Shown: positions 1-64,000 of the stretch, piece after piece
How the letters are laid out: the number at the start of each line of letters is the position of its first letter
Position numbering within the stretch: position 1 is the stretch's first letter
NCBI GenBank assembly: GCA_903921455.1
Contig: CAIXPZ010000311.1
Coordinates: 1-64,000, forward strand
Direction of reading: 5' to 3'
DNA from: an uncultured Verrucomicrobia subdivision 3 bacterium
GTDB lineage: Bacteria; Verrucomicrobiota; Verrucomicrobiae; Limisphaerales; UBA11358
DNA: 64,000 bases
Program-made: the position numbers and the translations under genes
The notes under the pieces: generated by a model
What the model was told of the DNA's origin: nothing
Database searches by the model: none
What the model saw: only the letters and a program-made list of their open reading frames with translations

Positions 1-161
1 CCGCGAAAGGTGTGCCAGTAGACCACCGCGAAGCGCAGATGGTCGCGCAGCGATTTACCCTCGACCATTTCATCGGGATTGTAGTGTTTGAACGCCAGCG
101 GGTTTTTAGACGCAGGGCCTTCGTAGGGGATGGCGGGAATGGTTTTGAATGTGATTGACAT
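1..161 (-). CDS. xylA: Xylose isomerase, N-terminal part (runs off the window)
   Basis: Reading the minus strand from an ATG at 159-161 gives 53 codons that continue past the window edge. The peptide contains the segments [21 protein letters not shown] and [15 protein letters not shown], which are the typical N-terminus of class II xylose isomerase (the family carries [14 protein letters not shown] and HLRF..YWHTF here). The enzyme interconverts D-xylose and D-xylulose in the cytoplasm. It starts 7 bases after the stop of the malectin-like lipoprotein gene, so the two are probably co-transcribed. This places intracellular pentose catabolism next to the extracellular hydrolases of the window. 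The catalytic residues lie outside the window. Confidence 0.9.
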
Positions 162-168
162 AAAAATG

Positions 169-807
169 TCATCCCTGCAATGAGGATTGCGGGATGATTT
201 CAATGCCGTTGATTTGCGGATTTTCTATATTATTGGTGAAAGTTATTTTTAAATTGCCGTCCTTAATTTCCACGGGAACAGATTCCACATACGCCTTAAG
301 CGCCCCTCCGGCCTTGACCCAAACATCAAAGTCCTTGAATTCGCGGCCCTGGACATTAAAGGAAAAAACGCGCTGTCCCGGCCCTTCAATGCCATCGTAA
401 GTTTCGCAAAAATGCAATTTCACGAGATATTTTCCGTTGGGGAGCGGGCAGGAAAATGAATCCATCGAATAATGCTCGGAGCGATAGATGCCCTGATCTT
501 TGGTATTGGCAATCTCGGCATCGGGCCGCTCAACCGTGTCACCGCCGCTGAAACCCTGTTCGGCGGCCCAGACGTGGCCGCTGGAATCGGTGAAAGGTGA
601 AGCTGACCCGGCCTTAATACGAATCACGGTCCTAGCCGCGGACGTGGCGGCCGGCGCGGGAACGGACGTACCCGCCGACGCGACGGACGATGCCGGTTTC
701 AGGCAACAGGTGGTTTTCGCGGACTCGCAGCCGGCGACAAAAATCGCGGCAGACATGAGCATGGCCGCGACGGACGATTGGGACAATAAACAAATGTTTT
801 TTTTCAT
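169..807 (-). CDS. Malectin-like carbohydrate-binding lipoprotein
   Basis: 212 residues. The N-terminus is a lipoprotein signal peptide with lipobox AGC at about residues 25-27, so the protein should be lipid-anchored. A low-complexity Ala/Ser/Pro/Thr linker follows to about residue 60. The remaining ~150 residues look like a malectin domain: the opening [24 protein letters not shown], the central YRSEHY and YLVKLHFCE segments, and the closing [17 protein letters not shown] are all typical of the fold that binds di-glucose or related sugars. It is the probable first gene of an operon with xylA, with only 7 bases between them. A role in holding oligosaccharide at the cell surface is inferred from the family. 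The ligand cannot be told from the sequence. Confidence 0.75.
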
Positions 808-986
808 GGATAGTTTCAGCCGGCCCGACCCCGGTGACAGGAAACCGTCCTGTTGAGCCAGGTTGCGGGCTGGTATTGGGAGAGTTTAAATGCCCGGCCG
901 AAAATCAGCATCCACTCTTTCGGGTAGTCTTGTCCGGGAAAGGTTGACTTGCTTCGGATGCTGGCGGCAGAATCAGGCATTCATCC

Positions 987-3122
987 ATGCGGCGGCCTTT
1001 ACATCCCGATGTCACCGCCTCGGCGTTCAACCAAACCGCAACGAGGAGGGGCATTTCAATCCCAGTACGGCCGGCATCCATGATCGGTTTGCTGGTGACG
1101 CTGATGCTGCTGCTGGCGCTTTGGCCTGCGGCAGAAATGGGACGAGGCGAAAGTACGGCGGAAGTTTTGACTAACGCCGCCCTAGTCCGGGCGTTGAGTT
1201 ACGACGAGGCAATCACACGCAGACCGGTGCGATTGCGCGGTGTGGTCACGGGCGAAGGCTCAACGGGCATCGTCATACAAGACAACACCGCGGGCATTTT
1301 TGTTTTCCATAAAAAAGTGGATGTTTCATGGGCGAAGCGGGGTGATTTGGTGGAAATCGAAGGAGTTACTGACCCGGGTCAGTTCGCGCCGGTGGTCTGG
1401 CCCGATAAAATCACCAAACTCGGCACCGCACCGATTCCCAAACCGCGGCCGGTCACACTCGACGGACTGGCCAGCGGGGCACTCGATGTGCAATGGGTGG
1501 AAGTGGAGGGCATCGTGCGCGCCAGCCGCATGTTGCGCACCTATGAATTCAAACTGGTTTTGGCGGTCGGCGGCATGCGGCTGCCGGTGCAGTATTTCGG
1601 ACCGACGAACGCGCTCGGTTTTGTGGATGCAGAAGTGCGGCTGACGGGCCTCTGCTTTTACCAGTTCAACCGCGACGGACAGATTCTAAATCCGTTGCTC
1701 ATGGTGCCGGGGGAAGATTATCTAGTGATTGAAAAGGCGGCCCCAGCCAGTCCGTTCACAGCGCCGCTGCGAAAGGCGCAAAATATTTTGCAATTCACCC
1801 CGGAATCCACGCGCCTACATCGCGTGCGCGTGCGCGGCACCCTGCTCCATCAGATTCCCGGCGAATCCCTCTGGCTGCATGACGGCGACCACGGGTTGCG
1901 CGTCGAATCGCCGCTGACCGAGGCGTTGCATCCAGGCGATCAAATCGAGGTGGCCGGCTTTCCCGCCAGCAGCGACTTCACGCCGGTGCTGGAGGACGCG
2001 ACTTTTCGCGTACTGACAACGGCCACCAACGCGCCGGCCGCCATTCAGGTGGCGGACAAAGCCGACGCACTCCTGCACGATGCGGATTTGATACAGTTAG
2101 TCGCGCAACTGAAGGAGATCACCGGCTCGCCCAACAACTGGATGCTTTCGCTGGACTGGCAAGGCAAGCCCCTGCACGCCGGCCTACGCCAGCCATTGCC
2201 ACCGCCGGTCAAGTGGCAACCCGGCAGCCTCGTGAAATTGACCGGCATCTGCCGAGTGCTGGCGGACTACTCCAGCCCGCTGGGCGGCGGCCAACAAACG
2301 CCGAGCGAATTGCAACTGCTTTTACGCTCTGCCGACGACGTGGTGGTGATGCAGAAACCGCCCTGGTGGACACCCGCCCACATCGCCATTCTGTTCGGCG
2401 TCGCCACGTTTATATCACTTGCGGCCGCGGGCCTCGTCGCGTGGCTGGCGCGGTTGCGGTTGCGCGAGCAGGCCCTGCGCCGCAAGATGGCGGAAACGGA
2501 ATTCTCCGCGATGTTCGCTGAGCGCAACCGCATCGCCCGCGAAATCCACGACACCCTCGCGCAGGGGCTGGGCGCGATTTCCATGCACCTCGAAATGGTC
2601 AAGGAAAAGTTGGGGCACGAGCCGGAAAAAGTCGCCAGACACCTCGACATTGCCCATAAGATGGCACGCCAAAGCCTCGGCGAGGCGCGGGATTCCATCT
2701 GGAACATGCGCTCGCAAATTTTGGAGAACACTGATCTGGCCGAAGCGGTGCAGGGCATTTTACGACAGCTCACCGACGGCACGGGAATCCAATACCAGTT
2801 CACCGTCACCGGCAATCCCCGCCGCCTGGCTCCGGTCATCGAGAACAACCTGCTCCGCGTCGGTCAGGAGGCCATCACCAACGCGGTGAAACATGCGCAC
2901 GCCAAAAATGTTTCCGTGACGCTCGATTTCAGCGCTGCGGAAGCCAGCCTCAGTGTGCGCGACGACGGCAGCGGCTTTGACCCCGCGCAGGTGCCGGCGG
3001 GAACCCACTTTGGCATGATCGGACAGCGCGAACGCACCGCGCAGATGGGCGGCCGGCTGGAAATCAGCAGTTCGCCCGGCCACGGGACCGAATTAAAAGT
3101 GCGCATACCGATTTACAATTGA
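987..3122 (+). CDS. Sensor histidine kinase, NarX/HisKA_3 type, with large extracytoplasmic region
   Basis: 711 residues if ATG 987 is used. ATG 1080 (residue 32) is as likely, because it begins directly with a hydrophobic signal segment (MIGLLVTLMLLLALWPAAE). Residues ~60-440 are a periplasmic sensor made of repeated beta-rich units of the RLRGVVTG...VIQDNTAGIFVF type, which resemble OB-fold-like repeats. A transmembrane helix lies near residues 467-490, followed by a dimerisation/phosphoacceptor helix with His521 in EIHDTLAQGLGAIS (HisKA_3). The HATPase_c N-box is NNLLRVGQEAITNAVKHA and the G-box is DDGSGFD. The partner response regulator starts 12 bases downstream. The gene diverges from the malectin/xylA operon, so that operon is a reasonable but unproven target. 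The ligand is unknown. Confidence 0.85.
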   Translation: MRRPLHPDVTASAFNQTATRRGISIPVRPASMIGLLVTLMLLLALWPAAEMGRGESTAEVLTNAALVRALSYDEAITRRPVRLRGVVTGEGSTGIVIQDNTAGIFVFHKKVDVSWAKRGDLVEIEGVTDPGQFAPVVWPDKITKLGTAPIPKPRPVTLDGLASGALDVQWVEVEGIVRASRMLRTYEFKLVLAVGGMRLPVQYFGPTNALGFVDAEVRLTGLCFYQFNRDGQILNPLLMVPGEDYLVIEKAAPASPFTAPLRKAQNILQFTPESTRLHRVRVRGTLLHQIPGESLWLHDGDHGLRVESPLTEALHPGDQIEVAGFPASSDFTPVLEDATFRVLTTATNAPAAIQVADKADALLHDADLIQLVAQLKEITGSPNNWMLSLDWQGKPLHAGLRQPLPPPVKWQPGSLVKLTGICRVLADYSSPLGGGQQTPSELQLLLRSADDVVVMQKPPWWTPAHIAILFGVATFISLAAAGLVAWLARLRLREQALRRKMAETEFSAMFAERNRIAREIHDTLAQGLGAISMHLEMVKEKLGHEPEKVARHLDIAHKMARQSLGEARDSIWNMRSQILENTDLAEAVQGILRQLTDGTGIQYQFTVTGNPRRLAPVIENNLLRVGQEAITNAVKHAHAKNVSVTLDFSAAEASLSVRDDGSGFDPAQVPAGTHFGMIGQRERTAQMGGRLEISSSPGHGTELKVRIPIYN

Positions 3123-3134
3123 CCCAAAAAAACC

Positions 3135-3767
3135 ATGAAAGCCAATGAAGAGATCAAGCTCATGGTGGTGGATGACCACCCGACCTTCCGCATGGGACTA
3201 GTTGCGCTGGTCGAAAGCCAACCGGACATGACGGTGGTGACCGAAGCCGGCGACGGCCTTATGGCGATGGAATTATTCCGCCAGAAAAAACCCGACGTAT
3301 TGCTGATGGATTTGCGGATGCCCGGACAGGGCGGCGTGGAAACCATCCTCGCGCTGCTCAAGGAGTTTCCTCAAGCGCGCGTCATTGTCGTCACAACTTA
3401 TGATTTGGACGAGGATATTTTCCGCGCCATCCAAGCCGGCGCCAAATCCTACCTACTCAAGGACATGCCCCGCGACCAGATCATAGAAACGATCCGCAGC
3501 GTGCATCGCGGCCAATACAAACTGCCGCCCAACGTCTTAAGCCGGCTGGAAGAGCGTTCCCGCAGACAGGATTTAAGTGAACGCGAAATGGAAATCCTCC
3601 AGCTCATCGTCAAGGGTCGCAGCAACAAGGAAATCAGCAGCGCTCTCTTTATCGCCGAAGACACCGTCAAATACCATTTAAAAACGCTCTTTAGCAAGCT
3701 GGGCGTCCAAGACCGCACCGAAGCCGCCATCAGTGCCGTTCGCCACGGCATCGTGCATTTGGAATGA
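3135..3767 (+). CDS. NarL/FixJ-family response regulator
   Basis: 210 residues. The N-terminal receiver domain shows the acidic pair in VVDDHP, the phosphoacceptor Asp59 in LLMDLRMPG, the conserved Thr in VVTTYD and the Lys in YLLKDMP. The C-terminal LuxR-type helix-turn-helix runs from LSEREMEILQLIVKG through NKEISSALFIAEDTVKYHLKTLF. Length and order are normal for the family. It is the cognate regulator of the histidine kinase 12 bases upstream and is expected to be a DNA-binding transcription factor in the cytoplasm. No LuxR-type operator could be assigned by eye. Confidence 0.92.
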   Translation: MKANEEIKLMVVDDHPTFRMGLVALVESQPDMTVVTEAGDGLMAMELFRQKKPDVLLMDLRMPGQGGVETILALLKEFPQARVIVVTTYDLDEDIFRAIQAGAKSYLLKDMPRDQIIETIRSVHRGQYKLPPNVLSRLEERSRRQDLSEREMEILQLIVKGRSNKEISSALFIAEDTVKYHLKTLFSKLGVQDRTEAAISAVRHGIVHLE

Positions 3768-3794
3768 ACGCCAGTGGAGGAATGTTGCCGGCCA

Positions 3795-5914
3795 TTACGG
3801 CAGCCACTGTGCCCGCCAATACTGCTGGGTCCCGGAAGTGACGTTGGTGAAGTTCTGGGCGAATCCGGCCAGCGGGTTGGTGGCATACGCGTTCCAGCCG
3901 GCAAGCAAGTTGGTTGAATATTGCAACACATACCGCGCACCGGGCTGGCCCTGCAATTGAAAGGCGAACTTCCCAAGCAACATCACCGGCGAGGCCAACT
4001 GCGGCGGCGGGGCCGGGTTGAAAACAATTACGCTGGCCGAATAAGGCGCAAACGTGTTGGTAAATCTGATACCGGCGGCGGTGAAGAGGTTGGTCTGAAT
4101 GTCCGGCGAACCGATACCCGTCTGCGCCGCCGCGTCCTGGGCGATGCCATAGCTATAAATCGTGGCGTTAGTCAACGGCAGCCAGCCGCCGACATTCACC
4201 ACAGCGGTCAGATAGGACGAGGAGCTTTTATTGATGACCAGCATTGCAAGAGTGCCGTTGGTTCGCATCACGGCATAAGTGCCGAGCAGTTCGTAATCGT
4301 TTGTCACCGTCACCACCGTATCGCCACCGGCGGCAAAGTGAGGCATCAGTTTGGCGACATAATATTTGGGATAACGATTCGTCGGCGCGCCAGCATTGTA
4401 GACGATGCCTCCGTCTTCGTAGAAATAGCCCGACGAGTTCGTGCGCCAGCCGTAAAGCGCGTTATCGGAATTGGTGATGCCGCCGCCGCCGTTGCGCGTG
4501 TCCCACCAAAGTCGCGAGTTGAGTTCGGTTTGCAACACCTGGCCAAGGCTGTCCGCAAACAAGAGTCCGCCAACCAGACTGACGCTTTGGGCGTCGCAGG
4601 TGGAACCGTTCTCGGTGCATTCCAAAGTGACGTTTGTCCCGGCACTGCCGAGGTAATCGGTCACCATCTGCCGGAGGCCGGCAACGTCGGAAATCCAGGT
4701 TTTTGACCAGAGCAGATTGTAAGTATCGCCATCAGCCGGCGGATACTTATGTTCAACAAGAAAGTCCGGCGTGACATTGTTGCTGCGCAGGTAGGTCAAC
4801 ATCACCGGCGTCCAGCCGGTGTGCGTGACCCCGGTGCGCGGATTCACAACCGGATGATTGGTATAATTCGAAGTGCCGTCTTCGGTGATGTCCGCCACCG
4901 CGCCGATTTTAATAGTCGGATCCACCGCCTTCATCTGCGCATAGTAATTAGTAAAGCGCATGGCGTAAGTCCAGGGGTCATGCGGCCGCCACGGGGCATT
5001 GGTGTTGTTATCAGTTTCCCAGCTACCGCCAACTTCATTGCCGATCTCCCAGTATTTAAAATTGCAATGGTTGGTGACGTTGAACATCCGCACGCCAAAC
5101 GCCGCCTCGTTCGCATCACTGCTGCCATAGTTGCAGATGATGAAGGCTTGCGCGCGGGTATTCGCAGCCAACTTGATGAAGTCGCTGGAGTAAGATCCCC
5201 AGCCGCGATATTCGTTGGTCCAATGATAGCCGCCCCCCAACTGCCTCCCGGCCAGCGCAAGCAGGGGTTGCCCAGATCATTCATAATGCTAACACTCGTG
5301 GAGGAATAAACATTGCCGTCCTACGCAACCTGATTAATGCCAAAAACATTTGCATTCACCGTCCGGATGGGATTGGTCGCATTCACTCCCACGTGAACAA
5401 ACGCCGGCGCCGGCGCGGCAGCGAGCGAGATGTTGGCGATATAAATATTCGACTGAAGCGCGCCATAATTCCATATCTGGATAGCGGTAAAATTGGTGAT
5501 TTTGTCAACGCCCAAGGAGGCCAAGGAAATAGTGAACTGCTGCCAGCGATTCGTAGGAGCGGTGATGGCAATGCGATTTCCCCATGAACCACCACTGGCG
5601 ACCTGCACGCCCACCGATTGTCCGCCAGTGGCGCCGCCGTTCATCCATATTATCAGATTGGTATAAAGGGTTGTATCCACCGGATCATGAACCAAATACC
5701 AGGCCTGCCAGGCACCGCTGGCAGCAAATACCACGCAGTTGGTGCCGGAAGGTGGCGCGGGATTATTGGTGGCATAATGCGGGACCCAGCCCCAATCCTG
5801 CCAGCCATTATTCAACCGCTGGGAATAAATCAGCAGGTCGTCGCTGGCCAACACACAGATAACCATCGAAAAGATCATTGCCGAGAGAAGTAATCTTATT
5901 CGGTAGTTAGGCAT
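3795..5914 (-). pseudogene. Broken alpha-L-arabinofuranosidase-like (clan GH-A) secreted enzyme
   Basis: Read from ATG 5912-5914, the product has a signal peptide and a ~190-residue beta-rich N-terminal domain, then meets an in-frame TAG at 5321-5323 (..GINQVA-stop-DGNVYSS..). The same frame continues as MNDLGNPCLRWPGGSWG, then must shift at a run of six G near 5240-5250 to rejoin GGYHWTNEYRGWG. Seven G would restore the frame. The remaining ~480 residues carry the YWEIGNEVGG acid/base motif typical of GH51/GH39-like barrels, and end in a C-terminal module closing with QQYWRAQWLP. The nonsense codon and the homopolymer shift are independent lesions. The homopolymer one could be a sequencing error, the TAG less easily. 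The exact GH family is uncertain. Confidence 0.8.
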
Positions 5915-6000
5915 AATTTCATTCGCCTCGTGGCGTAAAAGTCGCTTGAAAATCGCTCCGTGAGGATTCTGATGCCCGTGGTGAGTTCGACTGTAAAATG

Positions 6001-6038
6001 AAAAACGCGGGGATGGCCAATCTTTTAGCCATCCCCGC
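6001..6038 (-). terminator. Rho-independent terminator after the truncated PATR gene
   Basis: On the minus strand an 11-bp perfect stem (GCGGGGATGGC with its complement, 6007-6038) with a 10-base loop is followed by GTTTTTCATTTT. It lies about 75 bases after the stop of the 6114 gene, in the right orientation for it. Confidence 0.85.
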
Positions 6039-6113
6039 TACGTGATCATTTATCACCCAGAGAAGAAACGATATTTAACCAATTTCTGATCGGTTAACCT
6101 TTCGTCAATTCGC

Positions 6114-7496
6114 TTAAGGATAAGACAAACGGTAGAACTGGTTGGTCACGCCGTTCTTGATGATGGGCAAATTGGTCGTCGTGACCGTCGCCGTGCCCGC
6201 CACCGGCGCCCAGTCAGCCGCCACCTTGCTCACGCCCTTGCTCAGGTTGTTCGTCTGCATGTATAGCTGGTAGCCAAGGTGGGCCGCATCCCAATTGAAC
6301 ACCAGGTTCGCCCCCCCGCTCACGCTGTTGGTTAAATACGGCGGCTGTTGGCTCGGCACCAGCAGCACGTTCACCGTGTAGGTATTCGTCGCCGACAAGT
6401 CTTGCGACAACACCGTCACCGTCAGGGCGTTCGTCGGCTGAGACAGGCTGAAGGTGTTCGTCACACTTGCGATGCTGTTCGTCAGGGGTCCGACCAATAC
6501 ACCGTTATTACTCATGAACATCGTCGCGTTTCCGTCTGCCAGACCCGCCGTCACCGTCACTTCGTTGGTCGGGTAGATGTTCGTGATCGAGTAACTATAG
6601 CCGGTGCTCACAAAGCCCGGCAGCGCTCCCGGCACTGGATTCACAGCCAGGGATGATAGATACGCGTTGGTACCCAGCAGCCACACGTTCACGGTGTAAT
6701 TGGTCGTAATCAATCCATCTGTTGAAGTCGTCTGAACCGTCACGTTGTTCGACCCTTCCACCAAGCCCGTCAAGGCCGTCAGCGGACTGCTGGTGATGCC
6801 GTTGGTCAGCAGTTGTGGATACAGCGAATTCACCGTCAGGATGTTCGTTGCCGCTGGATCAACATTAACAACTGTCACCGTCAGCGGCAGGCTTGCCAAG
6901 CTGTTCGTCGCCGTGTAATTCGTGATCGTCGGGTCAAATACAGCGGGGGTTAACAACAGCGCCGCATATGCATTACTGACTGTCAGTGATGTCAGATATG
7001 TCGTCGGCGGTGATCCCGAGGCAAGGACACCCAGGGTGCCATTGACCAGCAATTGCGAGGTGTCCCAAACAAGATTGGCACCTGGTGTGGCCGGCACAAT
7101 GGCAGGAATGGTGCCACCATAGCTACCGGCAGGGAATAATTGAAAGGTTTCTCCGCCGGTGAACACGCTGCCATTAATGTTGATCACCAGTGTGCCACCA
7201 TAGTTCAGGCCGCCCGTGCCGCTAATGTTCCCGCTTACTGTCACATAACCCTGACCGTAAAACGCTGGAACCGGGAGGATATCCTGTATGGTTAACGGAC
7301 CACTTAAGCTAATGGCACCATTTACAAACATCAAAGGTTCACTACCGTTGAGATAAATATTATTAAGGAGTTGTCCGCCAGTAACATCCACGTTGATGGG
7401 GTTCGGAATCGTAATTGAAGTATTGGCATTGCCAGCCACCTCCAGCCAGGCATTGCTATAAAGCGTGATCGGCGCGTTTGAAAGAGCATTTACCAT
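6114..7496 (-). pseudogene. 5'-truncated PATR-repeat / cadherin-like secreted protein
   Basis: The minus-strand frame from codon 7496 gives ~460 residues of normal secreted-protein sequence. It begins inside a PATR-like beta-helix (MVNALSNAPITLYSNAWLEV..), followed by two cadherin-like beta-sandwich units (LTSLTVSNAYAALLLTPAFDP-type and LSSLAVNPVPG..), and ends with the C-terminal module finishing NQFYRLSYP. There is no signal peptide. The open frame continues upstream to 8057, but that part is only the antisense of the GH5-like fragment on the plus strand and looks non-coding. The gene therefore appears cut at about 7490-7500 by a rearrangement. A terminator follows it at 6001-6038. Its C-terminus closely resembles that of the giant protein at 33489-38705 (both contain NLSKGVSK/NNVSKGVSK). 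Confidence 0.75.
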
Positions 7497-8229
7497 TATT
7501 CCGGGGATTCGTCTCATAACTGCGGCTCGCCCGAAGAAGGCGCGATGGACGCGGGCTTTCAACAATTGGTTGACCAGTATGTCAGCAAAGGAATTCCAGT
7601 GATGATCGGTGAATTTCAGGCGGCGGGGAAGTCGGTCCTTTCCACCAATGCGACGATGCAATCTTGGAACAGTCTTTCCTGTTACTATTGGAACAAGTAT
7701 CTGGTGGATTCCGCCATAGCCCACGGCATGAGCCCGTTTTATTGGAGCACTGGCGGCAGTCCATTGGACTATGGCACGGGCGCGGTCAATGACACGAATG
7801 CGGTCAGGGTGTTGACCGGTGGAGTTGCGTTTCCGCCGCCGAATGGCGCTCCTTACGCCGCGTCGGGTTTGGTGGCGACACTGAGTAACAACACCAATGT
7901 TATTTTGTCCTGGACTGCCGGCAGCGGAGCGACCAGCTATAATCTTTACCGGGCGGCGGAATCCGGCGGCGAGCCCACCAATCCGGTTGTTACCGGCATC
8001 ACTGGCACAACTTATACCGATACCAATCTCAACAGCGGCACCACTTATTATTTTCAAGTGGTCGCCGTCAACGGATCCGGGCTGAGCGGTTATTCACCTG
8101 AAGCCCACGCGACGACCACCGGCGTCAAGCAGGATAACCATCAGCGCCAATGGCAAGTTTGCCATGACCTTGCCGCTGCTGGAAAACGGGGTTACGTTGC
8201 TCGCGTTGACCCCAGCTCACAACCCATGA
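7482..8229 (+). pseudogene. 5'-truncated GH5-like enzyme with FN3 domain, frameshifted tail
   Basis: The plus frame is open from 7482 and reads ..YHYSGDSSHNCGSPEEGAMDAGFQQL, then PVMIGEFQA (the family's catalytic nucleophile context) and the last strand/helix of a cellulase-like barrel. Only about 95 barrel residues remain. A fibronectin type III domain follows (about 7840-8120). Near 8121-8136 the sense switches to the +1 frame, giving ITISANGKFAMTLPLLENGV..LALTPAHNP and a TGA at 8227-8229. This is a typical C-terminus of clan-A hydrolases. Its 5' end abuts the truncated end of the 6114 gene head to head. The piece lacks a start region and signal peptide and is probably not functional. Confidence 0.7.
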
Positions 8230-9713
8230 TGATCAGGCGATATTTCATTCTATGCGGAGCACTCATCGGCTTCGGGGCGGGCGCGCAGACGGTGACCAAT
8301 GTCATTGACCGGTTCGATCCGGCCGGCATCGGCGCGAACACCTATGCCAGCGGCAAGATCACCAATGTCTGGGCCAACTGGTTCGGCAGCGCGTTTCAAT
8401 CCCTGTCATGGGACACCAGCTTCGCGCTCAACCATCCCAATAGCGGCGTGACCATCACGCCAAACGGCGGCACCTTCAACATCGCCGCGGGAATCACGCT
8501 GACCGTTTCCAATCCCATCGCCGGCGAGGGGACGCTGGCAAGCATCGGCGGCGGCACTTTGGTGCTGGCCGCCAGCAATACAGCCACGGGAAACCTTATC
8601 GTCAGCAACAGCACGCTCGCGCTCGCCGGCAGCGCCGCGCTCAACAATTATCTGCTCGGCATCAGCAATAACGCCACGCTCGACGTGACCGCGCTCACGG
8701 TTCCGCTCGCCATCAGCAACAAAATCGCGCTCGCCGGAAACCTGCGGGTGAAGGTCAACAGCACCGGCACGAGTTCAAAGCTGACCGCAAGCAATCTCGT
8801 TTACGGCGGCACGCTGACCATCAGCAACACCGGCCCGGGATTCGCGGCCGGGAATACTTTTTCATTCTTTACGGCCAGCAATTACAGCGGTGGGTTCACC
8901 AGCATTTCACCAGCAACGCCGGGTTCCGGCCTGGCTTGGGACACATCAAAACTGGCAGTCAATGGAACAATCCAAGTCAGCACTCCACCCGCCGTCAGTG
9001 TCATTCCCGTTTCCACAAATATATTCTATGGAACCAGCACAGTTTTAAACGCCAACGCAACCGGCACTCCACCCTTGTCTTACCAATGGTATGACAACCA
9101 CACGAATGCGATTTTATGGGGAACCAATGCGACTTTGACCCTGACCAATCCAGCGGTCACCGGCAGCGGAAACTATACCGTGACAGTGATGAATACCGTA
9201 GGCCTGGCCACCAACTTCGCCGCGATCACTATCAGCCAAGCCACATTGACGGTGACTGCCAACAGCACAAACCGTCCAGTTGGTGCGCCCAATCCAGTCT
9301 TCACCGTGAGTTATACTGGCTGGATGAATACAGACACATTCTTGTCAGCCTTGACCGGCAACCCCACCTGGAGCACGACGGCTACGACAAGCAGCCCGGT
9401 CGGCAGCTATGCGATTGTGATAACCAACGGAACTTTGTCCGCCACAAATTATACTTTCGTTTTTGTGAACGGCACCCTGACCATTACGCCAGCTCGTTAT
9501 CCAACCAATCTCACTTTTTCTGTCAACGGCACCACCCTTAACTTGAACTGGCCAGCGACGCATCTAGGCTGGACATTGCAAACGCAGACCAATGCGCCCG
9601 CCGCCGGCCTCGGCAACAACTGGACTGACATTGCCAACTCCGCGACCACCAATCAGGTAGACATTCTCATAAGTCCCGCTATCGGCTCCGGGTTCTACCG
9701 CCTACGGCAGTAA
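8226..9713 (+). CDS. Secreted PATR / Ig-like / MBG-domain protein
   Basis: 495 residues from ATG 8226, which overlaps the TGA of the preceding fragment (ATGATG). A signal peptide (MMIRRYFILCGALIGFGAGAQ) is followed by a short stretch like the start of a carbohydrate-binding domain (DPAGIGANTYASGKITNVWANWFGSAF) that changes abruptly near residue 60 into PATR-like beta-helix sequence. An internal deletion is therefore possible. Next come an Ig-like domain (SVIPVSTNIFYGTS..SYQWYDN), an MBG domain (LTVTANSTNRPVGAPNPVFTVSYTG) and the C-terminal module ending SGFYRLRQ. It probably acts outside the cell as a binding or matrix protein. No catalytic domain is visible. Confidence 0.7.
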   Translation: MMIRRYFILCGALIGFGAGAQTVTNVIDRFDPAGIGANTYASGKITNVWANWFGSAFQSLSWDTSFALNHPNSGVTITPNGGTFNIAAGITLTVSNPIAGEGTLASIGGGTLVLAASNTATGNLIVSNSTLALAGSAALNNYLLGISNNATLDVTALTVPLAISNKIALAGNLRVKVNSTGTSSKLTASNLVYGGTLTISNTGPGFAAGNTFSFFTASNYSGGFTSISPATPGSGLAWDTSKLAVNGTIQVSTPPAVSVIPVSTNIFYGTSTVLNANATGTPPLSYQWYDNHTNAILWGTNATLTLTNPAVTGSGNYTVTVMNTVGLATNFAAITISQATLTVTANSTNRPVGAPNPVFTVSYTGWMNTDTFLSALTGNPTWSTTATTSSPVGSYAIVITNGTLSATNYTFVFVNGTLTITPARYPTNLTFSVNGTTLNLNWPATHLGWTLQTQTNAPAAGLGNNWTDIANSATTNQVDILISPAIGSGFYRLRQ

Positions 9714-10189
9714 ACATTGGAACCACACAAAAATTCTATTTAAGTGAACATGGGGCACAGTGGTCCCTTGAGGACGTTGCGATACAAATGATCCCGATGA
9801 AAAAATATATAAAATCAACAATCGCAATGATGATTAGGGCATATTGACACTTCTTTCCCGCCTGCATTCAATCCGAAGGAAACCGCCTTAAGGAGCTTTA
9901 AAATTCTTCTTCGTCAACCGGCGGCCATTGAGATCAAAATATGACATCGCTAGGGCGCGGCGGCTCCGGCTCAAGCAGCCGCCGGGTTTAGACCACGCCC
10001 GACTGATCTATTGGGACGAATCAAAGGCCAAACCAACCGCACCCGCCTCTGCGGAGTGGCGCTCAAGGGTTAATTCGTTCATGCCCACAGCCGCTCCTCG
10101 GTGTTCGCGAACGGAGGCGCGTAGGATCGCGAGTGTAATCAGCCAAAGCGAATCTCGGCCGGAAATAAAAAGATTTTTATTTTTTTAGA
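9714..10189 (+). other. Intergenic region, no convincing gene
   Basis: These 476 bases carry only short frames with poor protein-like composition. The one structure seen is a GC-rich hairpin at 9958-9984 (8-bp stem CGGCGGCT/AGCCGCCG, 11-base loop) without a T-tract. The region separates the convergent ends of the 8226 gene (plus) and the GH43-like gene (minus). The sequence may be eroded former coding DNA, like its surroundings, but nothing is recognisable. Confidence 0.5.
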
Positions 10190-11281
10190 TCATTTGATCG
10201 GCTTGAGCGGGATCTGGACGTTGAAACTGCCCACGCGCCCCTTGTTATCCGCCGACGCACAACACAGCGCAATCGGCTCGCCATTCTCAAATAACAACTG
10301 CGGCCGTTCGAGGGCGGTAAGTTTTTCAACTTGGCCGCCCGCCCAATGAATGACTCCCGGATTCGCGACGAACGGGTGCTGCGACAGTTTCCAATCCATG
10401 CCCTCGGCTGACTCCCAGAGCGCGAGCGAATAGCCGCGATGGGTGAAGTTGCCGTCATTGTCTTTCACAATGGCCCAGTAGCGATCCGCGCCGCGCCAGA
10501 TGAACGGATCTTCCGCCGCAAACATCACGCCTTTGGCGCCGAACACTTCACCGGGATGTTTCGTGAAGGGTCCGATAGGGTTTTCTGCGGTAGCAACCAG
10601 ATGCGAAACCGGGCCGCCAAAGGGGGGCTTGCCTTTGGTGGCGACGGCTTTATAGACCATCAAGACGCCACCATCGGGACGCACGGCAACACTGGGATTG
10701 GAGGTCAATAATGCGTCTGATGCGTTTGGGTCGGAGCTGATGTCAACAACGGGCTGGGCGAACCGCTGCCATGGACCGGCTGGCGAATCCGCCACGGCGA
10801 CGCCGATGCGCTGGCGGTTGCGATGGATCCAGTTCAACGGCGACTTCACCACGCCGTCGCCGTAGTTGCCCATGTAGTAGAGGTAATATTTTAGGCCGAT
10901 GCGGAGAATTGTCGGATTGTGGGTGCAAGAACCGTCCCAAAAGTTTGTGCCGCGAGCAGGCAGCACCACGTCATGATGCGTCCATGGACCAAATGGCGAA
11001 TCGCTGACCGCGTGCGCCACTTCCGAATGCGTTACCCAAGCGATGTGGCCAAGCCGGCGCGGCCAACGCGAGTAGAAGAGATGGTATTTGCCATCGTCAC
11101 CCTTAATTTCCGAGCCGCACCAGATGTTGTAATCCGGGTCCACCCACTTCGCCGTCGCCGGCACGGGCTGGAGCATGGCGTTGAAATCATATGCCACGGG
11201 AGAGCCGGCGATTGCCGCCAGCGCCCATAAGTAAAGGCCCAATGTCAAGACGCCAGCGGGGCTGGCACGGCCTGTTTTCAT
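10190..11281 (-). CDS. GH43/GH117-like five-bladed beta-propeller glycosidase
   Basis: 363 residues from ATG 11279-11281, chosen because it opens a clean signal peptide (MKTGRASPAGVLTLGLYLWALAAIAG). The frame is open further upstream only through relics of the neighbouring gene. Propeller repeats are visible as the recurring strand pattern (KYHLFYSRWPR, KYYLYYMGNYGD, VLMVYKAV, RYWAIVKDN). Conserved segments include DPDYNIWCGSEIKGDDGKYH, WDGSCTHNPTI and EDPFIWR. The acidic residues in these (Asp in DPDYN, Asp in EDPFIW) sit where GH43-type enzymes place catalytic or modulating acids. Substrate cannot be assigned; arabinan/xylan side chains or galactans are typical. It is the last gene of the minus-strand hydrolase series starting at 19592. 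Confidence 0.75.
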   Translation of the reverse strand: MKTGRASPAGVLTLGLYLWALAAIAGSPVAYDFNAMLQPVPATAKWVDPDYNIWCGSEIKGDDGKYHLFYSRWPRRLGHIAWVTHSEVAHAVSDSPFGPWTHHDVVLPARGTNFWDGSCTHNPTILRIGLKYYLYYMGNYGDGVVKSPLNWIHRNRQRIGVAVADSPAGPWQRFAQPVVDISSDPNASDALLTSNPSVAVRPDGGVLMVYKAVATKGKPPFGGPVSHLVATAENPIGPFTKHPGEVFGAKGVMFAAEDPFIWRGADRYWAIVKDNDGNFTHRGYSLALWESAEGMDWKLSQHPFVANPGVIHWAGGQVEKLTALERPQLLFENGEPIALCCASADNKGRVGSFNVQIPLKPIK

Positions 11282-11282
11282 T

Positions 11283-12080
11283 TTCAAGATGGTAAAAGCA
11301 TCAGCCGCCGCGAAGCAACCTACCTCAAATAGCGCTTCCGCCAGCAAGGCGCCGGCGAGCCGAGTTTTCAGGGTTTTCATTGTCATGGGTGGGAACATTT
11401 TTGCATCCGGCGAATTTTTCGAAAAACCATTCCGGTTTCGCGTAGCAATGCTCGTCAAAGATGTCCACGTGCAGCTCACGCAATTTCGTCCACGCCAGCT
11501 CGAAACGATCCCCGGCCGGGTCGGGACCGGCGGCGAAAACGAGCTGGACGCCCAGATATATTTCCTTGATGGCGGCGGCAAATTACGCGTAGCCCTCGAC
11601 ATATTGGTCGCCCCACTGCTCGTTGTCCACGCCGCGAATCCGCGCGGAAAAATCATACGCCGCGCCCGCCTTTACACCCATGCCGATAAAACCCTCAATC
11701 GACAGCCCGAACAACGCCGCGCCATCGGAACGGACGCGAACGTAATGCGGATTTTCCGGATTGAACGGCGCGTCGGCACGCACGGTCACCTCGGCCTGGG
11801 CCAGTTGCGCGCGGTTGATGCTCCAGCCCATGAGCGCGGTGGAAAATTCAAAGCCGCAATTCTTCACCAGCTCGGCATAAAGCCCGCCGTCCGCGCCGAA
11901 GTTGTTGTCCTCGAAAAACATCTCACACATCGCCGGGTTGATTTTCTCGCCCGGCTAACCGGCGTGGATGGTGATGGTCGCGGCGGCAGCCGTGGCGCTG
12001 GCGCATGGAGCCATCAACACCGCGGCAACAAAAGCTGCCGCCGTCAAAAAAAGGGCTGGTTGACTGCGAATGGTTTTCAT
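11283..12080 (-). pseudogene. Decayed GH51 alpha-L-arabinofuranosidase
   Basis: From ATG 12078-12080 a signal peptide (MKTIRSQPALFLTAAAFVAAVLMAP..) leads into ITIHAG, then an in-frame TAG at 11955-11957 where the family has a residue before PGEKINPAMCEMFFEDNNF. The GH51 start (FFEDNNFGADGGLYAELVKNCGFEF) and a beta-sandwich piece follow. The frame then jumps to EQWGDQYVEGYA, hits TAA at 11581-11583, and continues in frame as KEIYLGVQLVFAAGPDPAGDRFELAWTK and DEHCYAKPEWFFEKF, the barrel region around the catalytic acid. About 265 codons remain of a family that usually has 500 or more, so large internal deletions exist besides the two stops. Position and signal peptide suggest it was once an active member of this operon. 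Confidence 0.8.
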
Positions 12081-12136
12081 CTTTGATTAAAATCTGCCCG
12101 AATGTCTGCCGGGTTGCAAATTCAACCGGGCAACGA

Positions 12137-14716
12137 TCAATTGCCGCCTGCCTCCAGGCGCACTGGACCGAGCAGCCCGCTGGGAATGAGCGGCGAATTT
12201 TTGGTGAAATAATTCCAGGTCGTGAAGGTGTAACGGCCTTTCGACGGACGCGGTTCGTGCTTCAAAATCCAGTCCGGAAATTCTTTCAGCGAACCGCCGT
12301 TGCCGCGCTCGCCGGGAATCCATTCGCAGTCCGGCGGCTCTTGCTCGTCGCCGATGAGACGGTTGGCCCAGACGTTGGCGACTTCGACCTCGAGCACATT
12401 GCCACGAACGCGCAGCAGGCCAGCGGGAATTTTCACGTCCCACGGTGCGGTCCAAATCACGCCGAGGTCGAGGCCATTCAGCCGCACGCGTGCAGTGTGC
12501 CACACGACGCCGAGGTCGAGGAACAATTCCGAATGACGAATGTCCAATGCCGAAATCGGCGCGTTGAACGTCTTCCGATAAACCGCCGTGCCGCTGAAAT
12601 ACTTGATGCCCGGCTCGGCATGTTTGGTCCAGTCTTCAAGGGCGTCGAACGTCACCGGCTTTTCCGGGCCGCCCCATTTCGGATCGAATTGCACTTGCCA
12701 CGCACCGTCGAGGGTTGCCAGCGGCGTGAGCGCAGGCGTGTTCGGTTTCTTTTCGGCGACGACGACCGAATGGCGAAAGACGACAAAGAAACTTTGCGCG
12801 GAAGCGAAGTCCAGCGGCACGACGGTGTTCGTCGCCGTTTGCTCATAGTCGGTGAGCGTGCGCATCTCGCCAGTCACGGCGTCCCAAAGTTCCGGCTGCT
12901 TGCCGGTGACAGCGAACCGGCATTTCGCAACGCCATTGGTGCGAGCGGTGTTTGCCACAAACCACACGTCCGCGCCGTCGCCGGTGCGATGGGTCGCCGA
13001 CACCTTCACGTCGCCGGAAATTTTCTCCGCACCAAAATCTGCCGAGCCATTCGTGAATTTTCCCCACTGGAGCAACGCCTGGCAGCGCGTCCAGTATTGC
13101 ACCATCGCCTTGCCGTGTTCCCACCACGTCTGCGTGCGATCAAAGTGCGTGCCCCACCATCCCATCGCGTTACCTGGTTTGTATTCGTCACCCCACGGCT
13201 GCGGAGTGAAGCGATGCAGGACGAGCCGGTTGATGCCCGCGCAAAACGCTGCGTCGCCCATGGGCTTGAGCCACGCCGGATATTCCGACCACTTACTATC
13301 GTTCGGCGAACCGGTGAAGGCCTCCGCTTCAATCAGATTGCGCCCCGTGCTTCGCTGCGCGGCAACGGTCGCCTGGTTGTTGAAAGAAAAGGTTCCATTC
13401 TTGGTCCAGTATTCCACGAGCAGCCGGTCTACCTGCGGCACGACATCATCCGGTCGCCATTCACCGCCGTAAGGTTCGCTGGAAAAAACCAAACCCGCTG
13501 CGTTCAGCTTTTCGTGGATCGTCTTGTAATAAACATCGCGGAATAGATCGCGGACGGTTTCCTTGAAATCATTTTTGAATTTGTCCGACTCCGCCTTGCT
13601 GGCTACGGTGCGTTTGGCAAGCGTCGCGAGGAACGGCGTCAGGTCATAACCGCGCCGCGTGGAAAATTCCTCGCGCATCTGCGGCGTCCACTCCGGCGCG
13701 CCCGCCTCGTAGCTGTCCACGTGGATGAAATTGAAACCTTTGCCGACGAGATCGCCGACGTGTTTTTTAATTTCGCCGATGAGGTGGTCCAAGTGCAGAT
13801 TCACCGCGTCGGGATTGAGTTTGTCGAGTTCCAGCCCGTTCGCCTTCCATTGCGGCGGCTGCAGCAAGATTCCCTTCGTCGTGTAGCCGAAACGGTAAAT
13901 CACCCAGTCGCCCGCCGGAATTTCCCACGCGGTTTTGCCGGTGAGATTGATGACCTGCGCCTTCGCCACCACGCCATTCGCGGGCAGCGCCAGCACCGCG
14001 ATGTCGCGGTAAAAAGTTTTGCGCGCGGGGATGACCGGCTTTTCCACCTTGCCGGTCTCGGGGTTGAAAACCGGAAAGTGCATCGTGCCGTGCGGGTCCA
14101 CCGTCGGCTGCGGCAGGTTCAATTCCATTTTGCCCGGCCCGTGCGCGGGCGTGCTGGTAAAACAGATTTCCGACATGGAAAGTTCCGGGGTGATCCACGG
14201 CCCGCCGCTCGTCGAGTAGCCCGGACTGCTCGCCATGCCAAAGTCCAGGCCCAGTCGCTGTGACTCGATCGCCGTGTGCCGCACCAGTTCCCACCACGGT
14301 TCGGTAAATGCGACGATTTCCGGCGTGGGACTCTTGCCAATTTCGCCCGGCCATGGCGTCGTCGTATCGGCCACACTGAACATCAGCGTCCCCCCGAACC
14401 CTGCATCCTTCAGCGCCTCCAAATCTTTTGTGATTTCCGGTTTCGATAGATTACAGCCCATCCACATCCACATCACATGCGGCCGCGCTGCCAGCGGCGG
14501 CTGTCGGAAGATTGTTTCCAAATCGGCAGCCGCATTTGAGCTTGGCAACGCCACCGGAACTGTGGATTGGCTCACTTTCGCCGGGGCGGCCAGGCTGGAT
14601 CCGGATGAATATGCCATCAGGCTGAATACTATTGCCAGCAACCAACCGGGGCGGCACATGGATGGCAGCCGTTTATTTAACTGCTTTTTAAGGATTATTT
14701 TCATATTAAAAATCAT
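12137..14716 (-). CDS. GH106 alpha-L-rhamnosidase
   Basis: 859 residues with an N-terminal signal peptide (hydrophobic segment ~24-42); an alternative ATG lies four codons in. The order is family-like: FRQPPLAARPHVMWMWMGCNLSKPEITKDLEALKDAGFGGTLMFSV at the start of the barrel, then PWWELVRHTAIESQRLGLDFGM, FNFIHVDSYEAGAPEWTPQMREEF, SSEPYGGEWRPDD, and NLIEAEAFTGS, whose Glu residues lie where GH106 enzymes have catalytic acids. A C-terminal galactose-binding-like beta-sandwich follows (RKTFNAP..LFLDLGVVWHTARVRLNGLDLGVIWTAPW). GH106 enzymes release terminal L-rhamnose from rhamnogalacturonans. The gene lies 55 bases after GH30 in the operon. Length is somewhat short of the largest members but all blocks are present. 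Confidence 0.85.
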   Translation of the reverse strand: MIFNMKIILKKQLNKRLPSMCRPGWLLAIVFSLMAYSSGSSLAAPAKVSQSTVPVALPSSNAAADLETIFRQPPLAARPHVMWMWMGCNLSKPEITKDLEALKDAGFGGTLMFSVADTTTPWPGEIGKSPTPEIVAFTEPWWELVRHTAIESQRLGLDFGMASSPGYSTSGGPWITPELSMSEICFTSTPAHGPGKMELNLPQPTVDPHGTMHFPVFNPETGKVEKPVIPARKTFYRDIAVLALPANGVVAKAQVINLTGKTAWEIPAGDWVIYRFGYTTKGILLQPPQWKANGLELDKLNPDAVNLHLDHLIGEIKKHVGDLVGKGFNFIHVDSYEAGAPEWTPQMREEFSTRRGYDLTPFLATLAKRTVASKAESDKFKNDFKETVRDLFRDVYYKTIHEKLNAAGLVFSSEPYGGEWRPDDVVPQVDRLLVEYWTKNGTFSFNNQATVAAQRSTGRNLIEAEAFTGSPNDSKWSEYPAWLKPMGDAAFCAGINRLVLHRFTPQPWGDEYKPGNAMGWWGTHFDRTQTWWEHGKAMVQYWTRCQALLQWGKFTNGSADFGAEKISGDVKVSATHRTGDGADVWFVANTARTNGVAKCRFAVTGKQPELWDAVTGEMRTLTDYEQTATNTVVPLDFASAQSFFVVFRHSVVVAEKKPNTPALTPLATLDGAWQVQFDPKWGGPEKPVTFDALEDWTKHAEPGIKYFSGTAVYRKTFNAPISALDIRHSELFLDLGVVWHTARVRLNGLDLGVIWTAPWDVKIPAGLLRVRGNVLEVEVANVWANRLIGDEQEPPDCEWIPGERGNGGSLKEFPDWILKHEPRPSKGRYTFTTWNYFTKNSPLIPSGLLGPVRLEAGGN

Positions 14717-14771
14717 TGCGGTGCATCAAATCAAAACCGCCATGCCCGCCGGAAATCATTTCAGTTTGGAT

Positions 14772-16358
14772 TTAACCGCCCCGCTCAACCCGGATCGAAC
14801 TCGATAATGAATCGGGAAGCCTATTTCCCCGGCCAACCAGCGTCATCACGCTGCGCGCTGGAACACATATAATTCCCCCGCCATCCACGGGGGCTCCGGC
14901 GGCAAGGCTGGCACGCGACGAAGTGAGATAAGCGGTGAGGGTGATATTCACCGGAAGCGACAACTTGGTCCGCAATAGCACTTGCTGCGACTGCTCCGCG
15001 GTGTTCACGAACACGAGCACGATATTTTTGGAAGTTGTATCGCAATAAGCCGAGGCCATCAGGCCGTTCACATCCTGCGGGCCGGCCAGTTCCACGCGCA
15101 CCATGCCCGGCCGGATGAAGCGGCTGAAGTTTCCCAGTGCCCAGAGCAGCTTGGACTCATAAATTGACTCCGCGTCGCCGGGATATTTGTAGTCAGTGTA
15201 AATCAGACCGCTCTTGTAATCCTCGTTCGCCACCGCCAGCCACCATTGCCAGGACGAAGCGTTGACCAGCGTGAGGTCACAATGAATGACCCGCGCCATG
15301 CGCAGCGCGGCGTCCATGCCGAGGTCGCGGCCCGGTTCCATGATGCAATATTCGCTCTGCCAGATGCGCCAGCCGGGATATTTTGCAAACGTGCGGCCCA
15401 GCGCCGCGCGATGCGGCACCAAATGGGTTTCCACGTCATCCGACCAATAGCTGTGATAAGTGATGACACCGCCAAAGCACGCGGCGATTTCCGGGTCGCC
15501 GCAAATCCAGTTCAGATAATCGCCGTAATCCGCGTGCCACTTTTCACCCGCCGGCACATCCAGCGAATACATATCCGGAATCGAGCCGGACTCCGGGCCG
15601 AGGATTTTGGTCCGCAAGCCGTCGGCCTCGAGACGCGAATGCAGCGCGGAAAAAATCTTTTTCAAATCCGCGTTCGCCGCCCGGCAGCCTTCCTGCGAAT
15701 GTTGCCATTCCCATTGCGGTTCGTTGACGGGCAGCAGGTAATTGAAATCAACGCGCTCGGCGGGGTCGGAGTGGTCGCGGAAGTGGCGGAGCACATCGCT
15801 GAGATATTGCGCGAACACAGCTTCCGCGCCGGGTTTCAAGTTAGTGGTGGAATTGGTGTCGCGCCCCAAATTGCTCAAGCCATTGCGCGTGAGCCGCAGC
15901 GGCGGGCTGTAAACCGTGGCGGCAAACTGATCCACGCCCCGCGCCTTGGCCGCGCGCAGAAACCAGCGCTGACCGGCCTGCCGCGTCCAGTCGTATTTTC
16001 CCGCCGCCGTCTCGAACGACTCGGTTGTGCGCCAATCGTCGCGAATGGTCCGGTGGTTGATGCCCGCGCCCAAATTGAAACGCCAGCCGGAAAGGCCAAT
16101 GCCGGTGTTCGTGGAAAACAGCAGCTCGGCAATCTTGTTTTTATTCGTCTCCGACCACTCCGCGCCGATTTTCTGGATGGACCACGCATCGTTTGCGCCG
16201 AAATTGTCCATGACCTGAAAACGTTTGGCCGTATCGAGCGTGTAGAGATTTGTATTTCCGACCACAGCCGCAGCCTGGCTCATCCCAAACCCCTGGATCA
16301 CAAATGCGGAAATGAAAAGTGATTTTACCACCGCCATCAGACTGCGTGTTGTTTTCAT
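14772..16358 (-). CDS. GH30 family secreted glycanase
   Basis: 528 residues from ATG 16356-16358, chosen because the signal peptide MKTTRSLMAVVKSLFISAFVIQG begins there; 13 bases separate it from the upstream SGNH stop. Barrel motifs are FQVMDNFGANDAWSIQKIG at the start, YLLPVNEPQWEWQHS with the acid/base Glu, and RIWQSEYCIME with the nucleophile Glu. A C-terminal beta-domain (GLMASAYCDTTSKNIVLVFVNT..) closes the protein as in GH30. Members cleave beta-1,6-galactan, glucuronoxylan or beta-glucans. The motif context (NEPQWEW) is like that of endo-beta-1,6-galactanase-type members, which would suit arabinogalactan side chains next to GH2. Substrate is inferred only. Confidence 0.85.
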   Translation of the reverse strand: MKTTRSLMAVVKSLFISAFVIQGFGMSQAAAVVGNTNLYTLDTAKRFQVMDNFGANDAWSIQKIGAEWSETNKNKIAELLFSTNTGIGLSGWRFNLGAGINHRTIRDDWRTTESFETAAGKYDWTRQAGQRWFLRAAKARGVDQFAATVYSPPLRLTRNGLSNLGRDTNSTTNLKPGAEAVFAQYLSDVLRHFRDHSDPAERVDFNYLLPVNEPQWEWQHSQEGCRAANADLKKIFSALHSRLEADGLRTKILGPESGSIPDMYSLDVPAGEKWHADYGDYLNWICGDPEIAACFGGVITYHSYWSDDVETHLVPHRAALGRTFAKYPGWRIWQSEYCIMEPGRDLGMDAALRMARVIHCDLTLVNASSWQWWLAVANEDYKSGLIYTDYKYPGDAESIYESKLLWALGNFSRFIRPGMVRVELAGPQDVNGLMASAYCDTTSKNIVLVFVNTAEQSQQVLLRTKLSLPVNITLTAYLTSSRASLAAGAPVDGGGIICVPARSVMTLVGRGNRLPDSLSSSIRVERGG

Positions 16359-16371
16359 TCCGGTTTTGGAT

Positions 16372-16893
16372 TCATGGTTTCGCCGCACACAGTTCCGCCT
16401 TGATTTGCCGGGTGATTGGCGCGGCCTGCTCATTCGCCTGCACCAGCGGCAGGTCCGGGTTCACGCCCAGCGCACCCGCCACGCCAACCAGCTTCGCGCC
16501 GAAACACTGCGTCAAGATTTCGCGCGCCATCAGCCCGTGGCCTTCGCGCCTCAGCTTCGTCGACGCCAGCACGCGATCCATCGGCTCGCTCACAAATGGC
16601 CGGCCAAGACCGGATTTTTCCAGGTGCGCCGCGTGCTCGTCCGGCGTCAGGTCGGACGCGGTTTTGCTGGCCAAGCCGAGGTTGAGAACTTCCATCGGCC
16701 ATCCTTGCGCCAGCAGCCAGCATTCAAAGTCGGTGACGTAATCACCGCCCTGCGTGATGCTGTCGCCCAGAAATACAATCCGGTGAACGCCGCCCAACGC
16801 CGCCGGAACTTCCGCCGCCCGCAAACACAGCGGGGAAAGCGCAAAGCCCAGCGCGGCAATCAGAACGAATCGGCGAATCACATTCATGGTCAA
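16372..16893 (-). pseudogene. SGNH/GDSL hydrolase with internal deletion
   Basis: 173 residues, signal peptide at 1-27, then the nucleophile block VFLGDSITQGGDYV. The sequence proceeds to PMDRVLASTK and then directly to LRREGHGLMAREILTQ, the HPGREGH-type block V. Related secreted SGNH proteins have roughly 100 residues between these points, including the GxND oxyanion block, which is absent here. The reading frame survives, so the deletion is in frame, but the active site should be incomplete. The start overlaps the GH2 stop by 4 bases (ATGA) and the next gene follows 13 bases later. The family removes acyl groups from polysaccharides. Confidence 0.65.
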
Positions 16894-19592
16894 CGGTTGG
16901 ATGCCTTGATTTCCACCGTTGCCGGCGTCAGGCCATCGGCGGTGGCGGTCAGCTTAATCGGACCGGTGGTGCCGGGCCGGGCGCGAACCATGACGAGCGC
17001 AAGGCCGTTGTAGGCGTTGTGTTCCGGGGCCTGAAATGATTCAAAGCTCGTCGCGTCGCCGTTGTCCGTAGCCACAATTTCGCCGGCGCCTTCGACGGCG
17101 AACTTGAGATGATTCTTGGAACGCGGCACTGGCAGTCCGTCCTTGTCTGCGATCGTCACGGTGATGAAAGACAAATCTTTCCCATCCGCCACAATCACGC
17201 TGCGGTCAGCGGCGAGCATTATTTTTTCTGCCGCTCCGGTGGTCTTGACGGAATCCTGCGCCCACCTTTTGCCGTTTTTGTAGACGACAGCTTTCAATTC
17301 GCCCGGCTGATAGACCACATTGTCCCAGCGCAGGCGGTATTCATTTGTGCCCTTTGCTTTTTTGCCAAGCGATTTGCCGTTCAGGAATAGTTCAGCCGAG
17401 TCGCCGCTGGTATAGACGAACACCGGCGTCACCTGCCCGACACGTTCCGGCCAGTTCCAGTGCGGCAAAATGTGCGCCATCGGAAAATCCGGACGCCAGT
17501 GCGCCTGATAAAGATAGAAGCGGTCTTTCTTGAAGCCCGCCAGATCCACGATGCCGAAATACGAGCTGCGCGACGGCACGCGGATTTTTCCGATCGCATC
17601 GAGTTCCTTTTTCGCCTTCGCCTTGTCCTCGGGATTGGAGTAGTTGAGCAGGTTGCTCACGTCCGCGTTGTAGGGCGTCGGTTCGCCGAGATAATCGAAG
17701 CCGGTCCAGACAAACTCGCCGGCGACAAACGGATTGCGTTCCTCACCGCGAAATTCCGAGTCCGGCGACGTCGCCCAGCTCGGCACGTAAAAGTCATAGG
17801 AGCTGACCTGAAAATCCGCCAGCCCCATCTTGTTGTTCTTGCTATTAAATGATGCCGGCACGGGGAAAAAGTATTCGCCGCGCGAGCTGACCGTCGAGGA
17901 GGTCTCGCTGCCAAACAGCGGCAACGCGGAATTTGTCGCGCGGAATTTTGTATAATTGTCCGGCTTGTAATTCCAGCCGAACACATCGAAGTGGTTTTGA
18001 AAACCGCTGAAGCCCGCCTTATAGGAACTCACCGCCGCCGTGCAGGGCCGCGTCGGGTCTTCCGCGTGGATGATACCGCGATGTTCCTCCGCGAGCGCCG
18101 GACCGGCAGCTTTGTCCTGATCGGGAACCTCGTTGCCACTGCTCCACAAAATCACGCACGGATGATTCCGGTCGCGCCGCACCAGCGCACGCAAATCCTG
18201 CTCGTGCCAGTCGGGATAAAGAACGTGGTAATCATTTTTGTTTTTACCCGCCGCCCAGCAATCAAACGCCTCGTCCATCACCACGAAACCCAGGCGGTCG
18301 CACAAATCCAAAAGCTCCGGCGCGGGCGGATTATGGCTGGTGCGGATGGCGTTCACGCCAAACTCGCGCAGGATTTCCAACTGCCGTTCCAGCGCGCGGG
18401 TGTTGATGGCCGCACCGAGCGCGCCGAGATCGTGATGGTCGCAAACGCCGTTCAGCTTAACATGCTGGCCGTTGAGGAAAAACCCCTTGGCCACGGTAAA
18501 TTCTGCCGTGCGGATGCCGAACGGCGTTTCGTAGGTGTCCACGGCGTTTCCATTTTGCGAAATCGTTGTCACGACCACGTAGCGCTGCGGCTTCTCCAAG
18601 CTCCAAAGTTTGGGCGCGGCAAAGGCGATCTGGCTTTCGCACGGAGCCGATTGATTTGCGATAATCTTCAATCCATCAACCGAAACAGCGGCAATCGAAG
18701 AACCGCGCCTGCCATCGGCGGTGAGTTCAAAGATTTCATTTTTCACCGTCACGGCGGCATCCGCTGCGGATGAATTGTCTACGGCCACCTTGATATGCAC
18801 CGTCGCAGATTTTTTGCTGAGTTCCGGCGTCGTGACCGCCGTGCCCCAATGCGCCACGCGCACCGGCGACGTTTTGACAAGCCAGACGTTGCGGTAAATG
18901 CCGCCGCCGGGATACCAACGCGAAGACTGTTTGGGATTATCGAGGCGGATCGCAATGATGTTATCTGCGCCAAACTTCACGAATGGCGTCACGTCCACGC
19001 GCCAAGAGGAATAACCGTAGGGCCAGCCGCCGGCGAGTTTGCCATTCACCCACACGCTCGCGTAAGCCATCGCGCCATCCACATCGAGAAAAATTTTGCG
19101 ACCGGCATCGGACGCGGGCAGTTCCAAGTGCTTGCGATACCACGCCACACCCCACCACGGCAGCTTGCCCGTCTCGCCGGGAAACGCCTGGTCAAACGGC
19201 CCCTCAATGCCCCAATCGTGCGGCAGATTCAACAAGCGCCACTGGCTGTCGTTGAAATCCGGCTGGGCGAACGAAACATTTTCCGCCGGATTGCCCGCTG
19301 GCCGCGACTTGGCGAGCAGCGCGGCGTTCGTCGTAAGTTCCCCGCTCGTCGGCAGCAGCCAGTCCTTGATTTTGGCGTAACTCAAGGCCTCGCCCGCGCC
19401 GTCGGCATCGGCTTTCGTGAAGCGCCAGCCGTCGTTGAAAGAAGTCCGTTCGCGCGGCGGGTTGAATTCCGCAGCCAAGCCGGTCACGGCCGACAGCAGA
19501 ACGACGACAAACCCCAGCAGGATTTGGTAGAATTGGCAGCTAGTTTTTTGAGCATCACAAGGTGTTAGCGAATTGGTATTGGTATGAGACAT
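16890..19592 (-). CDS. GH2 beta-galactosidase-like enzyme
   Basis: 900 residues. A signal peptide (hydrophobic ~25-40) precedes the sugar-binding domain with FNDGWRF, NLPHDWGIEGPF and GVAWYRKHLELP. An Ig-like domain and the TIM barrel follow: FFLNGQHVKLNGVCDHHDLGALG, NAIRTSHNPPAPELLDLCDRLGF, acid/base Glu in ILWSSGNEVPDQ, and nucleophile Glu in LPLFGSETSSTVSSRG. C-terminal DUF4982-type and Ig-like units (SAELFLNGKSLGKK, KIMLAADRSVIVADGKD) complete the usual layout. It opens the minus-strand operon of hydrolases; the next gene overlaps it by 4 bases. Beta-galactosidase is most likely, though GH2 also contains beta-glucuronidases and mannosidases. It acts outside the cytoplasm. Confidence 0.9.
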   Translation of the reverse strand: MSHTNTNSLTPCDAQKTSCQFYQILLGFVVVLLSAVTGLAAEFNPPRERTSFNDGWRFTKADADGAGEALSYAKIKDWLLPTSGELTTNAALLAKSRPAGNPAENVSFAQPDFNDSQWRLLNLPHDWGIEGPFDQAFPGETGKLPWWGVAWYRKHLELPASDAGRKIFLDVDGAMAYASVWVNGKLAGGWPYGYSSWRVDVTPFVKFGADNIIAIRLDNPKQSSRWYPGGGIYRNVWLVKTSPVRVAHWGTAVTTPELSKKSATVHIKVAVDNSSAADAAVTVKNEIFELTADGRRGSSIAAVSVDGLKIIANQSAPCESQIAFAAPKLWSLEKPQRYVVVTTISQNGNAVDTYETPFGIRTAEFTVAKGFFLNGQHVKLNGVCDHHDLGALGAAINTRALERQLEILREFGVNAIRTSHNPPAPELLDLCDRLGFVVMDEAFDCWAAGKNKNDYHVLYPDWHEQDLRALVRRDRNHPCVILWSSGNEVPDQDKAAGPALAEEHRGIIHAEDPTRPCTAAVSSYKAGFSGFQNHFDVFGWNYKPDNYTKFRATNSALPLFGSETSSTVSSRGEYFFPVPASFNSKNNKMGLADFQVSSYDFYVPSWATSPDSEFRGEERNPFVAGEFVWTGFDYLGEPTPYNADVSNLLNYSNPEDKAKAKKELDAIGKIRVPSRSSYFGIVDLAGFKKDRFYLYQAHWRPDFPMAHILPHWNWPERVGQVTPVFVYTSGDSAELFLNGKSLGKKAKGTNEYRLRWDNVVYQPGELKAVVYKNGKRWAQDSVKTTGAAEKIMLAADRSVIVADGKDLSFITVTIADKDGLPVPRSKNHLKFAVEGAGEIVATDNGDATSFESFQAPEHNAYNGLALVMVRARPGTTGPIKLTATADGLTPATVEIKASNR

Positions 19593-19809
19593 ATTGCGTT
19601 TCCCAAATTAAAAAATGTAAATTAATTAAACAATGTTCGTTTTGTTATTAAACACGGTCAGTCTCAATATCGCCGCGAATTATATACTTTAAATTTCTTC
19701 GGAAATAAGGTGGCGGCGCCAACCCATAGCACCGCTACCCACCCCACCGGAGTATTCACCCCTTGATTTTCCGTAACGGAACCCATGATCGTCACGAAAC
19801 TTGTCCGGC

Positions 19810-22800
19810 CTATGGCGAAGACTGCCAGCGCAGCCGGTAAAATGCCTGCGGATTGTTGGTGTCGGTAATCACCATCACCGGATTGCTGGTCGTCGCCGAG
19901 TTCGTGCTCAAATCCTGCCAATTGCCGCTGTCCAAGGTGAGATTCCGCTGCACCACATAGGTGTTTCCCGGAACGCCGAAGAAGGTCAACTGCACGCCGC
20001 CGTTGGCGCTCACCAACTGCACATTTTCCTGACCGAACACCGGATTGGAATTGAGAGTCATCAGCACCGTGCCGGTATTGGTGCCGCCAAAGCCATCGGC
20101 CACCGTATAGTCAAACTGGTCGGCAACATTGTTGGTGCTGTAGTAATAAAGATAATTGGTGCCGGCCACCGGCACCGTCAACAGCGTCACCCCATTGCTG
20201 CTGACCGCCGTTGAAACCAAAATAATCGTGTCGCTATCCGCATCGGTCACGTTGGTCAACAAATTGGCAACCGGTATGCGCATGGAATAAATTCCCTGAT
20301 TGCGGGTGTAGTTGGGATTGCCTGCCACCGGGGGATGATTCGTCACCACCTGATACAGGTTGTTTGTGCTGGGTAAATAATTAGCGTCGCCACTATAAAC
20401 TGCCGCGATCAGATTTGTGCCGCGCGGCAGTGTGGACAGGCTGAAGTTGGTGCTACCCAGATTCAAAGCATTGGTGTTGACGGCCGCTCCGTTGACTAAA
20501 AACAGCACCGTGCCACTCGCACTCGCCGCGGTTGCACCATTGGTCTGCACTGTGGCCGTGAAGGTCACAGTGTCAAGATAACCATTGGTCAGGTTGGGTG
20601 ACGAAACCAAGTTCAACGTCGTCGGATAAGGAACCATCAAATAAAGTTCGCCGCCAACAACTGCAAGCGAGGCCGGCGTCGTGGTGCCGCCGCCCGCCAC
20701 TGTAACTGCGGGCAGCGTGCCAGCCACGGTGCCGCCGGAAAGAGCGCCGACGAGCTTGTAATTGCCCGCGCCTAGGGCGGTGCCGGTGTTGTTGACCGTG
20801 AACACCGTGCTGCTCGAAAGATTCAGCGTGCCGTTGGTGACATTCAACGAAGGTGTGCCCGCACCAAAAGTCAAAGAAATAGTTCCCGAACCGGTGTTCA
20901 AACTTCCGGCTAGATTAGCCGTGGTAAGGCCGCTGTTGGCCAGCGTCTGGGTATTGCTAAGTGTTAAAACGGCACTCAAACCAGAGATATCAAACATCGC
21001 GCCGCCCGCAACAGTGATGGTCGGCGAAGCCAGTGAACCGCTGCCACTCAAGGCCAGCGTGCCGGCGCTGATCGTGGTGGTGCCGGTATAGGTGTTCGTG
21101 CCCGCGAGCGTCCAGGTTCCCGTTCCATTTTTAGTGACGGATCTATTCTGACCGGCGCTTGATGCAATTGCACCAGTCACAAGATTCCCAACCGAGGTGC
21201 CGCCCAACGTCAGGGAAAGCCCAATCCTAGAACCTGTTCCATTAAGTGATACGTTCCCCAATAATAGATTGGCCGTTGTGGGGTTGAAATACGCTACATA
21301 CGCTCTTGTTCCACCCGAACCGTAAGAAGCCCCGCAAGTATATGTCACCGCCGGGAGAGCCAGCAAATAGCCATTGCCGCCAGTTATATTGATGGTGGTG
21401 GTATAGGTGGCCGCAGTATTGCCAGAGGCCGGTTGAGTAGAGCTGAGGCCATTGGCCAGGGTCAGCATATTTGCTGTGCCTGAGCCATTATTGTTCACGT
21501 CAATGTTGATGTTCGCATTGGGCACCCCTGAATCCAGCACTGCACCGGAGGAATTAAACGCGTTGGCCGAGTTATTGCGGAGTTGGAGTGTGGCCCCGTT
21601 GTTCAAAGTCATCGCAGAGTTTTTGAAGGCGCCGGGATCGGCGGCCAGAAGTGTGCCGGTGACGGACGTGGCACCGGAGTAATTATTAGCCGTATTCAGA
21701 TTGGCCGTGCCGCTGCTGACATTCAAGCTGGATGTGCCGGCGATACCACCCGTGGTGGCAACGGTGCTGTTTTCCGTCAGTGTGCCGCCGTTGACCGTGA
21801 TGGCCGACCCGCTGGCACCGCCGCCGACGACGCCGGTCGTGTCAATGGTCAGGGTCCCGGCGCTGACGGTGGTGGCTCCGGTGTAGGTGTTTGTGCCATA
21901 AAGTGTGAGCGTGCCCGAGCCCGACTTGGTCAGCGAACCGCTCTGACCGGAGACATTTCCGATCGCCAAGCCTATCGCGGTACTGAAGCCGGCGGTGTTA
22001 AACACGCCGCCACCCGTGCCCAACTGTAATTGACCCGCAGTGCCGGTTCCGGTGTTGGTAATCAACAGCGGAATATTGGCCGACAGCGCCAGCATGCCGC
22101 CCGAATTAAGCACGATGACCGGATACCCCGTGCCGAGGTTGTTGAAATTGAATCCTTGTCCGGTAGTGAACATACCAGCAATGGTCAGGTTGTCATTGAC
22201 ATTACCGCCAACCGTTAAATTGATGGGGTTCACCCCGGCATAAGTAAATGAGCCGTTCGCCGCCACGGTGAAGTTGGCCCAGTAACCGCCTTGCTCCTGC
22301 TCCATGAGGTCGCCGTTTTGGACCCAATTTCCGTAGGCGTTGACATTGAACTGCGACTGCCGGCCAACCCAAAGCGATCCGTTGTTGGTTACGGTTGTGG
22401 CGAAAGCACTCGTGCCGACCACGTTTATGATCCCGTAAGCCGTGCCACCAGCCGTATTATTGCCCACTTGCACGAGATTCCCGGAATTAACCAATGCGAG
22501 CGTTGCAGCGGTTTGACTCGTGCTGCCAATGTTCAATGTCCCGGCCGCAGAATTGTTGGTGCTCACCCAAAATCCGCCGGTCATGCCACGTTGATCGTTC
22601 AACAAATTCACCGTGCCGTTGCTCACCACCATGATGCCGGTAAACGCGTTTGTTCCCGAAAGCCCAAGCGTGCCGCCGCCGCTGGCGGTGAGACCCGCGC
22701 TCCCCAACAAGGCCGCCGTGACGGAAACCGTCCCGGATGAGTGGGTATCCAAATAGCTTGTGCCCGTGAGGCTGCCGTCTTGAATTGTCGCTGTGCCGGT

Positions 22801-25800
22801 GATGCTTACCGCCCCAAACGCCGGTGACGTCAATCCGCCAAAATCCAATGTGCCGCCGCCGACTGTCAACGCGGAACTCCCGTTACCCAGAGTGCCGGAG
22901 CCGCTTAATGCCAGCGTGCCGGCGGAGATCATCGTGGCCCCACTGTAATTGTTGGCCCCCGACAAGGTCCATGAGCCAGTCCCCGATTTCGTCAAACTGG
23001 TTGTGCCGCCATTATCGCCAATGACTGCGGTCAGCGTATTTGCACCAGTGTTGGTGCCGATGAGTGTGAATGAGCGTGCCCCACTGCCACTTAAACCGAC
23101 GGAACCGCCGTTGCTCATATTCAACGCCCCTGTGCCCGAAGCATCAAGTGTCGCGCCGTTGGTACCGACGGTGAACGACCGATCGCTGGTCGTCGCCGCC
23201 CCTGTGTATTGCAGCGTGGCGCCATTGATCGTCAGATTCGCGGCGGAATTCGCCGAGGAACCGAGGTCACTGGCCACCCCGCCATTCACCATAGTACTGA
23301 TACTTACGATGCCGCCATTGATACTCGTCACGCCGGTATTCGTGTTGACGCCGCCGGAAAGCGTGAGCGTGCCGCTGCCAGTCTTTGTGAGTGACGTGCT
23401 GCCGCCGATGAATTTTCCGGTACTGGAAGTGATGGTGTAAGTCTTGGCGCTGTTGTTCACCACCAGGCCACCGGGCTGAACCACTTGATTGACGGCCACG
23501 TTGGAGGTGCCGGTGGCGGTGTCATCAAACAGCACGGAATCACCGTCGGCGTAAATCGTGGCATGACCCGTCCAGTTGCCGGTGGCGCTAACATCCCAGT
23601 TACCGCTGCCAACGCCCGTCCAGATGTCGGAGACCGAATCCACAACCAAGTTCAAAGTGGTGGTGCCGCCAGAAACCGTGGTGGTCAAATGGGCGGCAAT
23701 GCCGATGGCGAGCATGGAGTTAAGATTGGTGGTGGCGAGAGTGCTGCCGGCCGTGGTCCAAGAAATCAAGGGATAGGTGCTGCCGGCGGTAAAGGTTCCG
23801 CTATTGACTTTGATGTTCAAAGTGCCAGACGAAGTCAGTGTTCCCGGATTGAGCGGGGCTGCGGTCGTGCTGTTAAGGCTGTTAAATTCGAGCGTCGCAC
23901 CGGTAGTCGTGCCCAATGTGAGCGCGGCGGGTTGCAACTGGCTGGTGCCGGAAACAGTCACAGTTAGGTCAGCCCCGTCTGCCACCGTAAAATTACCCGT
24001 GCCGGTCTGCGAGGATTGGAGGACCAACTTGCCGCCGTTGACGGTGGTTAGTCCGCCGTAACTGTTGTTCCCCGAAGATGGCGCAAGTGTCAACGTGCCC
24101 GCGCCCTGCTGGGTCAACGCGCCCGTGCCGGAAATCTGGCCGCTCAATGTTTGAGCCGCGCTGCTGTTGTAAACCAAAGTTCCACTGTTGGCGATGTTCC
24201 CCGCATAACTGCCGCTGCCCAACTGGCCCGATCCCCCAATCGTCAGTGTGCCGCCGCTGATCGTGGTTGCACCGGAAAAGGTGCTGACACCGGAAAGCGT
24301 CAAGTTGCCGGGACCGGCTTTGGTAAGACCATAAGCGCCACCGATGGCACCACCAACGGTCAAGCCGTAGCTGCTATTCGCCACCGTAACTTGTCGGGCG
24401 GCGCCCAGCGTCACCGTGCCAGTGCCGAGATTTAAGGCGCCGGTAGTATTGGCGCTGCCAAAAGTAAAATCACTGCTCCAAGTCTGCGCGGGCGTGCCAG
24501 AAATCGTGATGGTGCCGCCGCTGGTGTTGTCGAGTGTGACGGCACTGTTAATGGCCAGGGTCGAAAGGCCGGTCAGCGCCGCGTTGTTATTCAATGCCAG
24601 CGTGCCGGTGCTGGAAACGGTTCCTGCCGCCGCCCCAAAGTTGTTGGCACCTTTCAATGCGATGGTGCCGGAGCCGCCAAACGTGGGCGTAAGATTTTTT
24701 TGGCCACCGCTGGTCTGGCTGTTCACCAGCGGCCCCAAGCCTAGGTTGCCCGCGCCGCCAAGCGTCAAACTATATGAGGAGTTAAAGTTAATTGAAATTC
24801 CCCCCGGAATACTCAACGTAACTCCGGCGGTGCTGGAATTGATAGTAGTGTTGTTGTAAACACCCATCACGCCGCTGCCACTGCTACCACCGCCCATTTG
24901 AAGAATGTAACCATTGCCGCCGGTCAAATTGAACGTATCGGTGGTGCTACCAGGGCCAAGCTGTCCGACATTCGCAAGAATGAGGGTGTTTCCCGAACCG
25001 CTGGTGATATTATTGACATCGAAGTTGTAAGTCACGGTGCCGGAACCCGAAAAGTTACAACCAGACGGCGAAAACGTGGTGTTGCCGTCAGCGCGCAATT
25101 GCAGGGTGGTGCCGCTCGCCATGGTCACAGCCACGGCGGGAAGCGAGGTGCTATTTTGCAGTTGCAGCGCGCCACCCGAAAGTGTCAGCGCCCCCCCAAA
25201 GCTGTTTGGGCCAGAGAGCGTCAGCGTATTGGCTCCCAGCTTGAGCAAACCGCGCGTGTTGGCACCGCTGTTCGGATTGGTGATGGCGGTTCCATAACTG
25301 AAACTGCCATTGCTGGTGTCGAATCCGAGCGTGGAGCCGGATTTGAAACCGGTGGAACCCGTGCCTAATGCGGCTAACGAATCAATATCGCTGGAAGTGA
25401 ACTCCCCAGAACCGCCGACGTTAAACACAGCGGTAGCGCCATTGGCCACGGTGAGATTAGCCGCAGTCCACTTGGCAGTGGCGTTATTGTAAAGAGATGT
25501 CTCCTTGGCGAATTGCAGGCGGCCGGTGTTGATGACAGTCGGTCCCGTATAAGAATTCGCGCCGGACAAAGTCAAACTGCCGGTGCCCTGTTTGGTCAAG
25601 CCACCACCGGTAGAGCCGGAGTCCTCAATCAAATTCTGGCTCATGGTGATGGTGTTGCCGCCGTCGTCGAAAACCACGCCGCCGACCTGTACCTTGGCAT
25701 TGTTGGCGCCGGAAAAGAAAGTCGCGCTGTTGCCATTTGCCTTCAATGTGCCGCCGTTGAAGTTGGCGTTAAAGACTACCGAAGCACCGGCGGAACCGCC

Positions 25801-26982
25801 TTTGTTGAGACTCGGCACGGTCAATGTGCTTCCGGAGTTTATTTGCAACGTGCCAGATGCCGTGCCGCTGGTTGCGGTTCCGAATGAAGCCGCGCCGGAC
25901 GAGGTCACGTTGCCGCCATTCAACGTCAGCCCTGATCCAACACTGTTACCACTGCCAACATTTATGCCTGTCACATTCAACGCGGTGCCGCTGTCCACTT
26001 GGATCGTGCCGCGATTGGCCGCCAACGCCGCGAGTGTCACCGTTCCGCTGTTGGTGAGTTCCAGCGTGCCGGTGCCGTCTTTCTTCAGCCCCTTGCTGTT
26101 GCCAGTTACGGTGTTAGTGAACAGCAGCATCGTGCCTGTGGTGCCCACCACAACCGTGCTAGCACCCAGCGACACGGCGCCGCCGTAGGTTGAAGACCCA
26201 GTGGAATTTTCAATCGAACCGACGTCGGCGGTGCTGACCGTGCTGTTCAAGTTCAATGGCACAATTGCCGTGGGCGAAAAGCCGGCCAAATCCAACGTGC
26301 CGCCGCTCAACGTAAGATCCGAGGAATTGTTGACGCCGTTGCCTAAAATTCCAACCGCCCCAAATTTTAGAACTCCGGCCGACAAAACGGTCGAGCCGGT
26401 GTAGGAGTTGGCACCTGAAAGCGTCAGCGTTCCGGAACCGGTTTTCGATACCCCGAAGCCGGAGCCGCTGATGGCCGCGCTGATGATCATGGTGCCGGCG
26501 GCGTTGAAGTTGCCGCTTTGTCCCAGCGCAACATTCAAAACGCCCGAACCCGTGCTGCCGTTGGGACCGTTGATATTGAAGGTCGCACCGGACGCAACGT
26601 AAAGCAGGTCGGCGACCGTACCGGACACACCGTTGCCGTTGTCGCCGGAACCGCCAAGAGTCAACGTGCTGCTCGTAGAAGTGGTTGTCTGGTTGTTGAT
26701 GGTGAAAGTGCCAGTCGTGGCCGTGACATCGAATGAACCAACCGTCAAGGTGCCGGCAGTAAGCGGACGAATGCCGGTGCCGCCTGAAGACGAGGTAAAC
26801 ACCGCATCGTTGCCGACCAACGGCAAGGCACTCAAGCTCCAGTTGCCGTTCACCAGCAGACTGGCGGTGGCACCACCGGAAAAATTATCCGCCGTATTCG
26901 CTGCGTGTGCGCCGGCGACCAGGACGAGACAGAGCACGGCGATGATTCGCGTCAAGATCTGATTATGTGAATCGTTTTTCAT
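19810..26982 (-). CDS. Giant PATR-repeat secreted protein (2390 aa)
   Basis: A signal peptide (LTRIIAVLCLVLVAGAHA) is followed by about 2,000 residues of autotransporter-associated beta-strand repeats, with dozens of units of the type LTKSGTGTLTLSGANTYTGATTISAGTLAL separated by variable stretches, predicting a very long beta-helix. Near the C-terminus are an Ig-like Big_3-type domain (SSPNLTNGYLDTVTFTATVQT), a cadherin-like segment (NHPPVAGNPNYTRNQG..DADSDTI) and the shared C-terminal module ending QAFYRLRWQSSP. No outer-membrane beta-barrel is present, so it is not a classical autotransporter despite the repeat name. Adhesive or substrate-binding surface function is inferred. It is preceded at 43 bases by a truncated small gene. 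Confidence 0.85.
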   Translation of the reverse strand: MKNDSHNQILTRIIAVLCLVLVAGAHAANTADNFSGGATASLLVNGNWSLSALPLVGNDAVFTSSSGGTGIRPLTAGTLTVGSFDVTATTGTFTINNQTTTSTSSTLTLGGSGDNGNGVSGTVADLLYVASGATFNINGPNGSTGSGVLNVALGQSGNFNAAGTMIISAAISGSGFGVSKTGSGTLTLSGANSYTGSTVLSAGVLKFGAVGILGNGVNNSSDLTLSGGTLDLAGFSPTAIVPLNLNSTVSTADVGSIENSTGSSTYGGAVSLGASTVVVGTTGTMLLFTNTVTGNSKGLKKDGTGTLELTNSGTVTLAALAANRGTIQVDSGTALNVTGINVGSGNSVGSGLTLNGGNVTSSGAASFGTATSGTASGTLQINSGSTLTVPSLNKGGSAGASVVFNANFNGGTLKANGNSATFFSGANNAKVQVGGVVFDDGGNTITMSQNLIEDSGSTGGGLTKQGTGSLTLSGANSYTGPTVINTGRLQFAKETSLYNNATAKWTAANLTVANGATAVFNVGGSGEFTSSDIDSLAALGTGSTGFKSGSTLGFDTSNGSFSYGTAITNPNSGANTRGLLKLGANTLTLSGPNSFGGALTLSGGALQLQNSTSLPAVAVTMASGTTLQLRADGNTTFSPSGCNFSGSGTVTYNFDVNNITSGSGNTLILANVGQLGPGSTTDTFNLTGGNGYILQMGGGSSGSGVMGVYNNTTINSSTAGVTLSIPGGISINFNSSYSLTLGGAGNLGLGPLVNSQTSGGQKNLTPTFGGSGTIALKGANNFGAAAGTVSSTGTLALNNNAALTGLSTLAINSAVTLDNTSGGTITISGTPAQTWSSDFTFGSANTTGALNLGTGTVTLGAARQVTVANSSYGLTVGGAIGGAYGLTKAGPGNLTLSGVSTFSGATTISGGTLTIGGSGQLGSGSYAGNIANSGTLVYNSSAAQTLSGQISGTGALTQQGAGTLTLAPSSGNNSYGGLTTVNGGKLVLQSSQTGTGNFTVADGADLTVTVSGTSQLQPAALTLGTTTGATLEFNSLNSTTAAPLNPGTLTSSGTLNIKVNSGTFTAGSTYPLISWTTAGSTLATTNLNSMLAIGIAAHLTTTVSGGTTTLNLVVDSVSDIWTGVGSGNWDVSATGNWTGHATIYADGDSVLFDDTATGTSNVAVNQVVQPGGLVVNNSAKTYTITSSTGKFIGGSTSLTKTGSGTLTLSGGVNTNTGVTSINGGIVSISTMVNGGVASDLGSSANSAANLTINGATLQYTGAATTSDRSFTVGTNGATLDASGTGALNMSNGGSVGLSGSGARSFTLIGTNTGANTLTAVIGDNGGTTSLTKSGTGSWTLSGANNYSGATMISAGTLALSGSGTLGNGSSALTVGGGTLDFGGLTSPAFGAVSITGTATIQDGSLTGTSYLDTHSSGTVSVTAALLGSAGLTASGGGTLGLSGTNAFTGIMVVSNGTVNLLNDQRGMTGGFWVSTNNSAAGTLNIGSTSQTAATLALVNSGNLVQVGNNTAGGTAYGIINVVGTSAFATTVTNNGSLWVGRQSQFNVNAYGNWVQNGDLMEQEQGGYWANFTVAANGSFTYAGVNPINLTVGGNVNDNLTIAGMFTTGQGFNFNNLGTGYPVIVLNSGGMLALSANIPLLITNTGTGTAGQLQLGTGGGVFNTAGFSTAIGLAIGNVSGQSGSLTKSGSGTLTLYGTNTYTGATTVSAGTLTIDTTGVVGGGASGSAITVNGGTLTENSTVATTGGIAGTSSLNVSSGTANLNTANNYSGATSVTGTLLAADPGAFKNSAMTLNNGATLQLRNNSANAFNSSGAVLDSGVPNANINIDVNNNGSGTANMLTLANGLSSTQPASGNTAATYTTTINITGGNGYLLALPAVTYTCGASYGSGGTRAYVAYFNPTTANLLLGNVSLNGTGSRIGLSLTLGGTSVGNLVTGAIASSAGQNRSVTKNGTGTWTLAGTNTYTGTTTISAGTLALSGSGSLASPTITVAGGAMFDISGLSAVLTLSNTQTLANSGLTTANLAGSLNTGSGTISLTFGAGTPSLNVTNGTLNLSSSTVFTVNNTGTALGAGNYKLVGALSGGTVAGTLPAVTVAGGGTTTPASLAVVGGELYLMVPYPTTLNLVSSPNLTNGYLDTVTFTATVQTNGATAASASGTVLFLVNGAAVNTNALNLGSTNFSLSTLPRGTNLIAAVYSGDANYLPSTNNLYQVVTNHPPVAGNPNYTRNQGIYSMRIPVANLLTNVTDADSDTIILVSTAVSSNGVTLLTVPVAGTNYLYYYSTNNVADQFDYTVADGFGGTNTGTVLMTLNSNPVFGQENVQLVSANGGVQLTFFGVPGNTYVVQRNLTLDSGNWQDLSTNSATTSNPVMVITDTNNPQAFYRLRWQSSP

Positions 26983-27025
26983 ACGGAGACAGGGTTGTTT
27001 TTCGTGAGACGTTGGCGGTTGCTAT

Positions 27026-27277
27026 TTATTGCGATGACTCTCCAAAAACGACCCATCTGACAGTCGCTCCTTGCACGCCGCAGACATGCACAATCGTGCC
27101 GGAAGTGGAAACGGCCGTATCGGCGGAGATGGTGGTGACCGTGCCCCGGGTGATGCTGGCTGCCTGAACCCCAGGGGCAAGGCAAAGACAGAACAAAGCC
27201 AACAAAAAAAGAAGAAATCTGCCCGCAGCCGCAATCGTCATTTTGGTTGAACGAATAGTATTTTTAGATGGTTTCAT
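27026..27277 (-). pseudogene. Truncated N-terminus of a PATR-associated secreted protein
   Basis: 83 residues: a good signal peptide (hydrophobic FLLFLLALFCLCLAPGVQA) and then ITRGTVTTISADTAVSTSGTIVHVCG before an early stop. That stretch matches the start of a domain seen inside the PATR-GH30 protein next door (ILWGAPATIADDTDVITNGGLLYAYN). The product looks like the cut-off beginning of a larger protein rather than a complete small one. A TGTCGG-N15-GGCGC promoter element lies 37 bases upstream, so transcription probably still occurs and may read into the giant PATR gene 43 bases downstream. Confidence 0.55.
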
Positions 27278-27314
27278 TTCTGATAAAGGTCTGGATAGGC
27301 TTCACTATTTCAAA

Positions 27315-27340
27315 GCGCCTTCTCAGAAATAAAGCCGACA
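27315..27340 (-). promoter_or_regulatory. Putative ECF promoter (element A)
   Basis: Minus strand: TGTCGG (27340-27335), 15 bases, GGCGC (27319-27315), 37 bases before the start at 27277. It also shares GTGAAGCC, 29 bases after TGTCGG, with element B. Confidence 0.65.
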
Positions 27341-27414
27341 ACCTATCTCCAAATCTTCGCTGATTCTGGAAGCTGTTCAAAAACGTCCCTGTCGTGGGCA
27401 GGTGATCAAAGCGA

Positions 27415-30400
27415 TTACGGTCCCAGCAAAACGCGGTAAAAACGCCGCGGCATTTGGGCCGGGTTCGTATCGGCCCAAATGAACGGCAGCGTGGCGGGAT
27501 TCGTCGTGAAAATATTCGTCCACGTCAGCAGGTTGGTGGAAGCCGCAACGATGTAGTCGGGGCCAAGGGCTCCATTAATGTTCAAGCAGAACAAACCATT
27601 GGTCATCATCGGCGATGAGGCGACCGGCAGCGTGACGGAGCGCACCGTGACGTTGAAATTCTGCGTGGCACTCAGGCTGGGGAACCCATTGTCCGCAACC
27701 ACAATCGTAAATGGATTAATCGTGTGCCCCTGCGAAATCAACGGTCGCCAGTTCAAGATGCCGTTGGAGGCGTTCATCATCGCATTGCTGGGGGCAACCG
27801 GCATGGAATAGGTCAGCGTTTGGCCCGGCTGGTTCGAGTCGGTGGCCAGATTCGTAAACAACAAGGTTTGTCCGGGGTTGATAAACCGATCCGAGGCCGG
27901 ATAAGTGAACTTGGGCGGCGAATTCGAGGAAACTCCGGTGTTGATCAAAACCGTAGTGATGGAATACGGAGCCAGCGTGAGGTTGCGATCGCCCGACAGG
28001 CTAGCTCCCGCCAGATTTTCCGCAAGCGTGAGGCGCTGTTGCACCGCGCCGTCGTTCGCCGTTTTGTAAACCTGCCAGGCGCGTTGCTGCGGATCGGCGG
28101 ACCAATAGTCGGCAGTTTGGATTACCGAATAACTGTAGTTGCTGCTTGTGTTGATGATCACCAGAATCAGCTGGTCACTGATCTGCGGAATGCTGTTGGT
28201 GTGCCGGTAGAGGGAGACGAGCACATTCGGATCACTGCCGGTTGCTTGCGCCCGCCAGTCACTGGGCCGGATGAACTTGCTGTAATGCCCCAAGGCACAG
28301 AAAGTATCGCTCGTCGTTGAAAGCGACAAACCCCACATGAGATAGGTATTGGCTTGTTCGATAGTGAAAACATTGTGCATCGGCAGACAGTGCATCATCC
28401 AGCCTGGAACATTCGTTCCGTAACTGTTGTCGCCAAAAAATTCGGTCATGTAAATCGTATTGGTCGGATACGCCGCGCGCAGGCCGGACAGACTCCCGGT
28501 GACGTGACCGACATCGTTGACTGATCCTTGATAGGGATGATGCGCGATGGCCGTGAGGCTACCGGCCGGAAGGTTGTTTAGGTAACTGGAAATGGTGCTT
28601 GGATTTCCCGTTGTCGTATCCGGGCCGATGAATTTCACAAAGCCGAGGCCGTTCGTTGCCAAAGAATTTTTCACCGCCGCGAGCGCCTGCGGATAACCAG
28701 CCTTGGTGCTCGACTCGGTGCTCGCCAGATAATTTCCTGCCTGCCACGCGGCGTAAAAATTCGTCCCGCCAGGTGTGAAGTCGCACTCGTTTTGAATCGA
28801 GATAAAATCGGGAATAGCCTGCGTGACCGAGAGCGTCGAGTTGTCGCGCAGATATTGGAGCGAGCGCAGCCACCAGTCAGCGTAATCCGCGTAGCGATAC
28901 ACCGAGTTCGTTTTCGCAAGCGTTCCGCCTTGTGCGCTGCCGGTGCTCTTGAAACGTCCTGGCGGCGACCATGCCGCCATGGTGATCAAGCCGTTGGGCT
29001 GCATGGCCCGATACAGCTTAATAAACTGGACGTTATCCGAATCCCAACCCGACCAGAAAACACTCGGCTCATCCAGCCAGCACTCGAAGGAATTAGCCAA
29101 CCGGACGAACGAGAGGTTCAGATTTGTCGGGGCGAAGGCTAGGTTGAATTGCGCGCTGTTCCACGCAATGCCCTGCGGACCCAGACAGAAATTCGCCCCG
29201 ATGCCGTGGATCTGCTGGTAGGTGGTCGCCGGATTCAACGTGATAGTGCCGATGGTTGAACCGTCTGGCGCGCTGAGATCGCGGACTTGGATGGCATTCA
29301 GTTGTGCGGAATTTCCTCCAGCCGGCAGCACGCCAGCCAAGGTGAAGGTCTGATTGGTGGCATTGGCTGTGAAGGTGCCGATGGTATATTGGCCGACGCC
29401 ACCGTTGGTGCCGGTATTATTGTAGTCGAGCGTGACCGTGTTACCGCCGCTGCTGGTCACGGTCTCGGTGCGGTTGGACGCCAGCGCACGATTGTCGTTG
29501 ACCCAGATTTGAACCAGATACGGATGGCCGGCCATGAGATTTTTCAAAGTCACCGTCTGGGTTCCGTTGTTCGCGGTGTAAGCGCCGCCTTTGAGTGTCG
29601 TCTGATACGCGGAACTCAAGCCGCTCCAAGGACTGCCCGTGCCGCTGCCAAATGCCGTCGGGCTAAAAGAAGTATTTCCGCTCATGCTCACATTGGAGCC
29701 AAATGCACTTTGGCTATTGCCGGCGGCGAAAGCCCCCCCATTGACCGACGTGGCCGTGTTCGCGTCATTGTAGGCGTATAACAGGCCGCCATTGGTGATC
29801 ACGTCGGTGTCGTCAGCAATCGTGGCCGGCGCCCCCCAGAGAATGTTGGAACTGGCAATGCCCGACTGCACTGAAATCGAGCCGTTCGTTAGTAATTGGC
29901 TGGTATCCCAAACCAGGCCGACATTCAGCGGCGGCAGAATCGTGTAGATGAAAGCTCCGTTATAGCTGGCGGCGTTGAATAGCGTAAAAGCATCCCCTGC
30001 CTGCAAGGTTGATCCCGCGTTGATCACTGACAAGCCTCCGCCGTAAGTCAGCGTCGTCACGCCCGTCACACGGCTGGCGTTTTGGGCATTGGTCCGATTC
30101 AGAGTCATCACGGTGGTGCCGGCAAGCGTCAACGCATTGCTGAAGATTAAAGTCGAAATATCTGCGCCGCCGAGTCCGGGCTGAAGAGTTCCTCCATACA
30201 AAACCGTCACGGCTCCAGTTATGGCGCCATTCCCGGCAAGCGTCTGGCCGGTGGACACCAGCCAACCACCAGAAACCGCAGAGACATCCAGGGTTGCTCC
30301 CGCCAAAATGTTGATGGATGAGCTGTTGGCAATGGAACCATTGGCACTCAAAGTTAACGTGCCGTTGCTGATCGTGGTGGCTCCCGTGTAGGTGTTGGTG

Positions 30401-31701
30401 CCGGCCAGCGTCAGCGTGCCCGTGCCGAGTTTGGTCAAGCCGCCGCCGGTGGACGCAACATCCTCAACCAACGGGGGCACGATGGTGATGGCATACCCGG
30501 CATCATCCATGACCGCGTCGCCGGCCTGCACTTTCAAGTTCGAGGCATTCATCAGGAAATTCGGATTATTCGCGCCGCCCCTGAGCGTGCCGCCGTTGAA
30601 GTTGACGTTGAACGTCACGTTGCCCTTCGCAACGTTGGTCACGGTCAGCGTGCCGCCATTAAGAGTCAATGTGCCGCTCGCGCTGCCGCCGCCCGTGCCG
30701 AACTGGGTGAAGCCGGAGCAGTTCACCGCGCCGCCGTTGAGCGTGAGCCCGGAACCGACGCTGTTGCCGCTGCCGACGTTGATGCTCGTGACATTGAGCG
30801 TGGTGCCGCTATCCACGACCAGCGTGCCACGGTTGGCTTGAAAGGCGCCGAGCGCAACCGTGCCGCTGTTGGTGAGTTCAAGATTGCTGACACCGTCCTT
30901 GATGAAATTATAGCCGCCGCCGGAAATCGCGCCGGCGAGCTGGATAGAGCCCGCGCCGACACGCGTCTGGCGACCGAGCGTGATGGGGCCGGTGTAAACC
31001 GAAGTCGAGGAGGCGGAATTGTAGAATGCCCCGACATCGAAGCCATTCGCCGTGCTGTTCAACGTGAGCGGCGGATTGGCGGTCGGCGAAACACCGCCGA
31101 GGTCAAGAATGCCGGAACCGCTGACAACAAGGCTGGAGGCGTTGTTCACGCCATCGCCCAGAACCGTTGTCGAACCCAATTTCAAAATTCCGGCACTGAC
31201 AGTGAGCGCGCCGGTGTTGGTGTTCGCGCCGGAGAGGACGAGCGTGCCGGAGCCGGCTTTGGTGACGCCAGCTGAACCGGCCAGCGTCGCGCTGATGGTC
31301 GCGATCTTGCCCGAGCCGAGCGTGTTCACCGTGATGGTGGGCGTGCCGCCGGCAAACGTGAGGATGTTGGCGCTGGAACCGTTGTTGTCGAGCGTCCAAC
31401 TCGCGGCAGAGGTCGTGTTCGTGTCGCCGAAAATGAGATTGCCGATGGTCCGCGCGGAGTCGAGATGCACCACGGTCGGGTCCGTAGCGATGTTGATAGA
31501 ATTAAAATCAGCCGTGAAGCCGGAGCCGTCGGCCGCGATGCTATTGCTCCAGTTGGCCGTCGCGCTCCAATTGCCACCGGTGACGGCGTTCGTCCAAGTG
31601 CCGCTGGCAGCATGAAGCATCGGCGTAGCCACCATCACGGCGACTCCGAGCCAGCGGCGAAATCCGCGCGCGAACTTATTTGGATGCTCGAAAAAGTCCA
31701 T
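27415..31701 (-). CDS. PATR-repeat / GH30 xylanase-like fusion protein (1428 aa)
   Basis: A signal peptide (~residues 17-32) leads to an N-terminal unit SGTWTNAVTGGNWSATANWSNSIAADGSG and about 600 residues of PATR beta-helix. A domain beginning ILWGAPATIADDTDVITNGG (about residues 620-810) follows. Then comes a GH30 barrel, ATTYQQIHGIGANFCLGPQ, with AAWSPPGRFKSTG, acid/base Glu in FISIQNECDF and nucleophile Glu in YMTEFFGD, plus its beta-domain. A cadherin-like/putative-Ig segment (DRFINPGQTLLFTNLATDSN) and the shared C-terminal module ending RRFYRVLLGP close it. GH30 with this motif set is mostly glucuronoxylanase. The long beta-helix probably presents the enzyme away from the surface. Two prepilin-like genes lie directly upstream. 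Confidence 0.85.
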   Translation of the reverse strand: MDFFEHPNKFARGFRRWLGVAVMVATPMLHAASGTWTNAVTGGNWSATANWSNSIAADGSGFTADFNSINIATDPTVVHLDSARTIGNLIFGDTNTTSAASWTLDNNGSSANILTFAGGTPTITVNTLGSGKIATISATLAGSAGVTKAGSGTLVLSGANTNTGALTVSAGILKLGSTTVLGDGVNNASSLVVSGSGILDLGGVSPTANPPLTLNSTANGFDVGAFYNSASSTSVYTGPITLGRQTRVGAGSIQLAGAISGGGYNFIKDGVSNLELTNSGTVALGAFQANRGTLVVDSGTTLNVTSINVGSGNSVGSGLTLNGGAVNCSGFTQFGTGGGSASGTLTLNGGTLTVTNVAKGNVTFNVNFNGGTLRGGANNPNFLMNASNLKVQAGDAVMDDAGYAITIVPPLVEDVASTGGGLTKLGTGTLTLAGTNTYTGATTISNGTLTLSANGSIANSSSINILAGATLDVSAVSGGWLVSTGQTLAGNGAITGAVTVLYGGTLQPGLGGADISTLIFSNALTLAGTTVMTLNRTNAQNASRVTGVTTLTYGGGLSVINAGSTLQAGDAFTLFNAASYNGAFIYTILPPLNVGLVWDTSQLLTNGSISVQSGIASSNILWGAPATIADDTDVITNGGLLYAYNDANTATSVNGGAFAAGNSQSAFGSNVSMSGNTSFSPTAFGSGTGSPWSGLSSAYQTTLKGGAYTANNGTQTVTLKNLMAGHPYLVQIWVNDNRALASNRTETVTSSGGNTVTLDYNNTGTNGGVGQYTIGTFTANATNQTFTLAGVLPAGGNSAQLNAIQVRDLSAPDGSTIGTITLNPATTYQQIHGIGANFCLGPQGIAWNSAQFNLAFAPTNLNLSFVRLANSFECWLDEPSVFWSGWDSDNVQFIKLYRAMQPNGLITMAAWSPPGRFKSTGSAQGGTLAKTNSVYRYADYADWWLRSLQYLRDNSTLSVTQAIPDFISIQNECDFTPGGTNFYAAWQAGNYLASTESSTKAGYPQALAAVKNSLATNGLGFVKFIGPDTTTGNPSTISSYLNNLPAGSLTAIAHHPYQGSVNDVGHVTGSLSGLRAAYPTNTIYMTEFFGDNSYGTNVPGWMMHCLPMHNVFTIEQANTYLMWGLSLSTTSDTFCALGHYSKFIRPSDWRAQATGSDPNVLVSLYRHTNSIPQISDQLILVIINTSSNYSYSVIQTADYWSADPQQRAWQVYKTANDGAVQQRLTLAENLAGASLSGDRNLTLAPYSITTVLINTGVSSNSPPKFTYPASDRFINPGQTLLFTNLATDSNQPGQTLTYSMPVAPSNAMMNASNGILNWRPLISQGHTINPFTIVVADNGFPSLSATQNFNVTVRSVTLPVASSPMMTNGLFCLNINGALGPDYIVAASTNLLTWTNIFTTNPATLPFIWADTNPAQMPRRFYRVLLGP

Positions 31702-31741
31702 TCGTTAAATTATCGCGCCCCCCAGAGTCACTTGCAAAGGC

Positions 31742-32527
31742 TTACCAGTAACCGGTAATTTCCTTCCGGGTGGCAGTATGGCCATCAAGAAACAGATAAT
31801 TTCGCACACTGCCATGCAGAACTTTGGGCGGCAATGAAGCATACCAGCCGGGTTTGGAGCTATTGTTCACCCAAACCTGCTGGTCGGTATCGGCCAAAGC
31901 CCAAACCTCAGTCAGCGGACGGACTGCAGAAATCGCGCTCAACTTTTGGGTCGGGGCACGCCCGCCACTATTGGGTTGATAGCCAAAGATGCTCCATGGT
32001 AATGGCGGAAGGCCCGGTCCCCAAACATCAGATCCACCTTTACCATCCGAAGTTCCTCCGCCGGGAACGGTATACAATATCTGTGCGGCCACGACGCTCA
32101 AGGTCGAATTGGGAGTCCAATTGGCATAGCCAGGACAGATAAATACCTTGGAATAGCGCAAGGTATTATCGGGAGCCTGACCCAAATACGAGGTCAGATA
32201 ATAGATCAGCATGGAGTTGTAGCTTCCGCCCGGGGCTCCGGCCGCACACAGTTGAAATTGTGCCTGCTGCCCGCTCCACAGACCGTATTCACCGCCGCTG
32301 TCATAGCCGGCACAGAGCTTATCGTTGTTATCGTTGAGATACATGCTCAATGCGATGCTAGCCTGGTGAAAATTGGAAAGGCAGCCGATTTTGTAGGCTT
32401 TCTGTTTGGCCGCAGCCAGCGCGGGCAGAAGCATGGCCGCTAAAATGGCAATGATGGCTATGACCACCAGCAGTTCGATCAGGGTGAACGCTGCACGCTG
32501 CTTTTGTATAAGGTAATTCATGTCCAA
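31742..32527 (-). CDS. Prepilin-like (type II secretion pseudopilin) protein 1
   Basis: 261 residues. Residues 14-42 form a type III signal segment, [28 protein letters not shown]. The residue before the processing-site Phe is Ala rather than the usual Gly, which may weaken prepilin peptidase cleavage. The rest is the globular domain common in Verrucomicrobiota/Planctomycetes, with [25 protein letters not shown] early and [21 protein letters not shown] late (an H-x-DG-like ending). It is probably inserted in the inner membrane and part of, or mimicking, a type II secretion pseudopilus. It lies 40 bases upstream of the PATR-GH30 gene and 36 bases after a second prepilin gene. Confidence 0.85.
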
Positions 32528-32563
32528 TATGGTCTCCCTTTGGGCGTTTATGGGTTCCCTTAA

Positions 32564-33364
32564 TCACCAAGGCCCCGCATCCAAATCACTCGGCTTGTAA
32601 TAAACTGTCCAGGTGCTCGCCGTTCCGCCTGGCTGAATGGGAGAGGATGCCGCCGCCGCCCCGGTTCCCGTCCATTTGAAATTCCGCCACTCCGCATGCG
32701 CATCTTCATAGAGAAAGTTCCCGCCGCTGGGAATGTTGCCGTTACCGCCATGATTGCTGATAGGCGTGGCTTGTCCGCCAACGACATTCACCCAACTCCC
32801 GGCCGCTTCCTGAATCTTGTCAATCATGACGGGTGCCTTGCGATAGACACCGCCAAACTTGGTGCGATTCAGAACCCAGTTTCCCAAGCCAAAGGCGTTG
32901 TAATTATCACCCCCCGCCAGCCGGCCGCCGGACAGAAACTGGTAACCAATCAAGTTCGTCGTGCCGGGGAAAGCCGTTTCATAAACCCGGTGATAAAGAT
33001 CCGTCGGACAATAAATGACGTCGTTTTGATTACGGGTGCCGGCCGTGGTCGTTCCCGCTTTGTTGGCATACAAATAGGCCGGATAGAAACTGAGGTTCCA
33101 AGCCCCGGACACCCACGCCCAGTCTTTTGCGCCACCGCCGCTGTTATCGGGAAACTTGTCCTGATTATCCCCGGCATACATCGCCAGTGCCGTGCCCCAT
33201 TGTTTGAGATTGCTCAAACATTGGGTTTGGTAGGCTTTCTTTTTTGCCGCCGCCAGCGCGGGCAGAAGCATGGCCGCGAGAATTGCGATAATCGCAATCA
33301 CCACCAGCAGTTCAATAAGCGTGAATCCTACTTCGCGTAATGTTTTGTTTATTATCGTTCTCAA
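32564..33364 (-). CDS. Prepilin-like (type II secretion pseudopilin) protein 2
   Basis: 266 residues. The prepilin cleavage motif is canonical here ([21 protein letters not shown], Gly before Phe). The globular part has [29 protein letters not shown], a cysteine in [10 protein letters not shown] and [17 protein letters not shown] near the end. It shares family and architecture with the neighbouring prepilin gene, but the C-terminal domains are diverged, so they are old paralogues rather than a recent duplication. Strong hairpins at 33381-33416 and 33442-33463 separate it from the PATR gene upstream, so it likely has separate transcription or a processed transcript. Confidence 0.85.
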
Positions 33365-33380
33365 TTTAACAAATCAAATG

Positions 33381-33416
33381 TCCGGCCCGCAACAAACCCC
33401 TTCACTGCGGGCCGGA
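33381..33416 (-). terminator. Strong intergenic hairpin
   Basis: Perfect 11-bp stem TCCGGCCCGCA/TGCGGGCCGGA with a 14-base loop, between the end of the 33489 gene and the start of the prepilin gene. On the minus strand the flank is ATTTGATTTGTT, only weakly T-rich, so termination or RNA processing are both possible. Confidence 0.55.
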
Positions 33417-33441
33417 TCAACCCAAACCATCTGCTAACTTC

Positions 33442-33463
33442 CCGCCAGAACCCAAACTGGCGG
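33442..33463 (-). terminator. Small hairpin after the PATR gene
   Basis: 7-bp stem CCGCCAG/CTGGCGG with an 8-base loop, 26 bases past the stop at 33489; no T-tract. It may act together with the stronger hairpin at 33381. Confidence 0.35.
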
Positions 33464-33488
33464 AAATCATTTGAACCCACGCCGTTGT

Positions 33489-36400
33489 TTACGGATAAAC
33501 CAACCGGTAAAAGGCATTGGTGCCTTTATTGATTGGGATACTGGCTGCGTTGGTTGTTTCGTAACCAATCGAACCCCAGTCGCTGGCGATCTTGCTGACG
33601 CCCTTGCTCACATTGTTCGTCTGCATCTGCAAATTGTAACCGATATGATCCGCCGGCCAATTCAGTGAAAGATTTGTGCCCCCCACCACAATGGTCGTCA
33701 GGTTGAAGGGAGATTGATTTGGTTGTAGGGTTACGTTCACCGTGTAGAGGTTTGTGTAGGGCGCACCCGCCGCCGATGTCACCAACACCTGAATGACGTT
33801 CGTCGTTCCTAAATTCAGCGGAATGCCGCCACTCGGTGTCCCCGACATCAACAGCCCCGCCACCACACCGTTGGTAATCAATAAGTTCGTCGCCGTCAGA
33901 TCGGCGTTCATCACGGTAACGGTCGGCACGCTGCCGTAGACTTCGCTCGCTGCATAGAGCGTTGTGTTCGACGTGAATGTGGGGCTGAAGCTCAACGCGG
34001 GGTTCAACGTGAGCGATAGCAGATACGCATTCGTGCTGACGGGCGCCACCACCGGTTGAACCAGCAGCAAACCCGCGCCGGTCAGGAAAGGCGCTGCGTT
34101 GGCGCTGCTGTAAAGACCGGGCACCTGGTTCGTGCCGTCCAGCACCAAGGCGGCGACCTGATTGGTCACGCCATAATCGAGTTGCAGCACCGCGCCATTG
34201 GTCACGGTCACCGTGGAATTGGTCGAAAGCGAAGCCACGGCCAATTCCAGCGTGCCGCCGTTGACCGTGGTGTTGCCGGTATAAGTGTTCGTGCCAGACA
34301 GATACAAGGTAGATGCACCGTTCAGAACCAAGTTGACTTTCCCGCTAATCACACTGCCGTAGGTGCTGGGAGCTGACAGATTCAGCGTCAGCGTGCTGAA
34401 GTTCGTCGAGCTATTGTTCACCGAACCTCCGGCCGGATTGGCCAGCCCCGTGAAGGTCTGGCTGTAACCATTCAGATCAAACGAACCGCCGCCGATTGAC
34501 AGGGTGGCATTGGTGCAAATGCCGTTGTTGGCACCGATTTGCGTCGTGCCGCCGGCGATGCCAAAGCTGCTGTAATCGCCGCCGCCCGAGAAGCGTGTGC
34601 GACCGTTGCGTGAACTAATGCCTCCACCAACGTTAAGATTCGTCACCGGCCCGGCGATAACCAGCCAGTTCGTGCCGCTGCCTGGTCCGCAGAAGACGCC
34701 ACCGTGCTGGACGGTCGCACCTACCGCGATGGTGATCGGGCCGGAGAAGGTGCCGCCGTTGGTGTCGCTGGCTCCGTAGTTACCATTGGGACCGGGATCC
34801 ACCATCAGCACGCCGTTGAAGAAATCCGAGGCGTTCACGACGGTGATGGCGTTGCTGATGTTCAGACCGCTGCCGACATAGAGCTGGTTGTAATACGCGC
34901 CGCCGCCCAAATTGCCGTTGTCAATCGTGACCGGGCCGGTCCCGAGCGCGTGGGGATTGTAGGTATAAACCGAGCCGACGTTGATGGTCAGGCCGCCGGC
35001 GAAGCTGTTGCTTGCCGTCAGCTTGAGTCCGACCAAGCCGTTGTTCAAACTGCCGGGCGTGGAGTTGGAGTAAGCCAGCGCACCCGCACCCACGATTTGA
35101 TTGGTCAGCGTCTGCGTGCCCGCGACGTGGTAAGCCAGCGTCGCGCCCCCATTCACCGTGGCCAGAATACCGGAAGCCGGCGCCCCCAGTGCGTTGGCGT
35201 TGGCGGCGATCAACAGGCCGTTGCTGACGACGGTGCCGCCGGTATAGGAATTCGCGCCACTCAAAATCAATCCGCCGATGTCATTGCCGACGACTTGCTG
35301 CGCGCCGCCGATGGTGCCGCTTAAGGTCAAATCGGTGGCCCCACTGGCAATGGTCTGGCCCGAACCACTGATGCTGTTGGTAATCGTCTGGCTGGAGGCG
35401 TTGGAAACCACCAGCGAGGCATTGTTCGCAATGGTGCCAACCACCGAACCGTTGACGGACACGCCATCACCGAGTTGCAGCGTGCCGCCATTGACCGTTG
35501 TGCCGCCGGTGTAATCGTTCGCCGTGGTCAGCGTCACGCTGCCGGTGCCGTTTTTAACCAAATTGGCCGTGCCCGTGATGTAGCCGCTGGTCAGGACGTA
35601 ATCGTTTGTCGAATTAAATGTCACCGAACCGGGTTGAATGGCACCGGAGATGACCACCGCCGCATTGGCGGGCGGGACATTGCTGAACAGCACGTTATCG
35701 CTCGTGTAAAACCAGTCCGGCGTGCCGCTGTTCAGCCAGTCCTGGGTAAGCTGCACATCCCAGGCATTACCGCTGCCGCCCTGCCAGACGAGGTTGACGT
35801 TGAAACCGCCCACCTGCAAAAGCACGCGCTGCGGAGAACTGCTGGTATCATAGATAATGCCATAGGTCTGGCGTCCGCCTGTGGGCACATTTTGGAGATA
35901 GAAACTGCCCGCGCTGCCGCCGAGGCTGGCGGCTTGAATCAAAACGTAATTGGTCTGGAGAAATCCGCCGACCGGCCAGTTCGCTAGATTGATGGCCGTC
36001 GTGCCGCTGGGCGTCATCGTGCCGCCGACATTAATCACGTCGTTGCTGCCGCCCGCGCTGAAATCAAAGTTCAGCGTGTCGCTGCCCACGAGCGTCAGGT
36101 TCGTGGTGATGGTCAAGGTGCCCACCGTGCCAATGCCGCCGGGATTGAACTGGCTGCCGCCGCTGTCGGTCACGCTGCCGTTGACCGTGCCACCGCCACC
36201 GAGTGCCTGGCTTGAACCCAGCGCAAAGGGGGGGGAAACTGCCGACAAGTCCAAGACCGCACCGGCTGCGACGGTAATGTTGGTCGTGTTGGGCAACGTC
36301 GCGGCTGCGCCCAGCACGAGCGTGCCGGCGTTGATGGTGGTGCCACCACCATGGGCGTTGGCGGCATTCAATTGCACGACCCCGGCACCGGTCTTGATCA

Positions 36401-38705
36401 CGCTACTGACGCTGGTGCCGCCGCCTTGATAGATGCTGCCCAAAATGCTCAAGTCAACTCCGCCCGGCACCGTTCCCGCGGCGGCACTCAAGGTCAAGGT
36501 GCTGTTGGCCCCGAACCGCACCGGCGCATTGAATACGGAAAGCACGGAGTTGGACAAGGAAGCAATGCCCTGACCAGAGAAGGTAAAGGGTCCGCCGGCG
36601 GAACCCACCGTCCCGCCCGACAGGTTGTAATAGGCGCTATAACTTTCGAATGAGCTGGAGCTAGTGTTCGTCAGCAGGCCGCCGTAGATGTTCACATTCG
36701 TCACACAAGTGACGTAACCCAAGGCATCCGCGGCGTTCAGCGCGACGACCGCGCCGGGTTGGATGGTCAGATTGTTGCGGATGGCCCCTGTGGCGCCGCC
36801 CTTTGCTAGAACCAAAGTGCTGTTATTGGTAACGATAGTGCCACCGGTGTAAGTGCTATAGCCGGAAAGCGTGACCGTGCCGCCACCATCCACCACGAGC
36901 GAGCCGTTTTCGCCCGTGTTATTGGCAATCACATTGGTTATGGTCGTGGAGTGTCCAGCGGTGTTGATAACCCCATTCGTCCCGAGCAAAAATAAGCCGA
37001 TAACGCTCCCACCCGCACTGCTGATCAGTTGCGTGATGTTCGCCGACAAACTTAGGATGCCGCCGTCCGCCAGCGTCAGGCTCGGTCGGCCGCTGCTGGT
37101 GCCCAGATCGTTGAAAAAGAATCCTTGTCCGGTGGTAAACGTGCCGCCGATGGTCATGCTGGCGCTGCCGGAACTGACCGGAGCCGAATTGGTGATCAAC
37201 GGTGTGCCGGTGTAAGTGAACGTGCCGCCCGCCGCGACGCTGAAATTGCCCGGATAGCCGCCATTGGCCTGGATGGTCATGTCGGCAGTTTGCAGCCAGT
37301 TGGCGTTAGCGCCCACCGAAAAACCGGAGTCGCGGCCGATGGACAAGCTGCTGTTGTTGGTGACATACGTCGGAACCCCGGTCGCACCCGCGGCGTTAAT
37401 GGTGGAATACGCCGTGCCCGCGCTATGAGTGGTCACCACGTTGCCCGCAGCCACGTTCAAAGTGGTGGGTGCTATTTGACTGGAACTACCGATATTTAGG
37501 TTGTTACCCGTGGTGTTGGTGCCGACATAGAAGCCGCCGTAATTGGTCTGGTTGCCTAAAAGCGTCAGCGTGCCGCCATTGACAATCGTCGGCCCGGTCC
37601 AGTAATTCGTGCCGGACAGCACCAATGTGCCATTGCCGACTTTGATGAATTGTCTGGAGCCGTTGGCTTCCGTGATATTGCCGGTGACGGTGCCGACGCC
37701 GGAATTGGCCCCCATGGTACCGTCGCCCGCGCCGGTGATCGCGCCCGCGAGCGTGACCAGCCCAGCCCAAACGCCGGCGCTTTCAATCCGCAACTGGCCC
37801 AGCGATTCGCCGGTATCACCACCGTAGAGATTGAGCGCCGCCGGGTTGGTGATGGCACCGTTGACAATAAGTGTGCTGTTGGCCAGAGCATTCACTACCG
37901 CGCTGCCCCCCAGCAGTCCGAGCATTTGCACCTTGCCAGCGCCCGCCGCCGCCACCGCCCCCGTAAGCCCGTTCGTGCCAAGATTGATGATGCCGTTGAA
38001 ACTCGAATAATTGCCATTCAAACTGGTTGTGGTGCTGCCGGTGCCCAGCACGACGTTCACCGTGCCGGAACCGCTCATGGCGTTGGTCAGGCCGGTGTAA
38101 TTCACCGCCCCCGCATTCAAATCCAGCGTGCCGTTGACCGTGGCCGCGCCATTGGTTCCCAAGGCACCGGCGGTGTTGGCCACCAGCGCGCCACCGGCGT
38201 TCACCGTGAAGCCGCCGCTGAAGGTGTTCCCGTTGTTGGTCAGCACCAAAATACCCGCGCCCGCTTTCACCCACGCCGTCGAACCGGCGATGACCGGCCC
38301 GACCGTCGCGGTCTTGCCCGTGCCCAGGGCATTCACCGTGATGGTCGGCGTGCCGCCGGCAAGCGTGAGTATGTTCGTCGGCGCGGCGTTGTTGTCGAGA
38401 ATCCAGCTTGCGGGGGAGCCCGAAGTCGTATCGCCGAAAGTCAGGTTGCCATTTGTGCGCGCCGAGTCCAGATGCACCACCGTCGGGTCAGTCGTAATGT
38501 TTATGGTGCTAAAATCCGCGGTGGAGCCGGACGCATCGGCGATGGTGCCGCCGCTCCAGTTCACGGCGGCGCTCCATAGGCCGCCGCTGACGACGTTGGT
38601 CCAGGTGCCATTGGCAGCACGGCCAGCCCACGGAGTCATCAGGGCTAAGGCGATAATGACAGACAAAACCGAGGTATTGGGGCGTTTTTTTGACGGGATG
38701 TTCAT
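33489..38705 (-). CDS. Giant PATR-repeat secreted protein (about 1738 aa)
   Basis: The start at ATG 38703-38705 (MNIPSKKRPNTSV..) is preferred over an in-frame GTG at 38735, because a putative promoter ends at 38745 and the ATG gives a clean signal peptide. The N-terminal unit NGTWTNVVSGGLWSAAVNWSGGTIADASG is clearly homologous to that of the PATR-GH30 protein. PATR beta-helix repeats fill most of the chain (VLSGTNYWTGPTIVNGGTLTLLG and similar). A cadherin-like unit (LLSLTLNPALSFSPTFTSNTTLY) and the C-terminal module ending NAFYRLVYP finish it. No enzyme domain or beta-barrel is seen. It is probably a surface beta-helix for adhesion or polysaccharide binding, under a TGTCGG-type promoter. Confidence 0.85.
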   Translation of the reverse strand: MNIPSKKRPNTSVLSVIIALALMTPWAGRAANGTWTNVVSGGLWSAAVNWSGGTIADASGSTADFSTINITTDPTVVHLDSARTNGNLTFGDTTSGSPASWILDNNAAPTNILTLAGGTPTITVNALGTGKTATVGPVIAGSTAWVKAGAGILVLTNNGNTFSGGFTVNAGGALVANTAGALGTNGAATVNGTLDLNAGAVNYTGLTNAMSGSGTVNVVLGTGSTTTSLNGNYSSFNGIINLGTNGLTGAVAAAGAGKVQMLGLLGGSAVVNALANSTLIVNGAITNPAALNLYGGDTGESLGQLRIESAGVWAGLVTLAGAITGAGDGTMGANSGVGTVTGNITEANGSRQFIKVGNGTLVLSGTNYWTGPTIVNGGTLTLLGNQTNYGGFYVGTNTTGNNLNIGSSSQIAPTTLNVAAGNVVTTHSAGTAYSTINAAGATGVPTYVTNNSSLSIGRDSGFSVGANANWLQTADMTIQANGGYPGNFSVAAGGTFTYTGTPLITNSAPVSSGSASMTIGGTFTTGQGFFFNDLGTSSGRPSLTLADGGILSLSANITQLISSAGGSVIGLFLLGTNGVINTAGHSTTITNVIANNTGENGSLVVDGGGTVTLSGYSTYTGGTIVTNNSTLVLAKGGATGAIRNNLTIQPGAVVALNAADALGYVTCVTNVNIYGGLLTNTSSSSFESYSAYYNLSGGTVGSAGGPFTFSGQGIASLSNSVLSVFNAPVRFGANSTLTLSAAAGTVPGGVDLSILGSIYQGGGTSVSSVIKTGAGVVQLNAANAHGGGTTINAGTLVLGAAATLPNTTNITVAAGAVLDLSAVSPPFALGSSQALGGGGTVNGSVTDSGGSQFNPGGIGTVGTLTITTNLTLVGSDTLNFDFSAGGSNDVINVGGTMTPSGTTAINLANWPVGGFLQTNYVLIQAASLGGSAGSFYLQNVPTGGRQTYGIIYDTSSSPQRVLLQVGGFNVNLVWQGGSGNAWDVQLTQDWLNSGTPDWFYTSDNVLFSNVPPANAAVVISGAIQPGSVTFNSTNDYVLTSGYITGTANLVKNGTGSVTLTTANDYTGGTTVNGGTLQLGDGVSVNGSVVGTIANNASLVVSNASSQTITNSISGSGQTIASGATDLTLSGTIGGAQQVVGNDIGGLILSGANSYTGGTVVSNGLLIAANANALGAPASGILATVNGGATLAYHVAGTQTLTNQIVGAGALAYSNSTPGSLNNGLVGLKLTASNSFAGGLTINVGSVYTYNPHALGTGPVTIDNGNLGGGAYYNQLYVGSGLNISNAITVVNASDFFNGVLMVDPGPNGNYGASDTNGGTFSGPITIAVGATVQHGGVFCGPGSGTNWLVIAGPVTNLNVGGGISSRNGRTRFSGGGDYSSFGIAGGTTQIGANNGICTNATLSIGGGSFDLNGYSQTFTGLANPAGGSVNNSSTNFSTLTLNLSAPSTYGSVISGKVNLVLNGASTLYLSGTNTYTGNTTVNGGTLELAVASLSTNSTVTVTNGAVLQLDYGVTNQVAALVLDGTNQVPGLYSSANAAPFLTGAGLLLVQPVVAPVSTNAYLLSLTLNPALSFSPTFTSNTTLYAASEVYGSVPTVTVMNADLTATNLLITNGVVAGLLMSGTPSGGIPLNLGTTNVIQVLVTSAAGAPYTNLYTVNVTLQPNQSPFNLTTIVVGGTNLSLNWPADHIGYNLQMQTNNVSKGVSKIASDWGSIGYETTNAASIPINKGTNAFYRLVYP

Positions 38706-38744
38706 ACGGTTTATTAAATAGTTTTCGGGCTTCACTCATCAATT

Positions 38745-38770
38745 GCGTCAATCCCAATGCAAACCCGACA
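38745..38770 (-). promoter_or_regulatory. Putative ECF promoter (element B)
   Basis: Minus strand: TGTCGG (38770-38765), 15 bases, GACGC (38749-38745), 39 bases before ATG 38705. GTGAAGCC sits 29 bases after TGTCGG as in element A. Confidence 0.65.
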
Positions 38771-39154
38771 TGATAAATTTAAAAATCAGGGATTAGCCAG
38801 ATAACATGACATATCACACCTCCTGCCGGAGTGGGCCGTGTGCGGGCCGCTGGAACCTTCGAGGACCGGCCGGTTGGCGACGTTTCCGCTGCGGCACGCA
38901 CGAAGCGTCACACCCAACCACCCGTTCCTCCCTCCTGCCTCTTCTGCTCCCGGTATCAGCCAGGTCCCAACTCCTTCCACAATCCTTCCACAATCCGTGG
39001 AAGGAGTATGGAAGGGCTGGCTACTTGTCAGGCACTTGCAGCGAACCTAGCGCAGAAGCATCGAGGCCAGGCGGGAAAACAATCAGCAGCTGGGTCTGCC
39101 GGGCAGCCACCAGCCGCCGTTTGACAACAGCCCGGACCGGGCGCAGATTGGCCC
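38771..39154. other. Intergenic region with slipped hairpin repeat
   Basis: No convincing gene. At 38970-39007 an 11-bp inverted repeat ACTCCTTCCAC/GTGGAAGGAGT encloses a second copy of CCTTCCAC, so two alternative hairpins can form. The remainder is GC-rich sequence with poor coding character. Confidence 0.5.
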
Positions 39155-39451
39155 ATGGCCAAGATGGATTTCAACGCGGGCAATTTTCTGCCGCACGGAA
39201 TCATCGGCAACATGCTGCTGCGGCGCTGGGGGAACCGGGTGATTCTCTCTCGGGTGCCCGATTACTCCAAACGCAAAGCCTCCGCCAAACAAAAGGCGGG
39301 ACGTCAGCGGTTTAAGCTGGAGACGGCCCCCGCCGCGCATCAATTGCTGGCCAACCCGAAGGAACGCGCCGCCTGCCAGCGGCTGGCCGAGGAGAAGCAC
39401 TGGTCAATCTGGAATGCGGCCATCAGCCGGGCCAGCCGGACCCGGAACTGA
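39155..39451 (+). CDS. Small conserved hypothetical protein, basic
   Basis: 98 residues, no signal peptide. The pattern IIGNMLLRRWGNRVILSRVPDYSKRKASAKQKAGRQRFKLETAPAAHQLL..ERAACQRLAEEKHWSIWNAAISRA matches in layout a small protein family common in Bacteroidota: G-x(3)-L-V-F-R-x-W-G-x-R-T-I, a basic S/KxxSxxQK..R.RF segment, then an A-rich helix and a terminal S-x-(F/W)-N-x-A-I. Function of that family is not known to me. It lies alone between a PATR gene and the fucosidase operon, on the operon's strand but 188 bases before it and upstream of its promoter. Basic character would fit nucleic-acid or phage-structural roles, but this is speculation. Confidence 0.6.
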   Translation: MAKMDFNAGNFLPHGIIGNMLLRRWGNRVILSRVPDYSKRKASAKQKAGRQRFKLETAPAAHQLLANPKERAACQRLAEEKHWSIWNAAISRASRTRN

Positions 39452-39542
39452 AGTCGCCTCGGGCGCAGCCCACCTCCCCGATTCGACCAGCCGGCAGACG
39501 CGTTGTGACTTCGCCTACGGCGCGGCAACTCCACCCAGATAA

Positions 39543-39555
39543 ATCCCGTCGGGAT
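39543..39555. promoter_or_regulatory. Palindrome upstream of fucosidase operon
   Basis: ATCCCG-T-CGGGAT, flanked on both sides by overlapping direct copies of GATAAATC. It lies 29 bases before element F and could be an operator for the GH29 operon; this is inference only. Confidence 0.35.
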
Positions 39556-39583
39556 AAATCTAGAAAAGATTTTCAAAGGCCGC

Positions 39584-39609
39584 TGTCGGCATTTTCACTT
39601 GGACGTCGC
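39584..39609 (+). promoter_or_regulatory. Putative ECF promoter (element F)
   Basis: TGTCGG (39584-39589), 15 bases, GTCGC (39605-39609), 30 bases before ATG 39640. It has the weakest -10-like half of the six sites, but the spacing is exact. Confidence 0.5.
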
Positions 39610-39639
39610 CCTGTTGGATGACTCACCATTGAATCATCC

Positions 39640-41331
39640 ATGAATGAACCGCGCACGAATCCTGCCGCCGGACCACGCCGAGATTTCTTGCAAACCACCG
39701 GCACGCGAAGGCTGGGAAGGCTTTTCTCCCGCCAGCTAAACCGGCGCGCCCGGCTGGTCGCCAGCCTCTGGCTCGCCGTTGCTTCCGCGTGGTGCGCCAC
39801 CGCCGCGGGTGCGCAGGACGAATTCTCGACCAATGGTTTCAGCTTCAATATCGCCAGCGGCCCGTTTCAGCCGGACCCCAAATCTCTGGCGGAGCATTAC
39901 CGCCCGCCCGCATGGTTTGCGGATTTGAAGTTCGGCATCTACATGCACTGGGGTTTGAATTCCGTCTCCGGCTTCAACGGTCACTATGCCCGCTGGATGT
40001 ATCGCCAAGATCAGCCCGAGGGCGCATACAATTATCACGTCGCGACCTTCGGCCACCCCACCCAGTTCGGCTACAAAGATTTCATTCCGTTGTGGCAGGC
40101 AGCTAAGTTCGATGCGGACGCCCTGGCGGAACTTTACAAAAATGTCGGGGCGCGCTTCGTCGGCGTAATGGCGGTTCACCATGATAATTTCGATTTGTGG
40201 GACTCGACTTACCAGCCGTGGAACTCCGTAGCGATGGGGCCGAAGCTCAACGTGGTCGGCGCGTGGCAAAAGGCGGCGCGAAAGCAAGGGCTGCGCTTTT
40301 TCATCACCACGCATCTTTCGAACCAATATCACGAACACCTGTTCTATCAAGGCATCGCGGACCTCAGCGGCCCGCTCAAAGGCGTGCCTTACGACACGGT
40401 GGACCCGCGCTATCAAGGCCTGTATAGCAAGCGCACGCCGGATGGCAAACGCGTCATCAATCCCGATTACGCGCGGCGCTGGTTTCTGCGCCTGAAGGAT
40501 CTGGTGGACAAATACGAGCCGGATTTGCTTTATCTCGACACGCAGGATTTGCCGGACGGAGCCTATGGCTTGAACCTCGCCGCGCACTTCTACAATCAGA
40601 GTGCCCGCCAGCATGACGGACACCAGGAGAACATCATCACCATCAAGCGACCGACGCGCGGGTTCGGCCTCGATATCGAAGCGGCCGGTGCCGACAACAT
40701 CCGGCCGGAACCCTTCCTGCTGGACACCAGTCTTAATCCCGGCTGGTTCTATCTGGGTAAAAAGATTCACACTGCCGCCACGGCCGACGCCGGTGGGGGC
40801 GCAGCGGGCAACAACGGCGTTGACCCCGATCGTCTGCGGCTCACCGGCGGCCAGGTGATTCATCTGCTCGCTGACTGCGTCAGCAAAAACGGAAATCTGA
40901 TGCTCAACGTCGGCCTCCGTCCCGATGGCAGTTTGCCGGAAACCTTCCGGCGGGAGTTGCTGGTCATTGGCGACTGGCTCAAGACCAACGGCGAGGCGAT
41001 TTACGATACGCGTCCGTTCCGCGTGTATGGCGAAGGCCCGTTTCAAAAGCCAAAGAACAAAAACCAGTTCAACGACAGCGAATACCAGTTTGTCGCCCAG
41101 GACATCCGCTTCACCCAATCCAAAGACGGCAAGACAGTATACGCCATCGCCCTTGGAACACCCACGGAGCCACTGCGAATCAAAGCGCTGGGCGGTGAAA
41201 AAATCCGTAGCCTCACGCTGCTGGGCAGTGACGCGAAAATTGAATGGAAACAGGAGGCTGGCGCGCTCATCATCCAACCGGCGGCCAAGTGGCCCAGTCC
41301 ACACGCCGTGACCTTCAAAGTGCAACTATGA
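39640..41331 (+). CDS. GH29 alpha-L-fucosidase (first copy)
   Basis: 563 residues. The start has RRDFLQTTG, a Tat-like motif, but the hydrophobic segment (VASLWLAVASAWCATAAGA) comes unusually late, at ~43-60. The barrel shows PPAWFADLKFGIYMHWGLNSV, GYKDFIPLWQAAKFDADALAELYKNVGARFVGVMAVHHDNFDLWDS (HHDNFDLW being the hallmark) and DLLYLDTQ, where the Asp after YL is the expected nucleophile position. A C-terminal beta-sandwich (DIRFTQSKDGKTVYAIALG) follows. It hydrolyses terminal alpha-L-fucose outside the cytoplasm. The gene is first of a four-gene operon with 4-base overlaps; the second GH29 begins inside its stop codon. Confidence 0.9.
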   Translation: MNEPRTNPAAGPRRDFLQTTGTRRLGRLFSRQLNRRARLVASLWLAVASAWCATAAGAQDEFSTNGFSFNIASGPFQPDPKSLAEHYRPPAWFADLKFGIYMHWGLNSVSGFNGHYARWMYRQDQPEGAYNYHVATFGHPTQFGYKDFIPLWQAAKFDADALAELYKNVGARFVGVMAVHHDNFDLWDSTYQPWNSVAMGPKLNVVGAWQKAARKQGLRFFITTHLSNQYHEHLFYQGIADLSGPLKGVPYDTVDPRYQGLYSKRTPDGKRVINPDYARRWFLRLKDLVDKYEPDLLYLDTQDLPDGAYGLNLAAHFYNQSARQHDGHQENIITIKRPTRGFGLDIEAAGADNIRPEPFLLDTSLNPGWFYLGKKIHTAATADAGGGAAGNNGVDPDRLRLTGGQVIHLLADCVSKNGNLMLNVGLRPDGSLPETFRRELLVIGDWLKTNGEAIYDTRPFRVYGEGPFQKPKNKNQFNDSEYQFVAQDIRFTQSKDGKTVYAIALGTPTEPLRIKALGGEKIRSLTLLGSDAKIEWKQEAGALIIQPAAKWPSPHAVTFKVQL

Positions 41332-43115
41332 AAGCAAACGTAGCCGACATTCAGCTTGCGCGCTGGGCACGAACCGGAATTCTACTCACGACCTTGGTGT
41401 CCGTCATCCACCTGGGGCGGGCGACAGCGGCATCCAACGGCATGGAGATCATCGATGTGCCGATAGCCCAAGGGCCTTGCGAACCAAATTGGAGATCGCT
41501 TGGCGACCATTTCAAGACTCCGACGTGGTGGCGCGAAGCGAAGATTGGCGTGTGGCTACATTGGGGGCCACAATCCGTCGGCGAGGATGGCGACTGGTAT
41601 GCCAAGTGGATTTACATGCCGCGTCATGCCTGGCCGCCCTACACAAATGTTTACGAAGACCATCTCAAGCGCTTCGGACATCCGAGCGAGTTCGGTTACA
41701 AAGATGTTCTGCCGCTCTGGAAAGCCGAAAATTGGGATCCGGACAAATTGATGGCGCTCTACAAGCGCGCCGGCGCACGCTATGTCATCGCGCAGGGCAT
41801 GCACCACGACAACTTCGATTTGTGGAATTCAAAATATCAGCCGTGGAATGCGGTCAAGATCGGCCCGCATCGCGACATCGTGGGCGGCTGGAAGCAGGCG
41901 GCGGACAAGGAAGGGCTGCGCTTCGGCATCGCGTTTCACGGAGACTACTCGCTCTGGTGGTATCAACCGGCGTTTCTCAGTGACCTCGACGGCCCGCTCA
42001 AAGGCATGCCTTACGACGGGGCGCAAAGCTACACGAACAAAAATACCTGGTGGCAGCAGATGGGGCTCGATTTGAAAGACCTTTACGGAATAGACCTCAA
42101 GAATGATGTGGCCTATCCGACCAATTTCACCGGCGACCCGGTGGATTACCGCATGGACAAGCCGCTCGCCCACGGCATTCCGAACGGTGACTTGAAGCAG
42201 GATCGTGACTTCGCCGTCTGGTATGCGACCAAGTGGACGCGGCGCGTCATTGACGCCATTGATCAATACAATCCAGATTTCATCTACTTCGACGGTGGCG
42301 GCAGTTATCCGTTTTGCGGCCACGGCACCGGCAAGGGTTTGCGCGCGGACGCCACGCCGCGGGTCATCGCGCACCTGTATAATTCCAATATGGCGAAAAA
42401 CGGCGGCAAGCTCGAAGCGATGGCGTTCACCAAAGGCAACGAAGACCGACGCGCGGTGGCCGTGAATGTGGAATCACGTTTTCCCAGCGACATTAAAACG
42501 GATTGTGCCTGGCAAACCGAGGTCGGTTTGGGCGAATGGTTTTACAAGGCGGGAACTTTTTATGACAGCGGCATGGTGATTCATGAGCTGCTGGAGGCGA
42601 TTTCACGCGACGGCAATTACGCAATCAATATTCCGCTGAAACCTTCCGGCGAACTCGATCCCGGTGGGCTGCAGGTCTTGAAGGACATGGGCGACTGGAT
42701 GGCTGTGAACGGCGAAGGCATCCACGGTTCGAGCGCGTGGGAGGTCTGGGGCGAAGGCAAGGTCGTCATGAAATCGGGCAACCTCGGTCCGGAACAGGCG
42801 AGCACACCCTACACCGCCGAAGACATCCGGTTTACTGCCAAGAACGGCAACGTCTATGCGTTCCTGCTGGCGTGGCCGGCGGATGGCCGCGCGGTGATTC
42901 GGTCGTTGGCGAACGGTGCCGGAACTATTTCCAGCGTGAGCCTGCTGGGCTCACAGGCGAAGCTTGTTTGGAATCAAAGCACCAACGGATTAGTCGTGAA
43001 CCTGCCTGAAACCAGACCTGGTCAGTTTGCTTATGGCCTAAAAATCAGTGGACAAAATCTCCAGACCATAAAACCATCTCGGACCAAAACAAAGCAACTC
43101 ATCCAACAGAAATGA
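41328..43115 (+). CDS. GH29 alpha-L-fucosidase (second copy)
   Basis: 595 residues from ATG 41328, which overlaps the previous stop (ATGA). A signal peptide (TGILLTTLVSVIHLGRATA) is followed by a barrel closely parallel to the first copy: TWWREAKIGVWLHWGPQSV, SEFGYKDVLPLWKAENWDPDKLMALYKRAGARYVIAQGMHHDNFDLWNS, and DFIYFDGGGSYPF with the nucleophile Asp. An extra ~60-residue insertion lies around residues 235-290 (YTNKNTWWQQMGLDLKDLYGID). The shared DGPLKG(V/M)PYD element shows the two enzymes are paralogues, but divergence implies different linkage or aglycone preference. It is translationally coupled to the gene before and after. Confidence 0.9.
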   Translation: MKANVADIQLARWARTGILLTTLVSVIHLGRATAASNGMEIIDVPIAQGPCEPNWRSLGDHFKTPTWWREAKIGVWLHWGPQSVGEDGDWYAKWIYMPRHAWPPYTNVYEDHLKRFGHPSEFGYKDVLPLWKAENWDPDKLMALYKRAGARYVIAQGMHHDNFDLWNSKYQPWNAVKIGPHRDIVGGWKQAADKEGLRFGIAFHGDYSLWWYQPAFLSDLDGPLKGMPYDGAQSYTNKNTWWQQMGLDLKDLYGIDLKNDVAYPTNFTGDPVDYRMDKPLAHGIPNGDLKQDRDFAVWYATKWTRRVIDAIDQYNPDFIYFDGGGSYPFCGHGTGKGLRADATPRVIAHLYNSNMAKNGGKLEAMAFTKGNEDRRAVAVNVESRFPSDIKTDCAWQTEVGLGEWFYKAGTFYDSGMVIHELLEAISRDGNYAINIPLKPSGELDPGGLQVLKDMGDWMAVNGEGIHGSSAWEVWGEGKVVMKSGNLGPEQASTPYTAEDIRFTAKNGNVYAFLLAWPADGRAVIRSLANGAGTISSVSLLGSQAKLVWNQSTNGLVVNLPETRPGQFAYGLKISGQNLQTIKPSRTKTKQLIQQK

Positions 43116-43654
43116 AAAAACACATCCTCGGCGCCTTGATATTGACCATGATTATGACCACCAACGTATTCTCAGGTGAGAACTGGAAAGAAAAACTGCA
43201 GAAAGAACTGCCACTGCTCGGCCATCGGAATTGGATTGTCGTCGCCGATGCGGCGTATCCGCTGCAGACCGCGCCGGGCATCGAGACGATTTATGTTAAT
43301 GCCGACCAACTGGAAGTCGTGAAGGGCGTCATTGCCGAACTGGCCAAAACTAAGCATGTCAAGCCAACCATCTACACGGACACAGAAATGAAATTTGTCG
43401 CGGAGAAGAATGCGCCAGGCATAACGGCGTATCGCGACGGCTTGGGAAAAGTTCTGACGAACCAGCCGGTGCAGGTGCTGCCGCATGAGCAGATCATCGG
43501 CAAGCTGGATGAGGCGGGCAAGACGTTCAAGGTGCTACTCATCAAGACGCCGCTGACGAAACCTTACACGTCGGTGTTCTTCCAATTGGAGTGCGGCTAT
43601 TGGAACGCGGAATCCGAGAAACAACTGCGCGAGGCGATGAAGGAGGCGAAGTGA
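43112..43654 (+). CDS. Secreted FucU/RbsD-like sugar mutarotase homologue
   Basis: 180 residues, starting in the stop of the second GH29 (ATGA). The first ~22 residues (MKKHILGALILTMIMTTNVFSG) form a signal peptide. The rest resembles the RbsD/FucU fold: LPLLGHRNWIVVADAAYPLQ corresponds to the family's LGHGDEIVIADANFP, where the His and Asp contact sugar, and a C-terminal FFQLECGYW follows. Known FucU proteins are cytoplasmic L-fucose mutarotases. An exported version would equilibrate alpha- and beta-L-fucose released by the two fucosidases before uptake. Fold assignment is fairly secure, the activity is inferred from context. Confidence 0.7.
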   Translation: MKKHILGALILTMIMTTNVFSGENWKEKLQKELPLLGHRNWIVVADAAYPLQTAPGIETIYVNADQLEVVKGVIAELAKTKHVKPTIYTDTEMKFVAEKNAPGITAYRDGLGKVLTNQPVQVLPHEQIIGKLDEAGKTFKVLLIKTPLTKPYTSVFFQLECGYWNAESEKQLREAMKEAK

Positions 43655-44367
43655 GAAGGTTTCTTTGGTTAGCGGCAGCGTTCTGCTGGTTCAGCACGGC
43701 GGGTCACGCCCAAGTGGCTTCGCCGACAAATTACCTCGCGTCGGTTGTCGCCCAACTGGAAGTGAAATGGCCCAAGAACCGCGCGGTCAATATCGTCTGC
43801 CACGGTCACAGCGTGCCGGCGGGCTATTTCAAGACGCCGGCGGTGGATTCATTGCATGCCTATCCCAACCTGCTCCGCGTGGCGCTGGCGGAAAAATATA
43901 CGAACGCGGTCATCAATGTCATCGTCACGGCCATCGGCGGCGAGAATTCGGTGAAAGGCGCGGCGCGGTTTGGGGCGGATGTGCTGGCGTATAAACCTGA
44001 TGTGGTGCTCATTGACTACGCGCTCAACGACCGGCGCATCGGCTTGGAGACCGCACGGACAAACTGGGTTTCCATGATTCAAAAATCCCAGGCGGCGGAC
44101 GTGAAAGTGATTTTGCTCACGCCGACGCCGGATCAATCGTCCCGACTGGACGATGTAAATGATCCATTAAATCAGCACGCGGAGCAGATCCGCAAGCTGG
44201 CGGCGGATTATCACACCGGCCTGGTGGATTCGCTCGCAGCATTCAAGGCTGAAATCGCGCGCGGCACCGCGCTGACGAACCTGATGGCACAAGTAAACCA
44301 CCCGAACGCGCGCGGCCACGAACTCGTCAAAGCTGAATTAATCCCGTGGTTTCTCCCCGCCCGGTAA
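43651..44367 (+). CDS. SGNH/GDSL-like hydrolase
   Basis: 238 residues from GTG 43651, which overlaps the previous TGA (GTGA) and has AGGAGG at 43641-43646; this start directly opens a signal peptide (RRFLWLAAAFCWFSTAGHAQ). Block I is present as VCHGHSVPAGYF, so the nucleophile Ser sits in GHS rather than GDS. Block II Gly is in AIGGENS, block III is YALNDRRIG, and block V is VNHPNARGHELV with the catalytic His. Length is normal. The family covers carbohydrate esterases, so removal of acetyl groups from fucosylated polysaccharide would fit the operon. It ends 7 bases from the convergent pectate lyase gene. Confidence 0.8.
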   Translation: MRRFLWLAAAFCWFSTAGHAQVASPTNYLASVVAQLEVKWPKNRAVNIVCHGHSVPAGYFKTPAVDSLHAYPNLLRVALAEKYTNAVINVIVTAIGGENSVKGAARFGADVLAYKPDVVLIDYALNDRRIGLETARTNWVSMIQKSQAADVKVILLTPTPDQSSRLDDVNDPLNQHAEQIRKLAADYHTGLVDSLAAFKAEIARGTALTNLMAQVNHPNARGHELVKAELIPWFLPAR

Positions 44368-44374
44368 AAAAGCG

Positions 44375-47300
44375 CTACGGAAACTGGATTAGCAGAAACC
44401 GGCGCGGCTGGCCACCGGTGATGGGATTGGTGACGCGAAAATTCCCCACGGAGTCAAACTGGTTGGTGACCAACCGCGTCCAGTTCGTCAGCGGCAGGGC
44501 GAGATTGGTGGTGGCGAGCACATAATAATTGCTCGTCGCGATTCCGCCGGTGCCGGTGAAAATAAAATTGGTCGAGAGCTGTGCGGCGGTGGCGATGACC
44601 GGCTTGAACGCCAGCAAATTGACCTGTCCGGCCACGTTGGTCGCGAGGATGAATTTATATCCGGCGGGCATCGTCCCCAATGCCAGACTGCCGGCAAGGG
44701 TGCCGGTGTAAGCAAACAGCGTGTTTGTGCCGGGGGCAAAACCGGCAAGATTTGTCGCGTTCAGCGTACCGCCGACGGCAAGATTGCCTTTGACCAAGAT
44801 GCGGTCACTGTTAGTGCCAAGTCCAAAACTGGAAAAGGAACCCGCCGCCAGCGTGAGATTGTTGCTCACGGTCAGCGTTCCGGCTGTCCCGCTATTGGTG
44901 CCGGGTGAAATTGTGGCACCGGCTAGGACAGATACCGGGCCGTTGATGACACCAACACCAGCCAAAGCGCCACCGGCGACGGTAACGGTGTTGGTGGGGA
45001 TTGTGCCGTTGACCTGTAATGTGCCATTGCTGATGGTCGTAGTGCCGGAATAAGTGCTTGTACCGGCGAGCGTGAGCGTGCCCGCGCCAACTTTGACCAC
45101 CGAACTGATGCCGTAGGTTGCATCGTCCACAATTTTGCCGGCATAAACAGAATCGAGATTGTTCCCGCCGATCATGAAGGTTGTTGGCGCAGCCACAGCG
45201 GAGGCCCCGGAGAGCGTCGTGCCCGCGCCGCCGGCGAGCGCGCCCAACTGCACCGTGAGATTGCCATTGCGGTTGTATATTTTGCCGTTGTTGGTGCCGA
45301 GGTCGAAGGTCGCGCCGGCACTTCCGCTGTTGCCGCCGTAAAGCCGCGCTTGAGGGTTCACGCCGGTGAAAAAAATGGTGCCGCCAAAACCGCTCCAGTC
45401 GCCCACCGGCGTGAACTGGCCGGAGGCGATGGGACTCAACAACAACCGTCCGCCGCCGGTCAGCACGGAACTCGGCGAGGCATTGACGCCGCCGCTGATA
45501 ATCCAAGTGTTCGTGCCCAAACACGAAATGGGATTGGCGAAGCTGGCGCTGGCCTCGTTCAAGGTGCCGCCGTTCAGATAAATCGTGCCGCTGCCGCCGG
45601 CGTTGGCGTTGTTCGTGATGATGACCGTGCCACCGGTGATGACGAGTCCGCCGCTAAAAGAATTGGTCCCGGTGAGAGTCAATATACCGGAGTTGGTTTT
45701 GACCAGCGTGAAACTGCCGACGAGTGTGCCGCTGCCGCCAAACGTGTAATTTTTCGTTGAGTTGACCAACAGTGAATTTGGCGAGAGCTGGCCGACGATG
45801 TTCACCGGCAAACTGTTCGAGCCGGTGTCATCGAAAGTCACGTTGTCATCGCCGTTGAAGGATTGCAGCGCCGCGCCGTTAAACCAGTCGTTGGTCTGGT
45901 AGAGATTCCAGACGTTCGCGACATTGTCGCCGCGCCACACCAAATTTGTCGGCGGAGCAATCGGCGAAACCAGCACGCCGAGGGAGTTCGTCATGCTCGC
46001 TCCGTTCATGCCGGTCACGCTGAACGAGAAACTGCCCAGACCGGTGAAATTCGTCGCAGGCAGGAAGCGCGCCCAGCGGTTGCTGACGAGCGTAATCGTG
46101 CCGTTCGTGAGATTCCAGAACACATAAGCCGGCGAAAGATTGGTGAAGGTCAGCGTGAGCGGCGACAAATCAACATCCGCCGATGCGTTCTTGTAAGTTT
46201 TCAGGTGCGGCGCGGCCAGCCAGTTCAAATAATTTTCCAGCAGCGTATAGCCGTTGATGGCCACGACGTTGTTGTCAGCAACCTGGTAATTGGAGCCGGT
46301 CGCGAGTTCCCATTCGTCCGGCATACCGTCACCGTCGGTGTCCGCCGGCGCGCTGCCGCCAGTGATGGTCCACGCGGGAATCGGATCGCCGGTCCACGCG
46401 TTGGTCGGGTCGGTGTTGGCCATGTAAAGCGCCGCTCCCGGCCCGCGCGTGCCGAGCGATTGCGCCTGCGCCACGAGTTCGGCGTCCAGCGGATCGCGGC
46501 TCAGAGAACAGCCCGCCTGACAAACCACTTTGTGATACGCCAGCACCGCGCTGTCCACCGTCACGGGAATGGTGGGAAAACAAATCTGCGTCGGCGACAC
46601 GGTGGGTGCAAAGCTGCCGGAGCCGGCCACCAAGGGCACGCCATCCAGTTTGCCGTTGAGATTGTTGTCCCAGTAGTTGCCGCTGAGATAATAGTTTCCG
46701 GCATTGGTGCCATTCACATTCACACCGGTGTTGACAGAATTGGCGTTGGACCCGGGGCCGTTGATCTGATAATTGCCGATGAAGTCAACCATCTCCGCGC
46801 CCTCGCCGTAAATGCCCAGCCGGAAATTGTAAACGACGTCGTTGATGATCTGCATGTTTCCCCACGTCTTTGGATCGCGGCCGGCGTTGTCGATGAATAA
46901 ATTGTGATGGAACGTGAGATTCACCGGCGACCAGCAGAGCGCGCCGAGCTGGTGCCAGACGCTCGCGCCGATGATGCAGTTCTGCACCGTGATGTCCGTG
47001 GGCTGTTCGCCGGTCGAGGCATTGTAGGTGATAGAGAACGTCTGCCAGTTGCCGACTTCGATAGAGCAATGATCCAACATGACCTTGTGCGCCGGTTTCA
47101 GCGCCAGCGAATAGGTGTCTCCCGCCTGCACATACCCGGCGCGAAACCGCATATGGCGGACAATGATGTTCGTATGACTCACGGAGTTCGTCGCGCCAAA
47201 ACCGTGGTTCAAATAAACCGTCGCTCCGGCAGTGGCAATCCCCTGCCCCGGCGCGGTCTGACCGGCGAGGGTGAGGTTGTCCACCACTTCCACATCGGAG

Positions 47301-47536
47301 TTGAGATTTATGATGCCACCGACATCAAAAACCACCGTGCGATTCGGCTGGCTCACCGCGTCACGAAATGACCCCGCGCCAGCATCCGCCAACGACGTGA
47401 CATGATAAACCGTCCCGCCGCGTCCGCCGCTGGCACCAGCACCGTAGCCTTCCGCGCCGGGAAAGGCGGGAAGCTGGGCGAGGGCCGGGAAAAAAACGGC
47501 CAGCAGACAAATTGAAATTAGGATTCTGACGTGCAT
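44375..47536 (-). CDS. Pectate lyase-like (PL1) / PATR fusion protein
   Basis: About 1053 residues from ATG 47536; a TTG two codons earlier is also possible. The signal peptide (RILISICLLAVFFPALA) is followed by a pectate-lyase type beta-helix: FPGAEGYGAGASGGRGGTVYHVTSLADAGAGSFRDAV, TLAGQTAPG, IIVRHMRFRAG, VMLDHCSIEVGNW. A DTDGDGMPDEWE calcium-binding thrombospondin-3-type segment marks the domain end near residue 400. An Ig-like stretch, PATR beta-helix repeats (~560-950) and the C-terminal module ending RRFLLIQFP follow. It should cleave polygalacturonate outside the cell. It diverges from the ECF sigma gene, with a TGTCGG-type promoter only 15 bases from the ATG. Confidence 0.85.
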   Translation of the reverse strand: MHVRILISICLLAVFFPALAQLPAFPGAEGYGAGASGGRGGTVYHVTSLADAGAGSFRDAVSQPNRTVVFDVGGIINLNSDVEVVDNLTLAGQTAPGQGIATAGATVYLNHGFGATNSVSHTNIIVRHMRFRAGYVQAGDTYSLALKPAHKVMLDHCSIEVGNWQTFSITYNASTGEQPTDITVQNCIIGASVWHQLGALCWSPVNLTFHHNLFIDNAGRDPKTWGNMQIINDVVYNFRLGIYGEGAEMVDFIGNYQINGPGSNANSVNTGVNVNGTNAGNYYLSGNYWDNNLNGKLDGVPLVAGSGSFAPTVSPTQICFPTIPVTVDSAVLAYHKVVCQAGCSLSRDPLDAELVAQAQSLGTRGPGAALYMANTDPTNAWTGDPIPAWTITGGSAPADTDGDGMPDEWELATGSNYQVADNNVVAINGYTLLENYLNWLAAPHLKTYKNASADVDLSPLTLTFTNLSPAYVFWNLTNGTITLVSNRWARFLPATNFTGLGSFSFSVTGMNGASMTNSLGVLVSPIAPPTNLVWRGDNVANVWNLYQTNDWFNGAALQSFNGDDNVTFDDTGSNSLPVNIVGQLSPNSLLVNSTKNYTFGGSGTLVGSFTLVKTNSGILTLTGTNSFSGGLVITGGTVIITNNANAGGSGTIYLNGGTLNEASASFANPISCLGTNTWIISGGVNASPSSVLTGGGRLLLSPIASGQFTPVGDWSGFGGTIFFTGVNPQARLYGGNSGSAGATFDLGTNNGKIYNRNGNLTVQLGALAGGAGTTLSGASAVAAPTTFMIGGNNLDSVYAGKIVDDATYGISSVVKVGAGTLTLAGTSTYSGTTTISNGTLQVNGTIPTNTVTVAGGALAGVGVINGPVSVLAGATISPGTNSGTAGTLTVSNNLTLAAGSFSSFGLGTNSDRILVKGNLAVGGTLNATNLAGFAPGTNTLFAYTGTLAGSLALGTMPAGYKFILATNVAGQVNLLAFKPVIATAAQLSTNFIFTGTGGIATSNYYVLATTNLALPLTNWTRLVTNQFDSVGNFRVTNPITGGQPRRFLLIQFP

Positions 47537-47551
47537 TTCCAATTAATTTAT

Positions 47552-47577
47552 GCGCCAATCTACGACCAAATCCGACA
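47552..47577 (-). promoter_or_regulatory. Putative ECF promoter (element C)
   Basis: Minus strand: TGTCGG (47577-47572), 15 bases, GGCGC (47556-47552), 15 bases before ATG 47536. The leader would be very short, so translation may be almost leaderless. Confidence 0.65.
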
Positions 47578-47629
47578 AACTGCTTTTCATTTTTTGGTTT
47601 GCGGTTAATTTTTGCCGGAATCAAACCTC

Positions 47630-48193
47630 ATGCCCGACCACGACCTCACCCTGCTGCTGCAATCCCTGGGCAAGGATGACGGCCACGCATCGAGCGAACT
47701 GCTGCCGCTGGTCTATGAGGAACTACGCCGGCTCGCCGGGGCGCGGATGCGCCAGGAAATGGCCGGACACACGCTTCAACCCACCGCGCTGGTCCACGAG
47801 GCCTGGATGCGGATGGTCGGCGAAAGCGACCGCACCTGGAAAAACCGCGCGCACTTTTTCGCCGCCGCGTCCGAATGTATGCGGCGCATTCTCATCGAAA
47901 GCGCCCGCCGCAAATCGCGCCTCAAGCGTGGCGGCGGCCAGGCGAAGCTGAACATTGACGACCTGGAACTGGCCGCCGCCTCGCCCGACGATAAAATCCT
48001 GCTGATCGACGAAGCCATCGGACAGCTGGAAAAAGAAGATCCGGAAAAGGCGCGCGTGGTGGTGATGAAATTTTTCGGCGGCATGACCAACCAAGAAATC
48101 GGCGAGCACCTCGGCGTGACCGAGCGCACGGTGGAACGCCATTGGGCCTACGCCCGCGCCTGCCTGTTCCAGATCATCCGCGCGGAGATTTAG
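47630..48193 (+). CDS. ECF-type RNA polymerase sigma factor (sigma-70 family)
   Basis: 187 residues from ATG 47630 (MPDHDLTLLLQSLGKDDG..); an ATG six codons earlier is in frame, but the MPDHD start is also seen in the relic at 53137. Region 2 runs SSELLPLVYEELRRLAGARMRQE..LQPTALVHEAWMRMV and FFAAASECMRRILIESARRK. Region 4 has the helix-turn-helix MTNQEIGEHLGVTERTVERHWAYARACLF. This is the ECF type typical of Verrucomicrobiota, Planctomycetota and Acidobacteriota, usually next to a Ser/Thr kinase and without an anti-sigma factor. The kinase follows 52 bases downstream. It is the best candidate reader of the TGTCGG-N15-NCGC elements. The gene ends with TAG. Confidence 0.9.
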   Translation: MPDHDLTLLLQSLGKDDGHASSELLPLVYEELRRLAGARMRQEMAGHTLQPTALVHEAWMRMVGESDRTWKNRAHFFAAASECMRRILIESARRKSRLKRGGGQAKLNIDDLELAAASPDDKILLIDEAIGQLEKEDPEKARVVVMKFFGGMTNQEIGEHLGVTERTVERHWAYARACLFQIIRAEI

Positions 48194-48198
48194 CCGCC

Positions 48199-48224
48199 TG
48201 TCGGATTATCCCGGCATAAGGCGC
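48199..48224 (+). promoter_or_regulatory. Putative ECF promoter (element D)
   Basis: TGTCGG (48199-48204), 15 bases, GGCGC (48220-48224), 21 bases before the kinase ATG 48246. It sits between the sigma and kinase genes. Confidence 0.65.
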
Positions 48225-48245
48225 ATTGGATTTTGACGTCACCGC

Positions 48246-50489
48246 ATGAACGCACAGCCACAACCAGACGAAGCTGCCATCTTCGACGATGCCCGGCGGA
48301 TGACCAATCCCGCCGAGCGCGCGGCGTTTCTTGACCGTGCGTGCCAGGGCGACACCCCGTTGCGCGAACGCATTGCCAAGCTGTTAAGCTTCGATCCGCA
48401 GGCCCAGGAATTTTTTGACGGGGTTGTCGAAAAGTTTTCCGCCGCCAATCTGGGGGAGATTTCCGACGCCGAGACCCCAGTCGTGGACGAACAAATCGGC
48501 ACGGTCATCGGTCGTTACAAACTTCTGGAAAAAATCGGCGAAGGCGGCTGCGGCGTCGTTTACATGGCCGAGCAACAGAAGCCGGTCCGCCTCCGCGTGG
48601 CGCTCAAAATCATCAAGCTCGGCATGGACACCAAGTCCGTCGTCGCCCGTTTCGAGGCCGAACGGCAGGCGCTGGCGATGATGGATCACCCGAACATCGC
48701 CCGGGCGCTCGACGCCGGCGCGACCGAAACCGGCCGGCCGTATTTCGTGATGGAACTCGTGCGCGGTTTCAAGATCACCGAATACTGTGACCAGAATAAT
48801 TTGCCCATGGCCCAGCGGCTGAACCTGTTCATCCAGGTTTGCCACGCCATCCAGCACGCGCACCAGAAAGGCGTCATCCACCGCGACATCAAGCCGTCGA
48901 ACATTCTGGTGACACTGCATGACGGCGTGCCGGTGCCGAAAGTGATTGATTTCGGCATCGCCAAGGCGATTGAGGAACCGCTGACCGAGCTGACGCTGTT
49001 CACCGCCTATGCGCAGCTCATCGGCACCCCGGCTTACATGAGCCCGGAGCAGGCGGAGATGAGCGGGCTGGACATTGACACGCGCAGCGACGTGTATTCG
49101 CTCGGCGTTTTGCTCTATGAATTGCTCACGGGTAAAACGCCGTTTGACAGCCAGGAGCTGATCAAATCCGGCGTGGACCATTTGCGCCGCACGCTGCGCG
49201 ATAAGGAACCGGCGGCGCCCTCGATGATGGTCACGACAATGCAGGGCAACGAACTCCTCGCCACCGCCGAGCACCGCCGTTCCGAGCCGATGAAGCTCAT
49301 CACGGCGTTGAGCGGCGACCTGGACTGGATCGTGATGAAGGCTTTGGACAAGGATCGCCAGCGACGCTACCAGACCGCCAACGGCCTGGCGTTCGATGTC
49401 CAGCGCCACCTGACCAACGAGCCGGTGCTGGCACGTCCGCCGGGCAGGTTTTACCGGCTCCAAAAGCTCGTGCGACGGAACAAGATTGTTTTCGCCGCCG
49501 GCACCGCCGTCGCCTTGGCGCTCGTCGTCGGGCTGGGCATCTCCACGGTGATGTTTTTCCGCGAACGCGAGGCGCGCAAAATCGCCGACGACGCGAAGCA
49601 GCGGGAAATCCAGTTGCGCGAGGCGGCGGAGCGCGGGCGGCAGAATGAAATGCTGCTGCGCGAGGAAGCCGAGTCGCGCGAAAAAATCGTGCAAGCCGCC
49701 GTGTTACTGCGGAACAACCGTTTTGAGGAAGCCGACCGGCTGGTGGCGGCGCTGCCGCCGAACCAGGAAAATCTGGCCGGCGCCTTTGTCTTCCGCACGC
49801 TCGGCGAATGGCACGCCTTGCGCGGCGAATGGCAGCCGGCCGCCGAGCGTTTTGCCGTGCTGCTGCGCATCAACCAGCCGGACGAGATGTATTCCTCCTC
49901 CATGGATTTTTCCATGCAGGCGCCGGTGCTGGTGCAACTGGGCAAACTCGCCGACTACGAACAGTTGCGGCGCGAGATGATGCGTCGGTTCGCCGACGTG
50001 TCCGATCCGCAGGTGGCCGAGCGCGTGCTGAAAAATTCGTTGCTCGTGCCAGCCAGCGGCGAGGCCGTGAAAACCCTGCAGCCAATTGCGAGCTACATTT
50101 TGGTCTATGTTCAGGGCATGAGCACGGCCTATCCGGACAAGACGGCGTGGCAATTTTCGGCGCTGGGATTGTTTTACCTCCGGCAAGGCAACTTTGCCGA
50201 GGCGGCTGATAATTGCCGGAAATGCCTCCGTTACGTCGGGCCGGAGGGATCCAACTCACCCCGTCTCGCTGCCGCCAACGTCATTCTGGCGATGTGTGAA
50301 CACCGACTCGATCACCACGATCTGGCGCTGGAAAAACTGGCGGCAGGCAAAAGCCTGATCGAGCAGAATTTTATGGAAGGCTTGAAGCGCGGCAGCGGTT
50401 TTTCCGGCTACTGGTTTGACTGGCTGCTGGCGCGGGTTTTACTACAGGAGGCCGAAGCCATGAAAATGGAAAGCACGCGCTTCCCCTGA
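48246..50489 (+). CDS. Membrane Ser/Thr protein kinase with C-terminal TPR-like region
   Basis: 747 residues. An N-terminal helical ~85-residue stretch (AIFDDARRMTNPAERAAFLDRACQGD) typical of sigma-linked kinases precedes the catalytic domain: Gly-loop IGEGGCGVVY (97-106), Lys121 in VALKIIK, HRDIKPSNI with catalytic Asp, VIDFGIAK with the metal-binding Asp, GTPAYMSPEQA and SDVYSLGVLLYELLTG. A transmembrane helix (IVFAAGTAVALALVVGLGISTVMFF) follows near 420-445. A coiled coil and helical TPR-like repeats (FEEADRLVAALPPNQENLAGAFVFRTLGEWHALRGEW) lie outside the membrane. It probably senses an extracellular cue and acts on the sigma factor encoded just upstream. No anti-sigma gene is present. Confidence 0.9.
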   Translation: MNAQPQPDEAAIFDDARRMTNPAERAAFLDRACQGDTPLRERIAKLLSFDPQAQEFFDGVVEKFSAANLGEISDAETPVVDEQIGTVIGRYKLLEKIGEGGCGVVYMAEQQKPVRLRVALKIIKLGMDTKSVVARFEAERQALAMMDHPNIARALDAGATETGRPYFVMELVRGFKITEYCDQNNLPMAQRLNLFIQVCHAIQHAHQKGVIHRDIKPSNILVTLHDGVPVPKVIDFGIAKAIEEPLTELTLFTAYAQLIGTPAYMSPEQAEMSGLDIDTRSDVYSLGVLLYELLTGKTPFDSQELIKSGVDHLRRTLRDKEPAAPSMMVTTMQGNELLATAEHRRSEPMKLITALSGDLDWIVMKALDKDRQRRYQTANGLAFDVQRHLTNEPVLARPPGRFYRLQKLVRRNKIVFAAGTAVALALVVGLGISTVMFFREREARKIADDAKQREIQLREAAERGRQNEMLLREEAESREKIVQAAVLLRNNRFEEADRLVAALPPNQENLAGAFVFRTLGEWHALRGEWQPAAERFAVLLRINQPDEMYSSSMDFSMQAPVLVQLGKLADYEQLRREMMRRFADVSDPQVAERVLKNSLLVPASGEAVKTLQPIASYILVYVQGMSTAYPDKTAWQFSALGLFYLRQGNFAEAADNCRKCLRYVGPEGSNSPRLAAANVILAMCEHRLDHHDLALEKLAAGKSLIEQNFMEGLKRGSGFSGYWFDWLLARVLLQEAEAMKMESTRFP

Positions 50490-50639
50490 CGACAATGTCA
50501 GCACGCCCACAATTCGGCATTTGCATAAATTAATAATGAAGCGCGGTAAAAGGCGGTGCAACAAATCATCCTGCACCACATCTTCGTCTTGGTCGTTGGG
50601 CGGGCCGGGATGATCGGATTGCTCTTCGCCGGACAAAGC

Positions 50640-53000
50640 TTAACGCGGTTTAAGTTTGCCCGTTAATTCGAAGTGGTGTTTGCCGGAGCACACGCGCACA
50701 GTGGCTTCGGTCCGCTTGCCGTCCATCGTTGCCAGCGAATTCTCAAATCGTTCCACCGGCAGCGCCACCTCAGCTTCAGCCCCGTCCGGAACAATCACAT
50801 CCAATGAAAATTTTCCATTATCGATCAGCCAGGCGACTTCAACATTGCCACGCGGGGTCGGCACTTTTCCTTGGGCCCACGTCAGATTGCACAATTGCGG
50901 ACGGATGGAGATCAGCTTGAAACCCGGCGCGGCCGGAGTAATCCCCAGAATTTTCGACGACATCTGCACCAGCGTGGTCGAGCACCAGCCGTGACTCAGA
51001 TCGCCGTTGTTCCACATTTCGCGGAATGATTGCGTCTCCGGCACGATCTGCCAGCGATACATTTGCGGCGTGGCGTATTCATCGAACAGACCCGCATGAT
51101 CAATTGCCTGGAAAACCCAGTGCATGAACCACGGCTGGGTGTTGAGCGGTTTTTCCGCCAGCACTTTTCTCACGATGACCGACTGATTTGCTTTCGGCGC
51201 GAGATCATACAGCACGGCGAGCAGATTGACGTGCGGGCTGAAGGTTTCGATGGCCTTGTCCGCCGGCAGCCATCGCCCCGGTTTGACCGAGGTCTGAAAC
51301 GGCTTGCCGTCGCGATACAACCCCTTGTCTGCCACCCAAAGTTCGCGGTTGAATGCCTCGGCGATTTCCTGGCGCAACTTTCCGTATTTTTCCACGCGCG
51401 CGGAATCACCCGCGATGGCGGCAACTTGCGATGCCATTTCCAATCCGTGATAATAGAACGCGGTGAGATAACCCTGGCCGATCACCGCCGGCGGATGATG
51501 ACATTCAAAGCCGCCAATCTTCACCCAGTCCATGAACATATAATTTGGCGCTTCGGAAATAATTCCGTTCGTCCCGCGCCACGAGGTGTAGGTGTCGATG
51601 AGTTCATGCACGTAGGGCGACATTTCTGCCACGAGCGATTGGTCGCCGGTGTAATCGTAGTAGTCCATCAACATTTGCAGCCAGCCGATGGAATAGCTCG
51701 TGTGGAAGTTGTGATAATTTTCATCCTTGAGCAGCCAGGCGAATTTCCGAATGTCCTGCCGCGCGAGCCACGGCTGCGCAAAGGTCTGGTAATTAACCAT
51801 GGACTCGATGAGATAATCGCCCGGGTCGCTGATGGGCTCCTGGTGGTTGGGCGAATCAAGGTGGTGCGTCTGCAAGCAAATCTGCACCGCCCAGCGTGAA
51901 ACCTCATACAGGCGATTCAACTGGTCGTCGCTGCACTGAAAGGCTCCACGGTATTCCACCGGTTGGGAAGTGAAAATCGCACCGACATCTTCGATCGTGA
52001 CCGGCTCGGTGACACCTTTTAAAGTAACGGTGAATGCCGGGACGACTTCGGTCATGTGGGGGAATTCAAAAAATTGCTCGCCACCCCCCAAGATTATTTT
52101 GGCCTCGTTGTTGGCTTTGACGGTCAGTTCCGCGCCGCGTCCGCCCTTCACTTTCAAAGTGGGATACGCGCTCAACACCCGATCAAACACCACGCGAAAA
52201 GAACCGTCATTGGTGATGACTTTGGAAGGCAATCCTTCTACGCGGAGAACCGGATAGCGCGCTTCCATCAGGGGCGGAATTTCGCTCGCGACGAGCGGCG
52301 ACCACACGTCTTTGACCTCGCTACTCAAGGTCCATTTCGAATCGTCGAAACCCGGCAAACGCCAGCCGGCGGGTTCTTCGCCGGCGTTATAGACCGAGAA
52401 GTTGGGAAATTGCGCGGCCATCGCGGAGCGCCACTGGCTGTCCGATGTCACACGCTCGGTCCTGCCATCCGCATCAACGATTTCAGCCTCGAATAAAAAC
52501 CCCGGCTTCCCCCGTGAAACCGTCCAGCCGGTCCAATTCCGGAAAACCTCGGCAGCAATCACATTTTTTCCAGGATTCAGATAAGATTGCAGATCGCGAA
52601 AGTCATAAAACCAGCGGTGGGTATTGCCGCCGGCGTAATCGCGTCCCATGTCCACCGGCCCGCGCGAAACCAAGCGCCCATTGACGAACAGCCGGTAGCG
52701 GGCATCGGCGGTCAGCCACGCTTTGGCCGAGCGCGGCGCGTTGGGCAGCACGATTTCCTTCCGAAACATCGCGGCGGCAGCGGTGTTTTCACCGGCGAGC
52801 CAGATCCATTTTGCCCGCCACGCGTCAGGCTTCGGACATTCGTTTGAAAAACTATAGGACAGCACTTGAACGCCATTGGAATCCACCAGCACTTTCATGC
52901 CCGGGTATGCGATAGGGCCGAGTGAATCCGCCGCCGATGCCAGCCCGCCGTTCAGGAGCCAAACAATGGACAGGGTCGCGACAATTCGTTTTTGAAGCAT
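50640..53000 (-). CDS. GH78 alpha-L-rhamnosidase
   Basis: 786 residues with signal peptide (IVATLSIVWLLNGGLASA). Two beta-sandwich domains (AKWIWLAGENTAAAAMFRKEIVLP; AKAWLTADARYRLFVNGRLVSRGP) precede the six-hairpin barrel. The barrel has QCSDDQLNRLYEVSRWAVQICLQTHHLDSPNHQEPISDPGDYLIESM and later LSHGWCSTTLVQMSSKILGI followed by the C-terminal beta-domain. The acidic cluster at EPISDPGD is in the place of the GH78 general acid (usually DERLGWTGD), so this is a divergent subgroup. It should remove terminal alpha-L-rhamnose, complementing the GH106 enzyme. It diverges from a sigma-factor relic, with a TGTCGG-type promoter 27 bases upstream. Confidence 0.8.
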   Translation of the reverse strand: MLQKRIVATLSIVWLLNGGLASAADSLGPIAYPGMKVLVDSNGVQVLSYSFSNECPKPDAWRAKWIWLAGENTAAAAMFRKEIVLPNAPRSAKAWLTADARYRLFVNGRLVSRGPVDMGRDYAGGNTHRWFYDFRDLQSYLNPGKNVIAAEVFRNWTGWTVSRGKPGFLFEAEIVDADGRTERVTSDSQWRSAMAAQFPNFSVYNAGEEPAGWRLPGFDDSKWTLSSEVKDVWSPLVASEIPPLMEARYPVLRVEGLPSKVITNDGSFRVVFDRVLSAYPTLKVKGGRGAELTVKANNEAKIILGGGEQFFEFPHMTEVVPAFTVTLKGVTEPVTIEDVGAIFTSQPVEYRGAFQCSDDQLNRLYEVSRWAVQICLQTHHLDSPNHQEPISDPGDYLIESMVNYQTFAQPWLARQDIRKFAWLLKDENYHNFHTSYSIGWLQMLMDYYDYTGDQSLVAEMSPYVHELIDTYTSWRGTNGIISEAPNYMFMDWVKIGGFECHHPPAVIGQGYLTAFYYHGLEMASQVAAIAGDSARVEKYGKLRQEIAEAFNRELWVADKGLYRDGKPFQTSVKPGRWLPADKAIETFSPHVNLLAVLYDLAPKANQSVIVRKVLAEKPLNTQPWFMHWVFQAIDHAGLFDEYATPQMYRWQIVPETQSFREMWNNGDLSHGWCSTTLVQMSSKILGITPAAPGFKLISIRPQLCNLTWAQGKVPTPRGNVEVAWLIDNGKFSLDVIVPDGAEAEVALPVERFENSLATMDGKRTEATVRVCSGKHHFELTGKLKPR

Positions 53001-53027
53001 TTTGATTTTAAGGGTCTAAATCACACT

Positions 53028-53053
53028 GCGCTCCGTCCAGCCCAAACCCGACA
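53028..53053 (-). promoter_or_regulatory. Putative ECF promoter (element E)
   Basis: Minus strand: TGTCGG (53053-53048), 15 bases, AGCGC (53032-53028), 27 bases before the GH78 ATG at 53000. Confidence 0.6.
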
Positions 53054-53136
53054 AAATATTCAGTGCGCGGACGAAATTTTCAGGGAGATTGTTGAAAAGG
53101 TTGAATCCAATGTTTGGGGTGATTACGATACCTGTC

Positions 53137-53255
53137 ATGCCGATCACGACATCACTCTTCTCCTTCAGTCCTTGGGAAAGGACGATGGCCGCGCTTCCAG
53201 CGAACTGCTGCCGTTGCTCTACGGAGAATGCCGAAGGCTAATAAATGACTTTTAA
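53137..53255 (+). pseudogene. ECF sigma factor relic
   Basis: After ATGCC one base is missing relative to the intact gene at 47630. Past that the frame gives DHDITLLLQSLGKDDGRASSELLPLLYGECRRL, nearly identical to the first ~35 residues of the intact sigma factor. Homology stops at RRL and a stop codon follows; tRNA-Arg begins 9 bases later. It is a frameshifted, 3'-truncated paralogue. Its divergent position relative to GH78 copies the arrangement of the intact sigma gene with the pectate lyase gene. Confidence 0.8.
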
Positions 53256-53264
53256 ATCAAGGTT

Positions 53265-53341
53265 GCATCCGTAGCTCAATTGGATAGAGCGTTTGACTTC
53301 GGATCAAAATGTTGCAGGTTCAAGTCCTGCCGGATGCACCA
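53265..53341 (+). tRNA. tRNA-Arg (anticodon TCG)
   Basis: Full cloverleaf: acceptor GCATCCG/CGGATGC, D-arm GCTC..GAGC, anticodon stem TTTGA/TCAAA with loop CTTCGGA (anticodon TCG), T-arm GCAGG TTCAAGT CCTGC, discriminator A and encoded CCA. It lies at the border between chromosomal genes and the Mu-like element. Confidence 0.95.
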
Positions 53342-53385
53342 CTAGTTTTATCCATTTGAAGAGCTACGGTGATGTTGTCGGGAAT

Positions 53386-53442
53386 GCCGGAAATAGCCGG
53401 AATAAGCCGGAAGAGGCCGGAAACATAGGGTTTTAGCCGGAA
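53386..53442 (+). repeat. GCCGG(AA) array on a 10-bp grid
   Basis: GCCGGAA occurs at 53386, 53396, 53406, 53416 and 53436, exactly one (or two) helical turns apart. It lies just after the tRNA in a gene-free stretch and could be a phased protein-binding array. Confidence 0.7.
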
Positions 53443-53787
53443 TGCAGGCGCTTTTACTTGTCGGGTTTCCTGAAACGTGTCGGTTTTGTTGGTTCCAATG
53501 AAAACGAGCCGAAAAGCCAACAAAATAAGGATTGGAACTCTCAAACCCGACAGAATCACCGTGGACAAATAGGGGTGGAGGGTGGAGGTATTAAATTTAG
53601 CCTGGCAAGCCCGCTGCGCCTCCAATGCAGCCACTCGGCCGCATCGGTGCCGGTCCCCTGCATGGTTACTTACCCAACCTGCAGAGAAAGTGTCGGGACG
53701 AACGGCGCCGCCGCCTCGTTGACTTGATTGCCAAAAATAAAACGCCGACCATGTTGCCACGGCCGGCGCAAGTTACGTTGAATGCGT
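53443..53787. other. Gene-free element end with inverted repeat
   Basis: No convincing gene. An imperfect 22-base inverted repeat (18 of 22 matching) lies at 53478-53499 and 53531-53552: TGTCGGtTTTG..GTTCCAAT facing its complement. Within it, TTTTGTTGG/CCAACAAAA can pair as an alternative. Further TGTCGGG copies are at 53459 and 53691. Candidate transposase-binding region. Confidence 0.55.
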
Positions 53788-54129
53788 TCAATCTGACGGC
53801 GGCTCTGATGATTCCATGGGCGGCAACGGTGGAAGCAGTGTTAATCGAAGAAATGGCAATACAACTTCATCCCAGTTTTTCTTTGCCTGCGCCAGTTCAG
53901 TTAGCCATTGAACCCTCTGGGATTGACTGCCAATTGTCGGCTGACTGCAAATAAATTTTGCTAGTGCCTGATGATCGTCCACCACTTGAATCATCCACTT
54001 AATTTTCATATTTTCAGCCTCCTGCTGTGATTTCATTAATGCCAGGAGTTGCTTTTGTATATCAATTAGACCAGCAACCTGTCTTTCCAAACATTCGATT
54101 CTTTCATCATTACTTTTGAATTCGCTCAT
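53788..54129 (-). CDS. Small coiled-coil phage protein, unknown
   Basis: 113 residues. The first half (ERIECLERQVAGLIDIQKQLLALMKSQQEAENMKIKW) is a predicted coiled coil; the second half is helical, ending in a Pro/Leu-rich tail (LRLTLLPPLPPMESSEPP). No recognised domain. It is the last of four minus-strand genes running away from the repressor and lies 26 bases after the 54156 gene. Its codon usage and length are typical of phage accessory genes. A lysogenic (repressor-linked) transcript is likely; function unknown. Confidence 0.6.
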   Translation of the reverse strand: MSEFKSNDERIECLERQVAGLIDIQKQLLALMKSQQEAENMKIKWMIQVVDDHQALAKFICSQPTIGSQSQRVQWLTELAQAKKNWDEVVLPFLRLTLLPPLPPMESSEPPSD

Positions 54130-54155
54130 AAATTTGATTTGGTTGGAAATTCAAC

Positions 54156-54383
54156 CTAGTTGCCTGAGTGTTTAAGTTCCATCCGGCGCCAGAGGACATA
54201 TCGGGCCTTAGCCGCCATGATTTCAGAATCGTGAGCCAGCTTCGATAGTTCGCAATCATCCATTTTACCTAACCGGATACGATCCTCACTGCCCCAGAGA
54301 ATTTGGTTGAATTCATTTCGCACGGCAGACAAATCCGCTTTTGGGGAAGATGGCCGGCGGGTAGTTTGTTTCGATGCGCTCAC
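54156..54383 (-). CDS. Small basic phage protein, unknown
   Basis: 75 residues: a basic, Ser-rich start (MSASKQTTRRPSSPKA) and a helical body (LSAVRNEFNQILWGSEDRIRLGKMDDCELSKLAHDSEIMAAKARYVLWRRMEL). No known domain recognised. Its ATG overlaps the stop of the 54380 gene by 4 bases (ATGA), which supports that both are real and translationally coupled. Part of the repressor-side minus-strand gene group. Confidence 0.65.
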   Translation of the reverse strand: MSASKQTTRRPSSPKADLSAVRNEFNQILWGSEDRIRLGKMDDCELSKLAHDSEIMAAKARYVLWRRMELKHSGN

Positions 54384-54886
54384 GATTCCACCTCACTTTT
54401 ACGGTTGATGAGACATCCAGACAAGGCTTGGAAATCCGCCTTCAATTTCAAAACAGCCTGATTAGCCAGAGCCTCCAAACCGCGATCTGCCGTTTCCTTA
54501 TAGAGCAAGCCAACCAATGAACAGATGGCATCAATAGAGGTTTCCAGCGTGCTTAAGTTCATCAGCTTTTCAGCTTTCCGCGCCGGAATATCCCGGTGCA
54601 GCTTTTCAAGGAATGCCTGGTTAAAGAATTCAGGCAGAGAAACGCCGGATTTTTTTGCGGCGGCCTCGCAATGTTTAAAGACTGATTCCGGCAATTCCAT
54701 GCTGTCTATCACGGTGTCAGGATCGCCGGCTTCAAACGCAACGATGGGGTTAAAGAATACCACCGTCATAGTTTTCTCGGTTTGAGTTTGTTCCGGCGCC
54801 GGCGAGGGTTTGACTTGGTGGCTTTTGGTTTGACGGGTAGTGCGGACGGCACTACCGTTTTTACGGGCTTGGACTTTGTTTTTCAT
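54380..54886 (-). CDS. Phage protein, unknown (possible ribbon-helix-helix-like segment)
   Basis: 168 residues. The basic N-terminal 40 residues look disordered (KARK, TRQTKSHQVKPSPAPEQTQTE). The middle has ELPESVFKHCEAAAKKSGVSLPEFFNQAFLEKLHRDI, with the spacing of a short strand and two helices as in ribbon-helix-helix DNA-binding proteins. The C-terminal part is helical (TSIDAICSLVGLLYKETADRGLEALANQAVLKLKADFQAL). It lies 62 bases after the repressor and overlaps the next gene. A regulatory role is only suggested. Confidence 0.6.
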   Translation of the reverse strand: MKNKVQARKNGSAVRTTRQTKSHQVKPSPAPEQTQTEKTMTVVFFNPIVAFEAGDPDTVIDSMELPESVFKHCEAAAKKSGVSLPEFFNQAFLEKLHRDIPARKAEKLMNLSTLETSIDAICSLVGLLYKETADRGLEALANQAVLKLKADFQALSGCLINRKSEVES

Positions 54887-54948
54887 AGCTGATTCTCATT
54901 GTTCGGGCCTTTCGGCTCTGGCGGTGTTCATACCACTGCCAGGGCTTT

Positions 54949-55863
54949 TTATTTTTGACGCTCTTGCCGCTCGACCCATTGAAGCAACAGGAGCGTGATT
55001 TCGCCGCCTGGCTCTCGTTTGCCAGACAGCCAACGTGAAACGCTCGCAAGGGGAACTTTCTGCCCTGAGGCTTTCCCTAAAAAATCTGCCAGCGCAGACA
55101 TCTTGCCGGACTCTTTTGTCGCCCGGTTCAACCGCACCAACAGACTTGGCAATTGAGCTTTCACTTCGGCGAGATTGATACTTGTTTCCGCTTCCGTCAA
55201 GTCTCTTTTTGAAACATCCACGCCGGCGCCTAAAAATTTCCGCAAGGCAGGCGGATCAAGAGAGGAAATCTCTTTGGCGTGCTTGGCATAAAACGCTTCA
55301 TGAATCTTGATTAATGCCTTGATATAATTCAACTGCAAACCCGGTGGCAGCCAATTTATCCGCTGGCAAATTGCCTTGCCCGTGAAAAACGCGGCCGCCT
55401 GCTCTGGTGTCGCTCCAGGCGGTGGGAAATTTGCAAAAACGGCATCGTCAAACTTGCCAGCTCGAAAATCCGCTTCCCCAATCATTTCAATTGCGGCCGA
55501 TTCAATGCGGCTCGTTTCGCCGTTCAGATAGCCGTCAAAATAGCGGCTAAACAGATGATTTCCTTTGATACCAAACGAATATTGAATAGTGACTGGAAAG
55601 CTGGGTTGCGCCGGCAAGCTTCCCAGCGCTAGCCACCTCTGATTGATATCGAATCGCTCAATCAGAAATTTGGCCATATTTAACCGGAGCGGTGCGCGTT
55701 TATATTCGACTCCAGCAAGTTGGTTTTGTGTGATGCCTAGCGCTGCAGCCAGATCAGGCTGAGACCACTTTGCGATTTCCTTACGGATAAAATTTACCCG
55801 CCCGCAAATTTCCACTTCGCGCGCCGTCATTGACTGGTTTTGCTTTGGCATTAGCGAGGCCAT
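54949..55863 (-). CDS. CI-like phage repressor with two helix-turn-helix segments
   Basis: 304 residues. The N-terminal XRE-type HTH is FIRKEIAKWSQPDLAAALGITQNQLAGVEYKRAPLRLNMAKFLIERF. A second segment near the C-terminus, KMSALADFLGKASGQKVPLASVSRWLSGKREPGGEITLLLLQWVE, also reads as an HTH of the Cro/CI kind (SVSRWLSGKREPG). The middle is unrecognised, and no LexA-type Ser/Lys protease pattern was seen. It is divergent from a Cro-like gene across a 68-base gap that holds a 20-base palindrome. Most likely the lysogeny repressor of the Mu-like element. An ATG four codons downstream is an alternative start. Confidence 0.75.
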   Translation of the reverse strand: MASLMPKQNQSMTAREVEICGRVNFIRKEIAKWSQPDLAAALGITQNQLAGVEYKRAPLRLNMAKFLIERFDINQRWLALGSLPAQPSFPVTIQYSFGIKGNHLFSRYFDGYLNGETSRIESAAIEMIGEADFRAGKFDDAVFANFPPPGATPEQAAAFFTGKAICQRINWLPPGLQLNYIKALIKIHEAFYAKHAKEISSLDPPALRKFLGAGVDVSKRDLTEAETSINLAEVKAQLPSLLVRLNRATKESGKMSALADFLGKASGQKVPLASVSRWLSGKREPGGEITLLLLQWVERQERQK

Positions 55864-55901
55864 TTTAACCGGTGGATACGCCGGGCAACATTTTTATTTA
55901 C

Positions 55902-55921
55902 AAACCACGGTTCTGTGGTTT
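55902..55921. promoter_or_regulatory. Palindromic operator between repressor and Cro-like genes
   Basis: AAACCAC-N6-GTGGTTT, a 7-bp perfect inverted repeat centred in the divergent gap, ending 10 bases before the Cro-like ATG. Likely binding site of the repressor and/or Cro-like protein. Confidence 0.6.
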
Positions 55922-55931
55922 AATGGCCTAA

Positions 55932-56138
55932 ATGGCAGCCAAAAGCAATCGCAGAAAATATGTTCACCGACCGGGCCTCGCCGCCGCGGCGGAGCAGCTC
56001 GGCTGCACCTACAGCCATCTGCGCCGCGTTGTCATGGGTGAAAGAATAACTCCCCTGCTCGATCGCTATCACGCTCTCGCAACCAACAAACCAAACACCA
56101 CCAAGCAAAATGAAAAACTCCCCTACCGAACCGATTAA
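55932..56138 (+). CDS. Small Cro/Ner-like DNA-binding protein
   Basis: 68 residues. The segment LAAAAEQLGCTYSHLRRVVMGERITPLLDRYHAL is a compact helix-turn-helix (turn at LGCTYSHLRRV, recognition helix, and a G-E-R wing start). It is the first gene rightward from the repressor, in the place of ner/cro of Mu-like phages, so it probably switches expression to the lytic or transposition genes. It overlaps the next gene by 29 bases, typical of phage operons. No strong ribosome-binding site is seen before the ATG. Confidence 0.65.
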   Translation: MAAKSNRRKYVHRPGLAAAAEQLGCTYSHLRRVVMGERITPLLDRYHALATNKPNTTKQNEKLPYRTD

Positions 56139-56652
56139 AAAGCAACTGGAAGCCCTTTCCACGCTTAACATTGAAGCTGAAAAATGCCGCACTAAATTGG
56201 CCAATGTTGAATCCGACCTGGCTAGCTTGATTTCCACTGGCAATCTGGATAACGAAGAGACTTTAAACCGCATTGGCCGGCTTGAAATCCTTTCCAGAGT
56301 TCTGCCGGCACGAATTGCCGAACGGGAACAGGCGCGCACGCGCGGAAAAGAGGATTTACAGGCTACTTGCCACGATTTCATTGAAGCTCATTTAGGGCCA
56401 CGCCTGCGCGAGTTAGCCATCAACGCCCGCGCCAAGGTCAAGGCAACGCTTAGTAAGGCATTTGCTACCGGGTTTGATAAAGCATCGCTTGAACTCGATT
56501 CCATCGTTGAATCATCTGATCTGGTTCACCGGATCACCCTGATTTCAGCCAGCTCCAAAATCCAGACGGTGACGAATGGCCAATACATCGAATATGCCAA
56601 CGATTTGATTTCCAACTGGAACAGTGCCGAAGCGATCTCCGCCGAAATCTGA
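56110..56652 (+). CDS. Phage early protein, helical, unknown
   Basis: 180 residues. The N-terminal ~95 residues are strongly helical (KKQLEALSTLNIEAEKCRTKLANVESDLASLI..ARIAEREQARTRGKEDLQ), likely a coiled coil. The C-terminal part (FIEAHLGPRLRELAINARAKVKATLSKAF..) is helical too. No domain recognised. It overlaps the Cro-like gene and is followed after 3 bases by the next gene, so it belongs to the early operon. Its position resembles that of kil/Gam-type accessory genes, but similarity to them is not visible. Confidence 0.65.
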   Translation: MKNSPTEPIKKQLEALSTLNIEAEKCRTKLANVESDLASLISTGNLDNEETLNRIGRLEILSRVLPARIAEREQARTRGKEDLQATCHDFIEAHLGPRLRELAINARAKVKATLSKAFATGFDKASLELDSIVESSDLVHRITLISASSKIQTVTNGQYIEYANDLISNWNSAEAISAEI

Positions 56653-56655
56653 TCC

Positions 56656-57342
56656 ATGAATACACTGGGGCCAATTCCACTACCGCCGCTTACAGCTAGG
56701 CCGGGAGCCGATGCATTTAATACCATTATTGCCCTAGTGCGTAACCGGACGGGATTGGGATATGACGCGGCTTTCAATCAAGCACTTCGTGAAAACTCTG
56801 ATTTACTGCGTGAATCTGTTTTACCGCTGGGCACAACTAACCTGGGAAAGGTTCTTAATCGCTCCCAAATTGCGACCGGTTTGCCGTCTGGCAAAAGCAT
56901 AGATATGGTAGCAGATCGGGTTTATCGCATGACGAACCGATTCGCGCCTGGGTTCGTTCATTATCCAACGGCTTTGAATTGGGATGTATTCTGGCGGACG
57001 GCGTTGATGTTGGAGCAGGCTGGGATTCCGGAAAAATTATTCAACCGGCGAATGGATGATCCCGAAGTTAGCCAGGCAGATTGGGATCGCGCTAACGCGT
57101 GTGAGGACTACGTTTTTGCTTTGCTTAACGATAAGACTTCAAATCCGATTGATCGCGGGACATTACCGCAATTTCAAACACCGGTTGTAAATCCAGGCAT
57201 GATTCGCGGGACTTTCCGATCCGCCATTATTCGCATGATGGCTGACGGCAATATGACTCTCCGCGAAGCATTCGATAAATTAAAAGCTGACGAACCTATT
57301 TTTTGGACGTTGGCGCTGCTTAGTTTTGAGCCGGAAAAATGA
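56656..57342 (+). CDS. Phage early protein, unknown
   Basis: 228 residues, no signal peptide or transmembrane helix. Recognisable only as a soluble alpha-rich protein: ADAFNTIIALVRNRTGLGYDAAFNQALRENSDLL, RVYRMTNRFAPGFVHYPTALNWDVFWRTALMLEQAG, MTLREAFDKLKADEP. It starts 3 bases after the preceding stop and its own stop overlaps the next ATG (ATGA), so it is in a tightly packed operon. Function unknown. Confidence 0.65.
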   Translation: MNTLGPIPLPPLTARPGADAFNTIIALVRNRTGLGYDAAFNQALRENSDLLRESVLPLGTTNLGKVLNRSQIATGLPSGKSIDMVADRVYRMTNRFAPGFVHYPTALNWDVFWRTALMLEQAGIPEKLFNRRMDDPEVSQADWDRANACEDYVFALLNDKTSNPIDRGTLPQFQTPVVNPGMIRGTFRSAIIRMMADGNMTLREAFDKLKADEPIFWTLALLSFEPEK

Positions 57343-57752
57343 CGATGCTAGCAACAATTAAGTTTTCCAGATTTGCCGTGCTTTTCATCACGGCAAAAGG
57401 TGGGAAGCGGTTGGAACCGAATCCTGCCTTGCTGACTAGTCCGCTGGCCCGAAGCCAGGCGAAACGTGCCGGTGGTGGCGCATTAACCCGCTATCACCGG
57501 TGCCAATTTACCCACGGCACCCGCTCTACTCGCAAGGTGGCGGCCTGGTGCGTGGATCGCGGTGTCGGCGCGTTGATTAACAGCGCGCCGGCACTTTTTA
57601 ATTTTATCCACCGCCGTTTGAAATCAGTGCGCAGCCAGGGCCGCGCGCTGATTTCAGCCGGAAGTGCAAACTTCATGGCAAAACTGACGCAAGTGATGAG
57701 CAAAAAATGGGATAGAGGCCCATGCTTGTCATTATGCCACTTACCAGCATAA
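57339..57752 (+). CDS. Small basic protein, doubtful
   Basis: 137 residues. It begins in the stop of the previous gene (ATGA), which supports it, but its composition (many Arg, Ser, Ala, Cys) is ordinary for a GC-rich shadow frame and no domain is seen. Its end overlaps the next gene by 31 bases. The frames on the other strand look no better, so this is the best reading of the 57.3-57.7 kb stretch. Confidence 0.4.
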   Translation: MTMLATIKFSRFAVLFITAKGGKRLEPNPALLTSPLARSQAKRAGGGALTRYHRCQFTHGTRSTRKVAAWCVDRGVGALINSAPALFNFIHRRLKSVRSQGRALISAGSANFMAKLTQVMSKKWDRGPCLSLCHLPA

Positions 57753-58222
57753 CCATAAACCAACGCCACGCCACCTTGCAGCGCTACCTACAACTAAAAC
57801 CGGAAATCGGTTCGGCCAAAGCCGCCCGTGCGGTTGGCGCTTCCGTAGCCACGATCTGGCGCTGGCAGCGGGCGTATGACAAGCATGGACTTCAAGGGCT
57901 GCAAACCAATTACCACCATTGCGGCCGCCGCTCGCCGATTGCCGGGGTGCGTTTCACGGTCAAGGCGCTGCGGCAAGTGGAGCAATTGGTTTTACAAACC
58001 GGCAGCGTGCGTGCGGCATGGCGGCAGTTCGCCACAATGCCTGCCTGCCCGCCGGTAGTCGCGCGGCTGGTGACAGGCCGCAAGCATCTTCCCGAATCGC
58101 TCGCCCGGTTGGTTCAATTAAAACCACTGCAGGCGCGCTGCTTGATGTCGGCAGATGGCCGGCGCGTGTTTGTAAAACTGGCCTGCGGAAACGCAACCCC
58201 ACAACCAAAGGCCAGCGAATGA
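57722..58222 (+). CDS. HTH_29-like DNA-binding protein
   Basis: 166 residues; ATG 57734 is an alternative start. An N-terminal transposase-type helix-turn-helix is clear: ATLQRYLQLKPEIGSAKAARAVGASVATIWRWQRAYDKHGLQGLQ. The remaining ~100 residues are Arg/Ala/Leu-rich helices (VKALRQVEQLVLQTGSVRAAWRQFA) with no catalytic triad, so it is not a transposase in itself. It overlaps the next gene by 4 bases. Probably an early regulator or a helper DNA-binding protein of the transposable phage. Confidence 0.65.
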   Translation: MLVIMPLTSITINQRHATLQRYLQLKPEIGSAKAARAVGASVATIWRWQRAYDKHGLQGLQTNYHHCGRRSPIAGVRFTVKALRQVEQLVLQTGSVRAAWRQFATMPACPPVVARLVTGRKHLPESLARLVQLKPLQARCLMSADGRRVFVKLACGNATPQPKASE

Positions 58223-58686
58223 AGTCCGGCACTTTAAAAATGGTGATTGCGGCCAATTTGAAACGCCATCCACTTTGGAAGGTGAAGACGATTGAAGATT
58301 TCTTTGACCTGTCTCGCGATCTGGTGATGGCGAAAATTGAAAACGGCGAATTTCCCTGGGCGTTTAACATTGCGACCAGTGCGCGGCGCAGCGAGCCACG
58401 TGTTTTGGGATATTGCGTGATGGAAAAAACGGCGGGGCCGTTTGAGGGGATCGGCGCGACCCGTAACCTTGAACTGCCTGAAGTCATCAACTTCATCCTG
58501 CCCCAGCGGGATGTTCGCAGCACAGAACTGCAACGGCTGTTGTCCTGTGATCAGGGGCACGTCTATCATCTTGCGCCGAATTTCACCGTTACGAAAAAAC
58601 CGGCCGCCAAAACCGGTCCGCACAGTTTCACAGTTTTTTCCAGGGCGAGCGTGGCAAGGTTTCTCCAAAAAAGGAGGATGGCATGA
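58219..58686 (+). CDS. Excisionase-like protein, tandem paralogue 1
   Basis: 155 residues from ATG 58219, overlapping the previous stop. The segment KTIEDFFDLSRDLVMAKIENGEFPWAFNI has the layout of a MerR/excisionase-type winged HTH (T-x-E-x-F-x-(L/I)-S-x(3)-V, then I-E-x-G-E-(F/L)-P/A-W). A conserved core IGATRNLELPEVINFILP and LQRLLSCDQGHVYHL follow. It is clearly homologous to the gene directly after it (58683), which overlaps by 4 bases. Probably binds DNA. Two diverged copies in tandem suggest a heterodimer or two related sites. Confidence 0.65.
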   Translation: MKSGTLKMVIAANLKRHPLWKVKTIEDFFDLSRDLVMAKIENGEFPWAFNIATSARRSEPRVLGYCVMEKTAGPFEGIGATRNLELPEVINFILPQRDVRSTELQRLLSCDQGHVYHLAPNFTVTKKPAAKTGPHSFTVFSRASVARFLQKRRMA

Positions 58687-59162
58687 ATCCCGTCGCGCTT
58701 ATGGCTGTCATCAAGATCAATTTACTGCGCCGGCCGATGTGGCATTCGTGCACTGTGGAAGAATGCCTTGATATTTCGAGAGCCAAGCTGAACGCATTGA
58801 TTGAATCCGGTGAACTCGCATGGGCTTGGAACCTTGGCACCGGACGCGCACGCAGGGAAATCCGCATCTTGGCCCATTGCGTGGTTGAAAAACAAGTGGG
58901 GAACCTTCCGACCATCGGCGCAACTCGTAATTTGAAGCTGCCCGAAGTGGTGAACTTGATCCTCCCGAAGACCCGAGAAACACTGCGTTGCGTCGAGTTG
59001 CAACGGATTTTCCATTCCGGCCCCGACCTGATCCATGATCTACACGCGGCCGGCGAGCTGAAAAGGCTTTCCGAAAAACTGCCGGCCAAAGGTCCAAATT
59101 CCAGCCCGCGCTTTACCCGCGCCAGCCTGGTAAAACTACTGGAAAGCAGGCGCGTGGCATGA
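58683..59162 (+). CDS. Excisionase-like protein, tandem paralogue 2
   Basis: 159 residues. It shares the layout of paralogue 1: the HTH-like part CTVEECLDISRAKLNALIESGELAWAWNL, then IGATRNLKLPEVVNLILP and VELQRIFHSGPDLIHDLH, and a C-terminal SLVKLLESRRVA that mirrors SVARFLQKRRMA. Sequence identity is moderate, so the duplication is not recent. Stop and start overlaps on both sides (ATGA) place it in the same transcript. Confidence 0.65.
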   Translation: MNPVALMAVIKINLLRRPMWHSCTVEECLDISRAKLNALIESGELAWAWNLGTGRARREIRILAHCVVEKQVGNLPTIGATRNLKLPEVVNLILPKTRETLRCVELQRIFHSGPDLIHDLHAAGELKRLSEKLPAKGPNSSPRFTRASLVKLLESRRVA

Positions 59163-59341
59163 TTATGCACCTTTTCACCCCTAAAATCTCAATACCCCAG
59201 TGCGGGCTTGGCCGCTGCAGCGCATTGCCGCCTGTTTGGCGCGTCAGAATCGCCAGCACACAAGGTTCTGCGCAGGGCGGCCGCCGAATCGCCTACGGTC
59301 AATCTGGAGCGTTTTCTAACCTGACAAACTTTTATGCCTGA
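59159..59341 (+). CDS. Very small frame, doubtful
   Basis: 60 residues beginning in the stop of the previous gene (ATGA) and overlapping the next start by 8 bases. The overlaps fit the operon, but the composition is not distinctive and no domain is seen. Without it, 59163-59333 would be a 171-base gap holding nothing else visible. Confidence 0.25.
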   Translation: MIMHLFTPKISIPQCGLGRCSALPPVWRVRIASTQGSAQGGRRIAYGQSGAFSNLTNFYA

Positions 59342-60671
59342 TGCCAGCGATCAAACCTTAAAAATACTTGTTCAGCTTGGCGTCATTGGAGAGCAGGATG
59401 TCCAGGCCGCAAAACAGCTTATCGAGGAGACCGGCAACGCCGCCGGCAAGGATCTTTCCACTTCGCTGCCGGAAGGCGCGGAGATGTGGGCGAAATATAA
59501 GAACGTCCTCGAGCAGACCGGCGGGAGTAGTGAACACTTGCATGGAAAATTAACCGAAGTCCGCCGACTGCTTTCCCGGATGGGACCCGAAGCGGCCGAG
59601 GCGGGACACCTGCTGCATTTCTTATTCAACCCGGTGATCGCCGGCGCCGCACTCGCCGCTGCGGCGATGACCGCTTATACCAAACACCTCGCTGAGGTGG
59701 AGGAAAAATATAAGACCTTACTTGAGTATGGGAAAAAGGTTAGCGACGACATGCGCGAGATCGTCGCTGCCCGGCCATCCGACCTTGAGGGCTGGATGAA
59801 ACTCACCGAGCAGATGGCCAAGTTGCACGAGAAGACCAGCGACGTGGCCGCCGATTTCGAGCGCATAAACGCCGCGCAGCGCGCCATGGACGAGAACACG
59901 GCCAAAAACAAGGAAGGCCCGGAGAAGGATGCAGCGGAACAGGCGACCATTACAAACGAACTGGCGCGGGTTAAGCAGGAACTCGAACTGAAGAAAAATA
60001 TCGCCACCACGCGCACGGGGAATATGGACGCCGCCCAGGTCGCCGCCAACACCGCCGCCGAGCTCAAGGAAGATCTGCGCACCCAGATTGAGAAACTGCC
60101 TAAGGCAATAGCCGATGCTGATAGTGGAATTGAAGCGGCTAGAAAATTCAAAATTACGTGGGATACGTCACAGGCTGAAATTGATCGGAATCGAAAAGCT
60201 CTCCAAGAATATACGGAACAAAAAGCCACCGCTGAGGATCAACTTGCCAAGGCCAAGGCCGGCTGGAAGGGCGCGGTGGACGCGGACCAGACCGCCGCCG
60301 AAAATCTGCGCGCGGCTATCGAGAACAACACGGCCATTCATACGCTGACCCGCGCCATGGGGGATCTGAATGTTAAACTCCAGGTGTTGAAGGACAGCCA
60401 GACCAAAACCAACGCCCACAATCAGGATGAGGCGCTCACGAACGCGTTTCGCGGCGCAGCCGGAGCCCTGGATGCCCAGAGTCACGGGCAGAAACTGACG
60501 GAAGCGCAAACCAAACAAATCACCGAACTGGAGACGATTTTGCGCGGCAGCGGCGTTAACTCCCAGGCGGTGCTTGGGTTGCTCAAACAACACGCCGGCG
60601 ACATTAAGTGGATGGCGGCCGAGCTGGCGGTGCTTAAAAAACACCAGGCTAACAATCGCCCGGTGAACTGA
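59334..60671 (+). CDS. Tape-measure-like coiled-coil protein
   Basis: 445 residues. An N-terminal repeat-like stretch (LKILVQLGVIGEQDVQAAKQLIEETGNAAG) is followed by a hydrophobic segment at ~94-116 (LLHFLFNPVIAGAALAAAAMTAY). About 270 residues of charged coiled coil come next (VEEKYKTLLEYGKKVSDDMREI..ELARVKQELELKKN..AEIDRNRKALQEYTEQKATAEDQLAKAKAG). This is the build of tail tape-measure proteins, although it is short and sits in front of the transposase gene rather than with tail genes. It could also be an unrelated membrane-linked coiled-coil protein. MuA follows 8 bases later. Confidence 0.5.
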   Translation: MPDASDQTLKILVQLGVIGEQDVQAAKQLIEETGNAAGKDLSTSLPEGAEMWAKYKNVLEQTGGSSEHLHGKLTEVRRLLSRMGPEAAEAGHLLHFLFNPVIAGAALAAAAMTAYTKHLAEVEEKYKTLLEYGKKVSDDMREIVAARPSDLEGWMKLTEQMAKLHEKTSDVAADFERINAAQRAMDENTAKNKEGPEKDAAEQATITNELARVKQELELKKNIATTRTGNMDAAQVAANTAAELKEDLRTQIEKLPKAIADADSGIEAARKFKITWDTSQAEIDRNRKALQEYTEQKATAEDQLAKAKAGWKGAVDADQTAAENLRAAIENNTAIHTLTRAMGDLNVKLQVLKDSQTKTNAHNQDEALTNAFRGAAGALDAQSHGQKLTEAQTKQITELETILRGSGVNSQAVLGLLKQHAGDIKWMAAELAVLKKHQANNRPVN

Positions 60672-60679
60672 CCTCATAT

Positions 60680-63094
60680 ATGTCCGATCAACTTTTAACC
60701 TTTACTGCCGCACAGATCGCCGCCGCGTTGGGCAAGCGACCGCAGACGGTGCGCGAGCAGCTCCGCGCTGTGCGGCCAGCTGGGGTGCGGGTTGTTGGTG
60801 GCAATGAAGCTGCCACATGGACGGTAGAGCAGCTGCCGATGCCATTGCGTGAACGCCTGGCTGCCGAAGCTACGCAGCAACGCTGCCGCACGATTGAAGC
60901 CCTGCTTTCCATGCCGCGCCAGCAATGGCAGCCGGCCATTCCCCTGGATAAAATTCACGATACCGAAATTCAGGCTGCCACCAAATTACGTGAGGCTTTA
61001 AAGCCCTGGCTGATTGGCCAGCATGATCTTGGCATGTCATCGGCCGAACTCGAAAGCCGGGCAGTTGAAGATTATCGCCGCATTGTTGGCAACCGGATCA
61101 CCGCCCGCTACTGGCGGGAATTATTCATGCGCACGCTTCGCCGTGACAATGGAGCGGAAGAGTGGAACCGGCTGGAAATCTATTTGCCCGACCGATTGAA
61201 ACTGAAAGATGCGCCGGCCGCCGTGGTATCAAAGGCGCTCGCGGAAGACTTTGCCGAACTCGAAAGTTTTATTTCCGGCTGTGTCAATCCACACGCGCCA
61301 AATAAAACCGAGTGTGCCGGGGTCTGGACTCTGGCGCTTGAAAAATTTGCGGCCCTGGTAAATGCCGGCGAGACAGAAAAATCCGCCGCCCGCCGGGTGC
61401 GTCAATTCCTATTTGCTCGCGCTCCGTTTCTCGCCGTGTCGCGTGAGGCGTTGTTAGTCGCCTTTAAGCGTAAGCTGGAAATTTATAAAAGTGCCAACGG
61501 TGATGCAAAATCCTTGCGCGATCGCCGCGCCGAAAACGGTGCCAGCTTTGAGCTTCCAGAGATGGATCGCGATGCGCTGATTCACCGTGCCGTTTTCTAT
61601 TATCGTGGCGACATTGCCCCAGCCTGGCGCGATCTATTACGCCAAGGCTTTTCGGCGGCCGTGGTGGAACGCTACGCCGGCCGTGCCGCCAAGAAATCCC
61701 ATGTGCCGACGTCTGTAATGGATTCGGTTGCTCCGGAAGTTGAAAACCTCACCGTTATGCATGGTGGCAATCGCGCCTTTGATTCCATCAAAGGCCATGT
61801 GACACGCAGCTATGATGGGCTTTCATCCTTGCAGTGCATCTCTGGTGATGACTTCACCATGAACACCTATTTTTATGTGCCGGATGGCAAAGGGTGGTTT
61901 GAACTGACGCGCGGCCAGGTGATTCTTTTTATTGATTGGCGATCAGCGCGAATTTTGGGATGGGCCCTTGAACCTCGCAAATCCTATTCCTCACTGACGA
62001 TCCGCAGTCTTTGCACGAATATTTTTGGAGAATATGGCGTGCCGGAAGTCCTCTATTTTGAGCGAGGTATCTGGAAAAGTGCAACCCTTTTGAAGGGGAA
62101 AACAGATCCATTTGATTTCACGGAAATTAGCCAGGGCTTGCGGGAATTTGGCATTCAATTTCGGCACGCCATACGCCCTCGCACTAAGACGGTTGAACGG
62201 ATCGGCGGCATGTTCCAAGACATTGCCGAAGCTGAGCCAGGTTATTGCGGCCGCGATGAGCGCCGCGACGCGCCAGAATCACTACGGCCGCAAATGGCCG
62301 AAGTATCAGCCCGGAAAACTCACCCATCAAAATACTTTTACTCTTTGGACCAGTGGAATCGGCGCATCGGCGAAATTGTGAACCAATACAACGCCGAAGC
62401 ACAGCAAGGACACATGCTTGCCGGCCTATCTCCGGATCAGGCTTTTGAGGCGTATATCAACCGCGAAAATCCACCGATGCAATTCAGCGCCGGACTGCGC
62501 TATTTGCTGGCCCATGATAAACGCCTTGCTCGCGTTACGTTGAACGGCGTTACGATCCAAGTTGGCAAAGTGAAATTTAATTATCGGGGGCAGGAAATCG
62601 CGCACCTGGTTGGCCGCGAAGTGCTCGCATGGTTTGACCCTGAAAATCCTGAAACCATTGTTGTCACCAATCCCGACCGCACAAATCCAATCTGTGTTAA
62701 ACGATCCGAAAACCCCAGCGTGCTTGAAAGCTTGATTATGCCGGAGAGCGGCATACTTGGCCGTGAGTTGGCTCGGATCGAAGGTCAGGCATCCTACATG
62801 AAAACACGCTTCAATGTGGTGAAGGCAAAATTCCCGCTGCCCCAGCGGCAACTGCTTGCCGCCGCGCAGGCCGTGGAACTTGGCGCAGAGATCGCCGCGC
62901 AGAAATCCGAACAAACAGAAATTTCAAACCGGCGCCAGCGCCTGCGCAGCCAGGCGCAAAAGTTTTCTCAGCGCACCGGAATAGCTATCTCTGAACGCGC
63001 ACAGGTGAACATGCAGCCGGATGATGCGCGGGTTTTGACCGACTTTTTGAACGGTGATGACGAATTGCCGACAGCCAACCCAAACACACTATGA
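60680..63094 (+). CDS. MuA-like DDE transposase
   Basis: 804 residues. The N-terminal Mu-type winged HTH is FTAAQIAAALGKRPQTVREQLRAV..ATWTVEQLPMPLRERLA. Helical DNA-binding domains and then an rve-type core follow: first catalytic Asp in CISGDDFTMNTYF (D390/D391), the second position in VLYFERGIWKS where Glu461 stands in place of the usual Asp, and the Glu in KTVERIGGMF (E506). The Mu C-terminal beta-domain (VTLNGVTIQVGKVKFNYRGQEIAHLVGREVLAWFDPENPETIVV) and an ATPase-contacting helical tail close it. Length is somewhat above MuA. Its stop overlaps the MuB-like start (ATGA). It drives integration and replicative transposition of the element. Confidence 0.85.
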   Translation: MSDQLLTFTAAQIAAALGKRPQTVREQLRAVRPAGVRVVGGNEAATWTVEQLPMPLRERLAAEATQQRCRTIEALLSMPRQQWQPAIPLDKIHDTEIQAATKLREALKPWLIGQHDLGMSSAELESRAVEDYRRIVGNRITARYWRELFMRTLRRDNGAEEWNRLEIYLPDRLKLKDAPAAVVSKALAEDFAELESFISGCVNPHAPNKTECAGVWTLALEKFAALVNAGETEKSAARRVRQFLFARAPFLAVSREALLVAFKRKLEIYKSANGDAKSLRDRRAENGASFELPEMDRDALIHRAVFYYRGDIAPAWRDLLRQGFSAAVVERYAGRAAKKSHVPTSVMDSVAPEVENLTVMHGGNRAFDSIKGHVTRSYDGLSSLQCISGDDFTMNTYFYVPDGKGWFELTRGQVILFIDWRSARILGWALEPRKSYSSLTIRSLCTNIFGEYGVPEVLYFERGIWKSATLLKGKTDPFDFTEISQGLREFGIQFRHAIRPRTKTVERIGGMFQDIAEAEPGYCGRDERRDAPESLRPQMAEVSARKTHPSKYFYSLDQWNRRIGEIVNQYNAEAQQGHMLAGLSPDQAFEAYINRENPPMQFSAGLRYLLAHDKRLARVTLNGVTIQVGKVKFNYRGQEIAHLVGREVLAWFDPENPETIVVTNPDRTNPICVKRSENPSVLESLIMPESGILGRELARIEGQASYMKTRFNVVKAKFPLPQRQLLAAAQAVELGAEIAAQKSEQTEISNRRQRLRSQAQKFSQRTGIAISERAQVNMQPDDARVLTDFLNGDDELPTANPNTL

Positions 63095-64000
63095 GCACGC
63101 GAACAGCTAAAGATGAATCAGTGTTTCACCAGGGGCGCTACGCCAGCAGCCCGGATTTCGAGCACGGTTTACTTGGCAACCTAGTTGCCAAGCGTGCAGT
63201 GCTGTTGGATAACCGCGCCGATCGCGAATTGATTTGGGCCGTCCATTTTCTTTCGCATCAGGATGGCGGACTCGCTGCCGTCGTGCGTGATTTGCTTTCC
63301 CGCTATCCCGATCGCCTTGGAACGAGCTCGATGCTGGCTGGCAAAACTGGTGCGCAAAGCTTTTCTGCCGATAAAATCCGCCAAATCCGCATGGAGATGC
63401 CGGCGAAATTGCGCGGCAAATTTCCGGTGAAAGGAGATTCCCAATCTGAAATCCGCTCGCTTTCCGGCAAGGCTGGCCGAAATGCACGCGCTGCGGAAAT
63501 TGCCAAGGCATTGAGGAATGCCATTGAAAACGATGAAGTGGTTAATTTGGACGGTTTATATAAACGGGAAAATGCGGCCTGTGAAACGCATCCTGAAACC
63601 TATTCCGTTGCCTCATTGCGTGAACTTTGCCGCCGTGTCGCGGTTGAAGGAATGGATTTAGGCGATGTAAAAACCCATAATTTAGAGCGGGAACTGGCTG
63701 AAATGTGCCTTGATCCGAAGTGGGATTTTGCTGCCGGCGGCCCTTGGTATTTCCGCAGCCTCACTCAAACCTTGCGGGATTACGTAGCTGTGTGGTCTTC
63801 TGAAAAATCCAACGGAGCTGAGACTAAGCTTGGCCGCATCATTGCTGATGAATTTGATTACACATTGCATGGGCGTTGCATGTCCCTGCTATGTGGCGAT
63901 GCCCGCCGTGGAAAATCTTTTGCCGCAAAAAATTGCTGTAATAAATCCCCTGGTAAGGCTCGATTCGTGGAAGTTCCACCGGGCAACGACGACACCAGTT
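63091..64000 (+). CDS. MuB-like AAA ATPase, N-terminal part (runs off the window)
   Basis: 303 residues are visible from ATG 63091 without a stop. Walker A is GDARRGKS at residues 269-276 (LLCGDARRGKSFAAKN), followed by the RFVEVPPG strand as in MuB/TniB-type ATPases. The ~255 residues before it are much longer than the DNA-binding N-terminus of Mu B, and contain helical stretches such as SVASLRELCRRVAVEGMDLGDVKTHNLERELAEM and ADKIRQIRMEMPAKLRGKF. It is overlapped by the transposase stop, so the pair is translationally coupled. The expected role is target-DNA capture and transposase activation. Confidence 0.7.
   Translation, partial: MSTRTAKDESVFHQGRYASSPDFEHGLLGNLVAKRAVLLDNRADRELIWAVHFLSHQDGGLAAVVRDLLSRYPDRLGTSSMLAGKTGAQSFSADKIRQIRMEMPAKLRGKFPVKGDSQSEIRSLSGKAGRNARAAEIAKALRNAIENDEVVNLDGLYKRENAACETHPETYSVASLRELCRRVAVEGMDLGDVKTHNLERELAEMCLDPKWDFAAGGPWYFRSLTQTLRDYVAVWSSEKSNGAETKLGRIIADEFDYTLHGRCMSLLCGDARRGKSFAAKNCCNKSPGKARFVEVPPGNDDTS

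Follow-up and report, generated by a model that had tools for sequence, protein, structure and literature searches.

The window, by which we mean the whole stretch of 64,000 nucleotides that was analysed (G+C content 57%), carries glycoside-hydrolase and surface-protein genes around a sigma factor gene and a kinase gene. The genes of interest are as follows.

987-3122: histidine kinase
3135-3767: ORF directly behind the histidine kinase; would fit its response regulator
19810..26982, minus strand: PATR-repeat surface protein of 2390 aa (PF12951, 8.5e-58), N-terminus signal-peptide-like by eye
27277-27026, minus strand: ORF of 83 codons, between the site at 27340 and the 2390-aa PATR gene
27415..31701, minus strand: PATR-repeat protein of 1428 aa (PF12951, 9.5e-15), end of a run
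31742..32527, minus strand: prepilin-like protein, next in the run (PF07963, 2.3e-8)
32564..33364, minus strand: prepilin-like protein (PF07963, 8.7e-6), 124 bases downstream of the 1748-aa PATR gene
33489..38735, minus strand: PATR-repeat surface protein of 1748 aa (PF12951, 3.4e-30)
39640..41331, plus strand: GH29 alpha-L-fucosidase (PF01120, 2.4e-75)
41244..43115, plus strand: second GH29 alpha-L-fucosidase (PF01120, 5.2e-72)
43112..43654, plus strand: RbsD/FucU-like protein (PF05025, 1.4e-6)
43591..44367, plus strand: SGNH/GDSL hydrolase (PF13472, 5.7e-21)
44375..47542, minus strand: protein with a pectate-lyase-like N-terminal part and PATR repeats (PF12951, 7.1e-15)
47612..48193, plus strand: ECF sigma factor of the Sig-70_X6 family (PF07638, 3e-56), likely start ATG 47630
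48246..50489, plus strand: Hanks-type Ser/Thr kinase (PF00069, 2.2e-46; TPR_12; HRD at 212, DFG at 235)
50640..53000, minus strand: GH78 alpha-L-rhamnosidase (PF17389, PF17390, PF08531)
54949-55863: HTH protein

The 1748-aa PATR gene heads a same-strand run that continues with the two prepilin-like genes and the third PATR gene. In a related locus (L081), the run behind the PATR ortholog contains a match 86% identical to the prepilin-like protein 32564..33364. The product of 44375..47542 scored 72.7 bits with the PelZ model NF041900, under the cut-off of 840. A Pfam scan of 35 window ORFs revealed neither a TonB receptor nor a SusD match, and thus no SusC/SusD pair. A preliminary description of this DNA had proposed an alternative to two-component control; since the histidine kinase 987-3122 and the fitting ORF 3135-3767 lie in the window itself, that part of the proposal is no more than a suggestion.

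The sigma factor has 193 aa and contains the sigma-2 and sigma-4 regions only (PF07638 and Sigma70_r4), which is the composition of an ECF sigma factor. Its score with TIGR02999 was 201.6 bits, well above the cut-off of 126. Residues 56-59 of the translated ORF read QPTA, where the acidic motif by which ECF sigmas bind core RNA polymerase would be expected. A QxTA motif was present in 129 of the 145 distinct sigma genes compared. The neutral motif with its conserved Thr resembles the QTTA consensus reported in PMC13147305. In the adjoining kinase, a single strongly hydrophobic stretch lies at about residues 414-439, and the C-terminal part, in which a TPR match was found, is presumably located outside the membrane. 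No anti-sigma domain was found among the scanned window ORFs.

Six copies of TGTCGG-N15-RNCGC had been described in this DNA, and all six were present at their coordinates and on their strands. They are listed here with their weight-matrix score and, where there is one, the E-value of profile R1; both models are described below.

27315..27340, minus strand: matrix 15.5, R1 E 0.0078; before the 83-codon ORF and then the 2390-aa PATR gene
38745..38770, minus strand: matrix 19.1, R1 E 0.0011; upstream of the 1748-aa PATR gene and the run that it heads
39584..39609, plus strand: matrix 8.6, the weakest site; before the GH29-GH29-FucU-SGNH gene run
47552..47577, minus strand: matrix 26.8, R1 E 8.2e-5; before the pectate-lyase-like/PATR gene
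48199..48224, plus strand: matrix 23.3, R1 E 1.7e-5; between the sigma and kinase genes
53028..53053, minus strand: matrix 11.7, R1 E 0.0014; before the GH78 gene

In 100 dinucleotide-shuffled windows, 0.69 copies were expected on average, and none of the shuffled windows reached six or more. All six matches at spacing 15 were located within 100 bp upstream of a gene start on the strand of that gene. The 17 other spacings between 8 and 25 gave 12 window matches in total, none of which fell in an upstream zone. These zones cover 2.7% of strand positions, on a gene list curated by hand from ORFs and Pfam matches. The distance from the end of the site to the start codon is 15-39 bases, as described, when ATG 47536 and ATG 38705 are taken as starts and TTG/GTG codons further upstream are passed over. 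The site at 27340 had been assigned to a truncated PATR gene. A PATR gene does lie behind it, but the 83-codon ORF comes first and the PATR gene is 2390 aa long.

Comparison with the sites of relatives showed that the fuller element is TGTCGG-nTTT-N12-GCGCAT. RNCGC covers no more than the edge of the second block. A weight matrix was built from 22 relatives' sites chosen by eye, excluding the window and its closest relative L001, and omitting L023 446+ (a near-copy of L008 1249+) and L048 380+. With this matrix, the six sites of the window took the first six ranks (26.8, 23.3, 19.1, 15.5, 11.7 and 8.6; next position 7.9), a result that is partly circular because the training sites came from a scan list for TGTCGG-N16/17-CGC. 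In 100 shuffles, the mean and maximum counts were 2.68 and 6 at scores of at least 8.5 (six in the window), 0.82 and 3 at 11.5 (five in the window), and 0.22 and 2 at 15 (four in the window). These counts indicate that the stronger sites stand out, whereas the GH29-operon site alone does not. Profile R1, which was built from 27 relatives' sites without the window, recovered five of the six window sites at E<0.01. The site at 39584 is indeed found before the GH29 gene run, as had been claimed, but it fits the fuller element poorly, and R1 gave no match there up to E=5. A pattern with variable spacing was also tried and was dropped as too noisy.

Scanning with the sigma protein identified 80 loci, 37 of which were inspected. 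In nine of these, including seven of the eight closest, TGTCGG followed by a CGC block was found in the gap that follows the sigma gene. More copies were present nearby, often about 2.4 kb downstream, past the kinase gene. From the fetched loci we collected 146 sigma rows, corresponding to 145 distinct genes (the L085 row is a second, truncated version of a gene already present as L005, both from G005). Matches that covered fewer than about 110 residues, had no stop in the contig, contained inner stops or were identical were excluded; L023 and L133, which are 97% identical and come from different genomes, were both retained. A kinase domain was encoded on the same strand within 1.5 kb downstream of 116 of the 145 sigma genes. 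In 14 of the 145, including the window's, no more than 150 bases separated the element from the sigma stop. Each of these 14 genes is followed by a kinase domain, in 13 cases at a distance of up to 0.6 kb, and in all 14 the element is oriented away from the sigma gene and towards the kinase gene (in L136, a 199-aa ORF comes first). Among the 13 element-bearing sigma genes with 250 upstream bases, no element was aimed at the sigma gene itself.

The presence of the element was associated with the recognition helix of the sigma factor. The element was found in the gap for 14 of 24 sigmas with the helix TERT[VI]ERxWA[YF]A[KR] and for none of the 121 without it, in counts that, like those below, ignore kinship. 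The other 10 sigmas with the matching helix had no element in the gap; one of them, L011, has an element before a TonB-receptor-like gene elsewhere in the locus. L183, with a different helix, has TGTCGG and GCGCAT in the gap at a shorter spacing. We then defined a general element as a -35 block TG[GT]CNN, a spacing of 15-17 and [N]CG[CT]A[TC]. This general element occurred in 28 of the 146 gap rows and was absent from 118, against a mean of 2.4 (maximum 9) in letter shuffles. Among its matches, TGTCGG accompanied 11 of 31 sigmas with 'ERT[VI]ER' and none of 114 others, and TGGCCC, with unchanged spacing before nCGCAT, accompanied 5 of 25 sigmas with 'TAKR' and none of 120 others, again irrespective of kinship. 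The other 11 matches carried TGGCGn (5), TGGCAn (2), TGGCCA (1) or TGTCCn (3). The -35 hexamer thus follows the recognition helix, as predicted if sigma-4 reads the -35 block. Parsimony on the tree required only six motif changes and eight helix changes.

The targets of the element were compared with those of relatives; one of these comparisons covered 18 chosen loci. The sigma factors of G001 and G002 are 91% and 80% identical, respectively, to that of the window, and G002 has only one X6 sigma above the family cut-off. Sites in G002 precede the kinase, GH29 and GH78 genes, and a site equivalent to that of the window lies before the GH78 ortholog in L002 (9911). Sites in G001 precede the kinase gene, two PATR genes, a GH29 gene, a gene whose PATR product is 59% identical to the pectate-lyase-like protein of the window, and a heparinase-like gene. 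In G001, the site at L083 16915 lies directly before the ortholog of the 2390-aa PATR gene; an equivalent site precedes the 1748-aa PATR ortholog at L001 9049. Separate sites also accompany the GH29 genes of L002 and L083. No element was found upstream of the G001 GH78 ortholog (L083 1779-4031, 69% identical).

On the Opitutia side, the targets include TonB receptors (by Pfam in L003, L010 and L158, others by eye), GH43 (L010), a sugar-binding protein (L085) and an MFS sugar transporter (L022). In held-out genomes, LacI/XylR-type regulators, a PATR-like protein and a prepilin-like protein were recognised by eye and a beta-helix/ricin-lectin protein by Pfam. Sites in L155, L193, L202 and L209 precede proteins of no clear or other role, and R1 matches in L202, L204 and L209 precede genes without a polysaccharide look. 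The proposal of a polysaccharide regulon therefore holds as a theme, extracellular polysaccharide use and surface proteins, but with exceptions among the targets.

Co-occurrence was analysed in two sets of genomes with R1 scans whose stricter filters lose weak matches. Of 196 genomes from the order of G001, 56 had the sigma at E<=1e-55, and the 12 genomes with an R1 match at E<=0.02 were all among these 56. When the three training genomes were removed, R1 matches were found in 9 of 53 sigma genomes and in none of 140 others (Fisher p 5e-6). Of 87 genomes from the order of G003, seven had the sigma at E<=1e-50. With a cut of E<=0.012, which was set once the list was known, R1 matched three of these seven, including one training genome, and 1 of 80 others. 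With E<=0.03, it matched four of the seven, including two training genomes, and 2 of 80 others. Weak matches were widespread (45 of the 87 genomes at E<=1) and were not used.

A genome-wide scan with TGTCGG-N15-RNCGC, suggested in the preliminary description, was run in G001 (4.1 Mb). It gave 26 matches against 38 for a reversed-pattern control, that is, no enrichment. Only four of the 26 scored above 15 and lay before an ORF (the kinase gene, two PATR genes and the heparinase-like gene). Of the remaining matches, 21 scored 12.2 or less and were each overrun by an open frame of at least 100 codons, and one (L220) was at a contig edge and unscored. A global regulon defined by the loose pattern was therefore rejected and a local regulon kept, and a genome-wide test must use the fuller element. 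Two further strong sites in G001, L083 8596+ and 8587-, are outside the loose pattern. Five of the six strong G001 sites lie on the two contigs corresponding to the locus in the window. The regulon thus looks small and clustered around its sigma factor.

Both in the window and in the relatives, the element consists of two blocks at a fixed spacing and is oriented upstream of genes, as ECF promoters are. From the observed motif, spacing, position, conservation, helix covariation and target identities, we infer promoter activity and binding by the sigma factor. The position in the gap, the helix covariation, the co-occurrence across genomes and the similar targets tie the motif to the sigma factor. 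Very probably, as far as sequence comparison can tell, the promoter family is real and is read by the neighbouring kinase-linked ECF sigma factor. We consider it likely, with good though not full confidence, that the six elements are promoters read by the sigma factor 47612-48193, and that they form a kinase-activated, local polysaccharide and surface-protein regulon that includes the kinase gene. The earlier suggestion that the sigma/kinase pair governs such a regulon gains support from the same comparisons.

It is worth noting that there are other possible interpretations. The six copies might be chance or repeat-borne sequence, since the loose pattern is common in G001 (22 of its 26 matches are not strong promoter-placed sites) and the weakest window site is inside the shuffle range. 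This we regard as scarcely credible, because six copies stand against 0.69 expected, only spacing 15 falls upstream of genes, and relatives have sites before orthologous genes; the matrix ranking, the co-occurrence in 196 genomes and the helix-type association already contradict it. The element might also be an operator of another regulator, either a response regulator behind the histidine kinase or the HTH protein 54949-55863, with the sigma gene as an incidental target. A histidine kinase does lie upstream, and in G001 the contig with the sigma gene carries counterparts of this kinase (987-3122) and of the two ORFs that follow it. Such an operator would not be expected to show a -35 block that tracks the recognition helix of the sigma factor across paralogs while the spacing and the second block stay nearly fixed. 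In addition, the element lies behind the sigma gene in many genomes, its orientation is fixed in the window, and its two blocks, as read from the sequence, are not palindromic. We therefore think this explanation improbable.

A somewhat less remote, though still unlikely, explanation accepts the sites as real promoters of the sigma factor and differs on the kinase, which would restrain the sigma factor or act elsewhere. A promoter before the gene of an inhibitor would then result in negative feedback and homeostasis. QPTA in place of the acidic motif argues against this, since such a replacement accompanies activation by phosphorylation in EcfP and EcfK, according to the accessible parts of PMC13147305 and PMC8999054, and since QxTA is so widespread among the distinct sigmas.

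We therefore prefer a circuit in which the kinase is an activator. The promoters would be composed of a -35 block TGTCGG, a 16-base spacer and a -10-like GCGCAT. With its C-terminal part, the membrane Ser/Thr kinase may sense a signal derived from a polysaccharide or from the envelope; it would then phosphorylate the sigma factor, probably at the Thr of QPTA. The exact residue is uncertain here, because the Thr51-to-Ala form of the X. citri sigma factor works and a second site is important, as the accessible part of PMC13147305 reports. The active sigma factor would transcribe a few neighbouring genes for extracellular breakdown of pectin, rhamnan and fucan and for PATR surface proteins. It would also transcribe the kinase gene, which would give positive feedback on its activator. 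Since the element is aimed at the kinase gene and, in the 13 cases compared, never at the sigma gene, the sigma factor would drive the kinase and the targets but not itself by this element. Such an arrangement predicts switch-like behaviour.

The closest known systems are EcfP/PknT of Vibrio parahaemolyticus and EcfK/PknS of Xanthomonas citri, where a small ECF sigma factor also lies beside a membrane Ser/Thr kinase. In ECF43 sigmas, as in the sigma factor of the window, the acidic sigma-2.2 motif is replaced by QxTA with a conserved Thr; this likeness is one of motif and gene order. The lack of an anti-sigma domain among the scanned window ORFs is a further shared feature. Phosphorylation is predicted to control a significant number of ECF sigmas, with EcfK and EcfP as worked examples (accessible parts of PMC8999054 and PMC8103513). 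The ECF43 regulons described in the accessible parts of PMC13147305 and PMC8999054 concern resistance to polymyxin and a type VI secretion system. The present system differs in its polysaccharide-breakdown and surface-protein genes, its clustered regulon and the predicted promoter before the kinase gene. The Sig-70_X6 family model is silent on target promoters, whereas here they are proposed, with a -35 type that follows the helix type.

The locus may also be compared with SusCD loci of Bacteroidetes. These loci are controlled by an ECF sigma/anti-sigma pair or a hybrid two-component system, and their ECF sigmas have a FecR-type anti-sigma factor. There too, the regulator lies among its own glycoside-hydrolase genes, and TonB receptors are targets in the Opitutia relatives of the present system. 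In the window, in contrast, a kinase takes the place of the anti-sigma factor, and PATR surface proteins are found, among the ORFs scanned with Pfam, rather than TonB/SusD proteins. Neither the element nor a kinase-linked polysaccharide regulon in Verrucomicrobiota was found in the literature searched, among the titles and abstract openings listed, with few subscription papers; nor did these searches bring up a description of how polysaccharide loci are controlled in Verrucomicrobiota. A kinase-linked ECF sigma factor is of a known kind. Its regulon, promoter code and wiring are new as far as these searches reach.

A broader proposal, to which we give slightly better than even chances, is that the kinase-linked X6 ECF sigmas of Verrucomicrobiota share a modular promoter code and transcribe their own activating kinase and a local set of polysaccharide or surface genes. 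The code would consist of a common CGCAT -10 block, a spacing of about 16 bases and a -35 block set by the sigma-4 helix (TGTCGG, TGGCCC or TGGCGn). If true, polysaccharide loci would have a third, phosphorylation-based and self-amplifying mode of control besides anti-sigma and two-component control. In Verrucomicrobiota, polysaccharide breakdown would then be tied to signalling by Ser/Thr kinases, and the code would make such regulons readable from genomes.

Two minor observations concern the proteins themselves. The search for solved relatives of the sigma factor gave two matches only, both weak (E 0.002-0.005) and named as designed proteins or similar. The kinase domain matches the PADLOC models PD-T4-6 and Mad6. 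An anti-phage role was rejected, and the matches were read as general kinase similarity, because the neighbouring sigma gene and the promoters fit a regulator.

The motif described for the kinase-linked ECF sigma factor (TGTCGG-nTTT-N12-GCGCAT) may have relatives elsewhere. Behind the sigma gene in five sigmas with a recognition helix of the 'TAKR' type, TGGCCC-N16-nCGCAT was found in the gap between the sigma and kinase genes (loci L144, L150, L151, L174 and L179), and this element is a putative sister promoter type. Acidobacterial relatives at L033-L036, L038 and L040 have in common a TGAAGGCAGTTG-like stretch slightly downstream of the sigma stop codon. This stretch may be the form that the promoter takes in these relatives, or else an RNA element.

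Three further features of the window were noted:

987-3767, + strand: histidine kinase gene with the ORF that follows
14772-16433: GH30 gene (counterpart at 1927-3396 of locus L082 in the relative genome G001)
27026-27277, - strand: 83-codon ORF between the promoter-like site and the PATR gene of 2390 aa

The ORF behind the histidine kinase is likely to encode a response regulator. A run of GH106, GH30 and GH2 genes lies on the same side of the window as these two genes; no strong copy of the motif was found in this run. The sigma factor's contig in G001 (L082) carries counterparts of GH30, of the histidine kinase and of the two ORFs that come after the kinase. It is possible that the histidine kinase and the following ORF provide additional control, by a second system, over use of the same polysaccharide. 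The GH30 genes of the window and G001 are 70% identical, and upstream of both copies no site was present among the weight-matrix hits.

The N-terminal start of the 83-codon ORF resembles a signal peptide. In L083, also of G001, the PATR ortholog is immediately preceded by the site without an intervening ORF. The 83-codon ORF of the window has the appearance of a gene fragment, either inserted or left over.

The right end of the window (54949-63999) resembles a transposable phage or a transposable element of the Mu type:

54949-55863: repressor-like protein
60680-63094: transposase match (phrog_310)

Small proteins with weak HTH matches were also observed there.
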